A stretch of DNA of 64,000 nucleotides from Polynucleobacter necessarius (GTDB taxonomy: Bacteria; Pseudomonadota; Gammaproteobacteria; Burkholderiales; Burkholderiaceae): contig NZ_LT615227.1 in the NCBI RefSeq assembly GCF_900096755.1, positions 1,145,822 through 1,209,821 on the forward strand. The letters are read 5' to 3'. Below are positions 1-64,000 of this stretch, piece after piece; the stretch's first letter is position 1; each line of letters opens with the position of its first letter. The notes below the pieces were generated by a model that did no database searches, was not told where the DNA came from, and was given only the letters and a program-made list of their open reading frames with translations. The position numbers and the translations under genes were made by a program.

Positions 1-20
1 CGCCCCCGCCCCCGCCCCCG
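1..20. repeat. (CGCCCC)n hexanucleotide repeat, truncated by window edge
   Basis: The first 20 bases have a strict period of 6, with G at positions 2, 8, 14 and 20 separated by runs of five C. In the minus-strand transglutaminase frame it codes for consecutive glycines. Such a C-rich repeat is unlike the moderate G+C around it. It could be a real slippage-prone tract or mark a difficult assembly point. Confidence 0.75.
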
Positions 21-763
21 GTGCGAACACCCTTTACCGGGGCTGCAGAGTAGTAATCGCGACCAATAGCCAGCCTAATGTGCCTTGAATCAATTAGGCA
101 GGCGTGAGTAATGTCGACACTTGTCCAGATGCCCTTATCAATGTCGCTACAGAAATCAATCCAGGCATGACTCGTAAGATTAGGGGATTCTTCGGCAAAG
201 AAATAGCCACTGACATAGCGAGCTGGTATTCCAGAGGCACGGCATAGGCTCAGCATAATGTGAGCGTGATCTTGGCAAACCCCAGATTTCATGGCAAAGG
301 ATTGGGCGGCAGTGGTGGCAAAGTTAGTCTGCCCTGGGGTGCAGACAATTAAGCCTTGAACCGCCTCAGCGAGCTTAAGTACTTGATCAACTGAATTTTT
401 CTTTGGCAAGCCGTAAGAGAAATACTCCAACATTTCTTCCGTTGGTTCGGTTAAGTTGGTTTGTTGCAAAAGATAGTAGGGCGAAACTGCCTTAGCATCA
501 TCGATAAACTCAAAAGCATCTTGGGTGTGAGCCTCACCTTCGGCTTCAATCATCATCGAGGTGTAGGGGCTCTCTTGGACAAAGACGCTGCACAGATTGC
601 CAAAGCTATCCCATGAATTGGATGCTTTGATGGGGGTGCTGATTTTCCATTTATCGATTTCCTGTCCGGCAACCGTCTGCGGTGTTAAGCGCAACTCTTG
701 AATAGAGTAGCGCACCGGCGTTTCATAGCGATACTCAGTACGATGGCGAATTTTAAGATGCAT
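1..763 (-). CDS. Transglutaminase family protein (3' part beyond window)
   Basis: The minus-strand frame is open from an ATG at 763 to the window edge, giving 254 codons. The N-terminal part (residues about 1-90) looks like the bacterial transglutaminase N-terminal domain. The core follows, with catalytic Cys in 'KSGVCQDHAH', then 'GIPARYVSGY', His in 'SHAWIDF' and Asp in 'SVDITHA', a complete Cys-His-Asp set. It is the last gene of a minus-strand operon after ATP-grasp and alpha-E genes, an arrangement widely seen in bacteria and thought to act on peptides; the substrate is unknown. The final visible residues are a run of six glycines encoded by a hexanucleotide repeat, so the C-terminus cannot be judged. 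Both upstream operon partners are broken, so even an intact enzyme would lack its context. Confidence 0.85.
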   Translation of the reverse strand, partial: MHLKIRHRTEYRYETPVRYSIQELRLTPQTVAGQEIDKWKISTPIKASNSWDSFGNLCSVFVQESPYTSMMIEAEGEAHTQDAFEFIDDAKAVSPYYLLQQTNLTEPTEEMLEYFSYGLPKKNSVDQVLKLAEAVQGLIVCTPGQTNFATTAAQSFAMKSGVCQDHAHIMLSLCRASGIPARYVSGYFFAEESPNLTSHAWIDFCSDIDKGIWTSVDITHACLIDSRHIRLAIGRDYYSAAPVKGVRTGGGGGG

Positions 764-775
764 ATATAAGGTTTC

Positions 776-1736
776 TTAGGCAACAGCCAATGGTATGAGG
801 TAGGCGTTACTAAATTCATCGGCCACATGGCTAATGCGCTCCAAGAAGCTTTCAATAAACTCTTCCAGACCTTGTTCAAATACCTCGTCGATGTCAGAAT
901 AATCGAGGCTTGCCTTGAGCTTGCCAAGCAAGCGCCCAATTTCCTTGGATTGCTGGTTCTTCACTTCTGAGATCAAAGGAATCAATTCATTCACGCAGCA
1001 TTTGCTTATTAAAGATCAGTAGTTGAGCTACTTGCTTTGGTGTTACTTGATCGGAATAGATTTGGCGATAGATTTCAAATGCTGAAACTGAGCGCAGTAA
1101 AGCGGCCCAGTGATAGAAATCAAAGAAGTTGCCGTCAGTGCCATCTTCGGAAGTCTTCTTTGCACCCAGATCATTCAACGCGGCTTGATCTTCATACTTA
1201 GTTTGCAGAATACGTGCCGTATTGTCAGCGGGCTCTAATAGAGTCCCTACGCTAATAAAGTAAAAGGCTTCATTCTTGAGCATTGTTCCATAGAGAACAC
1301 CTCTGAAAAGATGGCAGCGGTGCTTTACCCATTCTAGCAATCTGCTAGGGTCGGCTTGATGACGCGCCTCTAAGATGCGCTGCAACTCAAGCCAAGTAGT
1401 GTTTTGTGTTTCCTACACCTTAGACGTAATCTTTCCGCGGATGACGCGCGCATTTTCGCGAGCGGCATATAAGCACGAAACAATGCTTGAGGGATTGCTG
1501 GTTTCATAAATCATGAAATCCAAAACATTTTCACGATTGATTACGTCATATTTACTGAGGAATGCTTCTTCTAGCTTAGAAATCGTCAGCAATTTTTTCC
1601 AGCTCTGCTCTAAAAACTCTGCTGGCTGAGGAAGTAGGGATGTTTGATGGTTGACGTCGAGCATGCGGGCAGTATTTTCTACGCGCTCGGTGTAACGGGC
1701 CATCCAGTAAAGACAATCAGCGGTACGACTTAACAT
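776..1736 (-). pseudogene. Alpha-E (DUF403) domain protein, broken
   Basis: The alpha-helical DUF403/alpha-E family normally runs about 310-320 residues and is encoded between an ATP-grasp and a transglutaminase gene, as here. The start 'MLSRTADCLYWMARY' at 1736 is typical. The frame stops at a TAG at 1413-1415, followed in the same frame by 'ETQNTTWLELQ'. The family has Trp at this place, so the change is most simply TGG to TAG. Near 990-1000 the frame is lost again after 'LLIFNKQ' and resumes in another frame at 'NELIPLISEV', consistent with a short deletion. Two independent lesions argue for true loss. Overall span matches the family length. Confidence 0.88.
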
Positions 1737-1762
1737 TTTCTCTAGTTCCTCTTACTCTTCTC

Positions 1763-3182
1763 TCACTCTTCCAATACCCGGGTATCTTTAGTTCCACCGC
1801 CTTGAGAGGAGTTCACCACTAAAGAGCCTTCTTTGAGTGCAACCCTAGTTAGCCCGCCCGGCACCATCTTGATGGTTTTGCCAGAGAGCACAAAGGGTCT
1901 TAAGTCAATGTGCCTTGGTGCAATACCAGACTCAACAAAGGTAGGGCAAGTGGAGAGCGCTAATGTAGGCTGTGCAATATATTTATCTGGATTGGCAATG
2001 AGATGAGTTCTAAATTCTTCAATCTCTGCTTTGGTGGATGCTGGGCCAACCAACATGCCATATGCCATAGCCGCCAGCGCCATGCGTAAGCTTTACTACT
2101 AACTTTTCCAAATTGGCCAAGGTGTATGCCAAGTCATCGGTCTTGCGACATTGAAATGTGGGAACGTTGTTCAGAATTGGCTTTTCACCAAGATAAAACT
2201 CAATCATCTCGGGAACGTATGGGTAGATTGACTTGCCATCAGCGATACCGGTGCCAATCGCATTCGCTAAAGTGACATTGCCTGCGCGATGTGCCGATAG
2301 TAGCCCAGCAACACCAAGAGTGGAATCTGAGCGGAATGCCAAGGGATCCAAAAAGTCATCATCGACGCGGCGATAAATTACATCTACTCTTTCAGGGCCC
2401 TGGGTGGTACGCATAAAGACTTGCTCGTTCTTAACAAACAAGTCCTTTCCTTCAACCAGCTCTACACCCATCTGTTGTGCGAGATAGCTATGCTCAAAGT
2501 ATGCGGAGTTATACATGCCAGGCGTGAGCACAACCACGTTTGGTTTTTTAACATCGTCCGGTTTAACGGATTTGAGGCATTCCAATAAAAGATCGGGGTA
2601 GTGCTCTACAGGAGCAATGCGATATTTTTGGAAGAGATCAGGGAAGAGGCGCATCATCATCTTGTGGTCTTCAACCATGTAAGACACGCCAGAAGGAACA
2701 CGTAAGTTATCTTCTAATACATAGAATTCACCTTCGCCGGCGCGCACGATGTCGATGCCTGCAATTTGCGCATAGATGTCGCGCGGCACGCTAACGTTGC
2801 GCATCTCTGGGCGATATTGCGCATTGTTATAGATCTGTTCAGCAGGAACAATGCCTGCTTTGATAATTTCTTCGTCGTGATACACGTCGTAGATGAAGCG
2901 GTTAAGTGCCTTGACGCGTTGACGTAGTCCTGCCTCGAGTTGTTCCCATTCTTTGGCGGTAAATATGCGAGGCACTTGATCGAATGGAATGGTTCTTTCG
3001 GACCCTAGATCATCGCCGTAGGCTGCGAAGGTAATGCCAACGCGTCTAAAGATGAGGTCGGCTTCGGCACGCTTGAGACCGATCAGGGTATCGGATTGCT
3101 GCTTTAACCAATTGTGGAAAATTTGGTAGTGGGGACGCGCTTTGCCAGCGGCGTCGAGCATTTCGTCAAAAGGCAATTTCAT
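1763..3182 (-). pseudogene. Circularly permuted ATP-grasp protein, broken by 7-bp duplication
   Basis: This is the circularly permuted ATP-grasp family (DUF404/DUF407, about 470 residues), a predicted peptide ligase. The start is the ATG at 3182 ('MKLPFDEML'); an upstream in-frame extension has no family support. The frame is intact through 'LEDNLRVPSGVSYM', 'YRRVDDDFLDP' and 'VKLTHGAGGYG'. There it shifts, because TGCCATA (plus strand) occurs twice in tandem at 2056-2069. Removing one copy restores 'GGYGMLVGPAS' and a frame that runs to the stop at 1763. It leads the operon with alpha-E and transglutaminase genes. Loss is by a single +7 event, so it is probably recent. Confidence 0.9.
2056..2069. 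repeat. 7-bp tandem duplication (TGCCATA x2) breaking ATP-grasp gene
   Basis: The two adjacent identical heptamers at 2056-2062 and 2063-2069 shift the reading frame by +1. The protein on either side matches the family only if one copy is removed, so the duplication is the lesion. It looks like replication slippage. Confidence 0.85.
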
Positions 3183-3314
3183 AGCTATAAAACTAATGCC
3201 TTTAAAAGGATTGGATTTTGGGATTTGAAGCGGCTTGGTGCTGATTTGCACTATAAAAGTGCATAAATGCTCAAATATTAGCCTCAAGGCCAGTCTACCC
3301 CAATTTTTGGGGAA

Positions 3315-3767
3315 TTAAGCGTTTAAATCGCCTCTAGCGATGCGACCTTTTTGTACTTCCCATTCGCGCTCTTTGGTTGCTGCGCGCTTGTCATGCTGTT
3401 TTTTTCCTCTAGCTAAGCCGATTTCACACTTCACATTCCCTTTGGAGAAGTGCAGGTTGAGTGGTACCAAGGTGTAACCCTTTTGCTCCACTTTACCAAT
3501 CAGCTTGCGGATCTCAATGGCATTGAGCAGGAGTTTTCTAGTGCGAGTGTTGTCTGGAACGATATGGGTAGAGGCTGAGAGCAGAGGGGTAATGTGGCAA
3601 CCAATCAGAAATAGCTCCGCCTTGCGAATGACGACATACGCTTCTTTAATGTGCACGCGACCTGCGCGGATGGCTTTAACTTCCCAGCCTTCCAGCACAA
3701 GCCCTGCCTCGAAGCGTTCCTCGATAAAATAATCAAAGAAAGCTTTTTTGTTATCGACGATACTCAT
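3315..3767 (-). CDS. smpB: SsrA-binding protein SmpB
   Basis: A 150-residue basic protein of normal SmpB length. SmpB binds tmRNA and delivers it to stalled ribosomes for trans-translation. Recognisable blocks are '[17 protein letters not shown]', '[13 protein letters not shown]', '[19 protein letters not shown]' and the basic tail '[15 protein letters not shown]'. The start ATG at 3767 lies only 18 bp from the ratA start on the opposite strand, so the promoters must overlap the neighbouring reading frames. The smpB/ratA divergent arrangement is usual in beta- and gammaproteobacteria. Intact. Confidence 0.97.
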
Positions 3768-3785
3768 ATTTTCTCAAGATCGATT

Positions 3786-4217
3786 ATGGCAGACGTCTAC
3801 AAGACCGTTTTAATTAGCCAATCAGCCGACCGCATGTATGGCTTGGTGACCGATGTCGCCCGCTATCCCGAGTTTCTGCCTTGGTGTGGCGGGGTAGAGA
3901 TTTTTGAGCAAACCGACACTATTCTTGATGCCAAAATCAATATTCATTTCAAGGGCATTACCCAGTACTTTCACACCCGGAACGTGAACCATCGCCCAGA
4001 AACCATTGATATGGTCTTTGTAGATGGCCCGTTTAAGCATTTTTCCGGCCAATGGAATTTCATTCCCTTAAAAGAAGATGCATGCAAAGTGGAGTTCAAG
4101 CTCCACTGGGAATTTAAGAGTGTCATTCTCGACAAGATCATTGGCCCAGTCTTTGGGCACATCGCAGGTACTTTTGTGGATTGCTTTGTAAAGCGTGCTG
4201 AGGACCTATATGACTGA
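3786..4217 (+). CDS. ratA: RatA/COQ10-like START-domain protein
   Basis: A 143-residue START/cyclase-like protein. Family members include E. coli RatA (reported to bind 50S subunits and block subunit joining) and mitochondrial Coq10, which binds ubiquinone. The start is ATG 3786 ('[10 protein letters not shown]'), since the longer open frame upstream runs into smpB. Typical blocks are '[15 protein letters not shown]' and '[12 protein letters not shown]'. Its stop overlaps the rnfH start by 8 bp, so the two are translated together. Which of the two family roles applies is not decidable from sequence; a quinone-binding role is as likely as a toxin role. Confidence 0.9.
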
Positions 4218-4560
4218 CCGCATTCTTGATATTTTCCTTTGTGATGCAAGACAAGGCGAACCAAGCCTTAGACCTTTCAAGCTCATTCTCGGGGGCGGTG
4301 AGTCAGCTACAGTAGGGTTGGCATTGATTAAGGCTGGTTTTGCATTTAGTCCGGATGACCCTGTTTTAGCCAGAAAAGGCTGCTTTGGGGTCTTTGGCAA
4401 GCGCAAGGACTGGGACAGCCCCATTTATGACGGTGATCGCTTAGAGCTTTATTCCCCCTTACTAATTGACCCCAAGACGGTACGTCGCAAAAAGGCCAAT
4501 CAGAACCAGGATGCCAAATTCCAGGCTGCCGCAGCTAAAAGAAAGGCTAGGAGGCTATAA
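4210..4560 (+). CDS. rnfH: RnfH family (UPF0125) protein
   Basis: A 116-residue ubiquitin-like fold protein of the RnfH/UPF0125 family, regularly encoded just after ratA. The start ATG 4210 overlaps the ratA stop. Family blocks are '[29 protein letters not shown]' in separate pieces around residues 48-75, '[17 protein letters not shown]' and a basic C-terminal tail. The function is unknown. Intact and in operon with ratA; guaB follows 37 bp downstream. Confidence 0.9.
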
Positions 4561-4571
4561 TCGGTTTTTGC

Positions 4572-6061
<1,490 letters not shown>

Positions 6062-6107
6062 CAACTAAAAAGCTGAAATTAAAGCTGAATTAAAGACTGA
6101 CCTTTTC

Positions 6108-7718
6108 GTGCACGACAAAATACTGATTCTCGACTTTGGTTCACAAGTAACTCAACTGATTGCTAGACGTGTACGCGATGGACGTGTGTATTCAGAGATC
6201 CATCCTTATGATTGTGATCCAGAGTTGTTCATTCGTAAGTTCATTCAAGAGCAAGGCGGCAAAGGCATCATTCTTTCTGGTGGCCCTAGTTCGGTAACTG
6301 AAGCAGATAGTCCGCGTGCACCCCAAATCGTTTTTGAGCTTGGCGTTCCTGTTTTGGGTATCTGTTATGGCATGCAAACGATGGCTACCCAATTGGGTGG
6401 CGCAGTAGCATCTGCTGAGTCTTTAGGTAAAGCTCGTGAGTTTGGTTACTCTGAAGTGCGTGCACATGGCCACACCAATTTACTCAAGGGCATTCAAGAC
6501 TTTTCGACAAGCGAAGGCCATGGCATCCTAAAGGTATGGATGAGTCATGGCGACTCAGTTACAACTTTGCCGCCATCATTTAAGCTGATGGCTTCAACGG
6601 AGTCTTGCCCAATTGCTGGCATGGCTGACGAAGAACGTCGTTTCTATGCTTTTCAGTTTCATCCCGAAGTAACCCATACCATCCAAGGCACTGCAATCAT
6701 TGAGCGCTTTGTACATGAGATTTGCCACTGCAAACCCGACTGGGTGATGGGTGATTACATTGCTGAGGCCGTAGAGAATATTCGCAAGCAAGTTGGCGAT
6801 GAAGAAGTCATTCTTGGTTTGTCTGGTGGCGTTGACTCTAGCGTTGCTGCAGCCTTGATTCATCGTGCGATTGGCGATCAACTCACTTGTGTATTTGTAG
6901 ATCATGGCCTGCTTCGCTTGAACGAAGGCGATATGGTGATGGAAATGTTTGCGCGCAACTTGGGTGTGAAAGTGATTCGTGTCGACGCTAAAGAAACTTT
7001 CATGGGCGAATTGGCGGGCGTAGCAGACCCAGAAGCAAAGCGCAAAATTATCGGTAAAGAATTTGTGGAGATTTTCCAAACTGAGTCCGGAAAAATCAAA
7101 AACGCCAAATGGCTTGCGCAGGGAACTATTTATCCAGACGTGATTGAATCTGCTGGTAAAGGCAAGAAGGGTGCGCACACAATCAAGAGCCACCATAACG
7201 TTGGTGGCCTGCCTGAAGATATGCATCTCAAGCTACTTGAGCCATTGCGCGAACTCTTTAAAGACGAAGTGCGTGAGCTTGGTGTTGCTTTAGGCTTACC
7301 TCGCGAGATGGTGTATCGCCATCCATTCCCAGGCCCAGGCCTAGGAGTACGTATCTTGGGCGAAGTCAAAGCAGAGTTTGCAAACTTGTTACAACGCGCT
7401 GATGCAATCTTCATTGAGGAGTTGCGCAATACGATCGATGAAGTCAGTCAAAAATCTTGGTATGACCTTACAAGCCAAGCATTCGCTGTCTTCTTGCCCG
7501 TTAAGTCGGTTGGTGTAATGGGTGATGGCAGAACTTACGAATACGTTGTTGCATTACGAGCAGTGCAAACCCAAGACTTCATGACTGCGCATTGGGCTCA
7601 TTTGCCACATGAGTTACTTGGCAAGGTGTCTAACCGCATCATTAATGAAGTGCGCGGCATCAATCGAGTTGTATATGACATTAGCGGAAAACCGCCAGCA
7701 ACGATTGAGTGGGAATAG
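6108..7718 (+). CDS. guaA: GMP synthase (glutamine-hydrolysing)
   Basis: A 536-residue enzyme converting XMP to GMP with ATP and glutamine. The class I amidotransferase domain (about 1-205) has its nucleophile in 'GICYGMQTM' and the His/Glu in 'FQFHPEVTH'. The ATP pyrophosphatase domain has the PP-loop '[11 protein letters not shown]' near residue 240. The dimerisation domain ends in 'PPATIEWE'. The GTG start at 6108 gives '[13 protein letters not shown]', the canonical N-terminus; no ATG fits. It follows guaB on the same strand. Intact. Confidence 0.98.
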
Positions 7719-7748
7719 GGAGTAGGCGACTTAAGCCTACCAATACCC

Positions 7749-8510
7749 ATGCTTGAGTTACGAGAAGCCTCACTCGCAATCCTAGCAAGTGAAGATGTAC
7801 CAACTAAAGTAAATCAGTTACTTCATTTATTTGATGAATACCAACAGCAACGAGTGACTTTAGACGTTTCTCGTGAGCTTGATTTTCAAGGGCTCACACT
7901 TCCTGGGCGTCCACCAAAGCCAGAATTAGTATTGCCTAAATTGGTTCCCAAGAGAAGGATGGATACGCCCGAAGGTATGGCGGGTTTGTTGCACTCTCTT
8001 ACCCATATTGAATTTAATGCCATGAATTTGGCTTTAGATGCGATTTGGCGCTTTCCTAATATGCCCAAAGAGTATTACGAAGATTGGCTGAAGGTCGCCA
8101 AAGAAGAGGCTTATCACTTTAGTTTGGTAAATGAGCATCTGCATTCACTTGGATTTTCCTATGGTGATTTTCCAGCCCACAATAGTTTGTGGGAGATGGT
8201 CGAGGGAACTACGGATTCTGTGATGGCCAGAATGGCGCTAGTTCCTCGAACGATGGAAGCAAGAGGATTGGATGCGGTGCCCATGATTCGGGATCGTTTT
8301 AAGCAGATAAAAGAAGTTCGTGCCGTTGAGATTTTGGAGATCATTCTCCATGATGAAATTGGACACGTCCTAATTGGTAATCGCTGGTTTAATTTCTTGT
8401 GCACTAAGGATAAGGATGGCGTTTCACCAATTTCTGCTTACAGAGAATTGGCTGGCAGATATCGTGCGCCAGTATTAAAGGGCCCGTTCAATATCGAGGC
8501 GCGTAAGTAG
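7749..8510 (+). CDS. DUF455 ferritin-like domain protein
   Basis: A 253-residue protein of the DUF455 family, predicted to have a ferritin-like four-helix fold. Candidate metal ligands are the Glu/His pairs in 'LTHIEFNAMN', 'AKEEAYHF' and 'LHDEIGHVLIG'. The family is often found beside tRNA-modification or purine genes, but no function is firmly known. Here it follows guaA by 30 bp and precedes the broken radical SAM gene. Intact; start ATG 7749. Confidence 0.85.
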   Translation: MLELREASLAILASEDVPTKVNQLLHLFDEYQQQRVTLDVSRELDFQGLTLPGRPPKPELVLPKLVPKRRMDTPEGMAGLLHSLTHIEFNAMNLALDAIWRFPNMPKEYYEDWLKVAKEEAYHFSLVNEHLHSLGFSYGDFPAHNSLWEMVEGTTDSVMARMALVPRTMEARGLDAVPMIRDRFKQIKEVRAVEILEIILHDEIGHVLIGNRWFNFLCTKDKDGVSPISAYRELAGRYRAPVLKGPFNIEARK

Positions 8511-8555
8511 GCTGGTTTTACAGTTGAAGAGTTAAATCTTCTTGGGGCACAGTCA

Positions 8556-10459
8556 ATGAGCATGAAGGTATTGAGCCTCATCCCTCCTATGACGCAGCTG
8601 AATACGCCGTATCCTTCGACGGCTTCTCTCACGGGTTTTTTGAGATCACGCGGTATCGATGCCGCGCAAGAAGATTTGGCTTTGGCATTAATGCTCAGTT
8701 TTTTCACGCCGGATGGCTTAGATGAGATTCATGATCAAGCGCTCAGCATTGCTGAAGAAGGGCGCAGTGCTAGCGTCAATTTTTTCCTAGATTACTTCGA
8801 CTCTTACCGAGCTACCATTTCACCTGTAATCGCATTTCTGCAGGGGCGCGATAGCACCTTAAGTCATCGCATCAATACCCGTGAGTTTTTGCCGGAGGGC
8901 CCACGCTTTGCTTCGCTTGACGCTTTTGATGAGGCGGATGCTGGAGATTCTTTAGGATGGGCATTTGGTGCCTTGGGCTCGCAGGACAGGGCACGTCATT
9001 TGGCGACCCTTTATCTCAATGATCTTTCAGATGTGCTGCGCGACGCTGTGGATGAGCGTTTTGAATTTGTGCGTTATGCCGAATCGCTTGCCAGTAGCCA
9101 GCCAACGTTTACACCTCTGGCAGATGCCTTGCATGCAAAGCCTACGCTAATGGATTTGCATCTACAAGACTTAACTCATAGAGCAATAAAGCGTCATCAG
9201 CCTGGTTTGGTGTTGTTATCTGTGCCATTTCCAGGTGCCATGTATGCGGCCTTACGAATTGCTCAAACAATTAAAAAAGTTTATCCAGAAGTCAAACTTG
9301 CTTTGGGTGGTGGCTATGTCAATACAGAGCTGCGCGAGTTATCAGATGCTCGTATTTTTGAATATGTTGACTTCATCACACTCGATTCTGGTGAGAGGCC
9401 GCTCTTAGCCTTGTTGGAGCATCTTGATGGCAAACGCTCGGCTGAGCGTTTGGTGCGCACTTTTATGCATAATTCAAAAGGTCGGGTGCAATACCTTAAT
9501 TGGCAAGAACCGGATATTCCTTTTGAGGACGTCGGAACCGCTACGTGGGATGGCTTACCGCTTGATTCATATTTGTCTCTTTTGGATATGCTTAATCCCA
9601 TGCATCGCTTATGGAGCGATGGGCGCTGGAACAAGCTTACTGTTGCGCACGGATGCTATTGGAAAAAATGCAGTTTCTGTGATGTCTCACTTGATTACAT
9701 CTCTCGATACGAAACTGCTTCGGCTAGTTTATTGGTGGATCGTATTGAGCAAATTATTGCTGAGACGGGGCAGACAGGCTTTCATTTTGTAGATGAGGCT
9801 GCGCCTCCGAAGGCGTTAAAGGCCCTTGCGGAAGAATTAATTCGTCGTAAAGTGGTGATTTCTTGGTGGGGCAATATTCGGTTTGAAAAAACCTTCACCC
9901 CGCAATTGGCAGAGCTCTTGGCAAGAAGTGGTTGTATTGCTATGTCAGGTGGTCTTGAGGTTGCATCGGATCGCCCGCTTAATCTGATGAAGAAGGGTGT
10001 TTCGGTTGAGCAGGTTGCCTAAGTTACCAAGGGCTTCTCTGATGCAGGTATTTTGGTGCACGCCTACTTGATGTATGGCTTTCCAACGCAAACCGTACAA
10101 GAGACGGTGGACGCTTTGGAATATGTTCGACAGTTATTTGAGAATGGTTGTATACAGAGCGGATTTTTCCATCGCTTTATTTGTATACGGTTCACTCTCC
10201 GGTTGGTTTAAACCCTCAGGAGTATGGAATTGAATTGTTGCCTTTGCCCGAGATTACTTTTGCCAAGAATGATGTTGCCTTTATTGATCCAACGGGGGTT
10301 GATCACGATGCTTTAGGGCAGGGGCTTAAAAAAGCAATCTATAACTATATGCATGGGGTGGGTTTTGAGATGAAAGCGGATTCGTGGTTTAAAGGTTTGG
10401 GAATTAGCGTTCCCAAGACTACGATCCCTAAAAATTTCATTGAAAAAGCTTTGTACTAA
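8556..10459 (+). pseudogene. B12-binding radical SAM protein, broken
   Basis: A roughly 630-residue protein with an N-terminal cobalamin-binding-like region ('LALGGGYVNTEL' near residue 250) and a radical SAM core with the cluster motif 'CYWKKCSFCDVS' (CxxxCxxC). The reading frame ends at a TAA, 10020-10022, where the same frame continues 'VTKGFSDAGILVHAYLMYGFP', a normal radical SAM block; CAA to TAA is the simplest cause. Around 10180-10190 a 2-bp insertion (TA in TGTATACG) shifts the frame, after which 'TVHSPVGLNPQEYG' continues to the stop at 10459. The total span is consistent with one +2 event. The substrate of this class is unknown. Confidence 0.88.
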
Positions 10460-10524
10460 GAGCTGACAAATAATCAGATTTACAATCACCCGCATTAGGT
10501 TCTAACTTACCACAGGAGAAGCAC

Positions 10525-11226
10525 TTGAATTTATCGCGCTGCATATTTATTACATCAGCCGCCTTGGCGCCAGTAGCTTGCGCAGTTTCTTTGCCGTATC
10601 AGCGCGGAACTTCGGTTGCTCAACCAAATCCTGTGCCCGCTATTCGTCCACCACAAGTGGGGCAGGAGTGGACTTATATCAAGAAAGACGCATTTAATGG
10701 CAAGACATTGGGTCTCATCAGGGAGCGAGTAGCTAATATTGGATCATCCATTACGATTAATCGGAGTACTGAGGATGGTGGCATGCTCCCTAGTGAAATA
10801 CAGTCTAAATGGGGGTTTGTTTCCACTGATCCGCAATGGCCTCGCTTGCTAAGCTTTAGTCCAGCGCTGCCTCTTTGGCCTCTCGAGCTGACGAGTTCTT
10901 GGAGTAAGCAATTTAATACTAAGTACGGCTTAGGCGGTTATTCGGATGGAAAGCTCAATTGGCAGGAGTATATGAGTGCGCAAGGATGGGAGGAGATCAC
11001 CGTTCCAGCCGGAACATTCTTGACCTTACGTTATCAAAATCTCATTAACTATGAGAGCGAGGATGACAATAAAGTTGACTGCATCCGCAAAGAAACTATT
11101 TGGTTTGCTCCCGAGATTGGTCGATGGGTTGCACGTGAGGCCTCTGGGTCATATCAAATTCAAGGGCAAATGGGAGTTGCTGTAAGGGAAGATAGCTTTC
11201 AATGGCAACTTACTTCTTACAAGTAA
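10525..11226 (+). CDS. Exported protein of unknown function (first of a paralogous pair)
   Basis: A 233-residue protein I do not recognise as a named family. It starts at TTG 10525 behind the good ribosome site AGGAGA. The N-terminus is a signal sequence ending near 'APVACA'; the Cys suggests a lipoprotein although the lipobox is imperfect. The mature part has 'RPPQVGQEWTYIKKD', 'SKWGFVS', 'LPLWPLELTSSW', 'VPAGTF' and 'WFAPEIGRWV', all repeated in the next gene. The same pattern (intensity of W, G and P, 'PAGTFxTLRYQ') suggests a beta-rich periplasmic domain. Its stop overlaps the start of its paralogue (TAATG). Intact. Confidence 0.75.
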   Translation: MNLSRCIFITSAALAPVACAVSLPYQRGTSVAQPNPVPAIRPPQVGQEWTYIKKDAFNGKTLGLIRERVANIGSSITINRSTEDGGMLPSEIQSKWGFVSTDPQWPRLLSFSPALPLWPLELTSSWSKQFNTKYGLGGYSDGKLNWQEYMSAQGWEEITVPAGTFLTLRYQNLINYESEDDNKVDCIRKETIWFAPEIGRWVAREASGSYQIQGQMGVAVREDSFQWQLTSYK

Positions 11227-11937
11227 TGCGCTTGCGCGCCATTCTTTTATTGCTTGCGCCAGTCCTTCTGGTGGCGTGCATTCCCCTTCGCAACCTTACC
11301 CTGTAGGCGTTGTATTGCCAGCCCCGGCATCCATTCAGCAGGTTAGACCCCCCAAAGTCGGGCAGCAATGGGTTTATCAAGTCCGCAATGTTTTTAACCG
11401 GGAAATTGTTGACACCGTTACAGAGACAGTGGTCTCGGTGGGAAGCGAAGTTCGTATTGCCAGATCCGGTCAAAAAGCGGGCCCCTTGCCTGATGAAGTT
11501 CAGTCACCTTGGGGTTATCTTTTGCAAGATCCCCACTGGAGCCCTCCACAAGTATTTCAGCAGGCGCTGCCTGCTTGGCCTGTTCAATTGAACTCGGCTT
11601 GGTCTAGCTTCTATCGAACCCGATATCAAGTGGTTGGTCGACCGGACTCTTCTTATTATTGGGGGCTGAACTGAACATAACAGCCATTCAATGGGCGCAA
11701 ATTAATGTTCCTGCAGGATCATTTAAAACGCTCAAATATCAAAATGAAGCACCATACTTTGAGAGTAATGATCTGTTTAGAACTGCCAACTATCGCGAAG
11801 AAGATGTATGGCTTGCCCCAGAGATTGGGCGTTGGGTGATTCGTAGGGGGTATGGGCGCTATTTGACGGCTGGGGTGTTCTGGTCAAACGCGTATTGGGA
11901 GGATTATTTGGAGTGGGAGCTCATTTCCTGGAAGTGA
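11226..11937 (+). pseudogene. Paralogous lipoprotein, broken by two frameshifts
   Basis: Tandem paralogue of the preceding gene. The N-terminus 'MRLRAILLLLAPVLLVAC' is a clear lipoprotein signal with lipobox LVAC. The frame is lost directly after the Cys, where TGCAT probably derives from TGCCAT (one C deleted), and continues as 'HSPSQPYPVGVV'. It runs through 'RPPKVGQQWVYQVR', 'QSPWGYLLQDPHW' and 'LPAWPVQLNSAWSS'. A second shift near 11660 (a run of five G where six are needed) leads into 'GAELNITAIQW', 'VPAGSFKTLKYQN' and 'WLAPEIGRWVIR' to the stop at 11937. Both lesions are single-base deletions. Confidence 0.82.
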
Positions 11938-11965
11938 GTAAAGCGCTTAAAATAGACGGATAGTT

Positions 11966-12619
11966 ATGTATACTGTTAAAGAACTCTTTCCCACCCTTCA
12001 AGGCGAAGGCACTCATGCCGGACGAGCAGCAGTATTTTGTCGTTTTGCGGGTTGCAACTTATGGAGTGGTCGCGAAGAGGACCGTCAGTCAGCAGTTTGT
12101 CAATTTTGTGACACAGATTTTGTTGGTATCGATGGCGATGGCGGCGGCAAGTTTGAGGCTGCAAAAGATTTAGCGCTAGCAATTGAGTCTGCTTGGAGAA
12201 GTACTGGCGCCGGACCACAGCAGCGATACGTTGTTTTTACTGGTGGAGAACCACTATTGCAATTGGATGAAGAGTTGATTGGCGTGCTTCATCAAAAAGG
12301 TTTCGAAATTGCCATTGAGACTAATGGCACGATTAAAGTTCCAAAGGGTGTCGATTGGGTTTGCGTAAGCCCTAAAGAAGGGTCGGAGTTGGTTGTTCTG
12401 CAGGCAAATGAATTAAAGCTAGTAGTTCCGCAGGCGGGGCATCATTCCTTGGAAAAGTTAATGGCACGTTTTGAAGGCATGGACTATCGCAATCGCTATT
12501 TGCAACCAATGGACGGCCCAAATCTTAAAAGCAATACCGAGCTTGCTGTAGCACTATGTCAAAAACGTCCCTTATGGAGACTGAGTCTTCAATCGCATAA
12601 ACTGATTGGAATTCGATAA
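11966..12619 (+). CDS. queE: 7-carboxy-7-deazaguanine synthase QueE
   Basis: A 217-residue radical SAM enzyme that turns 6-carboxy-5,6,7,8-tetrahydropterin into 7-carboxy-7-deazaguanine on the queuosine route. The N-terminus 'KELFPTLQGEGTHAGR' is diagnostic. Cluster cysteines lie in 'CRFAGCNLW' and 'CQFCDTDF', followed by 'VFTGGEPLLQ', 'IETNGT' and 'CVSPKEG'. The gene is intact and 37 bp upstream of queD, the enzyme of the preceding step, which is broken. It may therefore lack substrate unless another QueD exists. Confidence 0.95.
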   Translation: MYTVKELFPTLQGEGTHAGRAAVFCRFAGCNLWSGREEDRQSAVCQFCDTDFVGIDGDGGGKFEAAKDLALAIESAWRSTGAGPQQRYVVFTGGEPLLQLDEELIGVLHQKGFEIAIETNGTIKVPKGVDWVCVSPKEGSELVVLQANELKLVVPQAGHHSLEKLMARFEGMDYRNRYLQPMDGPNLKSNTELAVALCQKRPLWRLSLQSHKLIGIR

Positions 12620-12656
12620 TTTGGCCCAGGCCAACAAGCAATGAATGAAGTTCTGA

Positions 12657-13122
12657 ATGACAAATAAACGACCTGCTATCTCCATTACCCGCCGACTTGA
12701 GTTTGACTCAGGTCACCGCATCCCAAATCACGATGGTCAATGTCGTCATCTACATGGGCATCGCTATGCAATTGAGGTAACTCTGACTGGTGAGGTGGCT
12801 GATCATCCTGGTAAGGCCGATGATGGCATGGTGCTGGATTTTGGGGATATTAAAAAATTAACCAATCAGTATGTTGTAGATCTCTGGGACCATGCGTTTT
12901 TAGTGGCCAAAGAAGATGAAGGTTTGGTTGCTTTCTTGGGCAACCTTGCCAAATCATAAAACGGTGATCATGGAGCATGTGCCTACTGTTGAAAACTTGG
13001 CCAATGCTGCTTATGCAATTTTGAAGCCGGTCTTTAGCAAAGCCTTTAGTGGTCGCTTGGAGCTCTCTGCTATTCGTCTCTATGAGACGCCCAATTGCTG
13101 GGCTGATGTTCATCAAAACTAA
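12657..13122 (+). pseudogene. queD: 6-carboxytetrahydropterin synthase QueD, broken by +1 G
   Basis: QueD makes 6-carboxytetrahydropterin from dihydroneopterin triphosphate. Visible are 'LEFDSGHRI', the zinc-binding 'CRHLHGHRY', 'GMVLDFGDIK' and 'DHAFLV'. After 'VAFL' the frame goes wrong and stops after 'GNLAKS'. Removing one G from the run at 12938-12940 gives 'FLATLPNHKTVIMEHVPTVENLA', including the catalytic region, and a frame to 13122. The span is one base more than a multiple of three, as this predicts. The break removes the C-terminal third, including the PTPS-type HVPTxENL block. Confidence 0.9.
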
Positions 13123-14493
<1,371 letters not shown>

Positions 14494-14522
<29 letters not shown>

Positions 14523-15155
14523 GCTCTTGAAGCATTCCTTCTTTAGTGGCGCACTTATTTTGATTGCGCTCACACTTACCGGGGTAGCAATGGCAACTGA
14601 AGAGCCGAAATATTCAATTATCGAAAAAGAACCACCTTTTGAAATTCGATCTTATGCGCCAGTCATTGTTGCAGAGGTTCAGGTTGAGGGAGATTTGGAT
14701 GACGCCTCAAGCCAAGGATTCCGTTTAATTGCTGCTTATATTTTTGGGCAAAATCAAGTCAATCAAAAGATTGCCATGACTGCGCCAGTAACAGTTGAGG
14801 ACCAGGCACCCAAGAGTGCAAAGATAGCCATGACTGCGCCAGTGGGAATAGAGTCCAATGTTGGCAAATGGACTGCGTCATTTGTGATGCCCGCTGAATA
14901 CAGTATGGAGACAATCCCAAAGCCAATGAATCCACAGGTGCAGTTACGCCAAATTCCAGCGCTTAAAAAGCGGTGATTAGCTTTAGTGGTTTTTATAACA
15001 GCCAGAAAGTTGCAGAAAAAACGCTGGAATTGGAGCAGTGGATGAAAGTTCGTAATTTATCTGCTGCTGGCGCGCCTAATTTTGCTCGCTACAACCCGCC
15101 TTGGACGCTACCCTTCATGCGTCGCAATGAAATTATGATTAATTTGCGCGACTAG
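14494..15155 (+). pseudogene. SOUL family heme-binding protein, frameshifted
   Basis: A roughly 220-residue SOUL/HEBP-like protein with a signal peptide (hydrophobic stretch at about residues 17-33, cleavage near 'AMA'). The domain is recognised by 'FEIRSYAPVIVAEV', repeated 'KIAMTAPV' blocks and 'WTASFVMPAEY'. After 'QIPALK' the frame stops; it continues one frame over as 'AVISFSGFYNSQKV' to 'LPFMRRNEIMINL'. The A-run before GCGGTG has five A where six restore the frame. The start overlaps the end of ldcA; a TTG at 14527 is an alternative. One indel only, so either a recent loss or a base-call error. Confidence 0.82.
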
Positions 15156-15954
15156 TTTTTGGCTTCAAAGCTCTTCAATAAAAACTGAGCGCCACCATTT
15201 ATACCCAAAGCCTTGGTGAGGGTTGGCAGTGCTTGTGCAAGGTGCTTTTCTAGCGTCCAGGGTGGATTGAAAATAAACATGCCGCTTGCCTGAAGGCGAC
15301 GTTCGCCAGGCGCATTTTCAACGCGTAATTCTGTATGAAGCCATGAGCGCTTGTGGATGGCAGCAATTTTTTTCATGCGATCAGGGAGTGCTGCAGACTC
15401 TCTTCTGGAGAGTATGGGGTACCCAAATCGCATAGCATCCAGTGACAAAACGCTGCAGAGCTTCTTCCATTGCGGTCTCGAGATAACGGTAATCCTGCTT
15501 ATCTTCATAGGACGGGTCGATTAATACTAGGCCACGTCTACTTGGTGGAGGCAGCATTGTGGCGAAGGACATCAATCTCCTTGGGGTGAAGCTCGAATAA
15601 CTTGAGTCGATCCTGAGGGCGCAGTATGCTAGCCAGGATAAGTGGTGAGCTGTCCATCGGCATTCTCAGCTTCAATGTATTTCAAATACTCTTGAATACT
15701 CTCTGGAATCGGTGTGTTTGCGTGTTTGCAAGTCTCTAAGTATTGATTAAGACGAAAGATCCCGCCATCAGCTTCTTTGCTAACTGTAGCAAAGCCGTCC
15801 AAGAGGCTATAGATCCCAGCACCAGCGTGTGTATCGACAATAGTAAGAGCGCGCCAGGCTTTTCTTGTAGATACTGCACAAGATGAATTAAGGTTAAATG
15901 CTTAAGAATGTCAGCGTGACTGGCGGCATGAAAGGCGTGACGATAGCTAAACAT
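15152..15954 (-). pseudogene. rlmJ: 23S rRNA m6A2030 methyltransferase RlmJ, heavily broken
   Basis: RlmJ methylates A2030 of 23S rRNA. The start 'MFSYRHAFHA' with 'SHADILKHL' at 15954 is characteristic. The frame shifts near 15846, after which 'VDTHAGAGIYSLLDG' continues. It shifts again near 15635 ('LTTYPG'), again near 15545 before 'RRGLVLIDPSYEDK' (which contains the DPPY-like catalytic motif as DPSY), and again near 15425 before 'YPILSRRESAALPDRM'. The C-terminus 'GMFIFNPPWTLEK' is readable to 15152. At least four separate indels make this one of the most decayed genes here. Confidence 0.9.
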
Positions 15955-15960
15955 CTTGAG

Positions 15961-16752
15961 CTATGCTGACTTGTTAGGCGCATGAACGAATTGCGCTTTC
16001 ACATAGAAAATCAGCGTGAATGCCACGATGGCAATTGAAAAATACTGTAATGGCAGATTTAATTCGAGATCCATGGTTTGAGTGAGATGTGCATACATTG
16101 CTACGACACCCCCAAGCGCAATTAAATGAGACCAGATTTTTTTAGGGCCCAATTGGTTTTCTGGGAAATAATTGGCCAATAGAGCGCCAAGTAGTCCGCA
16201 CCATATGCCAACCCCAGCTCCTGCCAATACATCAGTTAGCCAATGGGCGCCAACGGCGTTTCGAGAAAGGCCAACTAAACATGTGAGTACAAATAAAAGC
16301 AGCATGGGTTTACGTTTTTCTTTATCGCTAGAAAAATATAAGGCGCTTGCTACAGCAAAAGCGGTGATGGTGTGACCGGATGGAAATGCTTTGTGTAGTA
16401 GGGGTGCACCAATCCGATAAAAATCACCATCTGCAAGTATGCTAGCGGGCCTAGGTAAATTAAGTAGGGACTTTAATGTGCTACTGGCTATTGCAGCAAT
16501 AGCGCCTGAAAAGATACCTGCTGTTAGTAAGCGAGGGGCTAGTAAAAGCAGTGGGAAGGTAATCGCAAAGATGCCCCAGCCATTACCTAGGAATGTCAGC
16601 CCCGCCCAAACCATGTCTGGCAATATTTGCGTAAATTGATTGATAAATAAGAAGCTGCTACTTTGCAAGTTACCGAAGTAGATTGCAAAAGCTAAAGCAA
16701 GTGGTGCTAGCGGAATAAACCATGCTGCACTAGGAATAGCATTGTTGCGCAT
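15961..16752 (-). CDS. PAP2 family membrane phosphatase
   Basis: A 263-residue integral membrane protein with about six hydrophobic segments. The acid-phosphatase signature is complete: 'KSLLNLPRP' (KxxxxxxRP), 'PSGHT' and 'SRNAVGAHWLTDV' (SRxxxxxHxxxD). Such enzymes dephosphorylate lipid phosphates, for example undecaprenyl pyrophosphate or lipid A. It is the last gene of a minus-strand run after GT39, flippase-like and GT9 genes, which suggests recycling of a lipid carrier or modification of an envelope glycolipid. Intact. Confidence 0.88.
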   Translation of the reverse strand: MRNNAIPSAAWFIPLAPLALAFAIYFGNLQSSSFLFINQFTQILPDMVWAGLTFLGNGWGIFAITFPLLLLAPRLLTAGIFSGAIAAIASSTLKSLLNLPRPASILADGDFYRIGAPLLHKAFPSGHTITAFAVASALYFSSDKEKRKPMLLLFVLTCLVGLSRNAVGAHWLTDVLAGAGVGIWCGLLGALLANYFPENQLGPKKIWSHLIALGGVVAMYAHLTQTMDLELNLPLQYFSIAIVAFTLIFYVKAQFVHAPNKSA

Positions 16753-16757
16753 CCCGA

Positions 16758-18017
16758 CTAGCGACCCTTTGCCTTGTCGGCTTCATGAAGTTGGAGTTTG
16801 ACTTTGTCTAGAGCTTGGTCAACAGTAATGGCTTGCATGCAAACGTTGTCGTGACATGGCGTCTTGCGATGGTTGGCAGCACTGACGCATGGCGAGCATG
16901 CTAAGTTTGCAGTAATGGCAATTGAATTACCAACAGAGCCATATAAGGCTGGCGTCTCAGGCCCAAAGAGGACAACCGTTCTTAAGGGCGTCACAGCAGA
17001 GAAGTGGCCTGGCCCAGAATCATTGGTCACCATGACATCTGAGAGGGTATAGAGCGGTGGAAGTTCAGCAAAGGTGACTTGTCCGGCGAAGTTCAGGGCA
17101 TTTTTTACATTAGCCACCGATCTCACTTTGTCGACATAAACAAATTCCGCGGGTGAGCCTGTAATCAAGATTAAGTCATTTGGATAATGCTGATGAACTG
17201 CCTGAATTAATTCTGAGAAGCGTTGTTGAGCCCAGCGACGTTGTGGCAATAGGTCGCTCGCGTTTGGGTTGATCAAAATCAGGCGTTCTTTTCCATGGGT
17301 GTAGCTAATGCCAGCTTCTTTAGCCTTCTTCTCAATGCGCTCGCGTACTTTTTCAAGTACTGTTGGATTAATAACCGCTTGCTCAAGACGTACTTCTGAG
17401 TCTGGGATATGAATCTTGCTAAAAGGTACTTCAATTTCTTTGGCAAACGCCGCATGAATTAAAGAGAGAAAATTTTTGGTAATGTGAATATGCGGGTTGT
17501 AATGCACTTTGCGTGTCAGCATGAAGCCGCGCCATAAGCCTTCACCATGAAATATGTGATAGCCCACACGACGTCTTGCGCCACATAGGCCAGTCAGCAA
17601 GGCGGTAAAGCGAGAGAAAAGCTCAAGATCAATAACGGTATCAATGCGATGGTATCTGGCAACGATTAGGAATCGCAGAGTATCTTTGATTAAGCCGCCT
17701 AAGCTTGAGGAGTCAATTGTAAAAATATTTGCAGGTTTAACGGTATTCAATAAAGTCAGACTTGCACGATTACTTTTGAAGATGAGGAAGTACAGCTCAG
17801 CACCACGCGCCTGAGCATTACGCATTGCTGGGTCAACCAAGATGGCGCTACCCATTTCAGAGAGCTCGATAAAGAGCAGTTTCTTTGGGGCTGCTTTATC
17901 GCGACCAAAGATATTTTTGATGCCGTCTAATAAAGCGATAAATGGGCTCACGATTGCGCATAGGGGCACGCCAACCCAATGATCGATGGCACGCATAGTA
18001 TTGATGCTGATAGTCAT
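16758..18017 (-). CDS. Glycosyltransferase family 9 (heptosyltransferase-like)
   Basis: A 419-residue GT9 family protein, related to LPS heptosyltransferases WaaC/WaaF. Visible are a Rossmann-like N-terminal half ('KKLLFIELSEMGSAILVDPA'), 'LILINPNASDLLPQRRW' at the donor domain, and 'VTNDSGPGHFSAVTPLRTVVLFGPE', which contains the GT9 donor-binding DSGxxH block (given here in the form DSGPGH). A C-terminal 'CSPCVSAANHRKTPC' resembles the Cys-rich loop of related proteins. It lies 5 bp from the PAP2 gene in an envelope cluster. The acceptor is unknown. Intact. Confidence 0.88.
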   Translation of the reverse strand: MTISINTMRAIDHWVGVPLCAIVSPFIALLDGIKNIFGRDKAAPKKLLFIELSEMGSAILVDPAMRNAQARGAELYFLIFKSNRASLTLLNTVKPANIFTIDSSSLGGLIKDTLRFLIVARYHRIDTVIDLELFSRFTALLTGLCGARRRVGYHIFHGEGLWRGFMLTRKVHYNPHIHITKNFLSLIHAAFAKEIEVPFSKIHIPDSEVRLEQAVINPTVLEKVRERIEKKAKEAGISYTHGKERLILINPNASDLLPQRRWAQQRFSELIQAVHQHYPNDLILITGSPAEFVYVDKVRSVANVKNALNFAGQVTFAELPPLYTLSDVMVTNDSGPGHFSAVTPLRTVVLFGPETPALYGSVGNSIAITANLACSPCVSAANHRKTPCHDNVCMQAITVDQALDKVKLQLHEADKAKGR

Positions 18018-18036
18018 ATATTTTTGCTTTAAGGGT

Positions 18037-19086
18037 TTATTTTCGTTTTAGTAAAAAGTATGCACCAGGCAATACCGATAAGACGGTGATTGCACCGTAG
18101 CTAATTGAGGCTAGCACTGTTAATGAAGGACTTACTCCCCATAGCGCCAATACGGAAGATAAAGTAGCTTCGCGTAGGCCCCAACCGGAAATGCTGATAG
18201 GCAGCATGAGTAATAAGCTAAGTGCTGGTAACCCAATCATGAGGCTGGAGATTGGAGCTTCGACTCCATAAGCTCTCAGGCAAAAGCCAAAGGCCAAAAT
18301 AATGAAACAGTGAACACCGATTGCGAATAAAGCCTGAACCATATTCATAGGCCAAGAGAATGCAAGGTTAATTCCTGGCATTGCATTATTCATTTGCAAT
18401 CGATCAAGAAGTTTTTGTAGTAGTTGACGACTTGTTCCCCATGCCAATACCAGTGCAATCAGCAGTCCCGAAAAAATCATCACTCCCAAAACTGCGTAGC
18501 CCAAGTCTTGACCCCAAGTTGCAAGCGTTGCGCCACCCATAACCAAACCTAAGCCGCCTAGTAAATTATTGCCTGCCAGGCCCAGCAGTCGATCAACAAG
18601 CGTCATTGAAAAACTTAAACGTAGTTTGGGAGTTGCATGCTCCAGATCAACTGAGTGGTGCAATTCTTGATCCAGCTCTTTGGTATCGCTAAGGCTGTTG
18701 TTGCTCGTGATGTGTGTTGCTGTAATAGCGCGATAGCTATCGCCACCTAAAGTACTTGGCAAACCTTGATTAATCAATCCACCTGCAAAGTAGAGGGCAA
18801 TGTAACTTCCCAAGCTTCCCTGAAAGCCAACGCTGCGCATTAAGAATCCCCAACGTAAGCCGCCGCAAATAAACGCACAGCAGATGGCAATTGCAGTTGC
18901 AATCAGCCACATGGGCTCCATCTTGATTTGTGAATCCAATAGGGCGTGCCAGTTAATTCCGCTTGTTGCTTTCCAAAGAAGCGCTATCGAAAGCAAAATA
19001 CGAATCGTCGGCCATGCCCGCTTGAGTATGGATTTCCACCCAGAAGGGTTTTTTGGGGTGGATTGGGGTTGTGAACTCATAGGCAT
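18037..19086 (-). CDS. Lysylphosphatidylglycerol synthase TM-domain (flippase-like) protein
   Basis: A 349-residue integral membrane protein of the UPF0104/LPG-synthetase TM family with about eight hydrophobic segments. The start is taken at 19086 ('MPMSS'), because the longer frame runs into the GT39 coding region; 19080 is possible. Typical family features are 'ALYFAGGLINQGLPSTLGGDSYR' (positions about 135-157) and 'DRLLGLAGN', plus 'PISISGWGLREA'. There is no C-terminal aminoacyltransferase domain. It sits between GT39 and GT9 genes, which suggests movement of a polyprenyl-linked or lipid-linked intermediate; that role is inference. Confidence 0.85.
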   Translation of the reverse strand: MPMSSQPQSTPKNPSGWKSILKRAWPTIRILLSIALLWKATSGINWHALLDSQIKMEPMWLIATAIAICCAFICGGLRWGFLMRSVGFQGSLGSYIALYFAGGLINQGLPSTLGGDSYRAITATHITSNNSLSDTKELDQELHHSVDLEHATPKLRLSFSMTLVDRLLGLAGNNLLGGLGLVMGGATLATWGQDLGYAVLGVMIFSGLLIALVLAWGTSRQLLQKLLDRLQMNNAMPGINLAFSWPMNMVQALFAIGVHCFIILAFGFCLRAYGVEAPISSLMIGLPALSLLLMLPISISGWGLREATLSSVLALWGVSPSLTVLASISYGAITVLSVLPGAYFLLKRK

Positions 19087-19144
19087 AAGGATAATACCTT
19101 GGGCGTCTAAGGTCTTGAATTTGGTGGAATTACCACCTTGATTG

Positions 19145-20626
19145 CTAGTCTCGCCAGTTGCTACAGAGGCTAAAGTCAAATTTCGACAAGACTTGGCCAA
19201 ATCGCACAATTTCCAGGCTTTCCAGGGGTTCACAGCGCTCAAAGGCGGATTTGCTGCCAACCGGAGCGCTAAAACCCATTCCTGACCAGTTGATGAGGAT
19301 GATATTAGCCCCGCGCGGCAGAGCTCCAAACCAGAGATCAAATTGATCCTGCCTCTGATCTAAAACAAACACGGGAGCAGGGGATGCATACCAAGCGGCG
19401 CGACTTCCAAGCGTCCAATTCTGTACGGCAATACCTTGAGCTTTAGTGTCTTTAACCAATTCGTTTGCTTTTTGACCGGCAATTTTCCAGCCATAAAGAT
19501 CAGCTATAGGATTGGATTTGATAGCAGCAGAACTTATTCCACCTGACAGTACGTACCCAAATCCAACGCAACATAAAGTAAGCTGCAATACAAACAAGAT
19601 GCGGATTAAGTTGCGGTGTTGTATGGCCCATGCTTTTGCCAAGCCAATTCCAGCAAAAGGTGCGAGACAAAACCAAGCGGGTGTCGTCCAGTGCGGAAGT
19701 CCGCCTCCGCCGGAGAGGCTGGCAAAAATGATGAAGGGGATTAAAAAGAATCCGAAGAGGGCAAGTAATGAATATTTTGTTGCATGCATGCAGTCTTTAA
19801 GAAAGACAAAGACACCCAAAATGAATAGAGGTCCAAATACCGCAAGTTGAATTCCCAAAAAGGCGCCAAGCCTGCGCCATAGCCAATCACCACCACTGCC
19901 GTGGGCTATTTGATATTTAAATGAAATCCAATCATTCACCGAATTCCAATAAAGGACTGGGCTGATGAGCAGTAAGGCGATGAGGCCCGCCAACCAAAAA
20001 CCCGCTTTATTAATCCAGGGCTTGCGCGGGGAACTCAGGAAGACGAATAACAATGCAAGGGCCGTAAACGCTGCGGTGTATTTACTTAAACCCGCCAGCC
20101 CCAATAAGATGCCTGTCAGAATCCAATCACCCAAACTAAAGCGATCTTTGCTTAGCCATCTTAATGCCATTAGCATCAACCCAAGACTCAGGGGTGTCAA
20201 TAATGTGTCCGGCAATAGACCAATTGCCAGTATGTGTGGCATTGGGGCGGCAATAATTACCAAGACAGCCATAAGGCCGCAGATATTTTCTGAAGGAAGA
20301 GCGCTGGTCAAATACCCTGCGTTACGACCCTGAATAAAGTGATGCACTTCAATGGTGACTTGGTAAATCAAAACGCAAGAAACTACCCAGAGGAGTTCCG
20401 GTAATAGGCGTATAAAACCTTCGGAGGTGGCGAGGGAAATGAGTGGCCATTGGATCCAGCCAACCAGTGGCGGATGATCAAAGTAACTCCAGGCCAAATG
20501 TTGCGCATATAAAGCATAGTGAGCCTCGTCGACAGAAAATTCGATTGAGAAGCCTAATGCAAAATGCACAAGAGCTGCTATGCAGATACTGATTGCAGCC
20601 CAGCTTGAAGGTGATTGACGGCGCAT
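19145..20626 (-). CDS. Glycosyltransferase family 39 / ArnT-like membrane protein
   Basis: A 493-residue polytopic membrane protein of the PMT_2/ArnT type. The first periplasmic loop carries the catalytic-type acidic motif in 'FSVDEAHYALYAQHL', followed by 'FDHPPLVGW'. About eleven hydrophobic segments follow and a short soluble C-terminal domain. Such enzymes move sugars from polyprenyl phosphate to envelope acceptors. It heads the minus-strand envelope cluster (GT39, flippase-like, GT9, PAP2). The start ATG 20626 faces the DUF3047 gene with 56 bp between. Intact. Confidence 0.88.
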   Translation of the reverse strand: MRRQSPSSWAAISICIAALVHFALGFSIEFSVDEAHYALYAQHLAWSYFDHPPLVGWIQWPLISLATSEGFIRLLPELLWVVSCVLIYQVTIEVHHFIQGRNAGYLTSALPSENICGLMAVLVIIAAPMPHILAIGLLPDTLLTPLSLGLMLMALRWLSKDRFSLGDWILTGILLGLAGLSKYTAAFTALALLFVFLSSPRKPWINKAGFWLAGLIALLLISPVLYWNSVNDWISFKYQIAHGSGGDWLWRRLGAFLGIQLAVFGPLFILGVFVFLKDCMHATKYSLLALFGFFLIPFIIFASLSGGGGLPHWTTPAWFCLAPFAGIGLAKAWAIQHRNLIRILFVLQLTLCCVGFGYVLSGGISSAAIKSNPIADLYGWKIAGQKANELVKDTKAQGIAVQNWTLGSRAAWYASPAPVFVLDQRQDQFDLWFGALPRGANIILINWSGMGFSAPVGSKSAFERCEPLESLEIVRFGQVLSKFDFSLCSNWRD

Positions 20627-20682
20627 AGATCAATTTTAGACTTACTTTTATCCTTTCCCGACCAATTCTTTGGGACAATTCA

Positions 20683-21384
20683 GTGATGTTTAAGCAAGCT
20701 CACCTTATTTCGACTTTCTGCATATCAATCGCCTTGGTTGGATGTGCAGGATTTAATAAGGACTCTATTCAGGATGAGTCTGGACAGGCTTTGAATGTGA
20801 GTCAGCTGCCCGCTCAAGAGGAGTTGCCACAGTTTTCGGCGGAGACAGCGCGCGAAGGTACGCCTAATGGCTGGAATTTTTATCGGATAGCTCCGTTTAA
20901 AAAGAATACGGTTTACCGGCTTGAAAGCTATCAAGGTAAGACGGTCTTAAGCGCTAGCTCCAAAACATCTGCTTCCGGATTGGCTGTGAAATTGCGCCCG
21001 CGACAAGCTAATAACCTCTGGTTGCAATGGGAGTGGAAAGCCATCAACCCAATCACCAATGCAGATGATGCACCGCTGCGCATCTTGGTGGCATTTGATG
21101 GAAATAAATCAAAGTTACCCTTAAAAGAAAAGATGACTTTTGAGATGGCAAACTTGATTAGCGGTCAAGAAATGCCATACGTCACTTTGATGTATATCTG
21201 GTCGGGAAAATCTCCCGTAGATACCATCCTGACTAATGTGCATACATCTCGCATCAAAATGATTGCGGTGGATTCTGGTTGGGATAACTTAGGGCAGTGG
21301 CATAAGCATCAGCGTGATCTGGCGGCCGACTACAGGCGCGCCTATGGTGAAGCCCCCGGCGAGGTTATTGGCATTGCTAACTGA
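20683..21384 (+). CDS. DUF3047 lipoprotein
   Basis: A 233-residue DUF3047 family protein. The N-terminus carries a lipoprotein signal with lipobox LVGC at residue about 21, so it is probably anchored in the outer membrane. The domain is recognised by 'GWNFYRI', 'YRLESYQGKTVLSA', 'LWLQWEWKA', 'PLRILVAFDGNKSKLP' and 'AVDSGWDNLGQWHKHQRDLAADYRRA' in pieces. No biochemical function is known. It is divergent from the GT39 gene and convergent with copA. Intact. Confidence 0.88.
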   Translation: MMFKQAHLISTFCISIALVGCAGFNKDSIQDESGQALNVSQLPAQEELPQFSAETAREGTPNGWNFYRIAPFKKNTVYRLESYQGKTVLSASSKTSASGLAVKLRPRQANNLWLQWEWKAINPITNADDAPLRILVAFDGNKSKLPLKEKMTFEMANLISGQEMPYVTLMYIWSGKSPVDTILTNVHTSRIKMIAVDSGWDNLGQWHKHQRDLAADYRRAYGEAPGEVIGIAN

Positions 21385-21483
21385 CACGGATAACACCAAA
21401 TCAGAAGCGCGCGCATTCTATGGCGATATTGAATTGATTCGAAAGAATTAAAAAGAAACTTCAAAATAAAGCAACAATCTTAT

Positions 21484-23754
21484 TTAGTGGTGGACAGGTC
21501 GCCAGCGTTTCAGTAATAGCGCATTAAGGACGCAAAAACTGGATAGCGCCATGGCGCTACCGGCTAACATGGGTGAGAGATAGCCTAAAGCAGCCAAGGG
21601 AATGCCTGTAGCATTAAAGATAAAGGCCCAGAATAAATTTTGCTGAATCTTTTTCCAGGTTCGCTTGGATATATCAACAGCACTTGCCACTAAAGTAGGG
21701 TCACCTCTCATCAAGGTAATTCCCGCAGCTTGCATAGCCACATCGGTACCGGTAGACATGGCCATGCCCACATCTGCAGTTGCTAGGGCAGGCGCATCGT
21801 TTACGCCATCACCTACCATCGCTACATATTGACGCTCACCATCTTTTGTTTGTAGCTTGCGAATAATTTCTGCTTTATCACTTGGCATGATTTGCGCAAA
21901 TACTTCTTGAATGCCAACAGATTTTGCAACGCGATTTGCTGCCGCGATATTGTCGCCAGAAAGCATGACTGCGCGAATGTCTAATTGATGTAACGAGGTG
22001 ATTGCCTCTTTGGCGCCATCTTTTAGCTCGTCACCAAAAGCAATTATTGCAATTGGCGATGAAGGTGCTTCGTTTTTCATTAATACCGAAACGGTTTGAC
22101 CAGCATCAAAACATGCTTGCGCTTTTTCGAGGATCGCGAGGTGTTGAGGGTTGCCCTCCAAAGAGGCAATGCTTTGGAGGCTCAAGCTTTGCCCCATAAA
22201 AGGTCCGGAGCTTGGCTTTCCGCTTATCCCGATGCCAGGTAATGCTTTGCTGTCCGTTGGCGTAATGGGAGTCAAGCTCTTTTGCTTCGCATCATCTAAG
22301 AGCGCTTTTGCAAGCGGGTGCTCGCTGCCAAGCTGCAATCCTGCAGCACTGGCCAGGATATTTTCTTCTGAGTGCGTACTTTGAAAAGAAATGATCTGTA
22401 GCAATCTAGGCTTACCGATTGTGAGGGTGCCTGTTTTATCGAAGGCGACAATATTAAGGCGATGCGCTAATTCCAAAACTTGCGGATCTTTAATTAAGAT
22501 GCCAAAGCGTGCTGCAACACCAGTTCCTGCCATGATTGCAGCAGGCGTTGCTAAGCCAAGGGCGCATGGGCATGCAATCACTAGTACGGATACCGATCTC
22601 AAGATAGCGATGGATGCGGAGTCTAAATAAAGCCAGTTTGCTATGCCAGTAATGATCGCAATCAAAATGACGCTGGGTACAAAAATGGCGCTGACTTGAT
22701 CAACTAGTTTTTGGATGGGTGCTTTTTGAGTTTGCGCATCTTCAACTAAAGAAATAATTTTAGAAAGCACACTTTCTATACCCACTGCCTGGGCCTCTAT
22801 GACCAGCAGACCCTCCCCATTTAGCGAGCCACCGATCACTTTCCCGTCAACATGTTTTTTGACTGGCTCACTTTCTCCAGTAAGCAAAGATTCGTCTACA
22901 TGGCTATTGCCGATTAGAATCAGACCATCTACCGGAATGCGTTCACCAGGCAGCACTAAGACGCGATCTTTTGGAAACACCTGATCTAAGGGGAGGTCGC
23001 GAAATTGATCCAAAGGCGAACCTGCAGAAATGGCGATGTCCTTATCGATTACCTTGGCATGCTCTGGCCATAGTTTTTGTAAGGCACGTATTGCTTCACT
23101 GGTTTGTTGCTTGGCTCTTGCTTCTAACCATTTACCAAGCAAGACCATACAGATGATGACTGCAGACCCTTCGAAATAGAGCTCATGCACCGCATGATCG
23201 GCGCTTAACAATTGATACACGCTTAAACCGTATGCCGCACTCGTGCCCAGTGCCACCAATAAATCCATATTGCCTACGCCGGACATGAGAGATTTAAAAC
23301 CTGCTCTGTAAAAGCGCCACCCTAAAAAAAACTGCACGGGGCTAGCGAGCAGGAGTTGCCATTTGGGTGAGAGAGTCCAATGAATGCCAAATGGCATGAG
23401 AAGCATCGGCACAAATAGTGGGGCCGAAAGGGTGAAGCCTAGTAATACGCGCCCCAAGCCATCAGCACCCCAAAAGGACTGGGAGCTGGATAGTCCTGGA
23501 ATTGCATGTGTTTTGCTAATTTTGGCCTGGTGGTAGCCTGTTTTTTCGACAAGAGCGATGATTTCATTGATTTTGACCACAGAACCGGCTTTTAGGCGAA
23601 TTTTGGCCTGTTCGGTGGCCAAATTGACGCTAGCCGCTTCAACCCCAGGAATCTTGCCTAAAGCCTTCTCAACCCTGCCAACACAGGAGGCGCAGGTCAT
23701 GCCGCCGATATCCAGAGTAAATAGCTCTGATTTAGTGTCTTTTTGGGGTTGCAT
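21484..23754 (-). CDS. copA: Copper-exporting P1B-type ATPase
   Basis: A 756-residue P-type ATPase pumping Cu(I) out of the cytoplasm. One N-terminal heavy-metal domain has 'GMTCASC'. The membrane part carries the ion-binding 'ACPCALGLATPAA'. The actuator has 'TGES', the phosphorylation site is 'DKTGTLT' and the hinge is 'GDGVNDAPAL'. The first, soluble HMA domain is followed by the eight-helix core expected of CopA. A small copper chaperone gene diverges from it 51 bp away. No CueR-type operator was recognisable between them. Intact. Confidence 0.96.
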   Translation of the reverse strand: MQPQKDTKSELFTLDIGGMTCASCVGRVEKALGKIPGVEAASVNLATEQAKIRLKAGSVVKINEIIALVEKTGYHQAKISKTHAIPGLSSSQSFWGADGLGRVLLGFTLSAPLFVPMLLMPFGIHWTLSPKWQLLLASPVQFFLGWRFYRAGFKSLMSGVGNMDLLVALGTSAAYGLSVYQLLSADHAVHELYFEGSAVIICMVLLGKWLEARAKQQTSEAIRALQKLWPEHAKVIDKDIAISAGSPLDQFRDLPLDQVFPKDRVLVLPGERIPVDGLILIGNSHVDESLLTGESEPVKKHVDGKVIGGSLNGEGLLVIEAQAVGIESVLSKIISLVEDAQTQKAPIQKLVDQVSAIFVPSVILIAIITGIANWLYLDSASIAILRSVSVLVIACPCALGLATPAAIMAGTGVAARFGILIKDPQVLELAHRLNIVAFDKTGTLTIGKPRLLQIISFQSTHSEENILASAAGLQLGSEHPLAKALLDDAKQKSLTPITPTDSKALPGIGISGKPSSGPFMGQSLSLQSIASLEGNPQHLAILEKAQACFDAGQTVSVLMKNEAPSSPIAIIAFGDELKDGAKEAITSLHQLDIRAVMLSGDNIAAANRVAKSVGIQEVFAQIMPSDKAEIIRKLQTKDGERQYVAMVGDGVNDAPALATADVGMAMSTGTDVAMQAAGITLMRGDPTLVASAVDISKRTWKKIQQNLFWAFIFNATGIPLAALGYLSPMLAGSAMALSSFCVLNALLLKRWRPVHH

Positions 23755-23805
23755 ATAGAAGATAATCTACTGCATACAAGCCATATTCACATCAAAAGGC
23801 CTTAT

Positions 23806-24000
23806 GTGTTCAGTTTGAAAGTATCTGGAATGACCTGCGGAGGCTGTATTAATGCGGTTACTCGAGCGGTCCAGGCTCGGGATCCTCGGGCTGTTGTAGA
23901 GGCTGATCTGGCTAGTCAAATTGTGAAGCTTGAAACAAGTCTTTCCGAGGCGCAGGCGAGCCAGCTTATAACAGATGCTGGCTTTCCAGTTGTTCAATAG
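23806..24000 (+). CDS. copZ: Heavy-metal-associated domain protein (copper chaperone CopZ-like)
   Basis: A single HMA domain with the metal site 'GMTCGGCINAV'. I take the GTG at 23806 as start (64 residues), because the longer frame would overlap copA and adds residues with no HMA character. The fold order is standard (beta strand 'FSLKVSG', helix after the CxxC, second strand 'AVVEADLASQIVKLE'). It is divergent from copA, and the presumed task is handing Cu(I) to CopA. Intact. Confidence 0.85.
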   Translation: MFSLKVSGMTCGGCINAVTRAVQARDPRAVVEADLASQIVKLETSLSEAQASQLITDAGFPVVQ

Positions 24001-24066
24001 CAATTGTTTAGAATAGCGACAAACCTAACAAAACCCGTAGTTTTTGTTCCTAAAGGATCGTGATTT

Positions 24067-24714
24067 ATGTTCTTCAGTAAGCTAATGCCTCACGATGGTA
24101 ATTTCTTCGAGCTTTTTAATGAGCACGCAAGCAATATCGTTTCCGCCTCCAAATCTTTTCTCAAGTTTGTCGAGCATTACAGCGACGAAGCCTTGCGCGC
24201 CAAATACACCCAAGATGTTGATAAAGCAGAGCATGCTTGTGATGATGTTGTGAAAGAAGTGCATCGCCGTTTACATAAAACATTCATCACACCTATCGAT
24301 CGTGATCAAATCTTTTCACTCATCAATACGATGGATGACGTTGCCGATTTATTGCAAAACGGCACTGAGGCAATGCATTTGTACGACGTAAAGCAAATGA
24401 CGCCAGAAATGGTGCAAATGGCCGAGCTTTGTAATCAGTGTTGCATCAGCATGAAAAACGCAGTTGCTACATTAAAAGATATTTCTGATCCAGAAGTAGC
24501 TAAAGCAGCATTAAAGACGTGCGATGAAATCGATCACCTGGAGTCTGGGGCTGATCGCCTTCTATCTACTGCTATTACTAGGTTGTTCCGTGAAGACATC
24601 GAAGTGCGTGAGCTTATTAAGTGCCAGCGTATTTATGAATTGCTCGAGGAAGTTACCGATAAATGTGAAGACGTTGCCAATTTGGTTGAAGGCATCGTTC
24701 TTGAAAACTCTTAA
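24067..24714 (+). CDS. DUF47 / PhoU-like phosphate transport regulator
   Basis: A 215-residue all-helical DUF47 (YkaA/PhoU-like) protein. Characteristic blocks are 'FFELFNEHASNIV', 'ADKAEHACDDV'-like 'VDKAEHACDDVVKEVHRRL', 'TPIDRDQIFSLINTMDDVADLL' and 'CQRIYELLEEVTDKCEDVAN'. The family is routinely encoded just before Pit-type phosphate transporters and is thought to regulate them. Here the Pit gene starts 11 bp after the stop. Intact. Confidence 0.92.
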   Translation: MFFSKLMPHDGNFFELFNEHASNIVSASKSFLKFVEHYSDEALRAKYTQDVDKAEHACDDVVKEVHRRLHKTFITPIDRDQIFSLINTMDDVADLLQNGTEAMHLYDVKQMTPEMVQMAELCNQCCISMKNAVATLKDISDPEVAKAALKTCDEIDHLESGADRLLSTAITRLFREDIEVRELIKCQRIYELLEEVTDKCEDVANLVEGIVLENS

Positions 24715-24725
24715 GGCGAATTAAG

Positions 24726-25736
24726 TTGCCAGCGACAGAAGTAGCTTTTTGGGTTGTAGCGCTCTTAGTAGCGCTTGCGCTTGCATTCGATTTCATGAAT
24801 GGATTTCATGATGCGGCGAACTCTATTGCAACAGTAGTTTCTACTGGTGTTCTAAAGCCACAGCAAGCTGTTGTCTTTGCCGCCTTCTTTAATTTCTTAG
24901 CAATCTTCATTTTTCATTTGAGTGTTGCTGCCACGGTAGGCAAGGGAATTGTTCATCCCGTTGCCGTCGACTTGCATGTGATTTTTGGAGCGCTAGTAGG
25001 TGCGATTATTTGGAACATCATCACTTGGTATTACGGTATTCCTTCTAGTTCATCTCATGCTTTGATTGGTGGCCTAGTTGGTGCGGCCTTGCCTAAGGCC
25101 GGTATGGATGGTTTGGTCTGGTCCGGAGTCATCAAAACCGCTTCCTTTATTTTCATCTCACCTTTGGTTGGCTTCTTGCTTGGCTCTTTGATGATGTTGT
25201 TGGTGGCATGGGTTTGTCGAAACGCAAACTTAGCAAAAACTGACCGCTGGTTCCGTCGCTTACAATTGGTTTCTGCTAGCGCCTACAGCTTGGGTCACGG
25301 CGGTAACGATGCTCAAAAGACCATTGGCATTATTTGGCTTTTACTCATCATTACTGGATATGCAGAGGCGAGTGCGAAGATGCCGCCTACTTGGACCATC
25401 ATTTGCTGCTATATCGCTATTGCAATGGGCACGATGTTTGGCGGATGGCGTATTGTGAAAACGATGGGTCAAAAGCTCACTAAACTAAAGCCGGTTGGTG
25501 GTTTCTGTGCTGAGACTGGTGGCGCCATCACTTTGTTTGCAGCTACAGCTATCGGTATTCCCGTTTCCACTACCCACACAATTACTGGGGCTATTGTTGG
25601 TGTTGGCTCTACACAGAGGGCTAGCGCGGTTCGTTGGGGGGTTGCTGGAAACATCGTTTGGGCCTGGATCTTCACCATCCCAGCGACTGCTTTGATGTCT
25701 ATGGCGGTTTACTACTTGAGCTTACTGATTTTCTAA
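24726..25736 (+). CDS. pit: Low-affinity inorganic phosphate transporter (Pit family)
   Basis: A 336-residue Pit/PiT (PF01384) membrane transporter taking up metal-phosphate with protons. The duplicated signature is clear: 'AFDFMNGFHDAANSIATVVST' near residue 20 (split here for length) and 'SLGHGGNDAQKTIGI' near 195. The start is TTG 24726; the only nearby ATG starts would cut the first helix. It is cotranscribed with the DUF47 gene. It is followed by two stem-loops. Intact. Confidence 0.93.
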   Translation: MPATEVAFWVVALLVALALAFDFMNGFHDAANSIATVVSTGVLKPQQAVVFAAFFNFLAIFIFHLSVAATVGKGIVHPVAVDLHVIFGALVGAIIWNIITWYYGIPSSSSHALIGGLVGAALPKAGMDGLVWSGVIKTASFIFISPLVGFLLGSLMMLLVAWVCRNANLAKTDRWFRRLQLVSASAYSLGHGGNDAQKTIGIIWLLLIITGYAEASAKMPPTWTIICCYIAIAMGTMFGGWRIVKTMGQKLTKLKPVGGFCAETGGAITLFAATAIGIPVSTTHTITGAIVGVGSTQRASAVRWGVAGNIVWAWIFTIPATALMSMAVYYLSLLIF

Positions 25737-25749
25737 GGCAATATAGATG

Positions 25750-25771
25750 GAAGGTGATCAAGGTCACTTTC
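25750..25771. terminator. Stem-loop after pit
   Basis: GAAGGTGA (25750-25757) pairs with TCACTTTC (25764-25771) around a 6-nt loop, with one G-T wobble. It begins 14 bp after the pit stop. No T-run follows, so terminator function is uncertain; it may be an mRNA end-protecting hairpin. Confidence 0.45.
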
Positions 25772-25824
25772 AGCAAATATTTGCCGCTACGAGTAAGCTA
25801 GCGCTAATTAAGAAAAATACCAAG

Positions 25825-25847
25825 AACCTAGAAGTTCATTCTAGGTT
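25825..25847 (+). terminator. Perfect 9-bp stem-loop between pit and apbC
   Basis: AACCTAGAA (25825-25833), loop GTTCA, then TTCTAGGTT (25839-25847), followed by TATTCAT. It is a perfect inverted repeat located 22 bp before the apbC GTG, so it could be a weak terminator of pit or a leader structure of apbC. Confidence 0.5.
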
Positions 25848-25868
25848 TATTCATATTAGGAGAAGGTA

Positions 25869-26957
25869 GTGTCGGTTACACCAGAGTTGGTTCAGTCAGC
25901 GCTCAAAAACTTAGTCGATCCCAGCGCCAAGATTGATTTCGTCACAGCAAAAAATATTAAAAATCTCCGCGTTGAAGATGGCAATATTTCTTTGGATATT
26001 GTGTTGGGTTATCCAGCCAAGAGTCAGTTTGAGTCTATTCGAAAATCAGTGATCAATGTTTTGCGTGATTTGCCTGGCGTAAAAAATGTCAGCGTTAATA
26101 TCTCTAGTCAAATTGTTGCGCATGCTGTTCAGCGTGGCGTGAAGTTATTGCCAGGTGTAAAAAATATCATTGCAGTTGCCAGTGGCAAGGGCGGCGTAGG
26201 TAAGTCCACTACTGCCGTGAACTTAGCCTTGGCGCTTGCTGCTGAAGGTGCGCAAGTCGGCATCTTGGATGCGGATATTTATGGCCCAAGTCAGCCGATG
26301 ATGCTGGGCATCACTGGCAGACCTGACTCTATTGAAGAAAACACAATTGAGCCGATGGAGGGCCATGGCCTACAAGCAGGTTCAATTGGCTTTCTGATTG
26401 ATGATGATGCTCCAATGGTATGGCGTGGACCCATGGTGACTTCTGCCCTTGAGCAACTGCTTCGTCAAACTCGTTGGCGTGATTTGGATTACCTCATTGT
26501 GGATATGCCCCCAGGTACTGGTGATATTCAGTTAACTTTGGCGCAAAAAGTTCCTGTAACTGGATCAGTCATCGTTACTACGCCACAAGACATCGCATTA
26601 TTAGATGCCCGCAAAGGCCTGAAGATGTTTGAGAAGGTGGGCGTACCTATCATTGGCATTATTGAAAACATGAGCACTTACGTTTGTACAAAATGCGGAC
26701 ATGAAGAGCATGTGTTTGGTAGCGGTGGTGGCGAGAAGATGTGTAAAGAGTATGGCGTGGATTTCTTGGGCTCTTTGCCGCTGAATCTTTCAATTCGCGA
26801 GCAGGCCGATGCAGGCCGCCCGACCGTGGTGGCTGACCCTGATGGCGCAATTAGCGCAATCTACAAGGGAATTGCTAGACAGGTGGCCATTCGTGTTGCT
26901 ACTCTATCCAAAGATATGAGCAGCAAATTCCCAAATATCGTCGTTCAAAACACTTGA
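25869..26957 (+). CDS. apbC: Iron-sulfur cluster carrier protein ApbC (Mrp)
   Basis: A 362-residue P-loop ATPase of the Mrp/NBP35 family carrying Fe-S clusters to apoproteins. The N-terminal MIP18-like domain (about 1-90) is followed by 'AVASGKGGVGKSTTAVNL', 'DADIYGPSQPMML', 'VDMPPGTGDIQLT' and the cluster-binding 'YVCTKCGHEEHVFGSGGG'. The start is GTG 25869 behind AGGAGAAGG. Intact, as expected of a core Fe-S gene, although several Fe-S clients nearby are lost. Confidence 0.95.
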   Translation: MSVTPELVQSALKNLVDPSAKIDFVTAKNIKNLRVEDGNISLDIVLGYPAKSQFESIRKSVINVLRDLPGVKNVSVNISSQIVAHAVQRGVKLLPGVKNIIAVASGKGGVGKSTTAVNLALALAAEGAQVGILDADIYGPSQPMMLGITGRPDSIEENTIEPMEGHGLQAGSIGFLIDDDAPMVWRGPMVTSALEQLLRQTRWRDLDYLIVDMPPGTGDIQLTLAQKVPVTGSVIVTTPQDIALLDARKGLKMFEKVGVPIIGIIENMSTYVCTKCGHEEHVFGSGGGEKMCKEYGVDFLGSLPLNLSIREQADAGRPTVVADPDGAISAIYKGIARQVAIRVATLSKDMSSKFPNIVVQNT

Positions 26958-26970
26958 GGCACTGAATATT

Positions 26971-27494
26971 TATGCGTTTTGCAGTGTTGATGCGTAAACA
27001 AAATATTGATAATCCATGGGTTTCATTCCGATGGATGCCTAAGGAAGTGCTGCCTGATTTCGGGCAATTTAATAGCAATCATCGTAGGCCAGTTTTTAGG
27101 GCGTGATGCAGATGGAGAGTCTTGGTTGTTTACTGGTTACGAACTGGATCTTTTCCCTGATGAGGCTGAAGGCTACTACCTGAATGTTTCTGCAACAACG
27201 CCCGCTTGGTTTGTGATGTGGCGTCTCGAAGAGGAAATTGATCGGTATATCGATGAGCAATCTATTGCTCTCGCAAAGTCGGAATCATCATTTGCTGTGC
27301 CACATCGTATATGTGTCAGCTACAACGAGGCAGCTCGCTTGCTCGATGGTGGTGAATCAGTGGATACAGTTCCAATGAGCGAACAGCATGCAGCTTGGTT
27401 GCAAGAATATGTCAATGACAACTATCGGCCAGAGCCTAAAAAACGTCATAAGCCCGCCTCGTTCAAAGGTGCAGAGCCGTCCTGCGGAGGAATG
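26971..27494 (+). pseudogene. DUF3305 protein of the formate dehydrogenase cluster, broken
   Basis: The DUF3305 family accompanies formate dehydrogenase genes. The natural start ATG 26971 gives 'MRFAVLMRKQNIDNPWVSFRW', in which the first 18 residues match the family, then 'MPKEVLPDFGQF' before the frame is lost around 27065-27090. One frame over, the match continues at 'GRDADGESWLFTGYELDLFPDEAEGYYLNV' (about 27106-27186) and 'WFVMWRLEEE'. The gene no longer has a stop before the next gene: the frame reads on through 'KRHKPASFKGAEPS' into DUF3306. Frameshift plus probable stop loss. Confidence 0.8.
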
Positions 27495-28112
27495 ATGGCG
27501 GATGGATTTCTAAGTCGATGGTCTAGACGTAAGGCGGGCAAAGAGGAAGATGCGCCAGAGAAAATGATAGAGACTCCTAAAGAGGTCTCTGCAACTATCC
27601 CGCTGGAGAGTGCGCCTGAAGAAACTCCGCCGCCTCCGACATTGGAGGATGTAGATAAGATTGATCGATGCGCCCCGGATTTCTCTGCTTTTATGAAGCC
27701 CGATGTGGATCCTGTTGTTCAGCAGGCCGCCCTCAAGAAAATGTTTACTGATCCCCACTTCAACATCATGGATGGATTGGATATTTATATTGATGATTAC
27801 AGTAAGCCCGATCCGCTACCTCCTGGAATGCTGGAGAGGATGGTGCAGAGTGATATGTTGAACTTGTTCTGCAAGCCAGACGAAGAGGGGCTTGCGGATG
27901 CTCAGCAGAGTGCGGGTCAAGCGCCCAGTCCCCAGCTAGAGGGCGAAGCATTAGAGCCACAAATGCAAAGTGATTTAACATCCACACAGCATATCGGTGC
28001 AGCATCAACGCCCGATCCATTGGATGCAGCGTCATCAGAAGTGCCGGTGGGGCAAGAACAGAAAAAACCTAAGAAGATAGCGCATGAGTCAAAAATTAGT
28101 CTGCAACTGTAA
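27495..28112 (+). CDS. DUF3306 protein, read-through fused to DUF3305 frame
   Basis: About 205 residues of the DUF3306 family, typically encoded next to DUF3305 in formate dehydrogenase loci. The domain starts at 'MADGFLSRWSRRK' (ATG 27495) with GGAGG four to five bases upstream, so this is the likely native start. The upstream DUF3305 frame is continuous with it. The mid part 'APDFSAFMKPDVDPVVQQAALKKMF' (around residues 60-84) and 'LDIYIDDYSKPD' are family-like; the tail is low-complexity, rich in Pro, Gln and Ser. Its end overlaps the next gene's start by 29 bp. Open, but its partners are broken. Confidence 0.75.
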   Translation: MADGFLSRWSRRKAGKEEDAPEKMIETPKEVSATIPLESAPEETPPPPTLEDVDKIDRCAPDFSAFMKPDVDPVVQQAALKKMFTDPHFNIMDGLDIYIDDYSKPDPLPPGMLERMVQSDMLNLFCKPDEEGLADAQQSAGQAPSPQLEGEALEPQMQSDLTSTQHIGAASTPDPLDAASSEVPVGQEQKKPKKIAHESKISLQL

Positions 28113-30181
28113 TGGCACCATGCCTTTGGACGCAAAAGCAATGGGCGTGCCGGTTCATCAATCTTTATGTAGACAAGAGGTTGATTCCTTTTTAAAAGCT
28201 TTGGATGGCTCTGATTCTTTGTGGTGGTAGCTTGTACGCAAGAGGGCGCATTATTTAGTGAGCTAGCCGATCAGGCCGAGAAGCCGCTGGTAGCCCCTCT
28301 GCGCTTTGTCAATATTCGTGAAGTTGCTGGTTGGACACAAGAGGCTAAAACTTCGGGACCAAAGATTGCCGCTTTATTGGCTTTGGCGGATATGCCAGAG
28401 GCTGAGCCTGTTCCTGTGGTGAATTACGAAAGTCAGGGCCGACTGCTGATTATTGGTGCAGGATCCCAGGCAATTCCTTGGGCGGAAAAATTAAGCCCAT
28501 CTTTAGATGTGTCAGTTTTATGCACTGAGCCAGGTAACCTACCGCTTACTAGAAGCTATCCTATCTTTACAGGCGCGGTTACTAAGTTAGATGGTTATCT
28601 AGGTAATTTTTCAGTTGATTGGGATCTACAAAATCCGATTGATCCTGAGATGTGTACTCGCTGCGGGGCTTGTGTTGAAGCATGCCCTGAGGGCGCAATC
28701 AATCTTTCTTTTGAGATCGATTTAAGTAAATGTAAGTCTCACCGCGATTGCGTTACAGCATGTGCAAGTATTGGTGCAATTTCTTTTGATCGAAAAGAGC
28801 GTGCACGTAACGCTGAATTTGATCTGATTCTGGATTTGCGTGTGGATCCTAAAATGCGCATGAGTCAAACTCCACAAGGTTACTTTGCTCCTGGGGCGGA
28901 TCCATTGGAGCAGGCCTTGGCAGTAAATCAGCTGTCAGAGATGGTGGGTGAGTTTGTGAGAAACCTAAATACTTTGTGTACAACGAAAAAGTTTGTGCAC
29001 ATGGCCGTAATGGCAAAGTTGGCTGTAGTGCTTGTATTGATGTTTGCTCAACCGGCGCAATTGGATCCATATTTAAAAATGGCCAAGGCTCTGTAGAGGT
29101 CAACCCAAATCTTTGCATGGGTTGTGGCGCTTGCGCCACTACTTGCCCTTCAGGTGCAATGCGTTACAACTACCCAAGCGTTTCGCATCAAGGTAAAGAG
29201 TTGAAAACCTTGGCCAGCGTCTTTACCGCAGAAGCCAAAAAGATCAATCAAGCAATGGTGCCAAGCTTGCTGTTGCACAGCTTAAAAGCTGGCACGCAAA
29301 TGATTGACGGATTAGGTAGATCTGCGCATGTCATGCCAAAGCAGTTTGAAAGTCTTCCTGCTTTTGTTATTCCTTACGGTATTGAGCATATCGCCTCAAC
29401 TGGTTTGGATTTGTGGCTTAGTAGCCTAACTTATGGTTTTGCTGAGGTTGTACTCCTTTTAAGTGGTGATGAATATCCGGCATATCGTGCTGCACTTGAA
29501 GAGCAGGCAAATTTAGCCAATAGTATTCTCAAAGCTTATGGATTTGATGAGCGCATTCATTTGATATTGGCAAGTTCTGCTGACGATTTAGCTACAGTAT
29601 CTAAAGCAATGGGTCTATTGCGTCAGCGAGGTTCGCTTGGTTCCATCTGTACACCTGCAACGGTTGCCTTATCTAATCAGAAGCGCGAAACGCTAGAAGC
29701 TGCTTTAGAGCATTTACAAAAGCAAGCAAAAACACCGCTCCCTGAAGCTGGCGTTGCTCTACCAAAATCTTCTCTATTGGGTGGACTTGCAATTAATACA
29801 GATGCATGCACCCTCTGCATGTCATGCGTCAGCGGCTGCCCTGAGGGTGCGCTCTTAGATAATCCTGATGAGCCAATCCTCTCTTTCATCGAGAAGCAGT
29901 GTGTTCAATGCGGTATTTGTGTACAGACCTGCCCTGAAAAAGCATTAACCCTCGCGCCTCGATTGCAAACGGTTGAGCAGCGCAAGCAAAAGGCAGTATT
30001 CAATGAAACCCAGGCCTTCCATTGCATTAGCTGTGGCAAGCCCTTTGGAGCAATGAAGATGGTTGATTTGATGTTGACCAAGTTGGGTGCTCATGGCGCT
30101 TTTGCTGGTGCAGCAATGGACAGGCTGAAGATGTGTGGCGATTGTCGTGTAGTAGATATGGTGAAAAAAGAACATGAGTGA
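28084..30181 (+). pseudogene. Polyferredoxin (multiple 4Fe-4S) protein of formate dehydrogenase cluster, broken
   Basis: A roughly 700-residue iron-sulfur protein. It begins at ATG 28084 'MSQKLVCNCNGTMPLDAKA', stops after 'SDSLWW' near 28230 and resumes one frame over at 'VACTQEGALFSELADQ' (a T missing from TTT is enough). Cluster motifs follow: 'CTRCGACVEACPEG', 'CKSHRDCVTAC', then a second shift near 28950 (extra GT in TTTGTGAG) before 'KPKYFVYNEKVC'. Further motifs are 'CSACIDVCSTGA', 'CMGCGACATTCPSG', 'CTLCMSCVSGCPEG' and 'CVQCGICVQTCPEK'. The net length change (-1, +2) matches the span. In the family it is an electron carrier or accessory of periplasmic formate dehydrogenase. Confidence 0.87.
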
Positions 30182-30824
30182 AATGGCAAAAGAGGCAGCA
30201 AAAGATAATTTATCTGCGGAAGTAGGGGATGTTGGCTTACCGGAGGATCTTGCAAGGGCTGACCTATATGGGTTTGATTGCATGTTTTTTTCAGATGCCA
30301 CCAGATCAAGAGTTGTTAGATCAAATTGCTGCAACAGCAGATCAACAAGATGCCGCTGACGAGGCGCCTTTGGCAAAAGTCTGGATGGATGTGGTTGAGG
30401 TTGCGAAAAATAACCCAGCTAAAGCTTGGCATGATGAGTTTGATTTGAATTTCATCAGCGTTGGCAAACCCAATGCAGTGCTCAACGGTTCTTTTTATGT
30501 GGCCGGTCATTTGAATGAGAAGCCCTTGGTCAACATACGCAAGGCCTTAGCGGAATTTGGGCTAGAGGCGGCGGAAGAGGTTACTGAAACCGAAGACCAT
30601 ATTTCCGCGCTCTGCGAAGTAATGCGATACCTAATTGCAGGGGACGATGTCGAGATTTCAAACCTTACAAATCAAAAGGTTTTTTCAGTGAGCACATCCG
30701 CCCTTGGTATGACGAATTGTGCGATGCAATAGAAGATATTCCAGGGATGCATCTCTATCACCCAATTGCCGCTCTCACTAGAGAATTCTTGGCTATTGAG
30801 GGGCAAGGTTTTGACATGATTTGA
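30174..30824 (+). pseudogene. TorD/DmsD-like chaperone, broken by two indels
   Basis: A molybdoenzyme maturation chaperone of about 216 residues. The start overlaps the end of the polyferredoxin gene. 'PEDLARADLYG' is followed by a shift (extra G in TATGGG near 30270) into 'LIACFFQMPPDQELLDQI'. It continues through 'VNIRKALAEFGLE' and 'ETEDHISALCEVMRYL', then a missing T near 30680 shifts into 'FSEHIRPWYDELCDAIE' and 'FLAIEGQGFDMI'. The two indels (+1, -1) cancel in length, so the span stays a multiple of three although about 130 central codons are read in another frame. The 'ExDHI' and 'HxxPW'-like blocks are TorD signatures. Confidence 0.88.
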
Positions 30825-30844
30825 TGCTGCGTTGCAGCATCAAA
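30820..30844 (+). terminator. Perfect 11-bp stem-loop overlapping the TorD stop codon
   Basis: TTTGATGCTGC (30820-30830), loop GTT, GCAGCATCAAA (30834-30844): a perfect inverted repeat that includes the TGA stop of the TorD-like gene. No T-tract follows. It could be a transcript-processing or partial termination site between accessory and structural genes of the formate dehydrogenase cluster. Confidence 0.55.
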
Positions 30845-30950
30845 TCAGTTGAATTCATGACCTAGTAATCCCCTATATGGCCAATATGCCAAAAATGCAA
30901 TTACGGATTACACTTGAGCGAAATCAAGAAAAATTACATAGGAGCATGCC

Positions 30951-31160
30951 ATGAGCACTAAATCCAAAGTTGCTTTAAGCGAAGAAAATACACAGTCGCG
31001 CCGTAAGTTCTTTATTGGTGCAGGCGCTGCAGCTGTTGCTAGCCAAACTCCAGTTGGTAAGGCAGTTATCCAAGAAATTAGTAGCACCAAAACAGTGAAA
31101 GATGTCGGTCAAACGATGTCTGCACACATGCGCAAGTATTACGAAACCACTTTGATTTAA
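30951..31160 (+). CDS. Small Tat-signal protein of formate dehydrogenase region
   Basis: A 69-residue protein matching the short Tat-targeted family found immediately upstream of formate dehydrogenase alpha genes. The Tat motif is 'SRRKFFIGAGAAAVA' at about residues 15-30. The rest is a short tail ending 'MSAHMRKYYETTLI'. Start ATG 30951 has AGGAG upstream. It is one of the few genes of this locus that is still open. Its short length makes intactness weak evidence for selection. Confidence 0.8.
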   Translation: MSTKSKVALSEENTQSRRKFFIGAGAAAVASQTPVGKAVIQEISSTKTVKDVGQTMSAHMRKYYETTLI

Positions 31161-31221
31161 CGATGTTTGTTTTGCTGTAACTGTTATTCAATAAATAAAA
31201 AAACTTTCTCAGGGACACCAT

Positions 31222-34201
31222 ATGAGTCTGACTCGTAAATCCAATACCCCACAAAGCAGTCGTTCAACATCGCGTCTGATTGGCAGCTTGTCACGCGGCT
31301 TAAAAGCTGCTGTGCCAATGATGGATCGCCGCACATTCCTTAAGCGCTCAGGCGTAGGAGTTGGTGCTGGTATCGCTGCTAGTCAATTGAGCTTTGTGTA
31401 AAAGGCCGCAGCCGAGCCAAGCAAGGCAATGCTTGATGGCAAAGGCAAGATTGAGGTTAAGAGATCCATCTGTACCCACTGTTCAGTAGGCTGCGCAGTT
31501 GACGCAACCGTTGAGAACGGTGTTTGGGTATGTCAAGATCCCGTGTTTGATCCCCCAATTAACTTGGGTGCACACTGCGCAAAGGGCGCAGCATTGCGTG
31601 AGCATGGTCATGGCGACTATCGCTTGCGTTATCCAATGAAGTTGGTTGATGGTAAATATCAGCGTATCTCTTGGGATCAAGCACTCACAGAAATTACTGC
31701 TCAGATGAAGGGCATTCGCGAGAAATATTCTCCGGACGCAATGTTCTTTATTGGATCATCTAAACATAACAACGAACAGGCCTACTTACTGCGTAAGTGG
31801 GCCTCTTTCTTTGGTACAAACAATACAGGCCATCAGGCTCGTATTTGTCACTCCACAACAGTTGCCGGTGTTGTGAACACTTAGGGCTATGGTGCGATGA
31901 CCAAATAGCTATAACGACATGATGAATGCCAAGGCAGCCTTGTACATTGGTTCAAATGCTGCTGAAGCTCACCCTGTTTCTATGTTGAGTCTTTTGCACG
32001 CTAAGGAGAATGGCTGCAAAGTGATCGTGGTCGATCCGCGCTATACCCGTACAGCTGCTAAATCAGATCAGTACATCCGTATTCGTTCTGGTACAGACAT
32101 TCCATTCTTGTTTGGCTTGCTCTATCACATCTTTAAAAACGGTTGGGAAGATAAGAAGTACATCAACGACCGCGTTTACGGTATGGAAGAGATTCGTAAA
32201 GAAGTTATGGAGAAGTGGACTCCTGCTGCAGTTGAAGAGGCTTGCGGTGTCCCTGAAGCTCAAATGTATAAAGCAGCTGAAACCATGGCCAAGAATCGTC
32301 CAAGTACAGTTGTTTGGTGTATGGGTCAAACACAGCACACCATTGGTAACGCAATGGTTCGTACGTCCTGTATTTTGCAGTTGGCATTAGGTAACGTAGG
32401 TAAGTCTGGCGGCGGTACCAATATTTTCCGCGGACACGATAACGTTCAAGGTGCAACTGACGTAGGTCCTAACCCAGATTCATTACCTGGCTACTATGGT
32501 TTGGCTGCTGACTCATGGAAACACTTCGCGGCTGTTTGAGGCGTTGACTACGATTGGATCAAAGGTCGCTATGCACCAGACATGATGGAGAAATCCGGAA
32601 CTACCGTTTCTCGTTGGGTTGATGCTGTTCTCGAGAAGAACGACATGATTGATCAACAGACAAACGTTAAGGGCTTGTTCTTCTGGGGTCATGCACCTAA
32701 CTCGCAAACTCGCGGCTTAGATATGAAGCGCGCGATGAATAAGTTAGATCTCTTGGTTGTGGTGGATCCATACCCAAGTGCTACAGCAGCAATGGCAGCA
32801 ATGCCTGCGGCTGAAGGCGATGTTGTTAACAAGAATCGTAACGTCTACTTGTTGCCTGCGGCTACTCAGTTTGAAACTACTGGTTCTGCTACAGCTTCAA
32901 ACCGCTCATTACAGTGGCGTGAAAAAGTTATTGACCCATTGTTTGAGTCTGTTCCTGACCACGTGATCATGCAAGCGTTTGCAGATCGCTTAGGCTTTGG
33001 TGAGGAGTTATCCAAGAACTACAAAATGCTCAACTCTAAATTTACTGGTAAGCAATGGAAAGAGCCGCAAATTGAAGATATCCTGCGCGAGATCAATCGC
33101 TCTTGCTGGACTATTGGCTACACCGGTCAAACTCCTGAGCGCCTCAAAGCTCATATGAGAATGGTTGGTGTATTTGATCCGAAGACATTGAAGTCCCGTG
33201 GTGGTGTAGACCCAGTAACCGGATACGACACTACTGGTGATTACTATGGCTTGCCTTGGCCTTGCTACGGCACAGCAGCAATTAAACATCCTGGCTCACC
33301 AAATCTCTATGACACCAGCAAGAGTGTGATGGAAGGCGGCGGTAACTTCCGCGCTAACTTTGGTGTTGAGCGTGAGGGTGTGAGTTTGTTAGCTGGCGAT
33401 GGCTCTTGCTCTAAGGGATCGGCGATCACGACTGGTTACCCAGAGTTTGATCACGTGCTTGTAAAGAAATTAGGTTGGTGGGATCAGTTAACTGAAGATG
33501 AGAAGAAACTCGCCGAAGGTAAGAGCTGGAAGACTGATTTGTCTGGTGGTATTCAGCGCGTTGTAATGAAGAACGGATGCCATCCATTTGGTAACGCGAA
33601 AGCACGTGCGATTGTTTGGAACTTCCCGGATGCAATTCCAATTCACCGTGAAGCGCTCTACAGTACTAACGCTCCAATGATGCGCAAGTACCCAACAGCA
33701 GCGGACAAGAAGAATTTCTGGCGCTTGCCAACTCTCTATAAGACTGTTCAAGATCAAAACTTGAATAACAAGCTTTATGAGAAGTTCCCAATCATTTTGA
33801 CTTCTGGTCGTTTGGTTGAGTACGAAGGCGGTGGTGATGAGACTCGTTCTAATCCATGGTTGGCCGAACTCCAACAAGAAAACTTTGTGGAGATCAATCC
33901 TAAGGCTGCAGCAGATCGCGGTATTAAGAACTGGGATTACGTTTGGGTGAAGTCTCCAACTGGTGCCAAGATTAAAGTTCGCGCATTGGTTACTGAGCGT
34001 GTTGATCAAGGCACGGCATTTGTGCCATTCCACTTTGCTGGTTGGTGGCAAGGCGCTGACTTGCGTAAATACTACCCAGAAGGTGCTGCTCCTGTAGTTC
34101 AGGGTGAAGCGGTTAACACTGCAACTACTTATGGTTATGACATGGTGATGATGATGCAAGAAACGAAAACCACAATGTGTCAAATCGAGAAATTTGCCTA
34201 A
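31222..34201 (+). pseudogene. fdhA: Formate dehydrogenase alpha (catalytic) subunit, three stops and a frameshift
   Basis: A molybdopterin/tungstopterin enzyme of about 990 residues oxidising formate in the periplasm. The Tat signal 'MDRRTFLKRSG' lies near residue 34. A TAA at 31399-31401 interrupts 'LSFV*KAAAEPS'. The 4Fe-4S motif 'CTHCSVGCAVD' and the Cys-type active site 'RICHSTTVAG' follow. A TAG at 31882-31884 stands where 'NTWGYGAMT' is expected; an extra A at about 31904 then shifts the frame to 'NAKAALYIGSNAAEAHP'. A TGA at 32537-32539 interrupts 'HFAAV*GVDYDW', again a Trp position. The rest is open to 34201. It cannot make an active enzyme. Confidence 0.95.
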
Positions 34202-34228
34202 GTCAAAAAATAAAGTCAGGAGAACACA

Positions 34229-34885
34229 ATGGCAAGAATGAAATTTATTTGTGACACAGAACGATGCATTGAGTGCAACGGTTGTGTCACTGCCTGTAAA
34301 AACGAAAACGAAGTACCTTGGGGTGCTAACCGTCGTCGCGTTGTAACAGTAAATGACGGCATCATTGGCCAAGAAAAATCAGTTTCAGTTGCTTGTATGC
34401 ACTGTAGCGATGCTCCTTGTATGGCGGTATGCCCAGTAGATTGTTTCTACCGCACCGACGAGGGCGTAGTTCTGCACGATAAAGATATTTGTATCGGTTG
34501 CGGTTACTGCTCTTTTGCTTGCCCATTTGGCGCACCACAATTCTTGAGCAAGGGTGCGTTTGGTTCCCGCAGCAAAATGGATAAGTGCACATTCTGTAGT
34601 GGTGGTCCAGAAGAAAACGGCAGCGTTGCTGAATTCGAGAAATATGGTCGCAACCGTTTGGCAGAAGGCAAGTTACCACTTTGCGCTGAGATGTGTTCTA
34701 CCAAAGCATTGATTGGTGGCGACAGTGATGTGATTACTGGCATTTTCAACAACCGCGTTGCTACTCGTGAGAAGAACGGCAAGTATCCAGGATCCAAGGC
34801 CTTTGGTTGGACTACTGCATATGGTGGTCCAGATGCGCCAGCGCCAACTCCAACACCTGCTGCAAAAATTCCAGGAGCTAAATAA
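34229..34885 (+). CDS. fdh3B: Formate dehydrogenase beta (iron-sulfur) subunit
   Basis: A 218-residue four-cluster ferredoxin-type subunit passing electrons from the alpha to the gamma subunit. Cysteine groups are 'CDTERCIECNGCVTACKNE', 'CMHCSDAPCMAVCPVDC', 'CIGCGYCSFACPFG' and 'CTFC' with later 'CAEMCSTKAL'. The start ATG 34229 follows AGGAGAA. Its stop overlaps the next start (TAATG). The reading frame is intact although the alpha and gamma partners are broken, so it is probably an orphan awaiting decay. Confidence 0.95.
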   Translation: MARMKFICDTERCIECNGCVTACKNENEVPWGANRRRVVTVNDGIIGQEKSVSVACMHCSDAPCMAVCPVDCFYRTDEGVVLHDKDICIGCGYCSFACPFGAPQFLSKGAFGSRSKMDKCTFCSGGPEENGSVAEFEKYGRNRLAEGKLPLCAEMCSTKALIGGDSDVITGIFNNRVATREKNGKYPGSKAFGWTTAYGGPDAPAPTPTPAAKIPGAK

Positions 34886-35121
34886 TGAAAGTGAATTTCA
34901 AAACTCTCGGCTTATGTTTTGCAGCAGTAGCTTTGTTGGCCGCTTGCTCTGAGCCTCCTGAAATTGCTGCGAAAGCTGCTAAACGTCCAGACGTTGCTCC
35001 TTACATGGGTGCAAACAATGGGTTCGTGACAAAGGGCTGGACACCAGGTAACCAAGCTAGTTGGACTGAGTCGATCGACAAGCGTACTCAGGGTCAAAAC
35101 GAATACAGTCGCGTTAAGTGA
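34885..35121 (+). CDS. Small lipoprotein in formate dehydrogenase operon
   Basis: A 78-residue protein with a lipoprotein signal; lipobox LAAC ('ALLAACSEPP') at residue about 21. The mature part is short and hydrophilic ('NGFVTKGWTPGNQASW'). It overlaps the beta-subunit stop by one base, so it is translationally coupled and belongs to the operon. No family with a known role was recognised. Intact. Confidence 0.75.
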   Translation: MKVNFKTLGLCFAAVALLAACSEPPEIAAKAAKRPDVAPYMGANNGFVTKGWTPGNQASWTESIDKRTQGQNEYSRVK

Positions 35122-35162
35122 TCCACTAAATAACAACAAATAAAACGAAAACGTTTAAGGAC

Positions 35163-36222
35163 ATGTGTATGAAACGATCATTTTCTAAAGTTCTACGCAC
35201 TTTGGTGGTGGCTGCTGGTTTGTCGCTGACTTTGGCAAGCGGAATGAGCTTTGCAGAGCGCGCACCGATGGCGCCATTGCCATCCCCTAGCGGAGTAGAT
35301 GTGCCGCCTTTGTCAGTGCCAGCCAATCCAAATGCTTTGGCAAATGGAACTCAAGCCCAGGCTCAGCCGGCAAACCCTTCTATTTTTACTTCAGCAAATA
35401 GCGATCCCTACAACTACGTCAGCATTCCAGATAAAGAGGCTAGTGTTTTGATCCAGCGCTCTGGTCAAGAGTGGCGCTTAATCCGTAATGGCGTAATCAC
35501 TGTTTACGGCGGCTGGTTATTGGCAATAGCTTTTTTCGGGGTTATTGCGATGTACACGGTTAAGGGCTCAATCAAGCTGCATGAACCAATGTCTGGCGTA
35601 AAGATCAAGCGCTTTAGTGCATTTGATCGCTTAGTTCATTGGTTGATGGCATTTAGCCTTAGCCTTCACTGGCATATTGATTCTGTATGGCAAGTACTTT
35701 GCAATGCCGTTAATGGGCGGGGCTGCTTATGGCTCATTCCTAATGGTTTGCAAAAACATCCATAACTTCACAGGTCCTTTATTCACTATTTGTATCGTGA
35801 TTTTCTTCTTGCTCTTTGCGCACAAGAATTTGCCTGGTAAGGGTGACCTGCAATGGCATTTAACTTTCGGTGGAATTTTCAGTGGTAAGCATGTGCCAGC
35901 CGGTTTCTTTAATGGCGGTGAAAAGATCTGGTTCTGGTTTGGTATGACTTTCTTGGGCTTGGTAATTTCAGCCTCAGGCTTTGTGCTCGACATGATCGTT
36001 CCATTCATGACTATTGAATACACTCGTGGCACGATGCAGATTGCCAACATCATTCACAGCAGCGCTGCGATCTTGATGTCTGCAATGGCAATGGGACACA
36101 TCTATATCGGCACCATCGGTATGGAAGGCTCAATCGATGGCATGAAGACTGGTTATGTAGATGCTACTTGGGCTAAAGAGCACCATGAGCTCTGGTATGA
36201 CGAACTTAACAAAAAAGGGTAA
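35163..36222 (+). pseudogene. Formate dehydrogenase gamma subunit (cytochrome b556), frameshifted
   Basis: A roughly 350-residue membrane cytochrome b (FdoI/FdnI-like) that carries electrons to quinone. It has an N-terminal signal, a Pro/Ala-rich periplasmic stretch, a membrane segment 'VYGGWLLAIAFFGVIAMY' and 'FSAFDRLVHWLMAFS', whose His is a likely heme ligand. The frame is lost at about 35660 and resumes as 'LILYGKYFAMPLMGG', 'NIHNFTGPLF', 'GKGDLQWH' and 'IIHSSAAILMSAMAMGHIYIG' (in part) to 36222. The net shift is +1. The disrupted place contains TTAGCC twice in tandem. Confidence 0.9.
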
Positions 36223-36225
36223 GCC

Positions 36226-36506
36226 ATGAAAAAATCATTGCTTTCACATTCTGCGCGTTTGCCGCATCTTCAGTATTGGCTGCACTGCCGCCGTTGACTC
36301 CTGAGCAAGCAGAGGCGGCAGCGCTTACTAAAGCAAAAGCTGCTTACGGCGATAGAGTCGGTGCATACAAGTTATGCCTAGCTCAAAACAAAGTAGCTGA
36401 TCAATTTAGAGTTCCAGGCACACCTGCTCCAGCTGCATGTACAGCGCCGCCGCCATTTACACCGCCAGTGGCCACTGCACCTGCCGCAGCTCCAGCGGCT
36501 AAGTAA
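36226..36506 (+). pseudogene. Small exported protein of formate dehydrogenase operon, frameshifted in signal peptide
   Basis: The ATG at 36226 is followed by a run of six A (36229-36234). With seven A the frame reads 'MKKIIAFTFCAFAASSVLAALPP', a clean signal peptide, and joins the open frame 'LTPEQAEAAALTKAKAAYGDRVGAYKLC' (in pieces) to the stop at 36506. As written, the ATG frame ends after about 23 codons. The mature part has a helix with two Cys and a Pro/Ala-rich tail. Function unknown. Transcriptional slippage on the A-run could in principle rescue some product, but six A is short for that. Confidence 0.78.
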
Positions 36507-37214
36507 TTAGTCGGCTAGTAGCTCTTGATGTAAGTAGCGTTTAGCTGCTTGTGTTTGGGGATTGGCAAAGAAGGGACCTACTGGTCCCTTTTCTTTTATC
36601 TCGCCCTGATCAATAAAGATGATGTGCTCAGCAAGTCTTTGCACCTGAGCCAATTGATGTGATAAAAAATAACATCTACACCTTGCTGATTAAATTGGCG
36701 AATTAATCCTTCAACTTTGCTCCGTAGTGTTGGGGTCAAGATTCGCAGTTGGCTCATCTAATAAAACTAAATTAGGCCTTTGAAGAATGGCCCTTCCAAG
36801 ACATAGTTTTGTCTTTCGCCTGCCGATAATTTGTGAGCGGGACTGCCAGATAATTTGCTTAAGCCGACTTGTTCCATCACATCTACTAGATCAGAGTTGC
36901 TGATAGAGGAATCGGCATCACGAACGATTCCAATATTAGTAATGGCAGATGCTTTAATCATTGGAGTGTGATGCAAAACTAAGGAGATCCTCGTTTTAAA
37001 GGAGTAAGTAACAGTTCCGGTATCTGGCTTAATGAGGGCCATCAAGCAACTTTAAAAAAGTAGTCTTTCCGGCGCCGTTTGGCCCAATGCAAGCGGTAAT
37101 TCGGTCGGCTGGGATGATGGCATGTGGAATATTGAGGATAGTTCTACCGTTGCTCTTTACTGTAATGCCCTTGAGCTCGATGAACTTTTCAAAATTCTCC
37201 ATTGCATTAACCAT
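36507..37214 (-). pseudogene. ABC transporter ATP-binding protein (tungstate type), broken
   Basis: The start 'MVNAMENFEKFIELKGITV' (ATG 37214) overlaps the permease stop. The Walker A is 'GPNGAGKTTFLKLLDG'. The frame shifts near 37040, then reads 'KPDTGTV' to 'LVLHHTPMIKASAI' and the signature 'LSAGERQ'. Another shift near 36790 gives 'GRAILQRPNLVLLDEPTANLDP' (Walker B, split over codons around 36780-36720), then a further shift before 'GLIRQFNQQGVDV' and another before 'LAQVQRLAEHIIFIDQGE'. The readable end is 'KRYLHQELLAD' at 36507. At least three to four indels. Not functional. Confidence 0.85.
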
Positions 37215-37698
37215 AGCGACGCTCCGCAATTTGGCGAACTCCAAAGGTAAATAGATTTGCCAGCAAAACAATCATGAGCAGGGCTATGCCCAGTGCTAGC
37301 GCTAAAGGTAGGTCGCCTTTGCTAGTCTCCAGCGCAATTGCAGTGGTCATGGTTCTGGTGGAGTGATCAATGTTTCCGCCAACGATCATGACGGCTCCCA
37401 CCTCAGAAATAGCCCGAGCTAGTCCGGCCAAAATGGCGATGGTCAAAGAGAAGCGGCAATCCCATATCAGCCATTTAAATCGGGATAGTGGTGGCAACCT
37501 TAGGCTTAAAAAAGAATCTCGGTGAATCTTCCAGGAATCCTCCAGAATTTGCCTGCTTAGGGCGCCAATTGGAAGGCCTAGTAGCGTTCCAATCAGCAGG
37601 GCGGTGAGGCTAACCTGCAGGGAAACCCAGACGATCCCCAGCACTCCACCATCTAAATGGGCGAGTAAGGTGAGGGCGTCCTGAAAAGCTTTCAACAT
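37207..37698 (-). pseudogene. ABC transporter permease (tungstate type), internally deleted
   Basis: An open frame of 163 residues, against about 230 expected for TupB-like permeases. The start 'MLKAFQDALTLL' and first helices to 'LGTLLGLPIGAL'-like residues are present. The protein then jumps to 'SRQILEDSW', which in relatives lies about 70 residues later, so one or two membrane helices are missing. The permease loop with 'ISEVGAVMIVGGNI' and 'TTAIALETSKGDLPLALALG' (in part) is preserved to the stop overlapping the ATPase start. No binding-protein gene is adjacent. The deletion kept the frame. Tungstate or molybdate would fit the nearby formate dehydrogenase. Confidence 0.78.
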
Positions 37699-37764
37699 GC
37701 GCTTGATTCTATCAAGGCAATGGCAAAATGGCTGTAATGAGACTGATTACCCTATTTTCGACTT

Positions 37765-37965
37765 ATGGCTGAAGTGGTTTGCCTTTGCAATGAGGTTCTC
37801 GACGTGGATTTGCGCGAGTATCTGGATGCTAACCCAGTGGACTCTATAGAGGAGTTGCGGGAGCAGGCTTCTATTTGCAATAAATGTATGCAGTGCCAGG
37901 GGCTGGTTGAGGGCGAAATTTACTTGGCACGCGTAAGGCGTCAACGGGCGGCAGGACAGTTTTAA
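37765..37965 (+). CDS. Bfd-like [2Fe-2S] binding protein
   Basis: A 66-residue BFD-type domain. The four cluster Cys are in 'VCLCNEV' and 'CNKCMQCQG', matching the CxC...CxxC spacing of bacterioferritin-associated ferredoxin and the NAD(P)H nitrite reductase domain. It could mobilise iron from bacterioferritin, but no bfr gene is adjacent. The TAA stop overlaps the ATG of the next gene by one base. Intact. Confidence 0.85.
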   Translation: MAEVVCLCNEVLDVDLREYLDANPVDSIEELREQASICNKCMQCQGLVEGEIYLARVRRQRAAGQF

Positions 37966-38717
37966 TGACGATGTCTAAGAGCGCTCGCTTCACCGTCATG
38001 AGTATGAATGTCCATAAGGGCTTATCGCCATTACATCGACATTCAACCATTTACCAGTTGCGCGAAAAAATGCGCAGTCATCATCCTGATTTGCTTTTTT
38101 TGCAAGAGTTGCAACAGGAGCATCGCGGCAGGATTAGACGTTTTGATCAATGGCCGCTAACGGAATTGACCCACTTTCTGTCGGAAGAGTTTTGGCATGA
38201 CTGGCATTATGGAAAAAACGTTGAGTATCGTAATGGTCATCATGGCAATGCCATTCTTTCTAAGCATCCTCAGCAAAAGGGAAATAACTACGATATTTCA
38301 GCATATCGTTTTGAGAGTCGTGGGTTACTTCATAGTGTTACAAAGCTCGATGGCATCGACAAACCAATCCATTGTTTTTGTGTGCACCTCGCACTCTTTG
38401 AGCGTGGTAGAGAGCGTCAGCTTGAGGCAATCATAGGGCATATTCAGAATTTGACCCAGGGCGGACCAACGATTGTGGCGGGGGATTTTAATAATTGGCG
38501 CAATCGAGTTAGCACGCCAATGAAGGCAGCTGGATTTAACGAGGTCTTTGAGGTTCTAACGGGCTCTCCAGCCAAGACTTTCCCAAGCATCAAACCGCTG
38601 CTTCCTATGGATAGGATTTATGTGCGCGGCTTAAAGATTCATTCTGCAGAAATTTTGCATGAATGGTTAAAACTGTCGGATCATTTAGGCATTACTGCAG
38701 AACTGGAACTTGTATGA
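37965..38717 (+). CDS. Endonuclease/exonuclease/phosphatase family protein
   Basis: A 250-residue EEP-fold metal-dependent phosphoesterase. Family residues are visible in 'MSMNVHKGL', 'LLFLQELQQEHRG', 'GNAILSKHP', 'HCFCVHLALFERGR', 'VAGDFNNW' and 'LKLSDHLGI' (the catalytic Asp-His pair). It overlaps the Bfd-like gene upstream and the cardiolipin synthase gene downstream (ATGA), a pairing common in betaproteobacteria. The substrate (DNA, phospholipid or other phosphodiester) is not known. Intact. Confidence 0.88.
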   Translation: MTMSKSARFTVMSMNVHKGLSPLHRHSTIYQLREKMRSHHPDLLFLQELQQEHRGRIRRFDQWPLTELTHFLSEEFWHDWHYGKNVEYRNGHHGNAILSKHPQQKGNNYDISAYRFESRGLLHSVTKLDGIDKPIHCFCVHLALFERGRERQLEAIIGHIQNLTQGGPTIVAGDFNNWRNRVSTPMKAAGFNEVFEVLTGSPAKTFPSIKPLLPMDRIYVRGLKIHSAEILHEWLKLSDHLGITAELELV

Positions 38718-40189
38718 ACATCATGGCGTATATTTTTGGATCTGTTTTTGGCTTTTCTTTAATTTGGGTTCCGATAGCGCATTCAATCATCGTAGTTCTG
38801 TTTGGCTTTCATTTGATATCGGTAAGAAGGCCGGTTGGCGTTGCGTTTGCTTGGTTTCTAATCGTCATCTTGATTCCTATCATTGGTATTTCGCTGTATA
38901 TATTGATTGGTGAACGCCCTGTGGGCCGAAAGCTAGCGCGAAAAATTATTCGCATGAATCATCAGTACGAAAAAATTACTGAAACAATGCGGCAACAGTT
39001 TGCAGCGGATCGTCAGAAGCTGCCTGTGGAAGGTAGAGCCCTAAGTCTTTTGGCTGAATCAAAAAATGGCTCGCCAGTGGCTGCGGGTAATAAGATTGAA
39101 TTGCACACAAGTTCTTTGAAAATTCTGCAAAACTTTGTTGATGAGATTAATCAAGCTAAAAAAAGTTTGCATCTGGAGTTTTATATATGGGCCTTGGGTG
39201 GTGATGCCGATCGGGTTTGCGAGGCCTTGATCGCTGCGTCTAAGCGGGGTGTTGCTTGTCGTGTGCTGCTAGATTCATTGGGGAGTAAGGATTGGTTTAA
39301 ATCCCATTGGCCAGCACGTTTTCGTGCGGCTGGCATTGAGGTAACTGAAGCCTTGCCTATTCAGATTGGTCGTTTTCAGTTCCGCCGCGCTGATTTGCGC
39401 CTACACCGCAAAATCTTTGTAATTGATGGTTCAGTTGTATGGACGGGTAGTATGAATTTGGTGGATCCTCGCACGTTCAAGCAAGACTCAGGTGTGTGCG
39501 AGTGGGTAGATGCCATGGTTCGCATTGAAGGCCCTGTGGCGGCCCAATTTGAACTTACTTTCGCATTCGACTGGAGTGTTGATAACCCCAGCATTATCCA
39601 CTTTGATGATCGTGAACCACCTATTTCACCTCATGAGGGCGGCGCTATTGCGCAAGAGTTTTCATCTGGACCAGTTTACCGAGACGATATTTTGTATCAA
39701 GTCCTACTCTCCGCCATCATGGACGCCAGAGAGGAATTAACAATTACCACTCCTTACTTTGGGCCGGATGATGGATTAATTCAGGCGCTCTTGGCAGCTG
39801 CAGGTAGGGGAGTCAAGGTCACACTCATTTTGCCTAAATTGAATGACTCCACCTTGGTTGCTTGGAGCAGTAAAAGTTTTTATAGCGACTTAATGAATGC
39901 AGGCGTAACAATCGCCGAATTTCACGGGGGCTTATTGCACACTAAGAGTTTCTTAATCGATAAGCGAATCGCAATTTTTGGATCGGTTAACTTTGATCAG
40001 CGCAGCTTGCGCTTGAATTTTGAGATCAGTTTAATTGTGTATAACGTCGATTTTTGTGCCAAGCTGGAGAAGTTAATAGAGTCATATTTGGCGCAATCAG
40101 ATCTCGTCAATCTTAAGGTCTGGGCTAAAAGGCCAATATGGCGTAAATACCTTGAGAACGCAGCCCATTTAACTTCGCCGCTGCTTTAA
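38714..40189 (+). CDS. cls: Cardiolipin synthase
   Basis: A 491-residue phospholipase-D-type enzyme joining two phosphatidylglycerols to cardiolipin in the inner membrane. Two N-terminal membrane helices (about 1-60) precede two HKD motifs: 'HRKIFVIDGSVVWTGSMN' near residue 230 and 'HTKSFLIDKRIAIFGSVN' near 410. The start ATG 38714 overlaps the previous stop; the longer frame upstream lies inside the EEP gene. The stop overlaps tail-to-tail with the broken CoA-transferase. Intact. Confidence 0.94.
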   Translation: MNIMAYIFGSVFGFSLIWVPIAHSIIVVLFGFHLISVRRPVGVAFAWFLIVILIPIIGISLYILIGERPVGRKLARKIIRMNHQYEKITETMRQQFAADRQKLPVEGRALSLLAESKNGSPVAAGNKIELHTSSLKILQNFVDEINQAKKSLHLEFYIWALGGDADRVCEALIAASKRGVACRVLLDSLGSKDWFKSHWPARFRAAGIEVTEALPIQIGRFQFRRADLRLHRKIFVIDGSVVWTGSMNLVDPRTFKQDSGVCEWVDAMVRIEGPVAAQFELTFAFDWSVDNPSIIHFDDREPPISPHEGGAIAQEFSSGPVYRDDILYQVLLSAIMDAREELTITTPYFGPDDGLIQALLAAAGRGVKVTLILPKLNDSTLVAWSSKSFYSDLMNAGVTIAEFHGGLLHTKSFLIDKRIAIFGSVNFDQRSLRLNFEISLIVYNVDFCAKLEKLIESYLAQSDLVNLKVWAKRPIWRKYLENAAHLTSPLL

Positions 40190-41374
40190 ATCGCCCCGTT
40201 GGCCTTCATCTCAGCGATTTGAGCATCGGCCTAAGCCCAACTCTTTCAGGATGGCCTGAGTATGCTCGCCAACAGCAGGAATGGCATCCATGCGGAAGTC
40301 GTAACTATCGTTCAGACCGGGGGGGCAGGAGGGCAGCAATAGCGCCGTTAGGAGTGCCTACCTCTGTCCAGCGATTGCGGGCCTTTAGTTGCTCATGTTT
40401 CCATAGCCCCGCCATATCATTTAGATGAGCGTTGGCGATTTGCGCTTTTTCTAGTCTTGCGATCAATTTTGCTCAGAGGTAAGCTTGCTAAAGCAAGCAT
40501 CAATAATTTCCAATAGTTCAGCACGCTTTTCATTGCGCTTGAAATTGCGATCGAAGCGCTCATCTTTGGCAAGAGCGGTATTCTCTAAAACAAGTTCACA
40601 AAACTGTACCCATTCGCGTTCATTTTGAAGCCCGAGCATCACAGTCTTGCCATCGCCAGCTTTAAAAGGACCATATGGGTAAATGGTGGCATGGGATGCG
40701 CCATTTCTTTGGGGAGGTTCTGCACCTTTATAGGCGTCATACATTGGAAAACTCATCCACTCACTCAACGCTTCGAGCATGGAAATATCAATCACCGTGC
40801 CTTTTCCAGTCTTTCCTCTTTGCAATAATGCTGCCAAGATGTTTGTGTAGGCATACATGCCGGCGGCTATATCAGCTATTGAGTTGCCTGCTTTACTCGG
40901 TGTCTCAGGAGTTCCAGTAATAGAAAGAAATCCCGCCTCGCTTTGAATCAAAAGGTCATAGGCCTTTTTGTCTCGAAACGGTCCATCATTTCCATACCCG
41001 GAGATGGCGCATGTAATAAGACCGGGATTCTCTTTTTGTAAAATTTCAGGGCTAAGACCCATCCGATTAGCTGCGCCTGGCGCTAGATTTTGGATAAAGA
41101 CATCAGCTGTTTTTAGTAATGTTTTTAAAACTGCTTTTGCGGAGTCATGCGTAAGATCAAGAGTCAAACTCTCTTTGGATCGATTAACCCAAACGAAATA
41201 TGAAGAGAGGCCTTCAACTTGAGCGTCATAACCTCTTGCGAAATCGCCACCACCGGGACGCTCGATTTTAATGATGCGAGCACCCAAATCAGCCAGTTGC
41301 CGAGTGCAAAATGGTGCGGCTACAACATGCTCGAGAGCAACTACGGTGATTCCATCCAAGGGGCGAGTGTGCAT
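40186..41374 (-). pseudogene. CaiB/BaiF family CoA-transferase (class III), broken
   Basis: A class III CoA-transferase of about 395 residues. The N-terminus 'PLDGITVVALEHVVAAPF' and 'IIKIERPGGGDFAR' are diagnostic; the nucleophile Asp is expected in 'KAYDLLIQSEAGF'. The frame is lost after 'KLTSEQ' near 40475 and resumes as 'LIARLEKAQIANAHLNDM'. A C-run (about 40318-40324, one too many) shifts it again before 'LNDSYDFRMDAIPAVGEH', and a third single insertion near 40235 precedes the natural end at 40186. The net change fits the span. The acyl-CoA dehydrogenase 12 bp upstream is also broken, so a whole acyl-CoA pathway was abandoned. Confidence 0.88.
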
Positions 41375-41386
41375 ATCTAAGCCTTA

Positions 41387-42556
41387 TTAGAAAGATCTTG
41401 GAAGACCAAGAACATGCTCAGCAATATAGGAGTAAATTAAGTTTGTCGAAATAGGCGCCACCTGATAGAGGCGAGTCTCTCTGAACTTGCGTTCAACATC
41501 ATATTCGCTTGCAAAACCAAAGCCACCATGGGTTTGTAGGCAGACATTAGCTGCCTCCCAAGGTGCTTTGGCGGCAAGGTACTTAGCCATATTGGCTTCT
41601 GGACCACAGGGTTGATGGTTATCAAATAACTCGCACGCCTTAAATCGCATCAGGTTAGCAGCTTCAGTTTCAATATAAGAGTCTGCAATCGGAAACTGAA
41701 TCCCCTGATTTTTTCCAATAGGACGATCAAATACAACACGCTCATTCGCATAGCGACGAGCTTTATCTACAAACCAATAAGCATCGCCAATACATTCAGC
41801 TGCAATCAGAGTGCGCTCCGCATTCAGGCCATCCAAGATGTACTTAAAGCCTTTACCTTCTTCACCAATTAAATTCTCTGCTGGAATCTCTAGGTTGTCG
41901 AAGAACACTTCATTAGTTTCGTGATTGACCATGTTGGCGATTGGTTGAATAGTCATTCCCTTGCCAATAGCTTCTTTAAGGTCGACGATAAAGATCGACA
42001 TGCCTTCTGATTTTTTTGTTACTTCAGTTAGAGGGGTTGTTCTTGCCAAAAGGATCATTAAATCAGAATGCTGTATACGTGAGATCCATACCTTCTGTCC
42101 ATTGACCACATACTTGTCACCTTTTTTAACTGCAGTAGTTTTGAGTTTGGTGGTATCGGTGCCGGTTGTCGGCTCCGTAACTGCCATTGCTTGCAAACGC
42201 AGGTCGCCCGATGCAATTTTTGGTAGGTACAGCTTCTTTTGTAAATCGGATCCATGACGCAATAAGGCACCCATGTTGTACATCTAACCATGACATGAGC
42301 CTGCATTGCCGCCAGCAAAATTGATTTCCTCCATGATGACTGATGCCTCAGCTAAACCAAGGCCGGAACCACCATACTCTTCAGGAATGAGCGCGGATAA
42401 CCAGCCAGCCTTAGTCATTACATCTACAAAGGCTTCTGGATAGCCTCGTTCATGATCAATTTTCTGCCAATAGGCGGAATCAAAGCTTCCGCATAGATCG
42501 CGCAAGGCTTCGCGCATTTCTTGATATTGATCTGGCTTGGGAATGGGGTAACTCAT
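41387..42556 (-). pseudogene. Acyl-CoA dehydrogenase with in-frame TAG
   Basis: An FAD-dependent acyl-CoA dehydrogenase of about 390 residues. The frame from ATG 42556 has 'GWLSALIPEEYGGSGLGL', then stops at TAG 42284-42286 inside 'NAGSCHG*MYNMGALLRHG'. Relatives carry Gln there, so CAG to TAG is likely. The same frame continues with 'MAVTEPTTGTDTT', 'KVWISRIQHSDLM', 'LNAERTLIAAECIG' and 'LQTHGGFGFASEYDVER' (catalytic and flavin regions) to 41387. A single substitution is the only lesion. Internal restart at the following Met would lack the first 90 residues. Confidence 0.92.
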
Positions 42557-42716
42557 GAAAGTCTCAATTTATAGGTTTTATGGTTAATTTACTAATATAG
42601 GTATTAGTTTAAGCAAGATTTGAAAATCTTGGGGGTTGGCTAAAACAAGGCAAAATAGGCCTTATGAGATCCGAAGATTTTTGCTCGTATGTCCTTACCC
42701 TGAGGGCCATTACTTA

Positions 42717-43220
42717 ATGGAGCACGCATTCGAGCATTTTTTTGGCTGGTTTGGAATGCCATCAGTGGGTTTACCAGCCGTATTTTTAAGCTCATTTATT
42801 TCTGCGACTTTAATACCCGCTGGATCTGAACCAATTCTGTTTGGTTACATCACTCTCAATCCTCATTTATTCTGGGTGGCCATTGCCGTTGCAACAGTTG
42901 GCAATACATTGGGGGGCATGGTTGACTGGTGGCTCGGTTTGATAGCTCGCAACAGATTTAATGCGATGGATGAGCCCCGCAATAGTCGTATGAAGCGTTG
43001 GCTTGAGCAGTGGGGCCCAAAATTATTGTTGCTCTCGTGGTTGCCAGGGTTAGGCGACCCTTTGTGTCTGGCGGCGGGATGGTTGAGGCTGCCATGGCAG
43101 CCATGCCTTATTTATATGTTTATTGGGAAGCTATTGCGCTTCATTACGCTGACTTGGCTTCTGACCTTGGTGCCAGAGAGTTTTTGGCGTCAACTAGGGC
43201 ATTGGCTGCATTTAATCTAG
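42717..43220 (+). CDS. YqaA family membrane protein (DedA/VTT-like)
   Basis: A 167-residue membrane protein of the YqaA type, related to the DedA/VTT superfamily. Start ATG 42717 ('MEHAFEHFFGWFGM'); an upstream in-frame start exists but the extension is not hydrophobic. Features are 'FLSSFISATLIPAGSEPILFG' (first 20 shown by position 24-43), 'VATVGNTLGGMVDWWLG' and 'SWLPGLGDPLCLAAGWLRLP'. It may take part in lipid scrambling or envelope maintenance; the function is not established. Intact. Confidence 0.85.
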   Translation: MEHAFEHFFGWFGMPSVGLPAVFLSSFISATLIPAGSEPILFGYITLNPHLFWVAIAVATVGNTLGGMVDWWLGLIARNRFNAMDEPRNSRMKRWLEQWGPKLLLLSWLPGLGDPLCLAAGWLRLPWQPCLIYMFIGKLLRFITLTWLLTLVPESFWRQLGHWLHLI

Positions 43221-43272
43221 GCACAGTCGTTGTATCCTATGTTTTTATCCCCCAAATATTGAGAGTATTGAT

Positions 43273-44049
43273 ATGTCTTCTTTAAAAGGTAAAACTGCGT
43301 TAGTTACTGGCTCTACTAGCGGCATTGGCTTAGGTATGGCAATTGCGTTAGCAAAGCAGGGTGTCAATATTATGGTCAACGGCTTTGGCGAAAAAGATGA
43401 AGCTATCGCCAAGATCAAAGCTTGTGGCGTAGAAGTGGATTACCACGGAGCCGATATGAGCAAGCCAGCCGAAATCGAAGATCTCATTAAGCAAACTGAA
43501 AAACGTTTTGGATCACTCGATATTTTGGTGAATAACGCTGGCATTCAATACACATCAAATATTGAAGACTTCCCAACTGATAAGTGGGATGCCATTATTG
43601 CAATTAACTTAAGTTCTGCATTTCATACGACCCATCATGCATTGCCTGGGATGAAAAAGCGAAACTGGGGTCGCATTATTAATATTGCTTCTGTTCATGG
43701 TCTAGTTGCCTCCACTCAGAAGGCTGCTTATGTTGCCGCTAAGCATGGCATCATTGGCTTAACCAAGGTAACTGCCTTGGAAAATGCACGCACTGGCATT
43801 ACCTGTAATGCAATTTGCCCTGGCTGGGTTTTGACACCTTTGGTTCAGAAGCAGGTTGATGCGCGGGCAGAGCGTGAGGGTATTTCTAATGAGGCCGCCA
43901 AGACTGCGTTGGTTTCTGAGAAACAGCCATCTGGTGAGTTTGTTAGCTTTGAGCAATTGGCTGCTTTGGCGGTATTCCTTTGTGGCCCAGATGCTTCAGA
44001 AGTTCGTGGTGTGGCCTGGAATATGGATGGCGGCTGGACTGCTCAATAA
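43273..44049 (+). CDS. 3-hydroxybutyrate dehydrogenase (SDR family)
   Basis: A 258-residue short-chain dehydrogenase converting 3-hydroxybutyrate and acetoacetate with NAD. The cofactor motif is 'VTGSTSGIGLGMA', then 'DILVNNAGI', catalytic Ser in 'IINIASVHGLVAS' and 'YVAAKHG' (Tyr-x-x-x-Lys). 'NAICPGWVLTPLV' and the ending 'AWNMDGGWTAQ' match the hydroxybutyrate subfamily. It implies use of ketone bodies or polyhydroxybutyrate. Intact while other acyl-CoA genes nearby are broken. Confidence 0.9.
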   Translation: MSSLKGKTALVTGSTSGIGLGMAIALAKQGVNIMVNGFGEKDEAIAKIKACGVEVDYHGADMSKPAEIEDLIKQTEKRFGSLDILVNNAGIQYTSNIEDFPTDKWDAIIAINLSSAFHTTHHALPGMKKRNWGRIINIASVHGLVASTQKAAYVAAKHGIIGLTKVTALENARTGITCNAICPGWVLTPLVQKQVDARAEREGISNEAAKTALVSEKQPSGEFVSFEQLAALAVFLCGPDASEVRGVAWNMDGGWTAQ

Positions 44050-44134
44050 CAGGCCCCAGGCCCTTAGGCAGCACAAACAAAATCGACAGAATCGTTTATA
44101 GTTAGACCCATTATTACTCATAGGAGATCCTTTC

Positions 44135-44728
44135 ATGGCTTCAATCTTGACCTCTTTAGGGCGTACCGTTTTTGCGGGCTTTGTCCTCCTCGTTTTAATT
44201 ATTTTGGCCTTGGGCGGCAACTTTAGTTCTGCTGAACTGCCGTTCGTGTTCCGTTGGTTGCACGTGATGTTTGGTGTGATGTGGATTGGTTTGCTCTGGT
44301 ACTTTAACTTTGTGCAAATTCCTTCCATGCCAAAGATTCCTGATGAGCAAAAGCCAGCGATTGGTAAAGTGATTGCTCCAACAGCACTGTTTTGGTTCCG
44401 TTACGCAGCATTGTTTACTGTTGTAACTGGTTTAATCGTTGCTGCATTAAGTGGCTACTTGCATCAAGCTTTCACATTGCAAGCTCCATTCCGCGCAATC
44501 GGTCTGGGTATGTGGATCGCCTTGGTAATGGCTTTCAACGTTTGGTTCATTATTTGGCCAAATCAGAAGCGCGCTCTTGGTATCGTTGCTGTTGAAGCCG
44601 ACGTAAAAGCAAAATCTGCTCGCGTTGCGATGTTGACATCTCGCTTGAATACATTGTTATCAGTACCAATGTTGTTCTTGATGGTTGCTCAGTCACACAA
44701 CACTACTTGGTTCGTGATCGTTTCATAA
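44135..44728 (+). CDS. PuuD-like (urate hydroxylase N-terminal type) membrane protein
   Basis: A 197-residue membrane protein with four to five hydrophobic segments. It resembles the membrane domain of PuuD/DUF989: 'RWLHVMFGVMWIGLLWYFNFVQIPSMP' (near residues 40-66; His and Trp pattern), 'LFWFRYAALFTVVTG' and 'WFIIWPNQKRALG'. There is no C-terminal cytochrome c part, so urate activity is unlikely to be complete; the role is uncertain. An AGGAGA site precedes ATG 44135. A strong terminator follows. Intact. Confidence 0.75.
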   Translation: MASILTSLGRTVFAGFVLLVLIILALGGNFSSAELPFVFRWLHVMFGVMWIGLLWYFNFVQIPSMPKIPDEQKPAIGKVIAPTALFWFRYAALFTVVTGLIVAALSGYLHQAFTLQAPFRAIGLGMWIALVMAFNVWFIIWPNQKRALGIVAVEADVKAKSARVAMLTSRLNTLLSVPMLFLMVAQSHNTTWFVIVS

Positions 44729-44749
44729 TCACCTGTAGCCAAGTAAATA

Positions 44750-44775
44750 AAAGGCCCGCTATGCGGGCCTTTTTG
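44750..44775 (+). terminator. Rho-independent terminator after PuuD-like gene
   Basis: AAAGGCCCGC (44750-44759), loop TAT, GCGGGCCTTT (44763-44772) followed by TT and GTT. A 10-bp perfect GC-rich stem with T-run. The A-rich 5' side means it may also stop minus-strand transcripts coming from the reductase gene at 44827. Confidence 0.9.
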
Positions 44776-44826
44776 TTCCCCTAATCCAATAAATAGATAT
44801 GGGCGAATGGAATGGGACGAAAGATA

Positions 44827-46011
44827 TTAAGCCAGGATAGCTGGAAATTCCTTGGTTAATGCGCCGCGTTGCGTAGTAGCTGTACCCATTAATGCAAAGC
44901 CTAAGAGCTTGCCATCCGCAGATTCAAAGCGAGACTCCAAGCCACCTTCAACCGGTGTTGTTATCCATTTACCTTCGGCGCCTTTGGCTGGGGGAGACAC
45001 AACCGTTGCTAAGGCTGGAGTTTTTACCATGACCGGCATTGCAGGGTAGGTGAGTGCAGTTACCTGTCCTATTAAGGTAGGCGCCAATGCTCTTGCTGCT
45101 TGCATAATCGGCATCACGTAAGGCAACACTAAACCCTCAACTTCTGCGCAATCTCCAATTGCAAAGATATTTTTAATATTGGTTTCAAGCTCACGATTAA
45201 CTTGAATGCCAAGTCCAGTACTGATACCGCTTGCTTTAGCTAAATCAATTCTGGGCTTTAGGCCGACGGCTGATAAAAATACATCACAAACAACCTTGTT
45301 GCCATTTGCTAATGTGACCTGCAGCGAATCTCCTTCACGACCAATTGCTTGAACAGTCGTAGAGAGGTGCCAAGTGACGCCGGCAGCACTTAGCTTTCCT
45401 TGTAGTTCTAATGCTGCTGCTTCAGGTAGCAAGCGGCCCAGAGCCTGTGGCGCTAAATCAATCACATCAACTTCGTAACCACCCAATGCAAGGTCGTTGG
45501 CAAACTCACAGCCAATAAGGCCCGCACCAAGAATAGCCACTTTCTTCTTGCCGGTAATTGCAGATCTAAAGTGTGCGTAGTCTTCAAGGTCATTGACGGT
45601 GATCACATCACTTGCAGCATTGCCTTGGAGCGGTAGGCGAATTTGATCGGCCCCCAAAGCCAATACTAATTTGCCATAAGACACTACGCCTTTTGTAGTT
45701 TTTAAGGTTTGCGCATTTGTATCTATTGCACTGACATCGCACTCAGCCAACACAGTCATTTCTAGTTGAGTCGCCATGCCATCGGCTGGCGTGGAGATGA
45801 GTTGTGCAGCTTCTTTCTTGCTTGCAAGTGCAGTGGAAAGCATTGGCTTTGAGTAGAAATATCCAGGTTCTCGTGTTACCAAGGTAATGGGAATAGTTTT
45901 ATCTAGTTTGCGAATTTCGCGAATAACGGTGTAGCCAGCCAATCTGCTGCCAATGATGACAATCGCGGATTGAGATTGAGGGGTAGTTTGATCCAAAGCT
46001 GGGCTCTCCAA
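44827..46011 (-). CDS. Rubredoxin-NAD+ reductase-like flavoprotein, FAD motif mutated
   Basis: A 394-residue pyridine nucleotide-disulfide-type oxidoreductase, close to rubredoxin reductases. The NAD-binding motif 'AILGAGLIGCEFA' and the FAD-pyrophosphate end 'NIFAIGDCAEV' are intact. The N-terminal FAD motif reads 'VIIGSRLAGYTVI': the second Gly of GxGxxG is Arg (codon AGA, one transition from GGA). That residue allows close approach of the FAD diphosphate, so activity is doubtful. It lies downstream of rubrerythrin and rubredoxin on the same strand, fitting a reductase-rubredoxin-rubrerythrin electron chain. The frame is open. Confidence 0.85.
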   Translation of the reverse strand: MESPALDQTTPQSQSAIVIIGSRLAGYTVIREIRKLDKTIPITLVTREPGYFYSKPMLSTALASKKEAAQLISTPADGMATQLEMTVLAECDVSAIDTNAQTLKTTKGVVSYGKLVLALGADQIRLPLQGNAASDVITVNDLEDYAHFRSAITGKKKVAILGAGLIGCEFANDLALGGYEVDVIDLAPQALGRLLPEAAALELQGKLSAAGVTWHLSTTVQAIGREGDSLQVTLANGNKVVCDVFLSAVGLKPRIDLAKASGISTGLGIQVNRELETNIKNIFAIGDCAEVEGLVLPYVMPIMQAARALAPTLIGQVTALTYPAMPVMVKTPALATVVSPPAKGAEGKWITTPVEGGLESRFESADGKLLGFALMGTATTQRGALTKEFPAILA

Positions 46012-46053
46012 AATATCGAATAGTAAACAGGATAAAGGGGTGTTGAACTGGTC

Positions 46054-46225
46054 TTAGCTTACCTGAACCATCTCAAAATCGGCTTTAGCGACGCCGCAGT
46101 CAGTCAGGGCACTCCCAGTCTTCAGGCACGTCTGCCCAGACCGTTCCTGCCGGAATGCCATCTTCTGGTATTCCTTTTGCTTCGTCATAGATATAGCCAC
46201 ATACGATACATTGCCAAGTTTTCAT
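46054..46225 (-). pseudogene. Rubredoxin, broken by 4-bp duplication
   Basis: A rubredoxin of 55 residues ending in '...EDWECPDCGVAKADFEM' in its restored form. The start at 46225 gives '[18 protein letters not shown]' with the first CxxCG pair. CAGT (plus strand) is duplicated at 46097-46104, which makes the frame stop directly after 'WECPD', so the fourth iron ligand Cys is lost. Removing one copy restores a frame to 46054. Rubredoxin normally passes electrons to rubrerythrin, whose gene precedes it on the same strand. Confidence 0.9.
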
Positions 46226-46286
46226 ATTGATTCCTTAAATGATGTTTGAATTTTAAATTTAATTTCCAATTATTTCTGCAGCGCCT

Positions 46287-46751
46287 TTATTGAGCTGCAA
46301 AAACCTTTGCTTTTTCCAGGGCTTGCTTATAGTGGTTAGCGTGACGCTCTTCCACATTCGCTAGGGCTGCAAAGCGTTTTGCTGCCTTCGCTAAAACTGC
46401 CTGAAATTGCTCTGCATGCTCTTTTGACTCGGCAATTTGCTCATCAATCTCTGCGATAGCAGCAGCATTGCCTTCTTCGACCGCAGTTTTGCGGAACGAT
46501 GGGTACATTTCGGTGTACTCATAGGTTTCGCCTTCAATGGCAATCTCTAGGGCGCGAGCTGGGGTGATGGAATTGGCTGGGTAGAGCAAATCTAAGTGGC
46601 CAAAAGCATGCATTGCCTCTTGGTCTGCTGTTTCTTCGTCACCAGCGGCGCGAGCCAATTTGGCAAAGTAGCGATACTTGATGTGGGCCATGGATTCACC
46701 GGCGAAGGCGGATTCTAAGTTTTGAATAGTTTTAATTTCTGGACTTGCCAT
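46287..46751 (-). CDS. rbr: Rubrerythrin (diiron peroxidase, no rubredoxin domain)
   Basis: A 154-residue erythrin-type four-helix diiron protein reducing hydrogen peroxide. Start is ATG 46751 ('MASPEIKTIQNLESAF'); the longer frame upstream reaches into the promoter. Metal ligands are in 'ESMAHIKYRYF', 'DQEAMHAFGHL', 'EGETYEYTEMYP' and 'NVEERHANHY'. The C-terminal rubredoxin domain of classical rubrerythrin is absent; a separate rubredoxin gene follows but is broken. It is divergent from oxyR, which suggests OxyR control. Intact. Confidence 0.93.
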   Translation of the reverse strand: MASPEIKTIQNLESAFAGESMAHIKYRYFAKLARAAGDEETADQEAMHAFGHLDLLYPANSITPARALEIAIEGETYEYTEMYPSFRKTAVEEGNAAAIAEIDEQIAESKEHAEQFQAVLAKAAKRFAALANVEERHANHYKQALEKAKVFAAQ

Positions 46752-46850
46752 TTTGATTCCTTTATTCATTAAATACAGTTTGTTGAGTCGTACTGCTTGT
46801 TTTCTCAACCATGTATGCAGTGTGCGCCTTATCAGTCTAATAAATCATTG

Positions 46851-46865
46851 TGATAGTATTTATCA
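46851..46865. promoter_or_regulatory. Putative LysR-type (OxyR) box between rbr and oxyR
   Basis: TGATA GTATT TATCA is a 15-bp T-N11-A inverted repeat with perfect 5-bp arms, 24 bp before the oxyR ATG. ATAG occurs within it and ATCGAT follows, similar to OxyR half-sites. Location in the divergent region supports autoregulation and control of rubrerythrin. Assigned from sequence pattern only. Confidence 0.5.
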
Positions 46866-46888
46866 AATAAATCGATAATGGAGGGCAT

Positions 46889-47794
46889 ATGGCCTATCTA
46901 CCGTCATTAAGGCAGTTGGGTTATTTCGTGGCTCTGGCAAAAGAGCTCAATTTCACACGAGCAGCTCAAGCATGTTTTGTTGGGCAATCCACTTTAAGTG
47001 CGGGCTTAAAAGAACTTGAGGATGCCTTGGGAATTCATTTGGTGGAACGCGATCGCCAAAATGTTTCTATCACTCCAGTGGGGCTGGAGGTGCTTGAGCG
47101 TGCCAAACTTATCTTGGCGGCATCAGAAGATTTAGTTGAGTATGCGGGTGCAACAGGAAGACCAATGACTGCAACGATTCGTTTGGGCGTTATTCCAACT
47201 ATCGCTCCATTTTTGCTGCCAACTGTTTTGCCGGAAATTCGCAAACGCTTTCCAGAACTTAAGGTTACTCTCAGAGAAGATTTAACGGCAAACTTACTAT
47301 CAAGACTGGCTGAGCATAAATTAGATTTTGCGTTGATTGCCTTGCCGTATGACGTCAGTGGGTTGTTAGCACAAGAATTATTTGGTGATCATTTTTGGTT
47401 GGTTGCCAAAGAAGGCGATCCCGCCTTAAAGGGAAAAGAGGTTACCTTGCCCGCTAAGATGGCTGAGCGACTCTTGCTGCTGGAAGAGGGGCACTGCTTG
47501 AGAGAGCACAGTTTACAAGCGTGTAAGCGTGCAGACACTCGCAAAGCTGAAGGCTTGGAAGCAACTAGCCTGCTAACCCTATTGCAGATGGTGGAGTCCG
47601 GCCTGGGGATTGCATTACTTCCAGAGATGACAGTTAAAAGCAGTTTGTTAAACAATTCTGAACTGGTTGCAAAAGCCTTGGCTGAGCCAGCTCCCAAGAG
47701 AGTTATCGCATTGGTTGCTCGACCATCTACCGCTCATGCCCAAGAATTCAATGCGCTAGCTACCTGCATACGTGAGCAATTTGGCGCAGCTTAA
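46889..47794 (+). CDS. oxyR: Hydrogen peroxide-sensing regulator OxyR
   Basis: A 301-residue LysR-type regulator. The N-terminal winged helix ('LRQLGYFVALAKELNFTRAAQ', residues 7-27 in part) is followed by the effector domain. The redox pair is visible in 'EEGHCLREHSLQACKRAD': two Cys nine positions apart, as Cys199 and Cys208 of E. coli OxyR. Peroxide forms a disulfide and activates defence genes. SD GGAGG at 46880. It diverges from rubrerythrin. Intact although two downstream members of the rubrerythrin electron chain are damaged. Confidence 0.94.
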   Translation: MAYLPSLRQLGYFVALAKELNFTRAAQACFVGQSTLSAGLKELEDALGIHLVERDRQNVSITPVGLEVLERAKLILAASEDLVEYAGATGRPMTATIRLGVIPTIAPFLLPTVLPEIRKRFPELKVTLREDLTANLLSRLAEHKLDFALIALPYDVSGLLAQELFGDHFWLVAKEGDPALKGKEVTLPAKMAERLLLLEEGHCLREHSLQACKRADTRKAEGLEATSLLTLLQMVESGLGIALLPEMTVKSSLLNNSELVAKALAEPAPKRVIALVARPSTAHAQEFNALATCIREQFGAA

Positions 47795-47876
47795 TTGCGC
47801 TACCCCTCCTCAGCAAAAGTTACTTATTCTTGTTACAGTCACCCATCTTATTTAATACTTACTAAAAAGGCAGCAA

Positions 47877-48983
47877 ATGTCAGGCAAAGAAATCATGTTC
47901 ACCCCGGTTAGCCTCGGATCCATTCATTTAAAAAACCGTTTAGTGATGGCGCCACTCACCAGAATGCGCGCAGTTGCCGGCGATGTGCCAAACCCATCCA
48001 TTGGCTAAAAAACATACTACGCACAACGTGCTGGTGCTGGCTTGATCATTACGGAGGCGACACAAATTTCTTCGTTGGGTAAGGGTTACCCGGCAACCCC
48101 TGGAATTTACTCTGCAGAACAAACCGCAGCTTGGAAAGAAATCGTCGAGGCAGTTCATGCTAAAGGTGGTTCGATCGTTGCGCAGTTATGGCATGTGGGA
48201 CGCATTTCCCACTCTTCATTGCATCCAGAGCAGGGCGTTCCTGAGGCGCCTTCAGCAATTGCTGCAGCCGGTCAAACTTACGGTGCTGATTGGAGGTTGC
48301 ATGGCTATGAGACGCCAAAAGCAATGAGTCATCAAGATATTGCGCGCTTGCTCAAAGAGTTTGAAGCTGCCGCTCAAAATGCAAAAGCTGCAGGATTTGA
48401 TGGCATTGAAATTCACTCAGCCAATGGCTACTTGTTGGATCAGTTCTTGCAAGACAAAACCAATCAACGTACAGACGAGTATGGTGGATTGATTGAAAAT
48501 CGCCTGCGCCTGTTGGGTCAAGTTATTGAAGCGGTAACTAAAGCATTCGCAAGCGACCGAGTAGGGGTGCGCCTTTCCCCGTACGGTACTTTTAACGACA
48601 TGAGTGATAGTGATCCAGTGGCATTGTTCACTGCTGCAATTACAAAGCTAAATGACTACAACTTAGCTTACGTTCATATGATTGAGCCACGTTCAACCAG
48701 CGCTGGAGGTGGCGACCAGACAAATGAAGATGCCCCAATCACATCAGAAATGTTCCGCACTGCCTATCAAGGGAAATTTATCACTGCTGGTGGTTATGAC
48801 CAGGTCATGGGTGAAAAGGTTTTAGAAGAGGGCTTCGCTGACGCGGTTGCTTACGGACGTCTTTATATTTCTAATCCAGATTTGGCAGAGCGATTCCAAC
48901 GGGGGGCTGCTATTAATGCATATAATCGCGCTACTTTTTATGGCGGCAATGAAGTAGGTTATACCGACTACCCCAGTCTTTAA
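47877..48983 (+). pseudogene. Old yellow enzyme (NADH:flavin oxidoreductase), in-frame stop from double insertion
   Basis: An FMN ene-reductase of 368 codons, NemA-like. The start ATG 47877 gives 'KEIMFTPVSLGSIHLKNR' and 'MAPLTRMRA'. A TAA at 48006-48008 interrupts 'NPSIG*KTYYAQRAGAG'. Relatives read NPLAKTYYAQRA: CCAT is duplicated (47994-48001, +4) and the A-run at 48007-48012 appears two bases long (+2), which together keep the frame but create the stop. Downstream 'AQLWHVGRISH' with active-site His/Asn-type residues and 'DGIEIHSANGYLLDQFL' is intact to 48983. Confidence 0.85.
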
Positions 48984-49049
48984 TGCGTGATCCCAGAATT
49001 TTTTTCTGGGTTTGAAATTAATAAGCCTCGCCTGTAATCTAGTCGGGGT

Positions 49050-49226
49050 TTATTTTTTGTCTTCAGGGTCTTTTAAAAGGCCATAGTGGTTGGCTACAAG
49101 CAACATCGCTAGAGATGCGCAGCCCATAGCAAAGAATTGCCACTGGTGCAGCATTGCGGTTCCAACCATGGTCATTAAGACAGTCCAGCCAACTGCCATC
49201 TTGGCTTTTTTAGAAAGCGGCTTCAT
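49050..49226 (-). CDS. Small membrane protein of unknown function
   Basis: A 58-codon frame on the minus strand from ATG 49226, too short to be conspicuous. It reads 'MKPLSKKAKMAVGWTVLMT' followed by two short hydrophobic segments and the tail 'GLLKDPEDKK'. Base composition and codon use resemble neighbours, and it ends 66 bp from the old yellow enzyme stop. No family recognised. It fills the gap between that gene and the cytochrome b561 gene, on the same strand as the latter. Confidence 0.6.
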   Translation of the reverse strand: MKPLSKKAKMAVGWTVLMTMVGTAMLHQWQFFAMGCASLAMLLVANHYGLLKDPEDKK

Positions 49227-49248
49227 TTATTCATCACTCCAGATTTGG

Positions 49249-49785
49249 TTAGCCATTCGCTTTATTCAATATGCGGCGAAGTGTATTGTCCTTAATGACG
49301 TAATGTTGCCATAAACCTGCCAAGGCGTGGATGCCAATTAGAAAGTACAGTGAGTTTCCTAGAAATTCATGTATACCTTCAACTACTTTTTTCATCTGAG
49401 GATCAGGGGTTACTAGTTGAGGCCAAACCAAGCCAAAGAAGTGGATTTCCTTGCCGCCATACTGAAAATATAGGATGCCAAAGATAGGTGAGATTAAAAG
49501 CAGGGCGTACAGAAGTCAGTGCATTGCCTTAGCTAGAGATACAAATAAAGGCTTTGGGTTTGTAGGCTCGGGTACCCCACAAGTTAAGCGAATCATGAGA
49601 CGAAGTGCCATCGCTATAAAAATCACCTGTCCAATGACGCCATGGACTGTTTTGCAGAGCTCACGAGGCTCGCTTCCCTTAGGAAATTGCCCTTTGAGTT
49701 CAATCACTATAAAAGCGGCTACAACGAGGAGGAATACCAGCCAGTGAAAGAAGATGGAGGCTGGATGGTATTTGGTTCTGGTCAT
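49249..49785 (-). pseudogene. Cytochrome b561 with in-frame TGA
   Basis: A membrane di-heme cytochrome b561 of about 178 residues. The N-terminus 'MTRTKYHPASIFFHWLVFLL' carries the first His ligand in FHW, followed by 'CKTVHGVIGQVIF'. A TGA at 49516-49518 follows 'SLAKAMH'. In the same frame comes 'LLYALLLISPIFGI', 'YGGKEIHFFGL' and 'IHEFLGNSLYFLIGIHALAGLW' (second His pair). The normal residue after AMH is Trp, so TGG to TGA. Everything else is open. Confidence 0.9.
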
Positions 49786-49881
49786 GGCGCGTCAGTGTTG
49801 GTGGATTCATCCCAAATATTAATGAATCTCATTAACATTAGCAACACCAGGGGTAATGCCCCTTAAAACAGCTGCTAAAGC

Positions 49882-50073
49882 TCAGTTATTGAGCCTAACC
49901 TTGGCGCTGAGCTCATTTGCCATGCCGCGTTTATCTATTTGAGACAGTCGCAGGGCCTCAACTTCAAAGTCCAGTTGTCCCGGGTGGAATTCTTCATCAT
50001 TCTGAAGGTGGATGACATACGTCCAAACAAGCTCGCGACCACGGTTTTTAAATATATCTACTACACGTTTCAT
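49882..50073 (-). CDS. Conserved-looking small protein of unknown function
   Basis: A 63-residue soluble protein starting 'MKRVVDIFKNRGRELVWTYV' and continuing with 'EEFHPGQLDFEVEALRLSQ'. It has well-behaved coding composition and its ATG at 50073 is 24 bp from the end of the DUF4239-like pseudogene on the same strand. I do not recognise the family. Intact. Confidence 0.6.
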   Translation of the reverse strand: MKRVVDIFKNRGRELVWTYVIHLQNDEEFHPGQLDFEVEALRLSQIDKRGMANELSAKVRLNN

Positions 50074-50096
50074 CTGGACCGCCTTTATGGCGAAGC

Positions 50097-50898
50097 TTAT
50101 TTCTTGCTGATTGATGGTGTGGCTGCATCCATCTGTTGGGTTAAGTTGTTTTTGAGTGCCACTAAGTTTCTAGCCTCAATTCGAATGACGCCACCTCTTG
50201 GACTGTCAATATCGGCAATTAAAAAAGAAAGATACTGAAATAACAAAAGGGAAGATCATGAAGAGGCCAATATTCTTCTCAAAATTACGCGCACCAAAGC
50301 CCACTAAAAGATTGGCGCAGGTAGCAATGGCTGCCATCAATGCCCATGCTGTAAACGGTATGCGATTCCACCAGGCAGCCTGTACATAGCCTTGAGAATT
50401 TAAAACGTCATTCATACCTGAGGCAACTAGGGCTGTGACTGGGTTCGCTTGGGCTCTCACCGCCGGAACAATTTCATTCCAAAGGGCGGTTTGCAGTTGA
50501 TCGGTTTTATCGCGAATCTCTTGAATCTTTTCTGAGCTCTGCTTGGAATAAAACAGGATGCGTTGATCTACGTACTTTAGGGGTAATTCCTTGGTGGCGG
50601 CAGATGCTTTTGGAGGCAAAAGATCGGCTCGCAAGTATTCGGTTCCAATGGCATTTGCCTCGCCTTCCTCAAAAATCTCCCGCTGATCATGACGGTCAAT
50701 AGCCATTGAGAAGGTGAAGCCAATAATTAAGGCCAGCAAGGTTAAGGTGGCTGTCTGAATGATGCCGAGATCCTCAGAGGTCTCAGTATCTTTGGTGCGG
50801 TAGCGACTCAGTCCAGCGTGCCCAAACCAAACAGCAAAAGCAAATACGAGGAAAGAAATTCCAAATACGGCAAGAGGGTAGTTGAGGATATGAGTAAT
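50097..50898 (-). pseudogene. DUF4239-like membrane protein, start codon and frame lost
   Basis: A roughly 266-codon membrane protein with segments 'YPLAVFGISFLVFAFAVWFG', 'TATLTLLALIIGFTFSMA' and 'FTAWALMAAIATCANLLVGFG'. 'IGFTFSMAIDRHDQRE' and 'EANAIGTEYLRADLLP' resemble the bestrophin-like DUF4239 family. The frame upstream reaches the lldD stop, TAA at 50899-50901, directly followed by ATT ACT CAT; an ancestral ATG there, now ATT at 50896-50898, would give the expected N-terminus. At 50221-50226 an A-run (plus strand) is one base too long; removing it restores 'FLIADIDSPRGGVIRIEARN' and a stop at 50097. Confidence 0.75.
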
Positions 50899-52049
50899 TT
50901 AAAAAGTCCCTGGATACAAGATGTCTTTAGTGACGTTCTGGATATCGCGATGGCCTGTAAATGCCATAGTGATGTCCAGTTCGTTATGAATGAGCTCTAG
51001 GCACTTGGTAACACCAGCCTCACCCATAGCGCCCAAACCATATAAGAATGGGCGACCAATCATCGTGCCGCGTGCACCTAAGGCCCAGGCTTTAAGAACG
51101 TCTTGACCTGAGCGGATTCCGCCATCTATCCATACTTCGATATCTTTGCCAACTGCATCCACAATTCCAGGCAGCGCTTGAATGCTAGAAACAGCGCCAT
51201 CTAATTGACGTCCGCCGTGGTTGGAAACAATTAAAGCATCTGCTCCCGAGTTTGCCGCTAAGCGCGCATCACCTTCATCCAAGATTCCTTTGATGATGAG
51301 TTTGCCGCCCCAGACAGAGTTTTTTTGATCCATTCCACATCACCCCAATTGAGGCCCGGATCAAATTGTTCTGCAGTCCAAGAAGAGAGTGAAGACATGT
51401 TGCCGACACCTGTTGCATGACCAACAATATTACGGAAGGTTCTGCGAGGAGTCATGGCCATGCCTAAGCACCAGCGTGGCTTGGTCGCCATATTGATCAT
51501 GTTGGCAATAGTCAGTTTAGGCGGCGCAGAGAGTCCACTCTTTAAGTCTTTATGGCGCTGACCTAAGATTTGTAGATCTAAGGTCAATACAAGTGCGGAA
51601 CAGTTAGCTGCCTTAGCGCGCTCAATCAGGCGCTCAATAAAGCCACAGTCTTTCATGACATATAGTTGAAACCAAAATGGTTTGGTTGTGCGCTCTGCTA
51701 CATCCTCAATAGAGCAAATGCTCATAGTGGATAAACAAAAAGGCACGCCAAACTTCTCAGCAGCTTTGGCTGCCAAAATTTCACCATCAGCATGCTGCAT
51801 TCCGGTAAGGCCGGTAGGGGCTAGCGCAACTGGCATGGTGACCTCTTGTCCAACCATGGTTGTCTTAGTTGTGCGATTAGTCATATCAACTGCTACACGC
51901 TGACGCAACTTAATCTTTTGAAAATCGGACTCATTAGCGCGATAGGTTGACTCAGTCCATGAGCCAGAATCGGCATAGTCATAGAACATCTTAGGGGTGC
52001 GTTTTTGATGGAGGACCCGTAAGTCTTCTATATTGGTAATGATTGCCAC
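50899..52049 (-). pseudogene. lldD: FMN-dependent L-lactate dehydrogenase / alpha-hydroxy-acid oxidase, frameshifted
   Basis: A TIM-barrel FMN enzyme of about 381 residues. From ATG 52049: 'MFYDYADSGSWTESTYRANE', 'PVALAPTGLTGMQHADGE', 'PFWFQLYVMKD', 'ALVLTLDLQILGQRHKD'. The frame is lost after 'WGDVEWIKK' and resumes as 'WGGKLIIKGILDEGDARLA', with 'SNHGGRQLDGA' and 'WIDGGIRSGQDVLKA' (catalytic His/Arg region) to 50899. At the break CAGA is duplicated (51311-51318, plus strand) beside a run of seven T; together +5 explains the net shift. Confidence 0.88.
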
Positions 52050-52195
52050 AATGTATCCTTCGGTTTGATGCTATTTTGCTAAGACAAAAGCTTAATTTAA
52101 GCTCTATCTTAGCAATACTGGGGATTTGTTTCTACAATGCCAGGGTATCCCTTGCTTGGGGACCCTAAATAACTGCTTCCCCATTAATTCGCTGA

Positions 52196-53098
52196 ATGCA
52201 ACAACTCAATTTCGCCACCATTTTCTATTTGCTCACAGCCACAGCCTTATGGGCAGGCAATGCAATAGCTGGGCGTGTATTGGTGGGTAGCATCTCTCCC
52301 ATCACCCTGAGTGCAGTTCGTTGGGGATTAGCAGCTTTACTTTTGCTTCCCCTGGGCTGGCGCGTATTTAAGCCGGAAAGTGCCTTATGGCAAAACAAGA
52401 AACGTTTCCTGCTCTTGGGTTTATTTGGAGTGGGTAGTTACAACGTACTCTTATATCTTGCTCTTCAAACATCCACTGCGATTAATGTCACCTTAATCGG
52501 CGCCAGCATGCCCATCTGGATGTTATTTATTGGCGCCGTGTTTTATCAAGTCAAACCAAGTATTTTGCAAATGATTGGCGCGGTTGTGAGTTTGCTCGGT
52601 GTTGGAATTGTGCTAACACGTGGAGATCTAGCAGCCTTACTCTCTATGCAAATGGTTATTGGTGATCTACTTATTATGTTGGCCACCATCTTGTGGGCTT
52701 TTTATAGTTGGATGTTAAGTCGCCCTGGCGCTAGTACAGAGCGTCAATGGCCATGGGCTGAATTTTTAATGGCGCAAGTAACCATCGGTTTGTTATGGAC
52801 CGGATTTTTTGACGGTTTTGAAATTGCTGCCGGTCATGCTTTCATTGATCTGAATTGGTGGACTGCATCATTAATAGTGTTTGTAGCGGTTGGCCCTTCG
52901 TTGATCGCCTATCGCTGTTGGGGTTTGGGTGTTAATGGAGCAGGCCCAACGGTCGCAGCCTTTTTTGCTAATTTCATCCCTTTATTTACAGCGCTTCTAT
53001 CGGCCGCCATGCTGGGTGAGCCACCACAACTATTCCATGGATTAGCTTTTGCCTTGATCGTGGCTGGCAACGCTATTTCCTCTAAAACAGCTAAATAG
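52196..53098 (+). CDS. EamA/DMT family transporter
   Basis: A 300-residue permease with ten hydrophobic segments in two EamA repeats ('FYLLTATALWAGNAIAGRVL' and 'GDLLIMLATILWAFYSWML'). Members export amino acids or other small metabolites; the substrate is not predictable. Start ATG 52196. It is divergent from lldD with 146 bp between. Intact, whereas another EamA gene at 55.3-56.3 kb is broken. Confidence 0.88.
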   Translation: MQQLNFATIFYLLTATALWAGNAIAGRVLVGSISPITLSAVRWGLAALLLLPLGWRVFKPESALWQNKKRFLLLGLFGVGSYNVLLYLALQTSTAINVTLIGASMPIWMLFIGAVFYQVKPSILQMIGAVVSLLGVGIVLTRGDLAALLSMQMVIGDLLIMLATILWAFYSWMLSRPGASTERQWPWAEFLMAQVTIGLLWTGFFDGFEIAAGHAFIDLNWWTASLIVFVAVGPSLIAYRCWGLGVNGAGPTVAAFFANFIPLFTALLSAAMLGEPPQLFHGLAFALIVAGNAISSKTAK

Positions 53099-53213
53099 AT
53101 TTAGAAAAACAGGCAAAAATACCCTTTTAAGCGGCGTTTTTGGGCCTATCACCCAAAAAAGTCTTAAATCAGTATCATTTAGGGCTAATCACTGAAATCC
53201 CTAGGAAATTACT

Positions 53214-54351
53214 ATGCCAGGCTTGCTCCCCAACGTTGATCCAGATGGTTTGTTGGAGTTCTCGGTTGTCTATACAGACCGTTCCCTCAATCACATGTCT
53301 GAAGAGTTCAAACGCGTCATGGTGGATATCTCCAGCGTGTGTTGAAGGATGCGTATAACACAAGCTCTGCGGTCATCGTTCCTGGTAGCGGCACTTTTGG
53401 CATGGAGGCAGTTGCTCGTCAATTTGCCAACAATCAAAAATGCTTAGTCTTGCGTAATGGCTGGTTTAGCTATCGCTGGACTCAGATTTTTGATTTAGCC
53501 AATATTACTGGTGATGTGACTGTTCTCAAGGGTCATCAATTAGAGGATGCAGCTCAGGGCGTATTTGCGCCAGCCCCGATTGAAGAGATGGTTGCTTTCA
53601 TTAAGAAAGAAAAGCCTGCGGTGGTGTTCGCACCTCACGTAGAAACTTCGGCTGGAATCATTCTTCCTGATGATTACCTTAAAGCAGTAGGTGAGGCGGT
53701 TCGCTCTGTAAATGGTTTATTTGTATTGGACTGCATTGCATCTGGTGCGATGTGGGTAGATATGAAGGCTTGCAATGTGGACGTATTAATTACTGCCCCA
53801 CAAAAAGGCTGGAGCAGTTCACCATGCTGTGCTTTGATCGCGCTCGTGAGCGCATCGATGCAACCCAAAGCAGTAGCTTCTCTATGGATCTGAAGAAGTG
53901 GTTGCAGATTATGGAAGCCTATGAAAAGGGTGGCCATGTGTATCACACAACGATGCCGACTGATGCGCTCAAGATTTTGCGCAACGTTATGAAAGAAACG
54001 CAATCCCTTGGCTTTGCGGCTCTGAAAGCCAAGCAGGTGGAATTGGGTAACAAGGTTCGTGAATTATTGGTTTCTAACGGTTATAGCTCTGTATCTGCCA
54101 AAGGCTTTCAGGCTCCTGGCGTAGTGGTTAGTTACACCAAAGATCCAGATATTCAATCTGGTAAGAAGTTTATTGCCCTAGGTCTGCAAACTGCAGCAGG
54201 TGTGCCGCTGCAATGTGATGAGCGTCCAGACTTCCGCACCTTCCGTATTGGTTTATTTGGTCTAGAGAAATTAGCTCACGTAGATCGTACCGTTGGACAT
54301 TTGGCTGCTGCATTAGAGAAGATCACTGAGTCTGAAGCACAACCAGCGTAA
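53214..54351 (+). pseudogene. Class V aminotransferase (alanine-glyoxylate type), broken
   Basis: A PLP enzyme of about 378 residues resembling serine/alanine-glyoxylate aminotransferases. From ATG 53214: 'MPGLLPNVDPDGLLEFSVVY' and 'HMSEEFKRVMVDIS'. GT is repeated three times at 53337-53342; removing one restores 'VLKDAYNTSSAVIVPGSGTFGMEAV'. The PLP lysine is in 'APQKGWSSSP' near 53800. A second shift (net -1) at about 53840 precedes 'RERIDATQSSSFSMDLKKW', then 'YHTTMPTDALKILR' to the stop at 54351. The two shifts account for the total length. Confidence 0.88.
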
Positions 54352-54377
54352 TCGGATGTAAGCATAGCTGCATAACA

Positions 54378-54405
54378 AAAAAGGCCATCTATTAATGGCC
54401 TTTTT
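54378..54405. terminator. Bidirectional rho-independent terminator
   Basis: AAAAAGGCCAT (54378-54388), loop CTATTA, ATGGCCTTTTT (54395-54405). The perfect 11-bp stem has T-runs on both strands and lies between the convergent aminotransferase and FABP-like genes, so it can stop both. Confidence 0.9.
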
Positions 54406-54423
54406 CTATTGCGAAATCAATAC

Positions 54424-55053
54424 TTATCTTGCAGGTGGGTTTGGGGTCGCTTCCCCAATCTTGTGAAGAGTGTTGTTGTCTACATGATGAAACAATTCCG
54501 ACTGATCTTTAATCTTCATAACGGTACCTTGCTCGTATGACCAAGTGCCATCGTCATTGATGTTTACCTTAATCCGAAACTCTACGGTTCTGAAAGCGTA
54601 ATTGAGAAAAGGATTGGCAGACATGCCTGCGCTAGGGTCACCTTCTTTTGCGAAGAGCTCAAATTGCTTGGCGGTAGGCAAGGCATTGCCGGATGCCATT
54701 GTTGTCATGCCGCGGGGAATAGTAAGGGTATGAATAAGGTTGCCATTGGCAGGCTCCCATAGCCAGTAGCCGACTTGATCATGATAGGTTTTGACTTGAT
54801 CTGGTTTGGTGATGTGGGTGTGGTATCTCAAGCCATAAAATAATTGGGGTCCATTGGTTTGTGGGTCTATGGGTTGAAGCTCAATTCTCTCGACATAAGC
54901 CTGTTTCTTTGGGCCCTCTGCTTTGGGCTTGACGTCCAATCCGCGAATGCCTTCCCAAATGCCAGCCATCCCAGTGAGCGGCCCAAGATTTTCTAATGTA
55001 TTGACTGAGTAACCCTGCGGCTCAGTAAAAATGTCTTGGGGGAATTCATTCAT
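54424..55053 (-). CDS. FABP-like / nitrobindin-type beta-barrel protein (DUF1794)
   Basis: A 209-residue protein of the DUF1794/FABP-like family related to nitrobindins, which bind ferric heme. Family features are 'LGPLTGMAGIWEGIRG', 'LFYGLRYHTHI', 'GYWLWEPANG', 'TLTIPRGMTTMASG' and the C-terminal 'ELFHHVDNNTLHKI'. Heme ligation would depend on a His that I cannot assign with certainty. Start ATG 55053. Intact. Confidence 0.82.
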   Translation of the reverse strand: MNEFPQDIFTEPQGYSVNTLENLGPLTGMAGIWEGIRGLDVKPKAEGPKKQAYVERIELQPIDPQTNGPQLFYGLRYHTHITKPDQVKTYHDQVGYWLWEPANGNLIHTLTIPRGMTTMASGNALPTAKQFELFAKEGDPSAGMSANPFLNYAFRTVEFRIKVNINDDGTWSYEQGTVMKIKDQSELFHHVDNNTLHKIGEATPNPPAR

Positions 55054-55134
55054 TGGGAAACCTTTAAAAATGAAGCATTTATCTCAAATTTTTGAGTATT
55101 ATTAAATTATCCACAAACTTACATGGAGATTTAC

Positions 55135-55365
55135 ATGATTTCACGTATTGCTCGCCTCAGTCTAGCAACCCTTATTTCCGCAGCGATTGGTATTTCTCCA
55201 GTTTCAGTGATGGCAGCAGATCCGGCGCCGGCACCTGCACCAGCAGCAGTTCCTGCTGCCGCTCCAGCTCCAGTTGCTGAGCCAACCGAGAAGGCTGCTG
55301 AGAAAAAAGCAAAGAAGAAATCTAAAAAGAAAGCTAAGCCAGCTGCCGACGCAGCAGTTCAGTAA
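55135..55365 (+). CDS. Small exported Ala/Pro/Lys-rich protein
   Basis: A 76-residue protein. I choose the ATG at 55135 ('MISRIARLSLATLISAAIG') with GGAG upstream; an in-frame ATG at 55123 is possible. The signal peptide ends about 'VMAADP'. The mature part is low-complexity: an Ala-Pro stretch, then a strongly basic Lys-rich helix and 'PAADAAVQ'. This composition resembles small periplasmic or DNA/RNA-binding-like proteins common in Polynucleobacter relatives; no function assigned. Intact. Confidence 0.7.
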   Translation: MISRIARLSLATLISAAIGISPVSVMAADPAPAPAPAAVPAAAPAPVAEPTEKAAEKKAKKKSKKKAKPAADAAVQ

Positions 55366-56308
55366 ATTGATCCCTCTTAATTGAGGGGTTCGGCACTATC
55401 GAAGCGAAGTCATCGGATTTTTTGAGGTCCGGTGACTTTTTTGTTGGCGCATCATTTCGCACTAGTAACCACATCGCTGCAATAACCAAAGTCATTCCGC
55501 CAATTTGAGTCCAGGTAATTGGCTCCGACAAAATTAAATACCCCATAAAGAGATGGTGGAGACCGGGCCCAATATTCCCGCTTGTGCAACGAGCGGCGAT
55601 CCAATTCGATTGATCGCAATCATAATGAGCAACATTGGAATGACGGTACACAGGCTCGCATTGAGCAGGCTAAACCAGTAGATCTGTGGAACTTGCTCAA
55701 AGATGGCAGTTGGGTTGTGTAGAGAAGACTGCAGCAGACTTAAGATAGCGGATGCTGAGCTCGCCAGTACAACCAAGCGGATGCTACCAATGCGTTTAAC
55801 CATTTCTCCGGCGCCAATCATATAGGCCGCATAAGAGCAGGCATTTCCAAAAACTAGGAGCATGCCCAGCCAGGCACTGATTCCGGTAGAGCTTGCATCC
55901 TGAATGAAAACAATAAACACGCCAATGTAGCCGACGATCAGGACGTACCACTGGAGGTGTGAGATATAAAGCAATGCGCTCAAGCCCAACCGAAATGTAT
56001 TGAAGACCTAAGAAGTCAATATAACTAGAAAGAAAGTAACCCAAGAACCCCAGGAAAAATAACTTAGCACGATCAAGCCACGTGATCGGGCTCATCAACT
56101 TTCTGCGAGATTCCCACCAGAATATTGCCCAAAACATTGGGAGGGCCATCAGCATGCGTAATGCTAAAAGCGTTTCGGCATTAGCGCCATAACCAAATGC
56201 CAGCTTAACCAAAATGGCTTTTCCTGAGAACAGCATTGACCCAACTCCGGCCATCAAAATGCCATAGAGGTAAGGCTTGCGGTTATGTGCTTTGCTGATT
56301 GACTGCAT
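55334..56308 (-). pseudogene. EamA/DMT family transporter, broken by at least two frameshifts
   Basis: A ten-helix permease. From ATG 56308: 'GILMAGVGSMLFSGKAILVKL' (in part) to 'YISVGLERIALYLTP'. The frame then shifts near 56000 and reads 'ALLYISHLQWYVLIVGYIGV', 'SAWLGMLLVFGNACSYAAYM' and 'LIMIAINRIGSPLVAQAG'. Another shift near 55575 precedes 'FMGYLILSEPITWTQIGG' and 'VIAAMWLLVRND'. The readable end may lie at 55334, inside the small exported gene on the other strand, or earlier. A small deletion near 56000 also seems likely, since the connecting part is short. Confidence 0.83.
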
Positions 56309-56314
56309 ATGGAT

Positions 56315-57196
56315 TTATAACAGCTTATTTAGCAGGGATCTCATTTCAAAAATTGTCTCAGAAGGGGTGAGGCCAATGGCCCCAATCCCTTTGCTAACTA
56401 AGCTATCTGCAGCGCTGGCATGAAGTTGAACAGCCAGGCAAGAGGCCTGCCATAAATCCAGGTGATGACGAATACCTTGGGCAGCTAGAGCTGCAATACC
56501 GCCCGTAAGGATGTCACCCATTCCGCCTGTGCCCATGCCGGGATTTCCTTCCGCGCAAACAAGGGCGGGATGGTGTGGTGAAGCAATCAAGGTGTGTTGA
56601 CCTTTTAAAACCACGATCGATCCTGTAAGACTCACCAGTTTCTCGATAGTGCTTTCACGATCGGATTGAATTTGTTCCGTGGTGAGCTTAAGTAATTTTG
56701 CAGCTTCGCCAGGGTGGGGCGTTAAAACGGTCGCCTCTAGAAATTCTTGATTACGTTTTTTCAGTGCTGCCAATAAATTTTCTGACTCTGAAATTAAATT
56801 CAAGGCATCAGCATCAAGCACTAATGGAATATTTTCTAAAGCAAGGGTGCTTTGTAGCCATGCAATTGCAGTGCCTGACCTTCCTAAGCCGGGACCAATT
56901 GCAAGTAAATCTGGCTTGTTATTGATGAGTACTGTATTTGGATTGTGGTCCGCTAGTCGAATCATTAATTCTGGATGATCAATATCTACATGTACTGATG
57001 CGGAATCTAGCATTTCGAGCATGGTCCACCCGGCACCAAGATGCAAGCAAGCATTACCTGCAAGAATAAGGGCGCCTGCCATTCCAGGTGCTCCGCCAAT
57101 CAGTATTACCTTGCCTGCGCTTCCCTTATGTTCGGCAGGCTCTCGCTTCAGCCTAACAGCTAGAGGGAGTGCATTAAGTTGATTGTGAAAGGCCAT
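56315..57196 (-). CDS. nnrD: ADP-dependent NAD(P)H-hydrate dehydratase
   Basis: A 293-residue NnrD/YjeF C-terminal (ribokinase-fold) enzyme repairing hydrated NADH and NADPH. Motifs are 'GSAGKVILIGGAPGMAGALIL' (split at residue 23-42), 'LVLDADALNLIS', 'TVLTPHPGEAAKLL', 'VVLKGQHTLIA' and 'GNPGMGTGGMGDILTGGI', whose Asp is catalytic. There is no NnrE (epimerase) part. Start ATG 57196, facing the MBL gene with 62 bp between. Intact. Confidence 0.92.
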   Translation of the reverse strand: MAFHNQLNALPLAVRLKREPAEHKGSAGKVILIGGAPGMAGALILAGNACLHLGAGWTMLEMLDSASVHVDIDHPELMIRLADHNPNTVLINNKPDLLAIGPGLGRSGTAIAWLQSTLALENIPLVLDADALNLISESENLLAALKKRNQEFLEATVLTPHPGEAAKLLKLTTEQIQSDRESTIEKLVSLTGSIVVLKGQHTLIASPHHPALVCAEGNPGMGTGGMGDILTGGIAALAAQGIRHHLDLWQASCLAVQLHASAADSLVSKGIGAIGLTPSETIFEMRSLLNKLL

Positions 57197-57258
57197 GGGG
57201 ACAGTATGTTCTAAATTGAATGTTGTTTAGTTATTTTAAGAGAGAGTATGCTGATTGT

Positions 57259-58677
57259 ATGGAGATTCAATTTTTAGGTGCTGCAGGAGAAGTCACTGGA
57301 TCAAAGCATTCGGTGGAGGTAATGTTGGCTGGCAAGATAAGACATTTCATGGTGGATTATGGAATGTTTCAGGGTGGCAGAGAAGCTGCCAATAAAAATT
57401 TAGAGTCCTTGCCCTTTGCGCCAAAAGATCTCGATTTTGTAGTGCTTACGCATGCCCATATAGATCATAGCGGTCTGCTGCCACGTTTATGTGCACAAGA
57501 AGGGTTTGCTGGACCGATCTATTGCACGAGCGCCACCTTTGAATTATTGAAAATTCTGTTACGTGATAGCGCGCATTTACAGCGCGCGGACGTTGAGCGA
57601 GCCGAACGAAAGCAAAAAGCAGGTAAGTGGCGTGGAGATATGCCGATTGCTCTGTATTCTCGAGAAGAGGTAGAAACTACCCTTACTCAGTTTGAGGTGT
57701 TGGAATATGGGGAATCAATCGAGTTGGCTCCAGGGCTGCAGTTGGAGTTTCATAATGCTGGACATATTTTGGGTTCAGCAATTGCGGTCATTGATGTTGC
57801 GGAGGATGGTGCCCAGAAAAAACGCTGCGTTTTCTCTGGGGATATAGGTATGAAGGGTAAAGTATTAATGCCTGATCCTGACCTGATCAAAAACGCAGAT
57901 GTGGTCGTAGTTGAATCTACCTATGGCGATCGCCTCCATCGAAGCTTGCGGGATACTGAAGATGAGTTGGTTGAAGTCATCAACGCAACTATGGCTGGGC
58001 ACGGCAACGTCGTTATGCCAGCCTTCGCTGTTGGTCGCACACAAGAAATTTTATTTCTCTTAATTGATTTGGTGAGAAGAGGGCGTCTGTCCCATTTAAG
58101 TATTTGGGTGGATTCACCCATGGCTACTGCCGCAACCCATTTAACCCAGCACTTATTCTCCCATTTGGATGGAGAGTCTCAGGCAACATTTGAGTGGTAT
58201 AGAGATAATCCAGGCTCCGTAGATCTTCGCTTTATTGCGGATGTAGAGGAATCCAAAGCGCTGAATAAGGTCAAAGGTGGCGCCATCATTATTTCAGCCA
58301 GCGGTATGTGTGATGCAGGACGAATTGTTCACCACTTGGCTAGCAATTTACCAAGAGCTCAAAACGCTATCATCATTACCGGTTTTCAATCCTACGGCAG
58401 TCTTGGTAGGCGCCTAGTGGATAAGGTGCAGAAAGTTCGTTTATTCGGTGAGGAGGTTCCTGTCAGGGCCTCTGTGCATACAATCGGCGGCCTATCTGCT
58501 CATGCAGATCAAGCGGGCTTATTAGACTGGCTTAAGGGATTTGAGCGGCCACCAAAAACAGTCTTTGTAGTACATGGCGAACCAGAATCTTCTTCGGTAT
58601 TAGCGCAAAGCATCAGAGAGGAGTTGCATTGGAGCAATGTCATCGTCCCTGAGCGTTTGCATACTTATCAATGCTAA
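57259..58677 (+). CDS. MBL-fold beta-CASP hydrolase (RNA-specificity domain type)
   Basis: A 472-residue metallo-beta-lactamase-fold protein with a beta-CASP insert, like bacterial homologues of CPSF73. Start ATG 57259 ('MEIQFLGAAGEVTGSKH'). Zinc motifs are 'LTHAHIDHSGLLPRL', 'FHNAGHILGSA' and 'VFSGDIG'. Beta-CASP motifs follow: 'VVVESTYGDR', 'PAFAVGRTQEIL', 'ISASGMCDAGRIVHHL' and 'HTIGGLSAHADQAGL'. It probably cleaves RNA; the physiological target is unknown. Intact. Confidence 0.9.
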   Translation: MEIQFLGAAGEVTGSKHSVEVMLAGKIRHFMVDYGMFQGGREAANKNLESLPFAPKDLDFVVLTHAHIDHSGLLPRLCAQEGFAGPIYCTSATFELLKILLRDSAHLQRADVERAERKQKAGKWRGDMPIALYSREEVETTLTQFEVLEYGESIELAPGLQLEFHNAGHILGSAIAVIDVAEDGAQKKRCVFSGDIGMKGKVLMPDPDLIKNADVVVVESTYGDRLHRSLRDTEDELVEVINATMAGHGNVVMPAFAVGRTQEILFLLIDLVRRGRLSHLSIWVDSPMATAATHLTQHLFSHLDGESQATFEWYRDNPGSVDLRFIADVEESKALNKVKGGAIIISASGMCDAGRIVHHLASNLPRAQNAIIITGFQSYGSLGRRLVDKVQKVRLFGEEVPVRASVHTIGGLSAHADQAGLLDWLKGFERPPKTVFVVHGEPESSSVLAQSIREELHWSNVIVPERLHTYQC

Positions 58678-58678
58678 C

Positions 58679-59498
58679 TTATTCGGCGACTTTTGCCCCT
58701 TGAATATTATGGCGCTTCATAGCATCCGCCACAAATCCAGACTGCTTTAGTTCTGCAATGACATTGCCTAGATAAGCAGTTGTGTCTTCGTAATTTGACC
58801 TTGCTTTCGGAACGCCGATAGCCTGGTTAATGACCATAAAGCGTCCGGGTAGCATACGTAAACCTTCGTAGCGTTTTGCATCACTCTCTAGCTGCTGCTT
58901 TACACCTGCAGCCACCGTTACCTTTGCCTGATATGAAGTCATCTACAACAGCCTGTGAACTAGCGGCACGCAATAGTGCGGCGTTTTTAATTTCACGCGT
59001 TAGGTAAAGGTCGTAGGCGCTTCCCTTGCCGACTACGATTTCATTTCCAGAAATATCAACCTCTTCGTTGGCCTTTAATGAAGAAGAAGATTTCACCATA
59101 TAGGCGCCTTCAATCTGAATATAGGCTGGCGTATAGCTGATATCTGTGCCACGCACTGGATCAATCGCAACGAATACCAAATCAATCTCACCAGTTTTTA
59201 CTGCATCAACCGTTGCTCCTGCGGTTTTAAATGGAATGAGTTGCACTGGCTTAGAAATTCGTTTCCCAATTTCATTGGCGATATCAATAGTTACACCATA
59301 TAGATTTTTGGTATTCGGATCTTCGTTCGCAAGAATAGGATTTCCCAAATTGATGCCGACACGCAAAGTGCTGGTCGGAACAAAAGAAGTGAGGGCTGCA
59401 GGGCTGATAGATTTCATAACGAGAGATTTTTGGCTAATGGCGATTTGAGGGCAACACAGAAGCGTTAGAGAAAGCACTAGAGGAGATATGAATTTCAT
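58679..59498 (-). pseudogene. Periplasmic amino-acid-type binding protein, broken by +1 G
   Basis: A family 3 extracellular solute-binding protein of about 272 residues. From ATG 59498: signal peptide ending near 'QIAISQ', then 'TLRVGINLGNPILANEDPN', 'YGVTIDIANEIGKRI', 'VDAVKTGEIDLVFVAIDPVR' and 'VVGKGSAYDLYLTR'. In 'ISGKGN' an extra G (ACGGTGG for ACGTGG) shifts the frame; without it the protein continues 'VAAGVKQQLESDAKRYEGLR' to 'KRHNIQGAKVAE'. No permease or ATPase gene is adjacent. One lesion. Confidence 0.88.
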
Positions 59499-59511
59499 TA
59501 AAAGATGAGAC

Positions 59512-59538
59512 AAAAAAACCGCGGCGGACCGCGGTTTT
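59512..59538 (-). terminator. Rho-independent terminator on minus strand
   Basis: AAAACCGCGG (59515-59524), loop CGGA, CCGCGGTTTT (59529-59538); read on the minus strand it ends in seven T. It lies after the small membrane protein gene (stop at 59556) and directly before the binding-protein start at 59498, separating the two. Confidence 0.9.
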
Positions 59539-59555
59539 GTCTACAGCGCTAAAAA

Positions 59556-59745
59556 TTACTTCTTAGCGTCAGGAGCAGGAGCAGGAGCAGCAGGAGCATC
59601 TTTCTTGGCCTCTTCCATGTGCGCAGCTTCTGCACCATGCTTTTCGCCACCCATATCAATGTCGCCATCACCTTTGAGGAGTAAATAGGCTGTGGCACCA
59701 ACTAAGACTAGTACCATGATGATTGATGATTGAACGGTTGCTCAT
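59556..59745 (-). pseudogene. Small single-helix membrane protein, broken by 7-bp duplication
   Basis: Without the second GATGATT copy (plus strand 59718-59731), the frame from ATG 59745 reads 'MSNRSIIMVLVLVGATAYLL' then 'LKGDGDIDMGGEKHGAEAAH' and ends in an Ala-Pro repeat and 'DAKK' at 59556, 60 residues. The restored protein has one N-terminal membrane helix and an acidic/Ala-Pro tail. As written, the ATG frame leaves after eight residues. The strong terminator downstream shows it was a real transcription unit. No known family. Confidence 0.8.
59718..59731. repeat. 7-bp tandem duplication (GATGATT x2)
   Basis: Two adjacent heptamers, 59718-59724 and 59725-59731, near the 5' end of the small membrane protein gene. 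The length of the full span (190) minus seven is exactly 61 codons. Confidence 0.85.
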
Positions 59746-59911
59746 TGCTTTTCCTTCGATTTGGTTGAAATTGCATCAATATTAACTCGGGAAGGGCGCT
59801 GGGTAAATCCCAAAAAGCCCTAGGACCCTATATCCAAGGCAAAACTAGGTATTAACACTAATTTGGAACGCAGGTTAAGATGACTCTATATATACGCCAG
59901 AAGGTCGCAAC

Positions 59912-60769
59912 ATGAGTCCAAAGCTTCCCGTTCACAACTCACAAACAATTACTGAATTTTTAAATTTGCATCACAGTCAAATAGCTGAAGATGGCTCGGA
60001 TGATTCGTACAAGTTTGCTTTTGATGACGAAGCTTTTTTGGCCCGCAGAGAAACTATGGGCATTCGTTTTGAGCTTGAGTTGCTCAAACCCGAGGCCTTG
60101 CTTAAAGAGCATGGTATTGATCACACCATTACTGTATTTGGATCAACTCGTTTTGTCAGCCATCAGCACGCTTTAGATCTTGAAAAGAATGCTAAGACAC
60201 CGGAAGAGGTTGCGGCAGCGAAAAAAGCCATTCTGCACAGCAAGTACTATGAGTCCGCTCGACAGTTTGGTGCTTTGGTGGCGCATTACAACGAAACCCA
60301 AAAACTAAACTCCAATAAATTGCATATCTGTACTGGTGGTGGACCGGGCATTATGGAGGCTGCCAATCGTGGTGCATTTGAAGTTGGCGATAAAACCATT
60401 GGTTTTAATATTAGCCTTCCCAGAGAGCAGCACCCCAATCCTTACATCAGTCCTGGGCTCAGTTTTCGCTTCCATTACTTTGCTTTGCGCAAGATGCACT
60501 TTATGTTGCGAGCTAGGGCAATTGTGGCTTATCCCGGAGGCTTTGGCTCCTTTGATGAATTGTTCGAAGTCCTAACGCTCATTCAGACTAAAAAGGTGGT
60601 TCCTATTCCGGTCATCTTGGTAGAGAAAGATTATTGGAGTGAGATGGTGAACTTCAATCACATGGTGGAATTTGGTGTGATTGATCAAGAGGATATGCGC
60701 ATCCTCCATTTTGTAGAGACTGCCGAAGAGGCCTGGCAGGTTATTCAGGGCTGGTATCAACTTGGCTAA
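59912..60769 (+). CDS. LOG family (TIGR00730-like) Rossmann protein
   Basis: A 285-residue LOG-family protein, longer at the N-terminus than the 190-residue plant-like LOG enzymes. Motifs are 'ITVFGSTRF', 'ICTGGGPGIMEAANRGA' and 'VAYPGGFGSFDELFEVLTLIQ', the last with the PGGxGxxxE nucleotide/ribose site. Members cleave nucleoside 5'-monophosphates at the N-glycosidic bond; whether this long form does so is uncertain. Start ATG 59912. Intact; promoter must lie in the 166 bp upstream, where I see no distinct motif. Confidence 0.85.
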   Translation: MSPKLPVHNSQTITEFLNLHHSQIAEDGSDDSYKFAFDDEAFLARRETMGIRFELELLKPEALLKEHGIDHTITVFGSTRFVSHQHALDLEKNAKTPEEVAAAKKAILHSKYYESARQFGALVAHYNETQKLNSNKLHICTGGGPGIMEAANRGAFEVGDKTIGFNISLPREQHPNPYISPGLSFRFHYFALRKMHFMLRARAIVAYPGGFGSFDELFEVLTLIQTKKVVPIPVILVEKDYWSEMVNFNHMVEFGVIDQEDMRILHFVETAEEAWQVIQGWYQLG

Positions 60770-60795
60770 GTAGGGTCGCCTGTAAAATCTCCATC

Positions 60796-61308
60796 ATGAA
60801 TTCATCTCAAGCCAGTATTGCAACATCTCTTGATCTCCCGGGCTACCTTTTGGGTGGTGCCATGCTTTTGCTGGCGATGATTTTTCATGGCGTTCTTTTA
60901 TTGCAAATTGCCAAACGCTATGAAGTCAAAACCTTTCTGCATTTATCTGAGAAGAAATATTCTGCAGTGGCAATGTGTTTTTACACCAGCGTCTTTTGTT
61001 TGTTCTTAACGCATATCGCTGAAATACTCATTTGGGGTATTGCTCTATATACATTTAAATTGCTACCCGAGCTTGGTCAAAACATTCTCTTTAGTGGCAG
61101 CACCTATACGGCCATGGGTTTCATGGAAGACATTCTTCCGAGCGGCTGGAAGATGCTGGCAGTCATTATTGCTTTTTCTGGAATGTTTGCGTTTGCCTGG
61201 ACTGCATCCGTCATGATTTCAATGACAAAGAATTTTCGTCAGGCCTATACCAAGCTTCACATGAGAAAACTCAATATCTCATCTGACATCATCGATCGCT
61301 TTGAGTAA
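60796..61308 (+). CDS. Two-helix ion-channel-like membrane protein with degenerate filter
   Basis: A 170-residue protein with three to four hydrophobic segments. The region 'ILFSGSTYTAMGFMEDILP' followed by a long helix 'MLAVIIAFSGMFAFAWTAS' has the layout of the pore helix, filter and M2 of Ion_trans_2 channels, but the filter reads TAMGF where potassium channels have T(V/L)GYG. It may be a non-selective or non-conducting relative. Start ATG 60796; the oxidoreductase gene follows by 3 bp. Intact. Confidence 0.65.
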   Translation: MNSSQASIATSLDLPGYLLGGAMLLLAMIFHGVLLLQIAKRYEVKTFLHLSEKKYSAVAMCFYTSVFCLFLTHIAEILIWGIALYTFKLLPELGQNILFSGSTYTAMGFMEDILPSGWKMLAVIIAFSGMFAFAWTASVMISMTKNFRQAYTKLHMRKLNISSDIIDRFE

Positions 61309-61311
61309 TCT

Positions 61312-62529
61312 ATGAGTAAAAATTGGGATGCCATCATTATCGGTGGAGGTGCTGCCGGCTTATTCTGTGCTGGCGTAGCCGGTCAGTTGGATAAGAAGGT
61401 CCTGGTTTTAGATCATGCGCAAGTATTGGGCGAAAAGATTCGTATTAGTGGAGGCGGTCGTTGCAACTTCACTAATATGCATAGCAGCCCAGCCAATTTC
61501 TTATCGCTTAATCAACACTTCGTTAAAAGTGCGCTAGCACGATATCCTTCATCTGAATTTATTAAGCTGGTCACGGCCCATGGGATTAATTACCATGAGA
61601 AACACCAAGGGCAATTGTTTTGCGATGATTCAGCCAAGCAAATCATTGATATGCTTTTTAGTGAGTGCGCCAAAGGCAAAGTGACGGTGCGTAATCCTGT
61701 CGCGGTTGAATCGATCTCCCAAGATGGTGATGCTTGGATTGTTCGTACCAACATGGGTCTTGAAAGGACCAAAGCAGTAGTCATGGCAACCGGTGGTTTG
61801 CCAGTTCCAGCCATTGGCGCTACTGCGTATTCATTGGATATTGCAAAACAGTTTGGCTTAAACGTCATTGACCCAAGACCTGCTCTGGTGCCGCTGTCTT
61901 TTACTGCAGACACTTTTGGCAATCTTAATGATTTGGCTGGACTTAGCGTCCCCGTCAGAATAGCCTCCGGCTCTAAAGGGCATCGCTATGGTGCGTGTAG
62001 ATTTAATGAGGATCTTTTGCTGACTCATAAGGGTCTATCTGGCCCCGCTGTTCTCCAGGCAAGTAGTTATTGGGAGGAGGGTGAGCCCATTCATATTGAT
62101 TGGCTTGGGGCCGTCGAGCGTCTTGGAGGGTTTAATTGTGATGAGCTATTCAATAACGAAGAGAACCGCTTAAAGCTAACTGAAACCATTCTTGCCTCTG
62201 TTTTACCTCAGCGTTTAGCAAAAGCATTTGCTGAACAGAAAAATTTAGTAGGTCGAAAGTGGGCTGAGGTATCCAAAAAAGATCGCCAAGCCCTTAAAGA
62301 GCTAATAACTAACTGGTCTGTAAAACCTGCCGGAACCCTAGGTTGGAAAAAAGCTGAAGTGATGTTGGGTGGCGTTGATACCAAAGAGTTTGATGGGCAG
62401 ACCATGACGTCACGCAAACATCCAGGGCTATTTTTTATTGGCGAGTGCGTCGATGTCACTGGCCATTTAGGTGGTCACAATTTCCAATGGGCCTGGGCAA
62501 GCGGCTTCGCTTGTGCGCAAGCTTTATAG
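61312..62529 (+). CDS. HI0933/BaiN-like NAD(P)/FAD-dependent oxidoreductase
   Basis: A 405-residue flavoprotein of the HI0933/YhiN family. The FAD motif is 'IIGGGAAGLFCAGVAG'. 'SGGGRCNFTN' is the diagnostic family block, then 'MATGGLPVPAIGATAYSLDI' and the C-terminal 'GLFFIGECVDVTGHLGGHNFQ' (in part). Physiological substrates are mostly unknown. It starts 3 bp after the channel-like gene, so they are likely cotranscribed. Intact. Confidence 0.92.
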   Translation: MSKNWDAIIIGGGAAGLFCAGVAGQLDKKVLVLDHAQVLGEKIRISGGGRCNFTNMHSSPANFLSLNQHFVKSALARYPSSEFIKLVTAHGINYHEKHQGQLFCDDSAKQIIDMLFSECAKGKVTVRNPVAVESISQDGDAWIVRTNMGLERTKAVVMATGGLPVPAIGATAYSLDIAKQFGLNVIDPRPALVPLSFTADTFGNLNDLAGLSVPVRIASGSKGHRYGACRFNEDLLLTHKGLSGPAVLQASSYWEEGEPIHIDWLGAVERLGGFNCDELFNNEENRLKLTETILASVLPQRLAKAFAEQKNLVGRKWAEVSKKDRQALKELITNWSVKPAGTLGWKKAEVMLGGVDTKEFDGQTMTSRKHPGLFFIGECVDVTGHLGGHNFQWAWASGFACAQAL

Positions 62530-62531
62530 TC

Positions 62532-63293
62532 TTACCCCTGACGCTTTTTCTTGTCCCGCGAGCGGATATTTAAAAGCTCAACCGATAGTGAAAACGCCAT
62601 AGCGACATAGACGTAGCCTTTAGGAATATGAACATCCATTCCTTCTGCAATCAATACAATACCTACCACTGTCAGAAAAGACAATGCCAAGACTTTGATG
62701 GATGGGTGGCGGTAAACAAAGTCTCCGATAGGTTTTGCTGCCACTAGCATGATGAGAACGGAAGCAAGAACAACTGCAATCATGACGCTAATTTGATCAA
62801 CCATACCTACTGCGGTGATTACGCTATCTAGAGAGAAAATGATGTCTAGTAAGCCGATTTGCAAAACGGAGCCAACAAAGAGGGTCATCATCGACTTGCC
62901 AGCATTTTGGCTGTTCGCGTTGCTATGTGCTTCGCCATGCTCTCCCACTTCAACCTCAACGTAGATTTCTTTTGAGGCCTTCCAAATCAAGAAGAAGCCG
63001 CCAAGGAGAAGGATTAAATCTCTACCGCTAATGACGTGTTCCGAAATGCTGAAGAGAGGGGCGGTTAACCCCATTACCCATGACAAGCTAAGTAATAGCA
63101 GAATGCGCGTTACTAATGCAAAGATCAGACCAAAGCGGCGTACCTTTTCCCGAATTTCTATCGGGAGCCTATTGGCAATAACGCTAATGAAAATGATATT
63201 GTCGATGCCTAGAATAATTTCTAAGGCAGAAAGCGTTAAAAATGCGATCCAAGCATTGGGGTCGCTGATAAGTTGCACAAAGCTTTCGATCAT
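62532..63293 (-). CDS. TerC family integral membrane protein
   Basis: A 253-residue TerC-type protein with about seven membrane segments. Signature acidic motifs are 'LTLSALEIILGIDNIIFISV' near residue 20 and 'IGLLDIIFSLDSVITAVGM' near residue 150, both thought to bind metal ions; relatives export manganese. Starts at ATG 63293 and is convergent with the BaiN-like gene, 2 bp apart. Intact. Confidence 0.92.
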   Translation of the reverse strand: MIESFVQLISDPNAWIAFLTLSALEIILGIDNIIFISVIANRLPIEIREKVRRFGLIFALVTRILLLLSLSWVMGLTAPLFSISEHVISGRDLILLLGGFFLIWKASKEIYVEVEVGEHGEAHSNANSQNAGKSMMTLFVGSVLQIGLLDIIFSLDSVITAVGMVDQISVMIAVVLASVLIMLVAAKPIGDFVYRHPSIKVLALSFLTVVGIVLIAEGMDVHIPKGYVYVAMAFSLSVELLNIRSRDKKKRQG

Positions 63294-63356
63294 TTTCTAC
63301 TTTGCCAATGTGGTGATAAGGTAAAGTGTATCCAAGTAAATTAAATGTCGCCTCAT

Positions 63357-64000
63357 ATGTATAAGTCCACACAAATCATCAGGATATTTCTGCTAAGCCT
63401 ATTGCTTTGCTGCTCCTGGAAAGCGGTTCAGGCGGCTTATCCTGATAAACCAGTCAAAATCATTATTGGATTTCCTGCAGGCGGACCTTTGGATGCTCAC
63501 ATTCGACTGTTGGTTGATAGGCTGCAGTCTGCTTTAGGACAAACAGTCATCGTCGATTACAAGGCTGGAGCAGGTGGCGCGGTTGGTGCTCAGTATGTCG
63601 CGCAATCACCGGCTGATGGATATACAGTGCTATTGGCTAATACTGGAACCATGGTGATTAACCCAGCGATTTACACCAAATCACCTTATGACACCCTAAA
63701 AGATTTTCAGCCGATCGCTAGAACTGCTCAGCAACCACTCGCATTGATTGTGAATAAAGATGTGCAGGCTAATACGCTGAAAGAATTTATCGCATACGCA
63801 AAAGCAAATCCTGGAAAGCTGAACTATGGGTCAGCTAGCAATGGTGGCATTTCCCATTTAGTAACTGAGATGCTTAAAAGTGAGACGGGAATTTTCATAG
63901 CGCACATTCCCTTCAAAGGAAGCGCTCCTGCATTTACCGATTTGATCGCAGGCCATGTGCAATTTATGGCGGAGTCCGTTCCTCAAGCAGCCAACTATGT
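63357..64000 (+). CDS. Bug-family tripartite tricarboxylate transporter binding protein (partial)
   Basis: The ATG at 63357 opens a frame running off the window (214 codons seen). A signal peptide ends near 'KAVQAAYP'. Then 'KPVKIIIGFPAGGPLDAHIR', 'VIVDYKAGAGGAVGAQYVA', 'ADGYTVLLANTGTM' and 'LNYGSASNGGISHLV' are typical of Bug/TctC proteins, numerous in Burkholderiales. They bind carboxylates in the periplasm. No membrane partner genes are visible here. Intact as far as seen. Confidence 0.93.
   Translation, partial: MYKSTQIIRIFLLSLLLCCSWKAVQAAYPDKPVKIIIGFPAGGPLDAHIRLLVDRLQSALGQTVIVDYKAGAGGAVGAQYVAQSPADGYTVLLANTGTMVINPAIYTKSPYDTLKDFQPIARTAQQPLALIVNKDVQANTLKEFIAYAKANPGKLNYGSASNGGISHLVTEMLKSETGIFIAHIPFKGSAPAFTDLIAGHVQFMAESVPQAANY

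Follow-up and report, generated by a model that had tools for sequence, protein, structure and literature searches.

The Polynucleobacter genome analysed here (G000) appears to combine recent gene decay with a lineage-specific mutator that generates short tandem duplications, a reading to which we assign a probability of about 80%, whatever the cause of the mutator. The window is a 64,000-bp stretch of this genome. It was compared with G036, the closest relative in the comparison set (about 89% identity), whose genes are intact; 63,946 of the 64,000 bases align to it collinearly, and G000 is the smaller genome (1,705,691 bp versus 1,921,418 bp). Changes were polarised with G004 as outgroup. 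The branch indel alignment covered 234 kb, and a wider survey of gene breakage and stop codons covered 244 kb. G017, another reduced Polynucleobacter, was used for a gene-retention test, and PPGSP2 (LT606947), an independent decaying relative, was the sole decaying comparison lineage for the branch indel spectrum. We take PPGSP2 to be an endosymbiont that belongs, with STIR1, to the endosymbiotic Polynucleobacter necessarius of Euplotes.

When 67 G036 genes were projected onto the window and two were dropped (one crosses the window edge and one lies in an island absent here), 25 of the remaining 65 carried at least one frameshift or premature stop, with 48 lesions in total (Table 1); the first-pass annotation had put the number of broken genes at about 25. 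Under a stricter rule, which counts lesions within 3-95% of gene length and takes the net frame of each cluster, 22 of 65 are broken, and the 244-kb survey gives 60 of 177 well-covered genes, with 48 uncovered genes left out. Broken genes make up 3 of the 27 genes kept by G017 and 22 of the 38 others (p = 0.0002). The lesions also cluster, as 48 randomly placed lesions would be expected in 31.8 genes and were observed in 25 (P = 0.004). Because lesions avoid the genes that G017 keeps, decay of the window is confirmed as real; it is this test, and not lesion shape alone as the annotation had argued, that makes read error unlikely. The individual lesions it had named are present, namely stops in the Alpha-E, fdhA-like, cytochrome b561, radical SAM and acyl-CoA dehydrogenase genes and duplications of 7, 4, 2 and 11 bp, and the guaA-, guaB- and smpB-like genes, the three examined among the core genes it had called untouched, are undamaged. 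Its catalogue of lesion types needs two amendments: the 11-bp copy breaks nothing, and deletions of 5 to ~71 bp, missing from its list, are also found.

Table 1. Features of the window. Genes are called broken from lesions relative to G036 genes projected on the window.
Feature	Positions	Strand	Lesions or remarks
Broken Alpha-E (PF04168) gene	776..1736	-	TGG>TAG at 1415; 17-bp deletion at 1000
Broken circularly permuted ATP-grasp (PF14403) gene	1763..3254	-	exact 7-bp tandem duplication ~2055-2069; start ATG>ATA
Core block (smpB-like, two small genes, guaB-like, guaA-like)	3315..7718	.	undamaged contrast; gene names from the first-pass annotation
Exact 11-bp tandem duplication	4572..4597	.	intergenic, directly upstream of guaB-like gene
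Exact 3-bp tandem duplication in guaA-like gene	6224..6229	+	in-frame; gene intact; same process, retained gene
Broken DUF455 (PF04305) gene	7749..8552	+	CAG>TAG at 8508; 6-bp tandem duplication at 8405
Broken radical SAM gene	8556..10459	+	CAG>TAA at 10020; 2-bp tandem duplication at 10184
Broken gene without Pfam match	11202..11937	+	insertions of 2, 1, 5 bp; 1-bp deletion; stretch poorly conserved
Broken QueD/PTPS gene	12657..13122	+	1-bp duplication at 12938
Broken SOUL heme-binding gene	14527..15155	+	1-bp deletion at 14965
Broken RlmJ/RsmJ-type methyltransferase gene	15152..15954	-	insertions of 1, 2 bp; deletions of 17 bp and ~71 bp (junction 15554-15556)
Broken DUF3047 gene	20683..21469	+	21-bp and 5-bp deletions; late CAA>TAA at 21449
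Broken DUF3305 gene	26972..27495	+	11-bp deletion; 1-bp duplication at 27478
DUF3306 gene	27492..28072	+	1-bp deletion in A-run close to gene end (28068)
Broken 4Fe-4S ferredoxin-type gene	28084..30181	+	two 2-bp TG tandem duplications (28222, 28957)
Broken Nitrate_red_del-type chaperone gene	30174..30824	+	1-bp duplication at 30272; 1-bp deletion in T-run at 30686
Broken fdhA-like molybdopterin oxidoreductase gene	31222..34201	+	stops at 31399, 31882, 32537; 1-bp duplication at 31905
Broken cytochrome b561 / formate dehydrogenase gamma-like gene	35163..36222	+	8-bp deletion at 35652
Broken ABC transporter ATPase gene	36507..37271	-	two 1-bp deletions, two 1-bp duplications
Deletion junction	37559..37576	.	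in-frame, net 204 bp versus G036; deleted segment lay between short direct repeats that are nearly identical
Broken CoA-transferase family III gene	40186..41374	-	insertions of 1, 1, 2 bp
Broken acyl-CoA dehydrogenase gene	41387..42556	-	CAG>TAG at 42286
Broken FMN oxidoreductase (Oxidored_FMN) gene	47877..48983	+	exact 4-bp tandem duplication at 47998; 2-bp insertion at 48011
Broken cytochrome b561 gene	49249..49785	-	TGG>TGA at 49518
Broken bestrophin-like gene	50097..50706	-	1-bp insertion in A-run (50226)
Broken FMN_dh gene	50899..52049	-	5-bp insertion at 51316, not an exact tandem copy
Broken gene without Pfam match	53214..54351	+	2-bp tandem insertion 53337-53342; 13-bp deletion between repeats
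Broken EamA transporter gene	55377..56308	-	tandem duplications of 5 and 2 bp; deletions of 29 and 24 bp
Broken solute-binding protein family 3 gene	58679..59513	-	1-bp insertion near 58915; strict rule also flags this gene in G004, G002, G024, G033 and G023, and the odd frame may be that of G036
Exact 4-bp tandem duplication	59724..59731	.	near 3' end of reported span, outside the 65 genes

Before filtering, 191 branch-specific indels fell on the G000 branch and 11 on that of G036, 117 of 319 events being unpolarised and dropped. A flank filter removed 50 more from the former and 3 from the latter, which leaves insertion:deletion counts of 94:47 and 4:4, alongside 8320 and 7517 substitutions. 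Among insertions of at least 2 bp on the G000 branch, 51 of 64 are exact tandem duplications, and a second region replicates the result (9 of 9 insertions). Duplications in G000 range from 1 to 12 bp, and in broken genes their sizes fall smoothly, with 26, 18, 8, 5, 3 and 3 cases for 1, 2, 3, 4, 5 and 6 or more bp. Microhomology is at chance level (none in 49 of 89 duplications, versus 49.1 expected), and 23 of 27 single-base duplications lengthen a run from one to two or from two to three bases, so most of them lie outside long runs. Intact genes carry in-frame duplications only, which is true by definition, and 7 of these 8 are 3 bp long. Deletions, unlike insertions, fit a slippage-like pattern: those of at least 7 bp show 4.20 bp of microhomology versus 0.67 bp by chance (n = 30), and single-base deletions lean to homopolymer runs (P = 0.005).

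The duplication style is much rarer in the relatives compared, and lineage specificity is meant with respect to those lineages. The Euplotes endosymbionts STIR1 and PPGSP2 resemble G000 in genus, reduced genome, many fresh pseudogenes and collinear background, and 49 of 138 genes examined in PPGSP2 are broken. However, PPGSP2 has insertions and deletions at 32:43 and 4 duplications of at least 2 bp, so that duplications make up 4 of its 75 indels against 51 of 141 in G000 (p = 1.7e-7); as a share of long insertions (4/8 versus 51/64) the difference is not significant (p = 0.08). Insertion:deletion counts are 2:10 in G066 and 5:7 in G067, and single-event frameshifts in G017 comprise 4 insertions and 14 deletions. 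The sole single-event frameshifting insertions of at least 2 bp in G017 and G023 (two and one, respectively) are tandem duplications. The outgroup G004 is itself insertion-rich (12:7) but shows 0/8 duplications, in one unfiltered 20-kb comparison. Because the G000 spectrum differs from those of the sister branch and PPGSP2, a lineage-specific duplication mutator probably accompanies the decay. A deletion bias among small indels is widely reported for bacteria. Sodalis symbionts share with G000 a mass inactivation mostly by small frameshifting indels; they are, however, deletion-rich whereas G000 is insertion-rich, with internal insertions at 19% and 13% and internal deletions at 34% and 40% of disrupting mutations in SOPE and S. 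glossinidius, as given in Table 2 of PMC3499248. G000 is a lineage at the very onset of genome decay that can be compared both with a near relative whose genes are intact and with another lineage decaying in parallel, and it shows an opposite, duplication-rich spectrum that does not depend on repeats. This makes it testable whether the early-decay indel spectrum is set by whichever repair gene dies first.

The best candidate cause found is loss of exonuclease VII, a hypothesis that we hold tentatively and consider likelier to be wrong than right. In G000, xseA carries a 5-bp duplication and a stop at codon 213 of 404; it is split in this genome alone among 12 inspected (open in 7/7 and 4/4 others), and it is open in PPGSP2. 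Dozens of genes are dead in G000, and xseA may simply be a passenger among them. Mismatch repair was lost earlier, in intact ancestors, which would leave small loops unrepaired clade-wide as a background and not as the cause. Genes no longer needed are being broken more by insertions than by deletions. For the most part these insertions are exact tandem copies of 1-12 bp that arise de novo with no requirement for a repeat or microhomology, as expected of an indel mutator particular to this lineage and unlike classical replication slippage. Without exonuclease VII, the candidate change in G000, topoisomerase-held breaks would be long-lived and trapped gyrase would stay on the DNA; a polymerase might extend the 3' end at a held break by one to several bases, and resealing would leave a short exact duplication. 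A passage of PMC12004951 describes excision of quinolone-trapped gyrase by exonuclease VII, and one in PMC11477040 describes de novo duplications generated by trapped yeast Top2, for which end-joining is needed. The topoisomerase II duplications described there, in yeast and in TOP2A-mutant tumours, are like those of G000 short, exact and creators of their own repeat, but they measure 2-4 (some 5) nt and depend on end-joining, whereas G000 is a bacterium with a smooth fall over 1-12 bp and no Ku, which was found in 0 of 41 genus genomes. Exact, microhomology-independent de novo duplication is therefore shared, and a size concentration at 2-4 bp is not; a 4-bp peak, which whole fill-in of the 4-nt gyrase overhang would give, is absent as well. 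Besides the need for end-joining, a weak contrary hint comes from G003 and G025 (no xseA match, mutL present), with 0 tandem duplications among 2 indels of 2-12 bp in a tiny sample (7 indels in 17 kb) from a different background. It is doubtful that exonuclease VII loss following mismatch-repair loss unmasks microhomology-independent duplications born at breaks or topoisomerases, with decay proceeding mainly by few-base gains and reversing the usual deletion bias. Even so, xseA is a concrete candidate suppressor of short tandem duplications in bacteria.

We lean slightly towards a different origin for the mutator: loss of dinB (Pol IV), an altered gyrase or topoisomerase, another repair gene, or in-host conditions. 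This alternative overlaps with the main reading, whose probability refers to the mutator regardless of what causes it. Seven repair families were examined besides xseA (mutS, mutL, polA, Ku, IMS/dinB, dnaQ and recJ), so that many candidates remain; polA, dnaQ and recJ are open in G000, and dinB carries a stop and a 35-bp deletion. A dinB remnant is found in G017 too, which is nevertheless not insertion-rich, an argument to be read with the tandem nature of its two longer insertions.

Slippage-prone replication or weak mismatch repair had been the explanation of the first-pass annotation. Relaxed selection of the usual kind in a young endosymbiont, combined with ordinary slippage exposed by missing mismatch repair, would account for decaying genes, for the absence of mutS and mutL from G000, which the inspection it had advised did reveal, and for deletions between short repeats or in runs, yet we consider it improbable. 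mutL over the cut-off is lacking in 32 of 41 genus genomes (present in 9) and G000 is without any match, while mutS is absent from all 8 genus genomes tested, none of which has mutL over the cut-off and some of which look intact. Absence of both genes from all 20 PnecC genomes is stated in a passage of PMC5644125. Since intact-looking relatives are without them too, their loss is older than the decay. Relatives sharing or near the missing repair do not show the spectrum (G036, and G066 and G067, these two unsearched for mutS/mutL under those handles), PPGSP2 decays while leaning to deletions with few duplications, and the duplications of G000 are independent of repeats and microhomology. Intergenic indels are raised as well (22 versus 6 on the G036 branch, with 35 further filtered ones unpolarised). 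G000 resembles MutS/MutL-deficient mutators in the missing genes; it differs in that the loss is common to intact relatives, the synonymous rate is not raised, and its insertions lack the accumulation at homopolymer runs and pre-existing repeats that marks such mutators.

The best explanation of the decay itself is that roughly a third of the genes in G000 recently became dispensable. Synonymous rates are equal on the G000 and G036 branches (0.0890 versus 0.0901) and dN is barely raised, which indicates that decay is recent and, together with the breakage, bears out the recent relaxation of selection proposed earlier. The dN/dS-like ratio is higher on the G000 branch in broken genes (0.049 versus 0.021) and also in the 117 genes left intact across the 244 kb (0.042 versus 0.022), where purifying selection is thus relaxed too. 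In the suggested comparison of open with broken genes, the excess of amino-acid change is not significantly higher in the latter (p = 0.23), so that dN/dS fails to separate the classes. In PPGSP2 the synonymous rate is raised in broken genes (0.161 versus 0.093), unlike in G000. A small genome with many fresh pseudogenes matches endosymbiotic Polynucleobacter, for which a passage of PMC11253213 gives 1.7-1.8 Mb and more pseudogenes, and G000 is probably a young obligate endosymbiont of a single-celled host. Decay in a free-living or host-associated, non-endosymbiotic Polynucleobacter would agree with a GC content that is not lowered and with a substitution spectrum free of AT bias; 1.71 Mb with massive pseudogenes makes it unlikely.

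Sequencing or assembly errors are a highly improbable source of many lesions: an undetermined base does lie in a hexamer run directly left of the window and broken genes show just a small excess of amino-acid change, but lesions avoid retained genes and cluster, insertions lie mostly outside long runs, intact genes carry only the in-frame duplications described, and completeness is 99.98%. To our knowledge, exact copies of 2-12 bp are not a usual type of sequencing error.

All nine stops in the window arose by G:C>A:T change, one of them by two such changes, as the first-pass annotation had it; the branch spectrum predicts a share of 60% (P of 9/9 = 0.01), with the caveat that A:T>G:C transitions are incapable of creating stops. 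Across 244 kb the rule weakens to 13 of 18, the rest consisting of 3 double changes and 2 transversions; another 2 stops that align poorly were left out. Substitutions overall are not AT-biased, with 2635 GC>AT versus 3108 AT>GC changes.

Decay in the window is widespread. After projection of 67 genes from G036, the closest relative found (genome of 1.92 Mb, about 89% identity to the window), two were removed (the first extends past the window edge, the second lies within an island), and 25 of the remaining 65 genes were broken by 48 lesions in total. Alignment with G036 thus upholds the first-pass annotation, which had claimed about 25 broken genes. The window is collinear with G036 over 63,946 of 64,000 bases and lies on a single contig of 1,705,691 bp (completeness 99.98%). 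For one intact protein encoded in the window, the top named relatives come from Polynucleobacter. Conserved open genes fill 90% of a 100-kb stretch of G036, which looks free-living. Broken genes bear the family names of their intact G036 counterparts; guaA, guaB and smpB are names taken from the first-pass annotation. Neither an Rfam scan of the window at the gathering threshold nor a tRNA scan gave a match. Mass pseudogenes in endosymbiotic Polynucleobacter, with genomes of about 1.7-1.8 Mb, have been described (PMC11253213).

A stricter rule leaves 22 broken genes among the 65. Within 244 kb, breaks affected 60 of the 177 genes with good coverage (48 genes without coverage were excluded), and a looser rule gave 80 of 252. 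In other Polynucleobacter genomes the stricter rule flagged 7/76 genes (G004), 6/75 (G002), 5/59 (G024) and 9/60 (G033), which we take to be probable alignment noise and wrong gene ends; 19/60 genes were flagged in G023 and 21/47 in G017. One gene is the weakest of the 25 because it was also flagged in five other genomes (see the table). G014 was left out of the comparison, as just 7.7 kb aligned.

The lesions represent decay, not sequencing error. They are concentrated, with 25 genes struck vs 31.8 under random placement (P=0.004), and genes that are intact in G017, a genome reduced independently, were seldom broken (3/27 vs 22/38 of the remaining genes, p=0.0002). Breakage is also recent. 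Synonymous rates of broken genes were equal on the P. necessarius and G036 branches (0.0890 vs 0.0901), and a dN/dS-like ratio was raised on the former in both broken (0.049 vs 0.021) and intact genes (0.042 vs 0.022), an excess equivalent to about 3% of the branch. Because broken and intact genes did not differ significantly (p=0.23), we infer relaxed selection in both sets together with young breaks, in agreement with the recent relaxation proposed at first; for the same reason, dN/dS was rejected as a means of separating broken from open genes. The uniform G:C to A:T nonsense changes noted initially are real in the window (9/9), but they do not amount to a signature, as the figure over 244 kb is 13/18. 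AT drift was not found (2635 GC>AT vs 3108 AT>GC changes).

The new element is an insertion-rich spectrum of duplications free of microhomology. In 234 kb of alignment, with G004 as the sole polarising outgroup, the P. necessarius branch carried 121 insertions and 70 deletions and the G036 branch 4 and 7; this count was unfiltered, and 117 of 319 events were excluded as unpolarised. When flanks were required to be at least 75% identical, the figures were 94:47 and 4:4. Exact tandem copies made up 51 of the 64 filtered insertions of at least 2 bp on the P. necessarius branch, and 47 of these 51 had arisen in single-copy sequence, as the resulting tract held fewer than three copies. In a second region of 100 kb, about 62 kb could be aligned, with 88 events prior to polarisation and filtering. 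It gave 10:5 with 9/9 duplications, and its single insertion on the G036 branch is a duplication. The window alone, with five outgroups and no filter, gave 35:27 with 20/23 duplications. Catalogued duplications in the window number 26. In broken genes, duplications (63) outnumbered both deletions (33) and other insertions (11), the duplications numbering 26, 18, 8, 5, 3 and 3 for sizes of 1, 2, 3, 4, 5 and 6 or more bp. Intact genes held 8 polarised duplications, in-frame by definition, seven of 3 bp and one of at least 6 bp; the overall excess of 3-bp duplications is due to them. Between genes, 22 indels fell on the P. necessarius branch vs 6 on that of G036 (35 others were unpolarised), which suggests that the indel rate has risen, and not just tolerance.

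Slippage-prone replication, suggested in the first-pass annotation, fits the deletions only. Deletions of at least 7 bp were flanked by short repeats, with a mean of 4.20 bp against an expected 0.67 bp (n=30). Those of a single base favor runs (P=0.005). In 49 of 89 duplications, however, no bases matched past the copy, vs 49.1 expected under a random model (P=0.20), so that repeats and microhomology seem to have no role in duplication. Hence, two processes operate, the classical one in deletions only, and slippage as the general cause was rejected on the microhomology test and the comparison of lineages.

Among the lineages compared, the duplication spectrum is lineage-specific. PPGSP2 (LT606947), a second decaying Polynucleobacter which we take to be an endosymbiont, has 49/138 genes broken, and its flank-filtered indels were 32:43 with 4 duplications of at least 2 bp. 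Duplications were 4/75 of all its indels vs 51/141 in P. necessarius (p=1.7e-7); their share of long insertions (4/8 vs 51/64) did not differ significantly (p=0.08). The filtered comparison was adopted because misaligned stretches had inflated the unfiltered count (6/51 long insertions duplicated), which was set aside. The synonymous rate of broken genes is raised in PPGSP2 (0.161 vs 0.093 on its sister branch), unlike in P. necessarius. The cultured isolates G066 and G067 gave 2:10 and 5:7 with one duplication, and six pooled triplets of 21-kb loci 13:17, also with one. An unfiltered 20-kb comparison of G004 gave 12:7, but duplications were 0/8. Single-event frameshifting insertions of at least 2 bp numbered two in G017 and one in G023; as all were tandem, the process may be partly present there. 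Bacterial small indels are described as biased to deletion (PMC10292909), and Sodalis symbionts agree (PMC3499248). Among the papers listed by literature searches, none had a title or opening of its abstract that presented short tandem duplications as driving gene decay in bacteria, though such a finding may be in print.

Weak mismatch repair, the other cause suggested initially, fares no better. mutS was found in 0/8 genomes, and mutL exceeded the cut-off in 9/41, P. necessarius not among them; PMC5644125 reports both genes absent from all 20 PnecC genomes examined there. On this distribution and the lineage indel comparison, mismatch-repair loss was rejected as the cause. Ku-type end joining was rejected (Ku in 0/41 genomes), as were losses of the Pol I flap nuclease (polA is open, with three private changes among five genomes, none linked to the active site), dnaQ (open) and recJ (open, though its 3' end is altered). 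The Pol IV gene dinB is broken, and a remnant in G017 as well.

In P. necessarius, xseA, which encodes exonuclease VII, carries a TGG>TAG stop as well as an exact 5-bp duplication and is thereby split; the gene was open in 7/7 and 4/4 other genomes inspected. Across the genus, a match was found in 169/186 genomes (140/144 of good quality). In eight other genomes it came in two or three pieces, so additional broken copies may exist. For phage T4, a model has been proposed in which a polymerase lengthens the 3' end before the topoisomerase closes the break itself. Our hypothesis for the duplications is similar: upon ExoVII loss, a polymerase would lengthen the 3' end at a topoisomerase break, which the topoisomerase would reseal. 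Such resealing would require neither Ku nor homology, and could yield falling duplication sizes. ExoVII is reported to excise quinolone-trapped gyrase (PMC12004951), and in yeast trapped Top2 leads to de novo duplications via fill-in and end joining (PMC11477040). Against the topoisomerase mechanism, the distribution of duplication sizes has no peak at 4 bp. Against a role of ExoVII, the xseA-less G003 and G025 give no sign of duplications (0 of 2 indels of 2-12 bp, a very small sample); they were dropped as a natural replicate, as indels were too few. The split xseA may be a passenger. Large congeners (2.5-2.8 Mb) without an xseA match are G003, G025 and G170; the first two keep mutL, unlike most congeners.

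Coordinates of the window and of individual features
Feature	Window position	Contig position	Observation
Window		G000:C1:1145822-1209821	Stretch analyzed
Hexamer run	1-20		CCCCCG, at end of transglutaminase-like gene
Undetermined base		G000:C1:1145821	Adjoins the CCCCCG run
fdhA-like gene stretch	31444-32198		Inverted in place in G017
In-frame deletion	37559-37576		Net 204 bp vs G036, gene otherwise open; flanks are near-identical short direct repeats
Island site	43219-43267		11.8-kb G036 island, 12 listed genes
Weakest broken gene	58679-59513		Flagged also in G004, G002, G024, G033, G023
dinB (Pol IV)		G000:C1:1252189-1253400	Stop and 35-bp deletion
Second PolA-family match		G000:C1:1682368-1682664	Weak (27 bits); none in seven relatives searched alongside

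The G036 island is present in G004 and G002 and absent from the window, G024, G033 and G023. A deletion in P. necessarius was rejected: G024 shares much of the window's junction sequence, and absence is therefore probably ancestral. Hexamer arrays of at least three copies numbered 3 in 244 kb of P. necessarius, vs 0 in 300 kb each of G036 and G004. A second such array (TTTGGC) lies near the end of recJ, with an 18-bp insertion.
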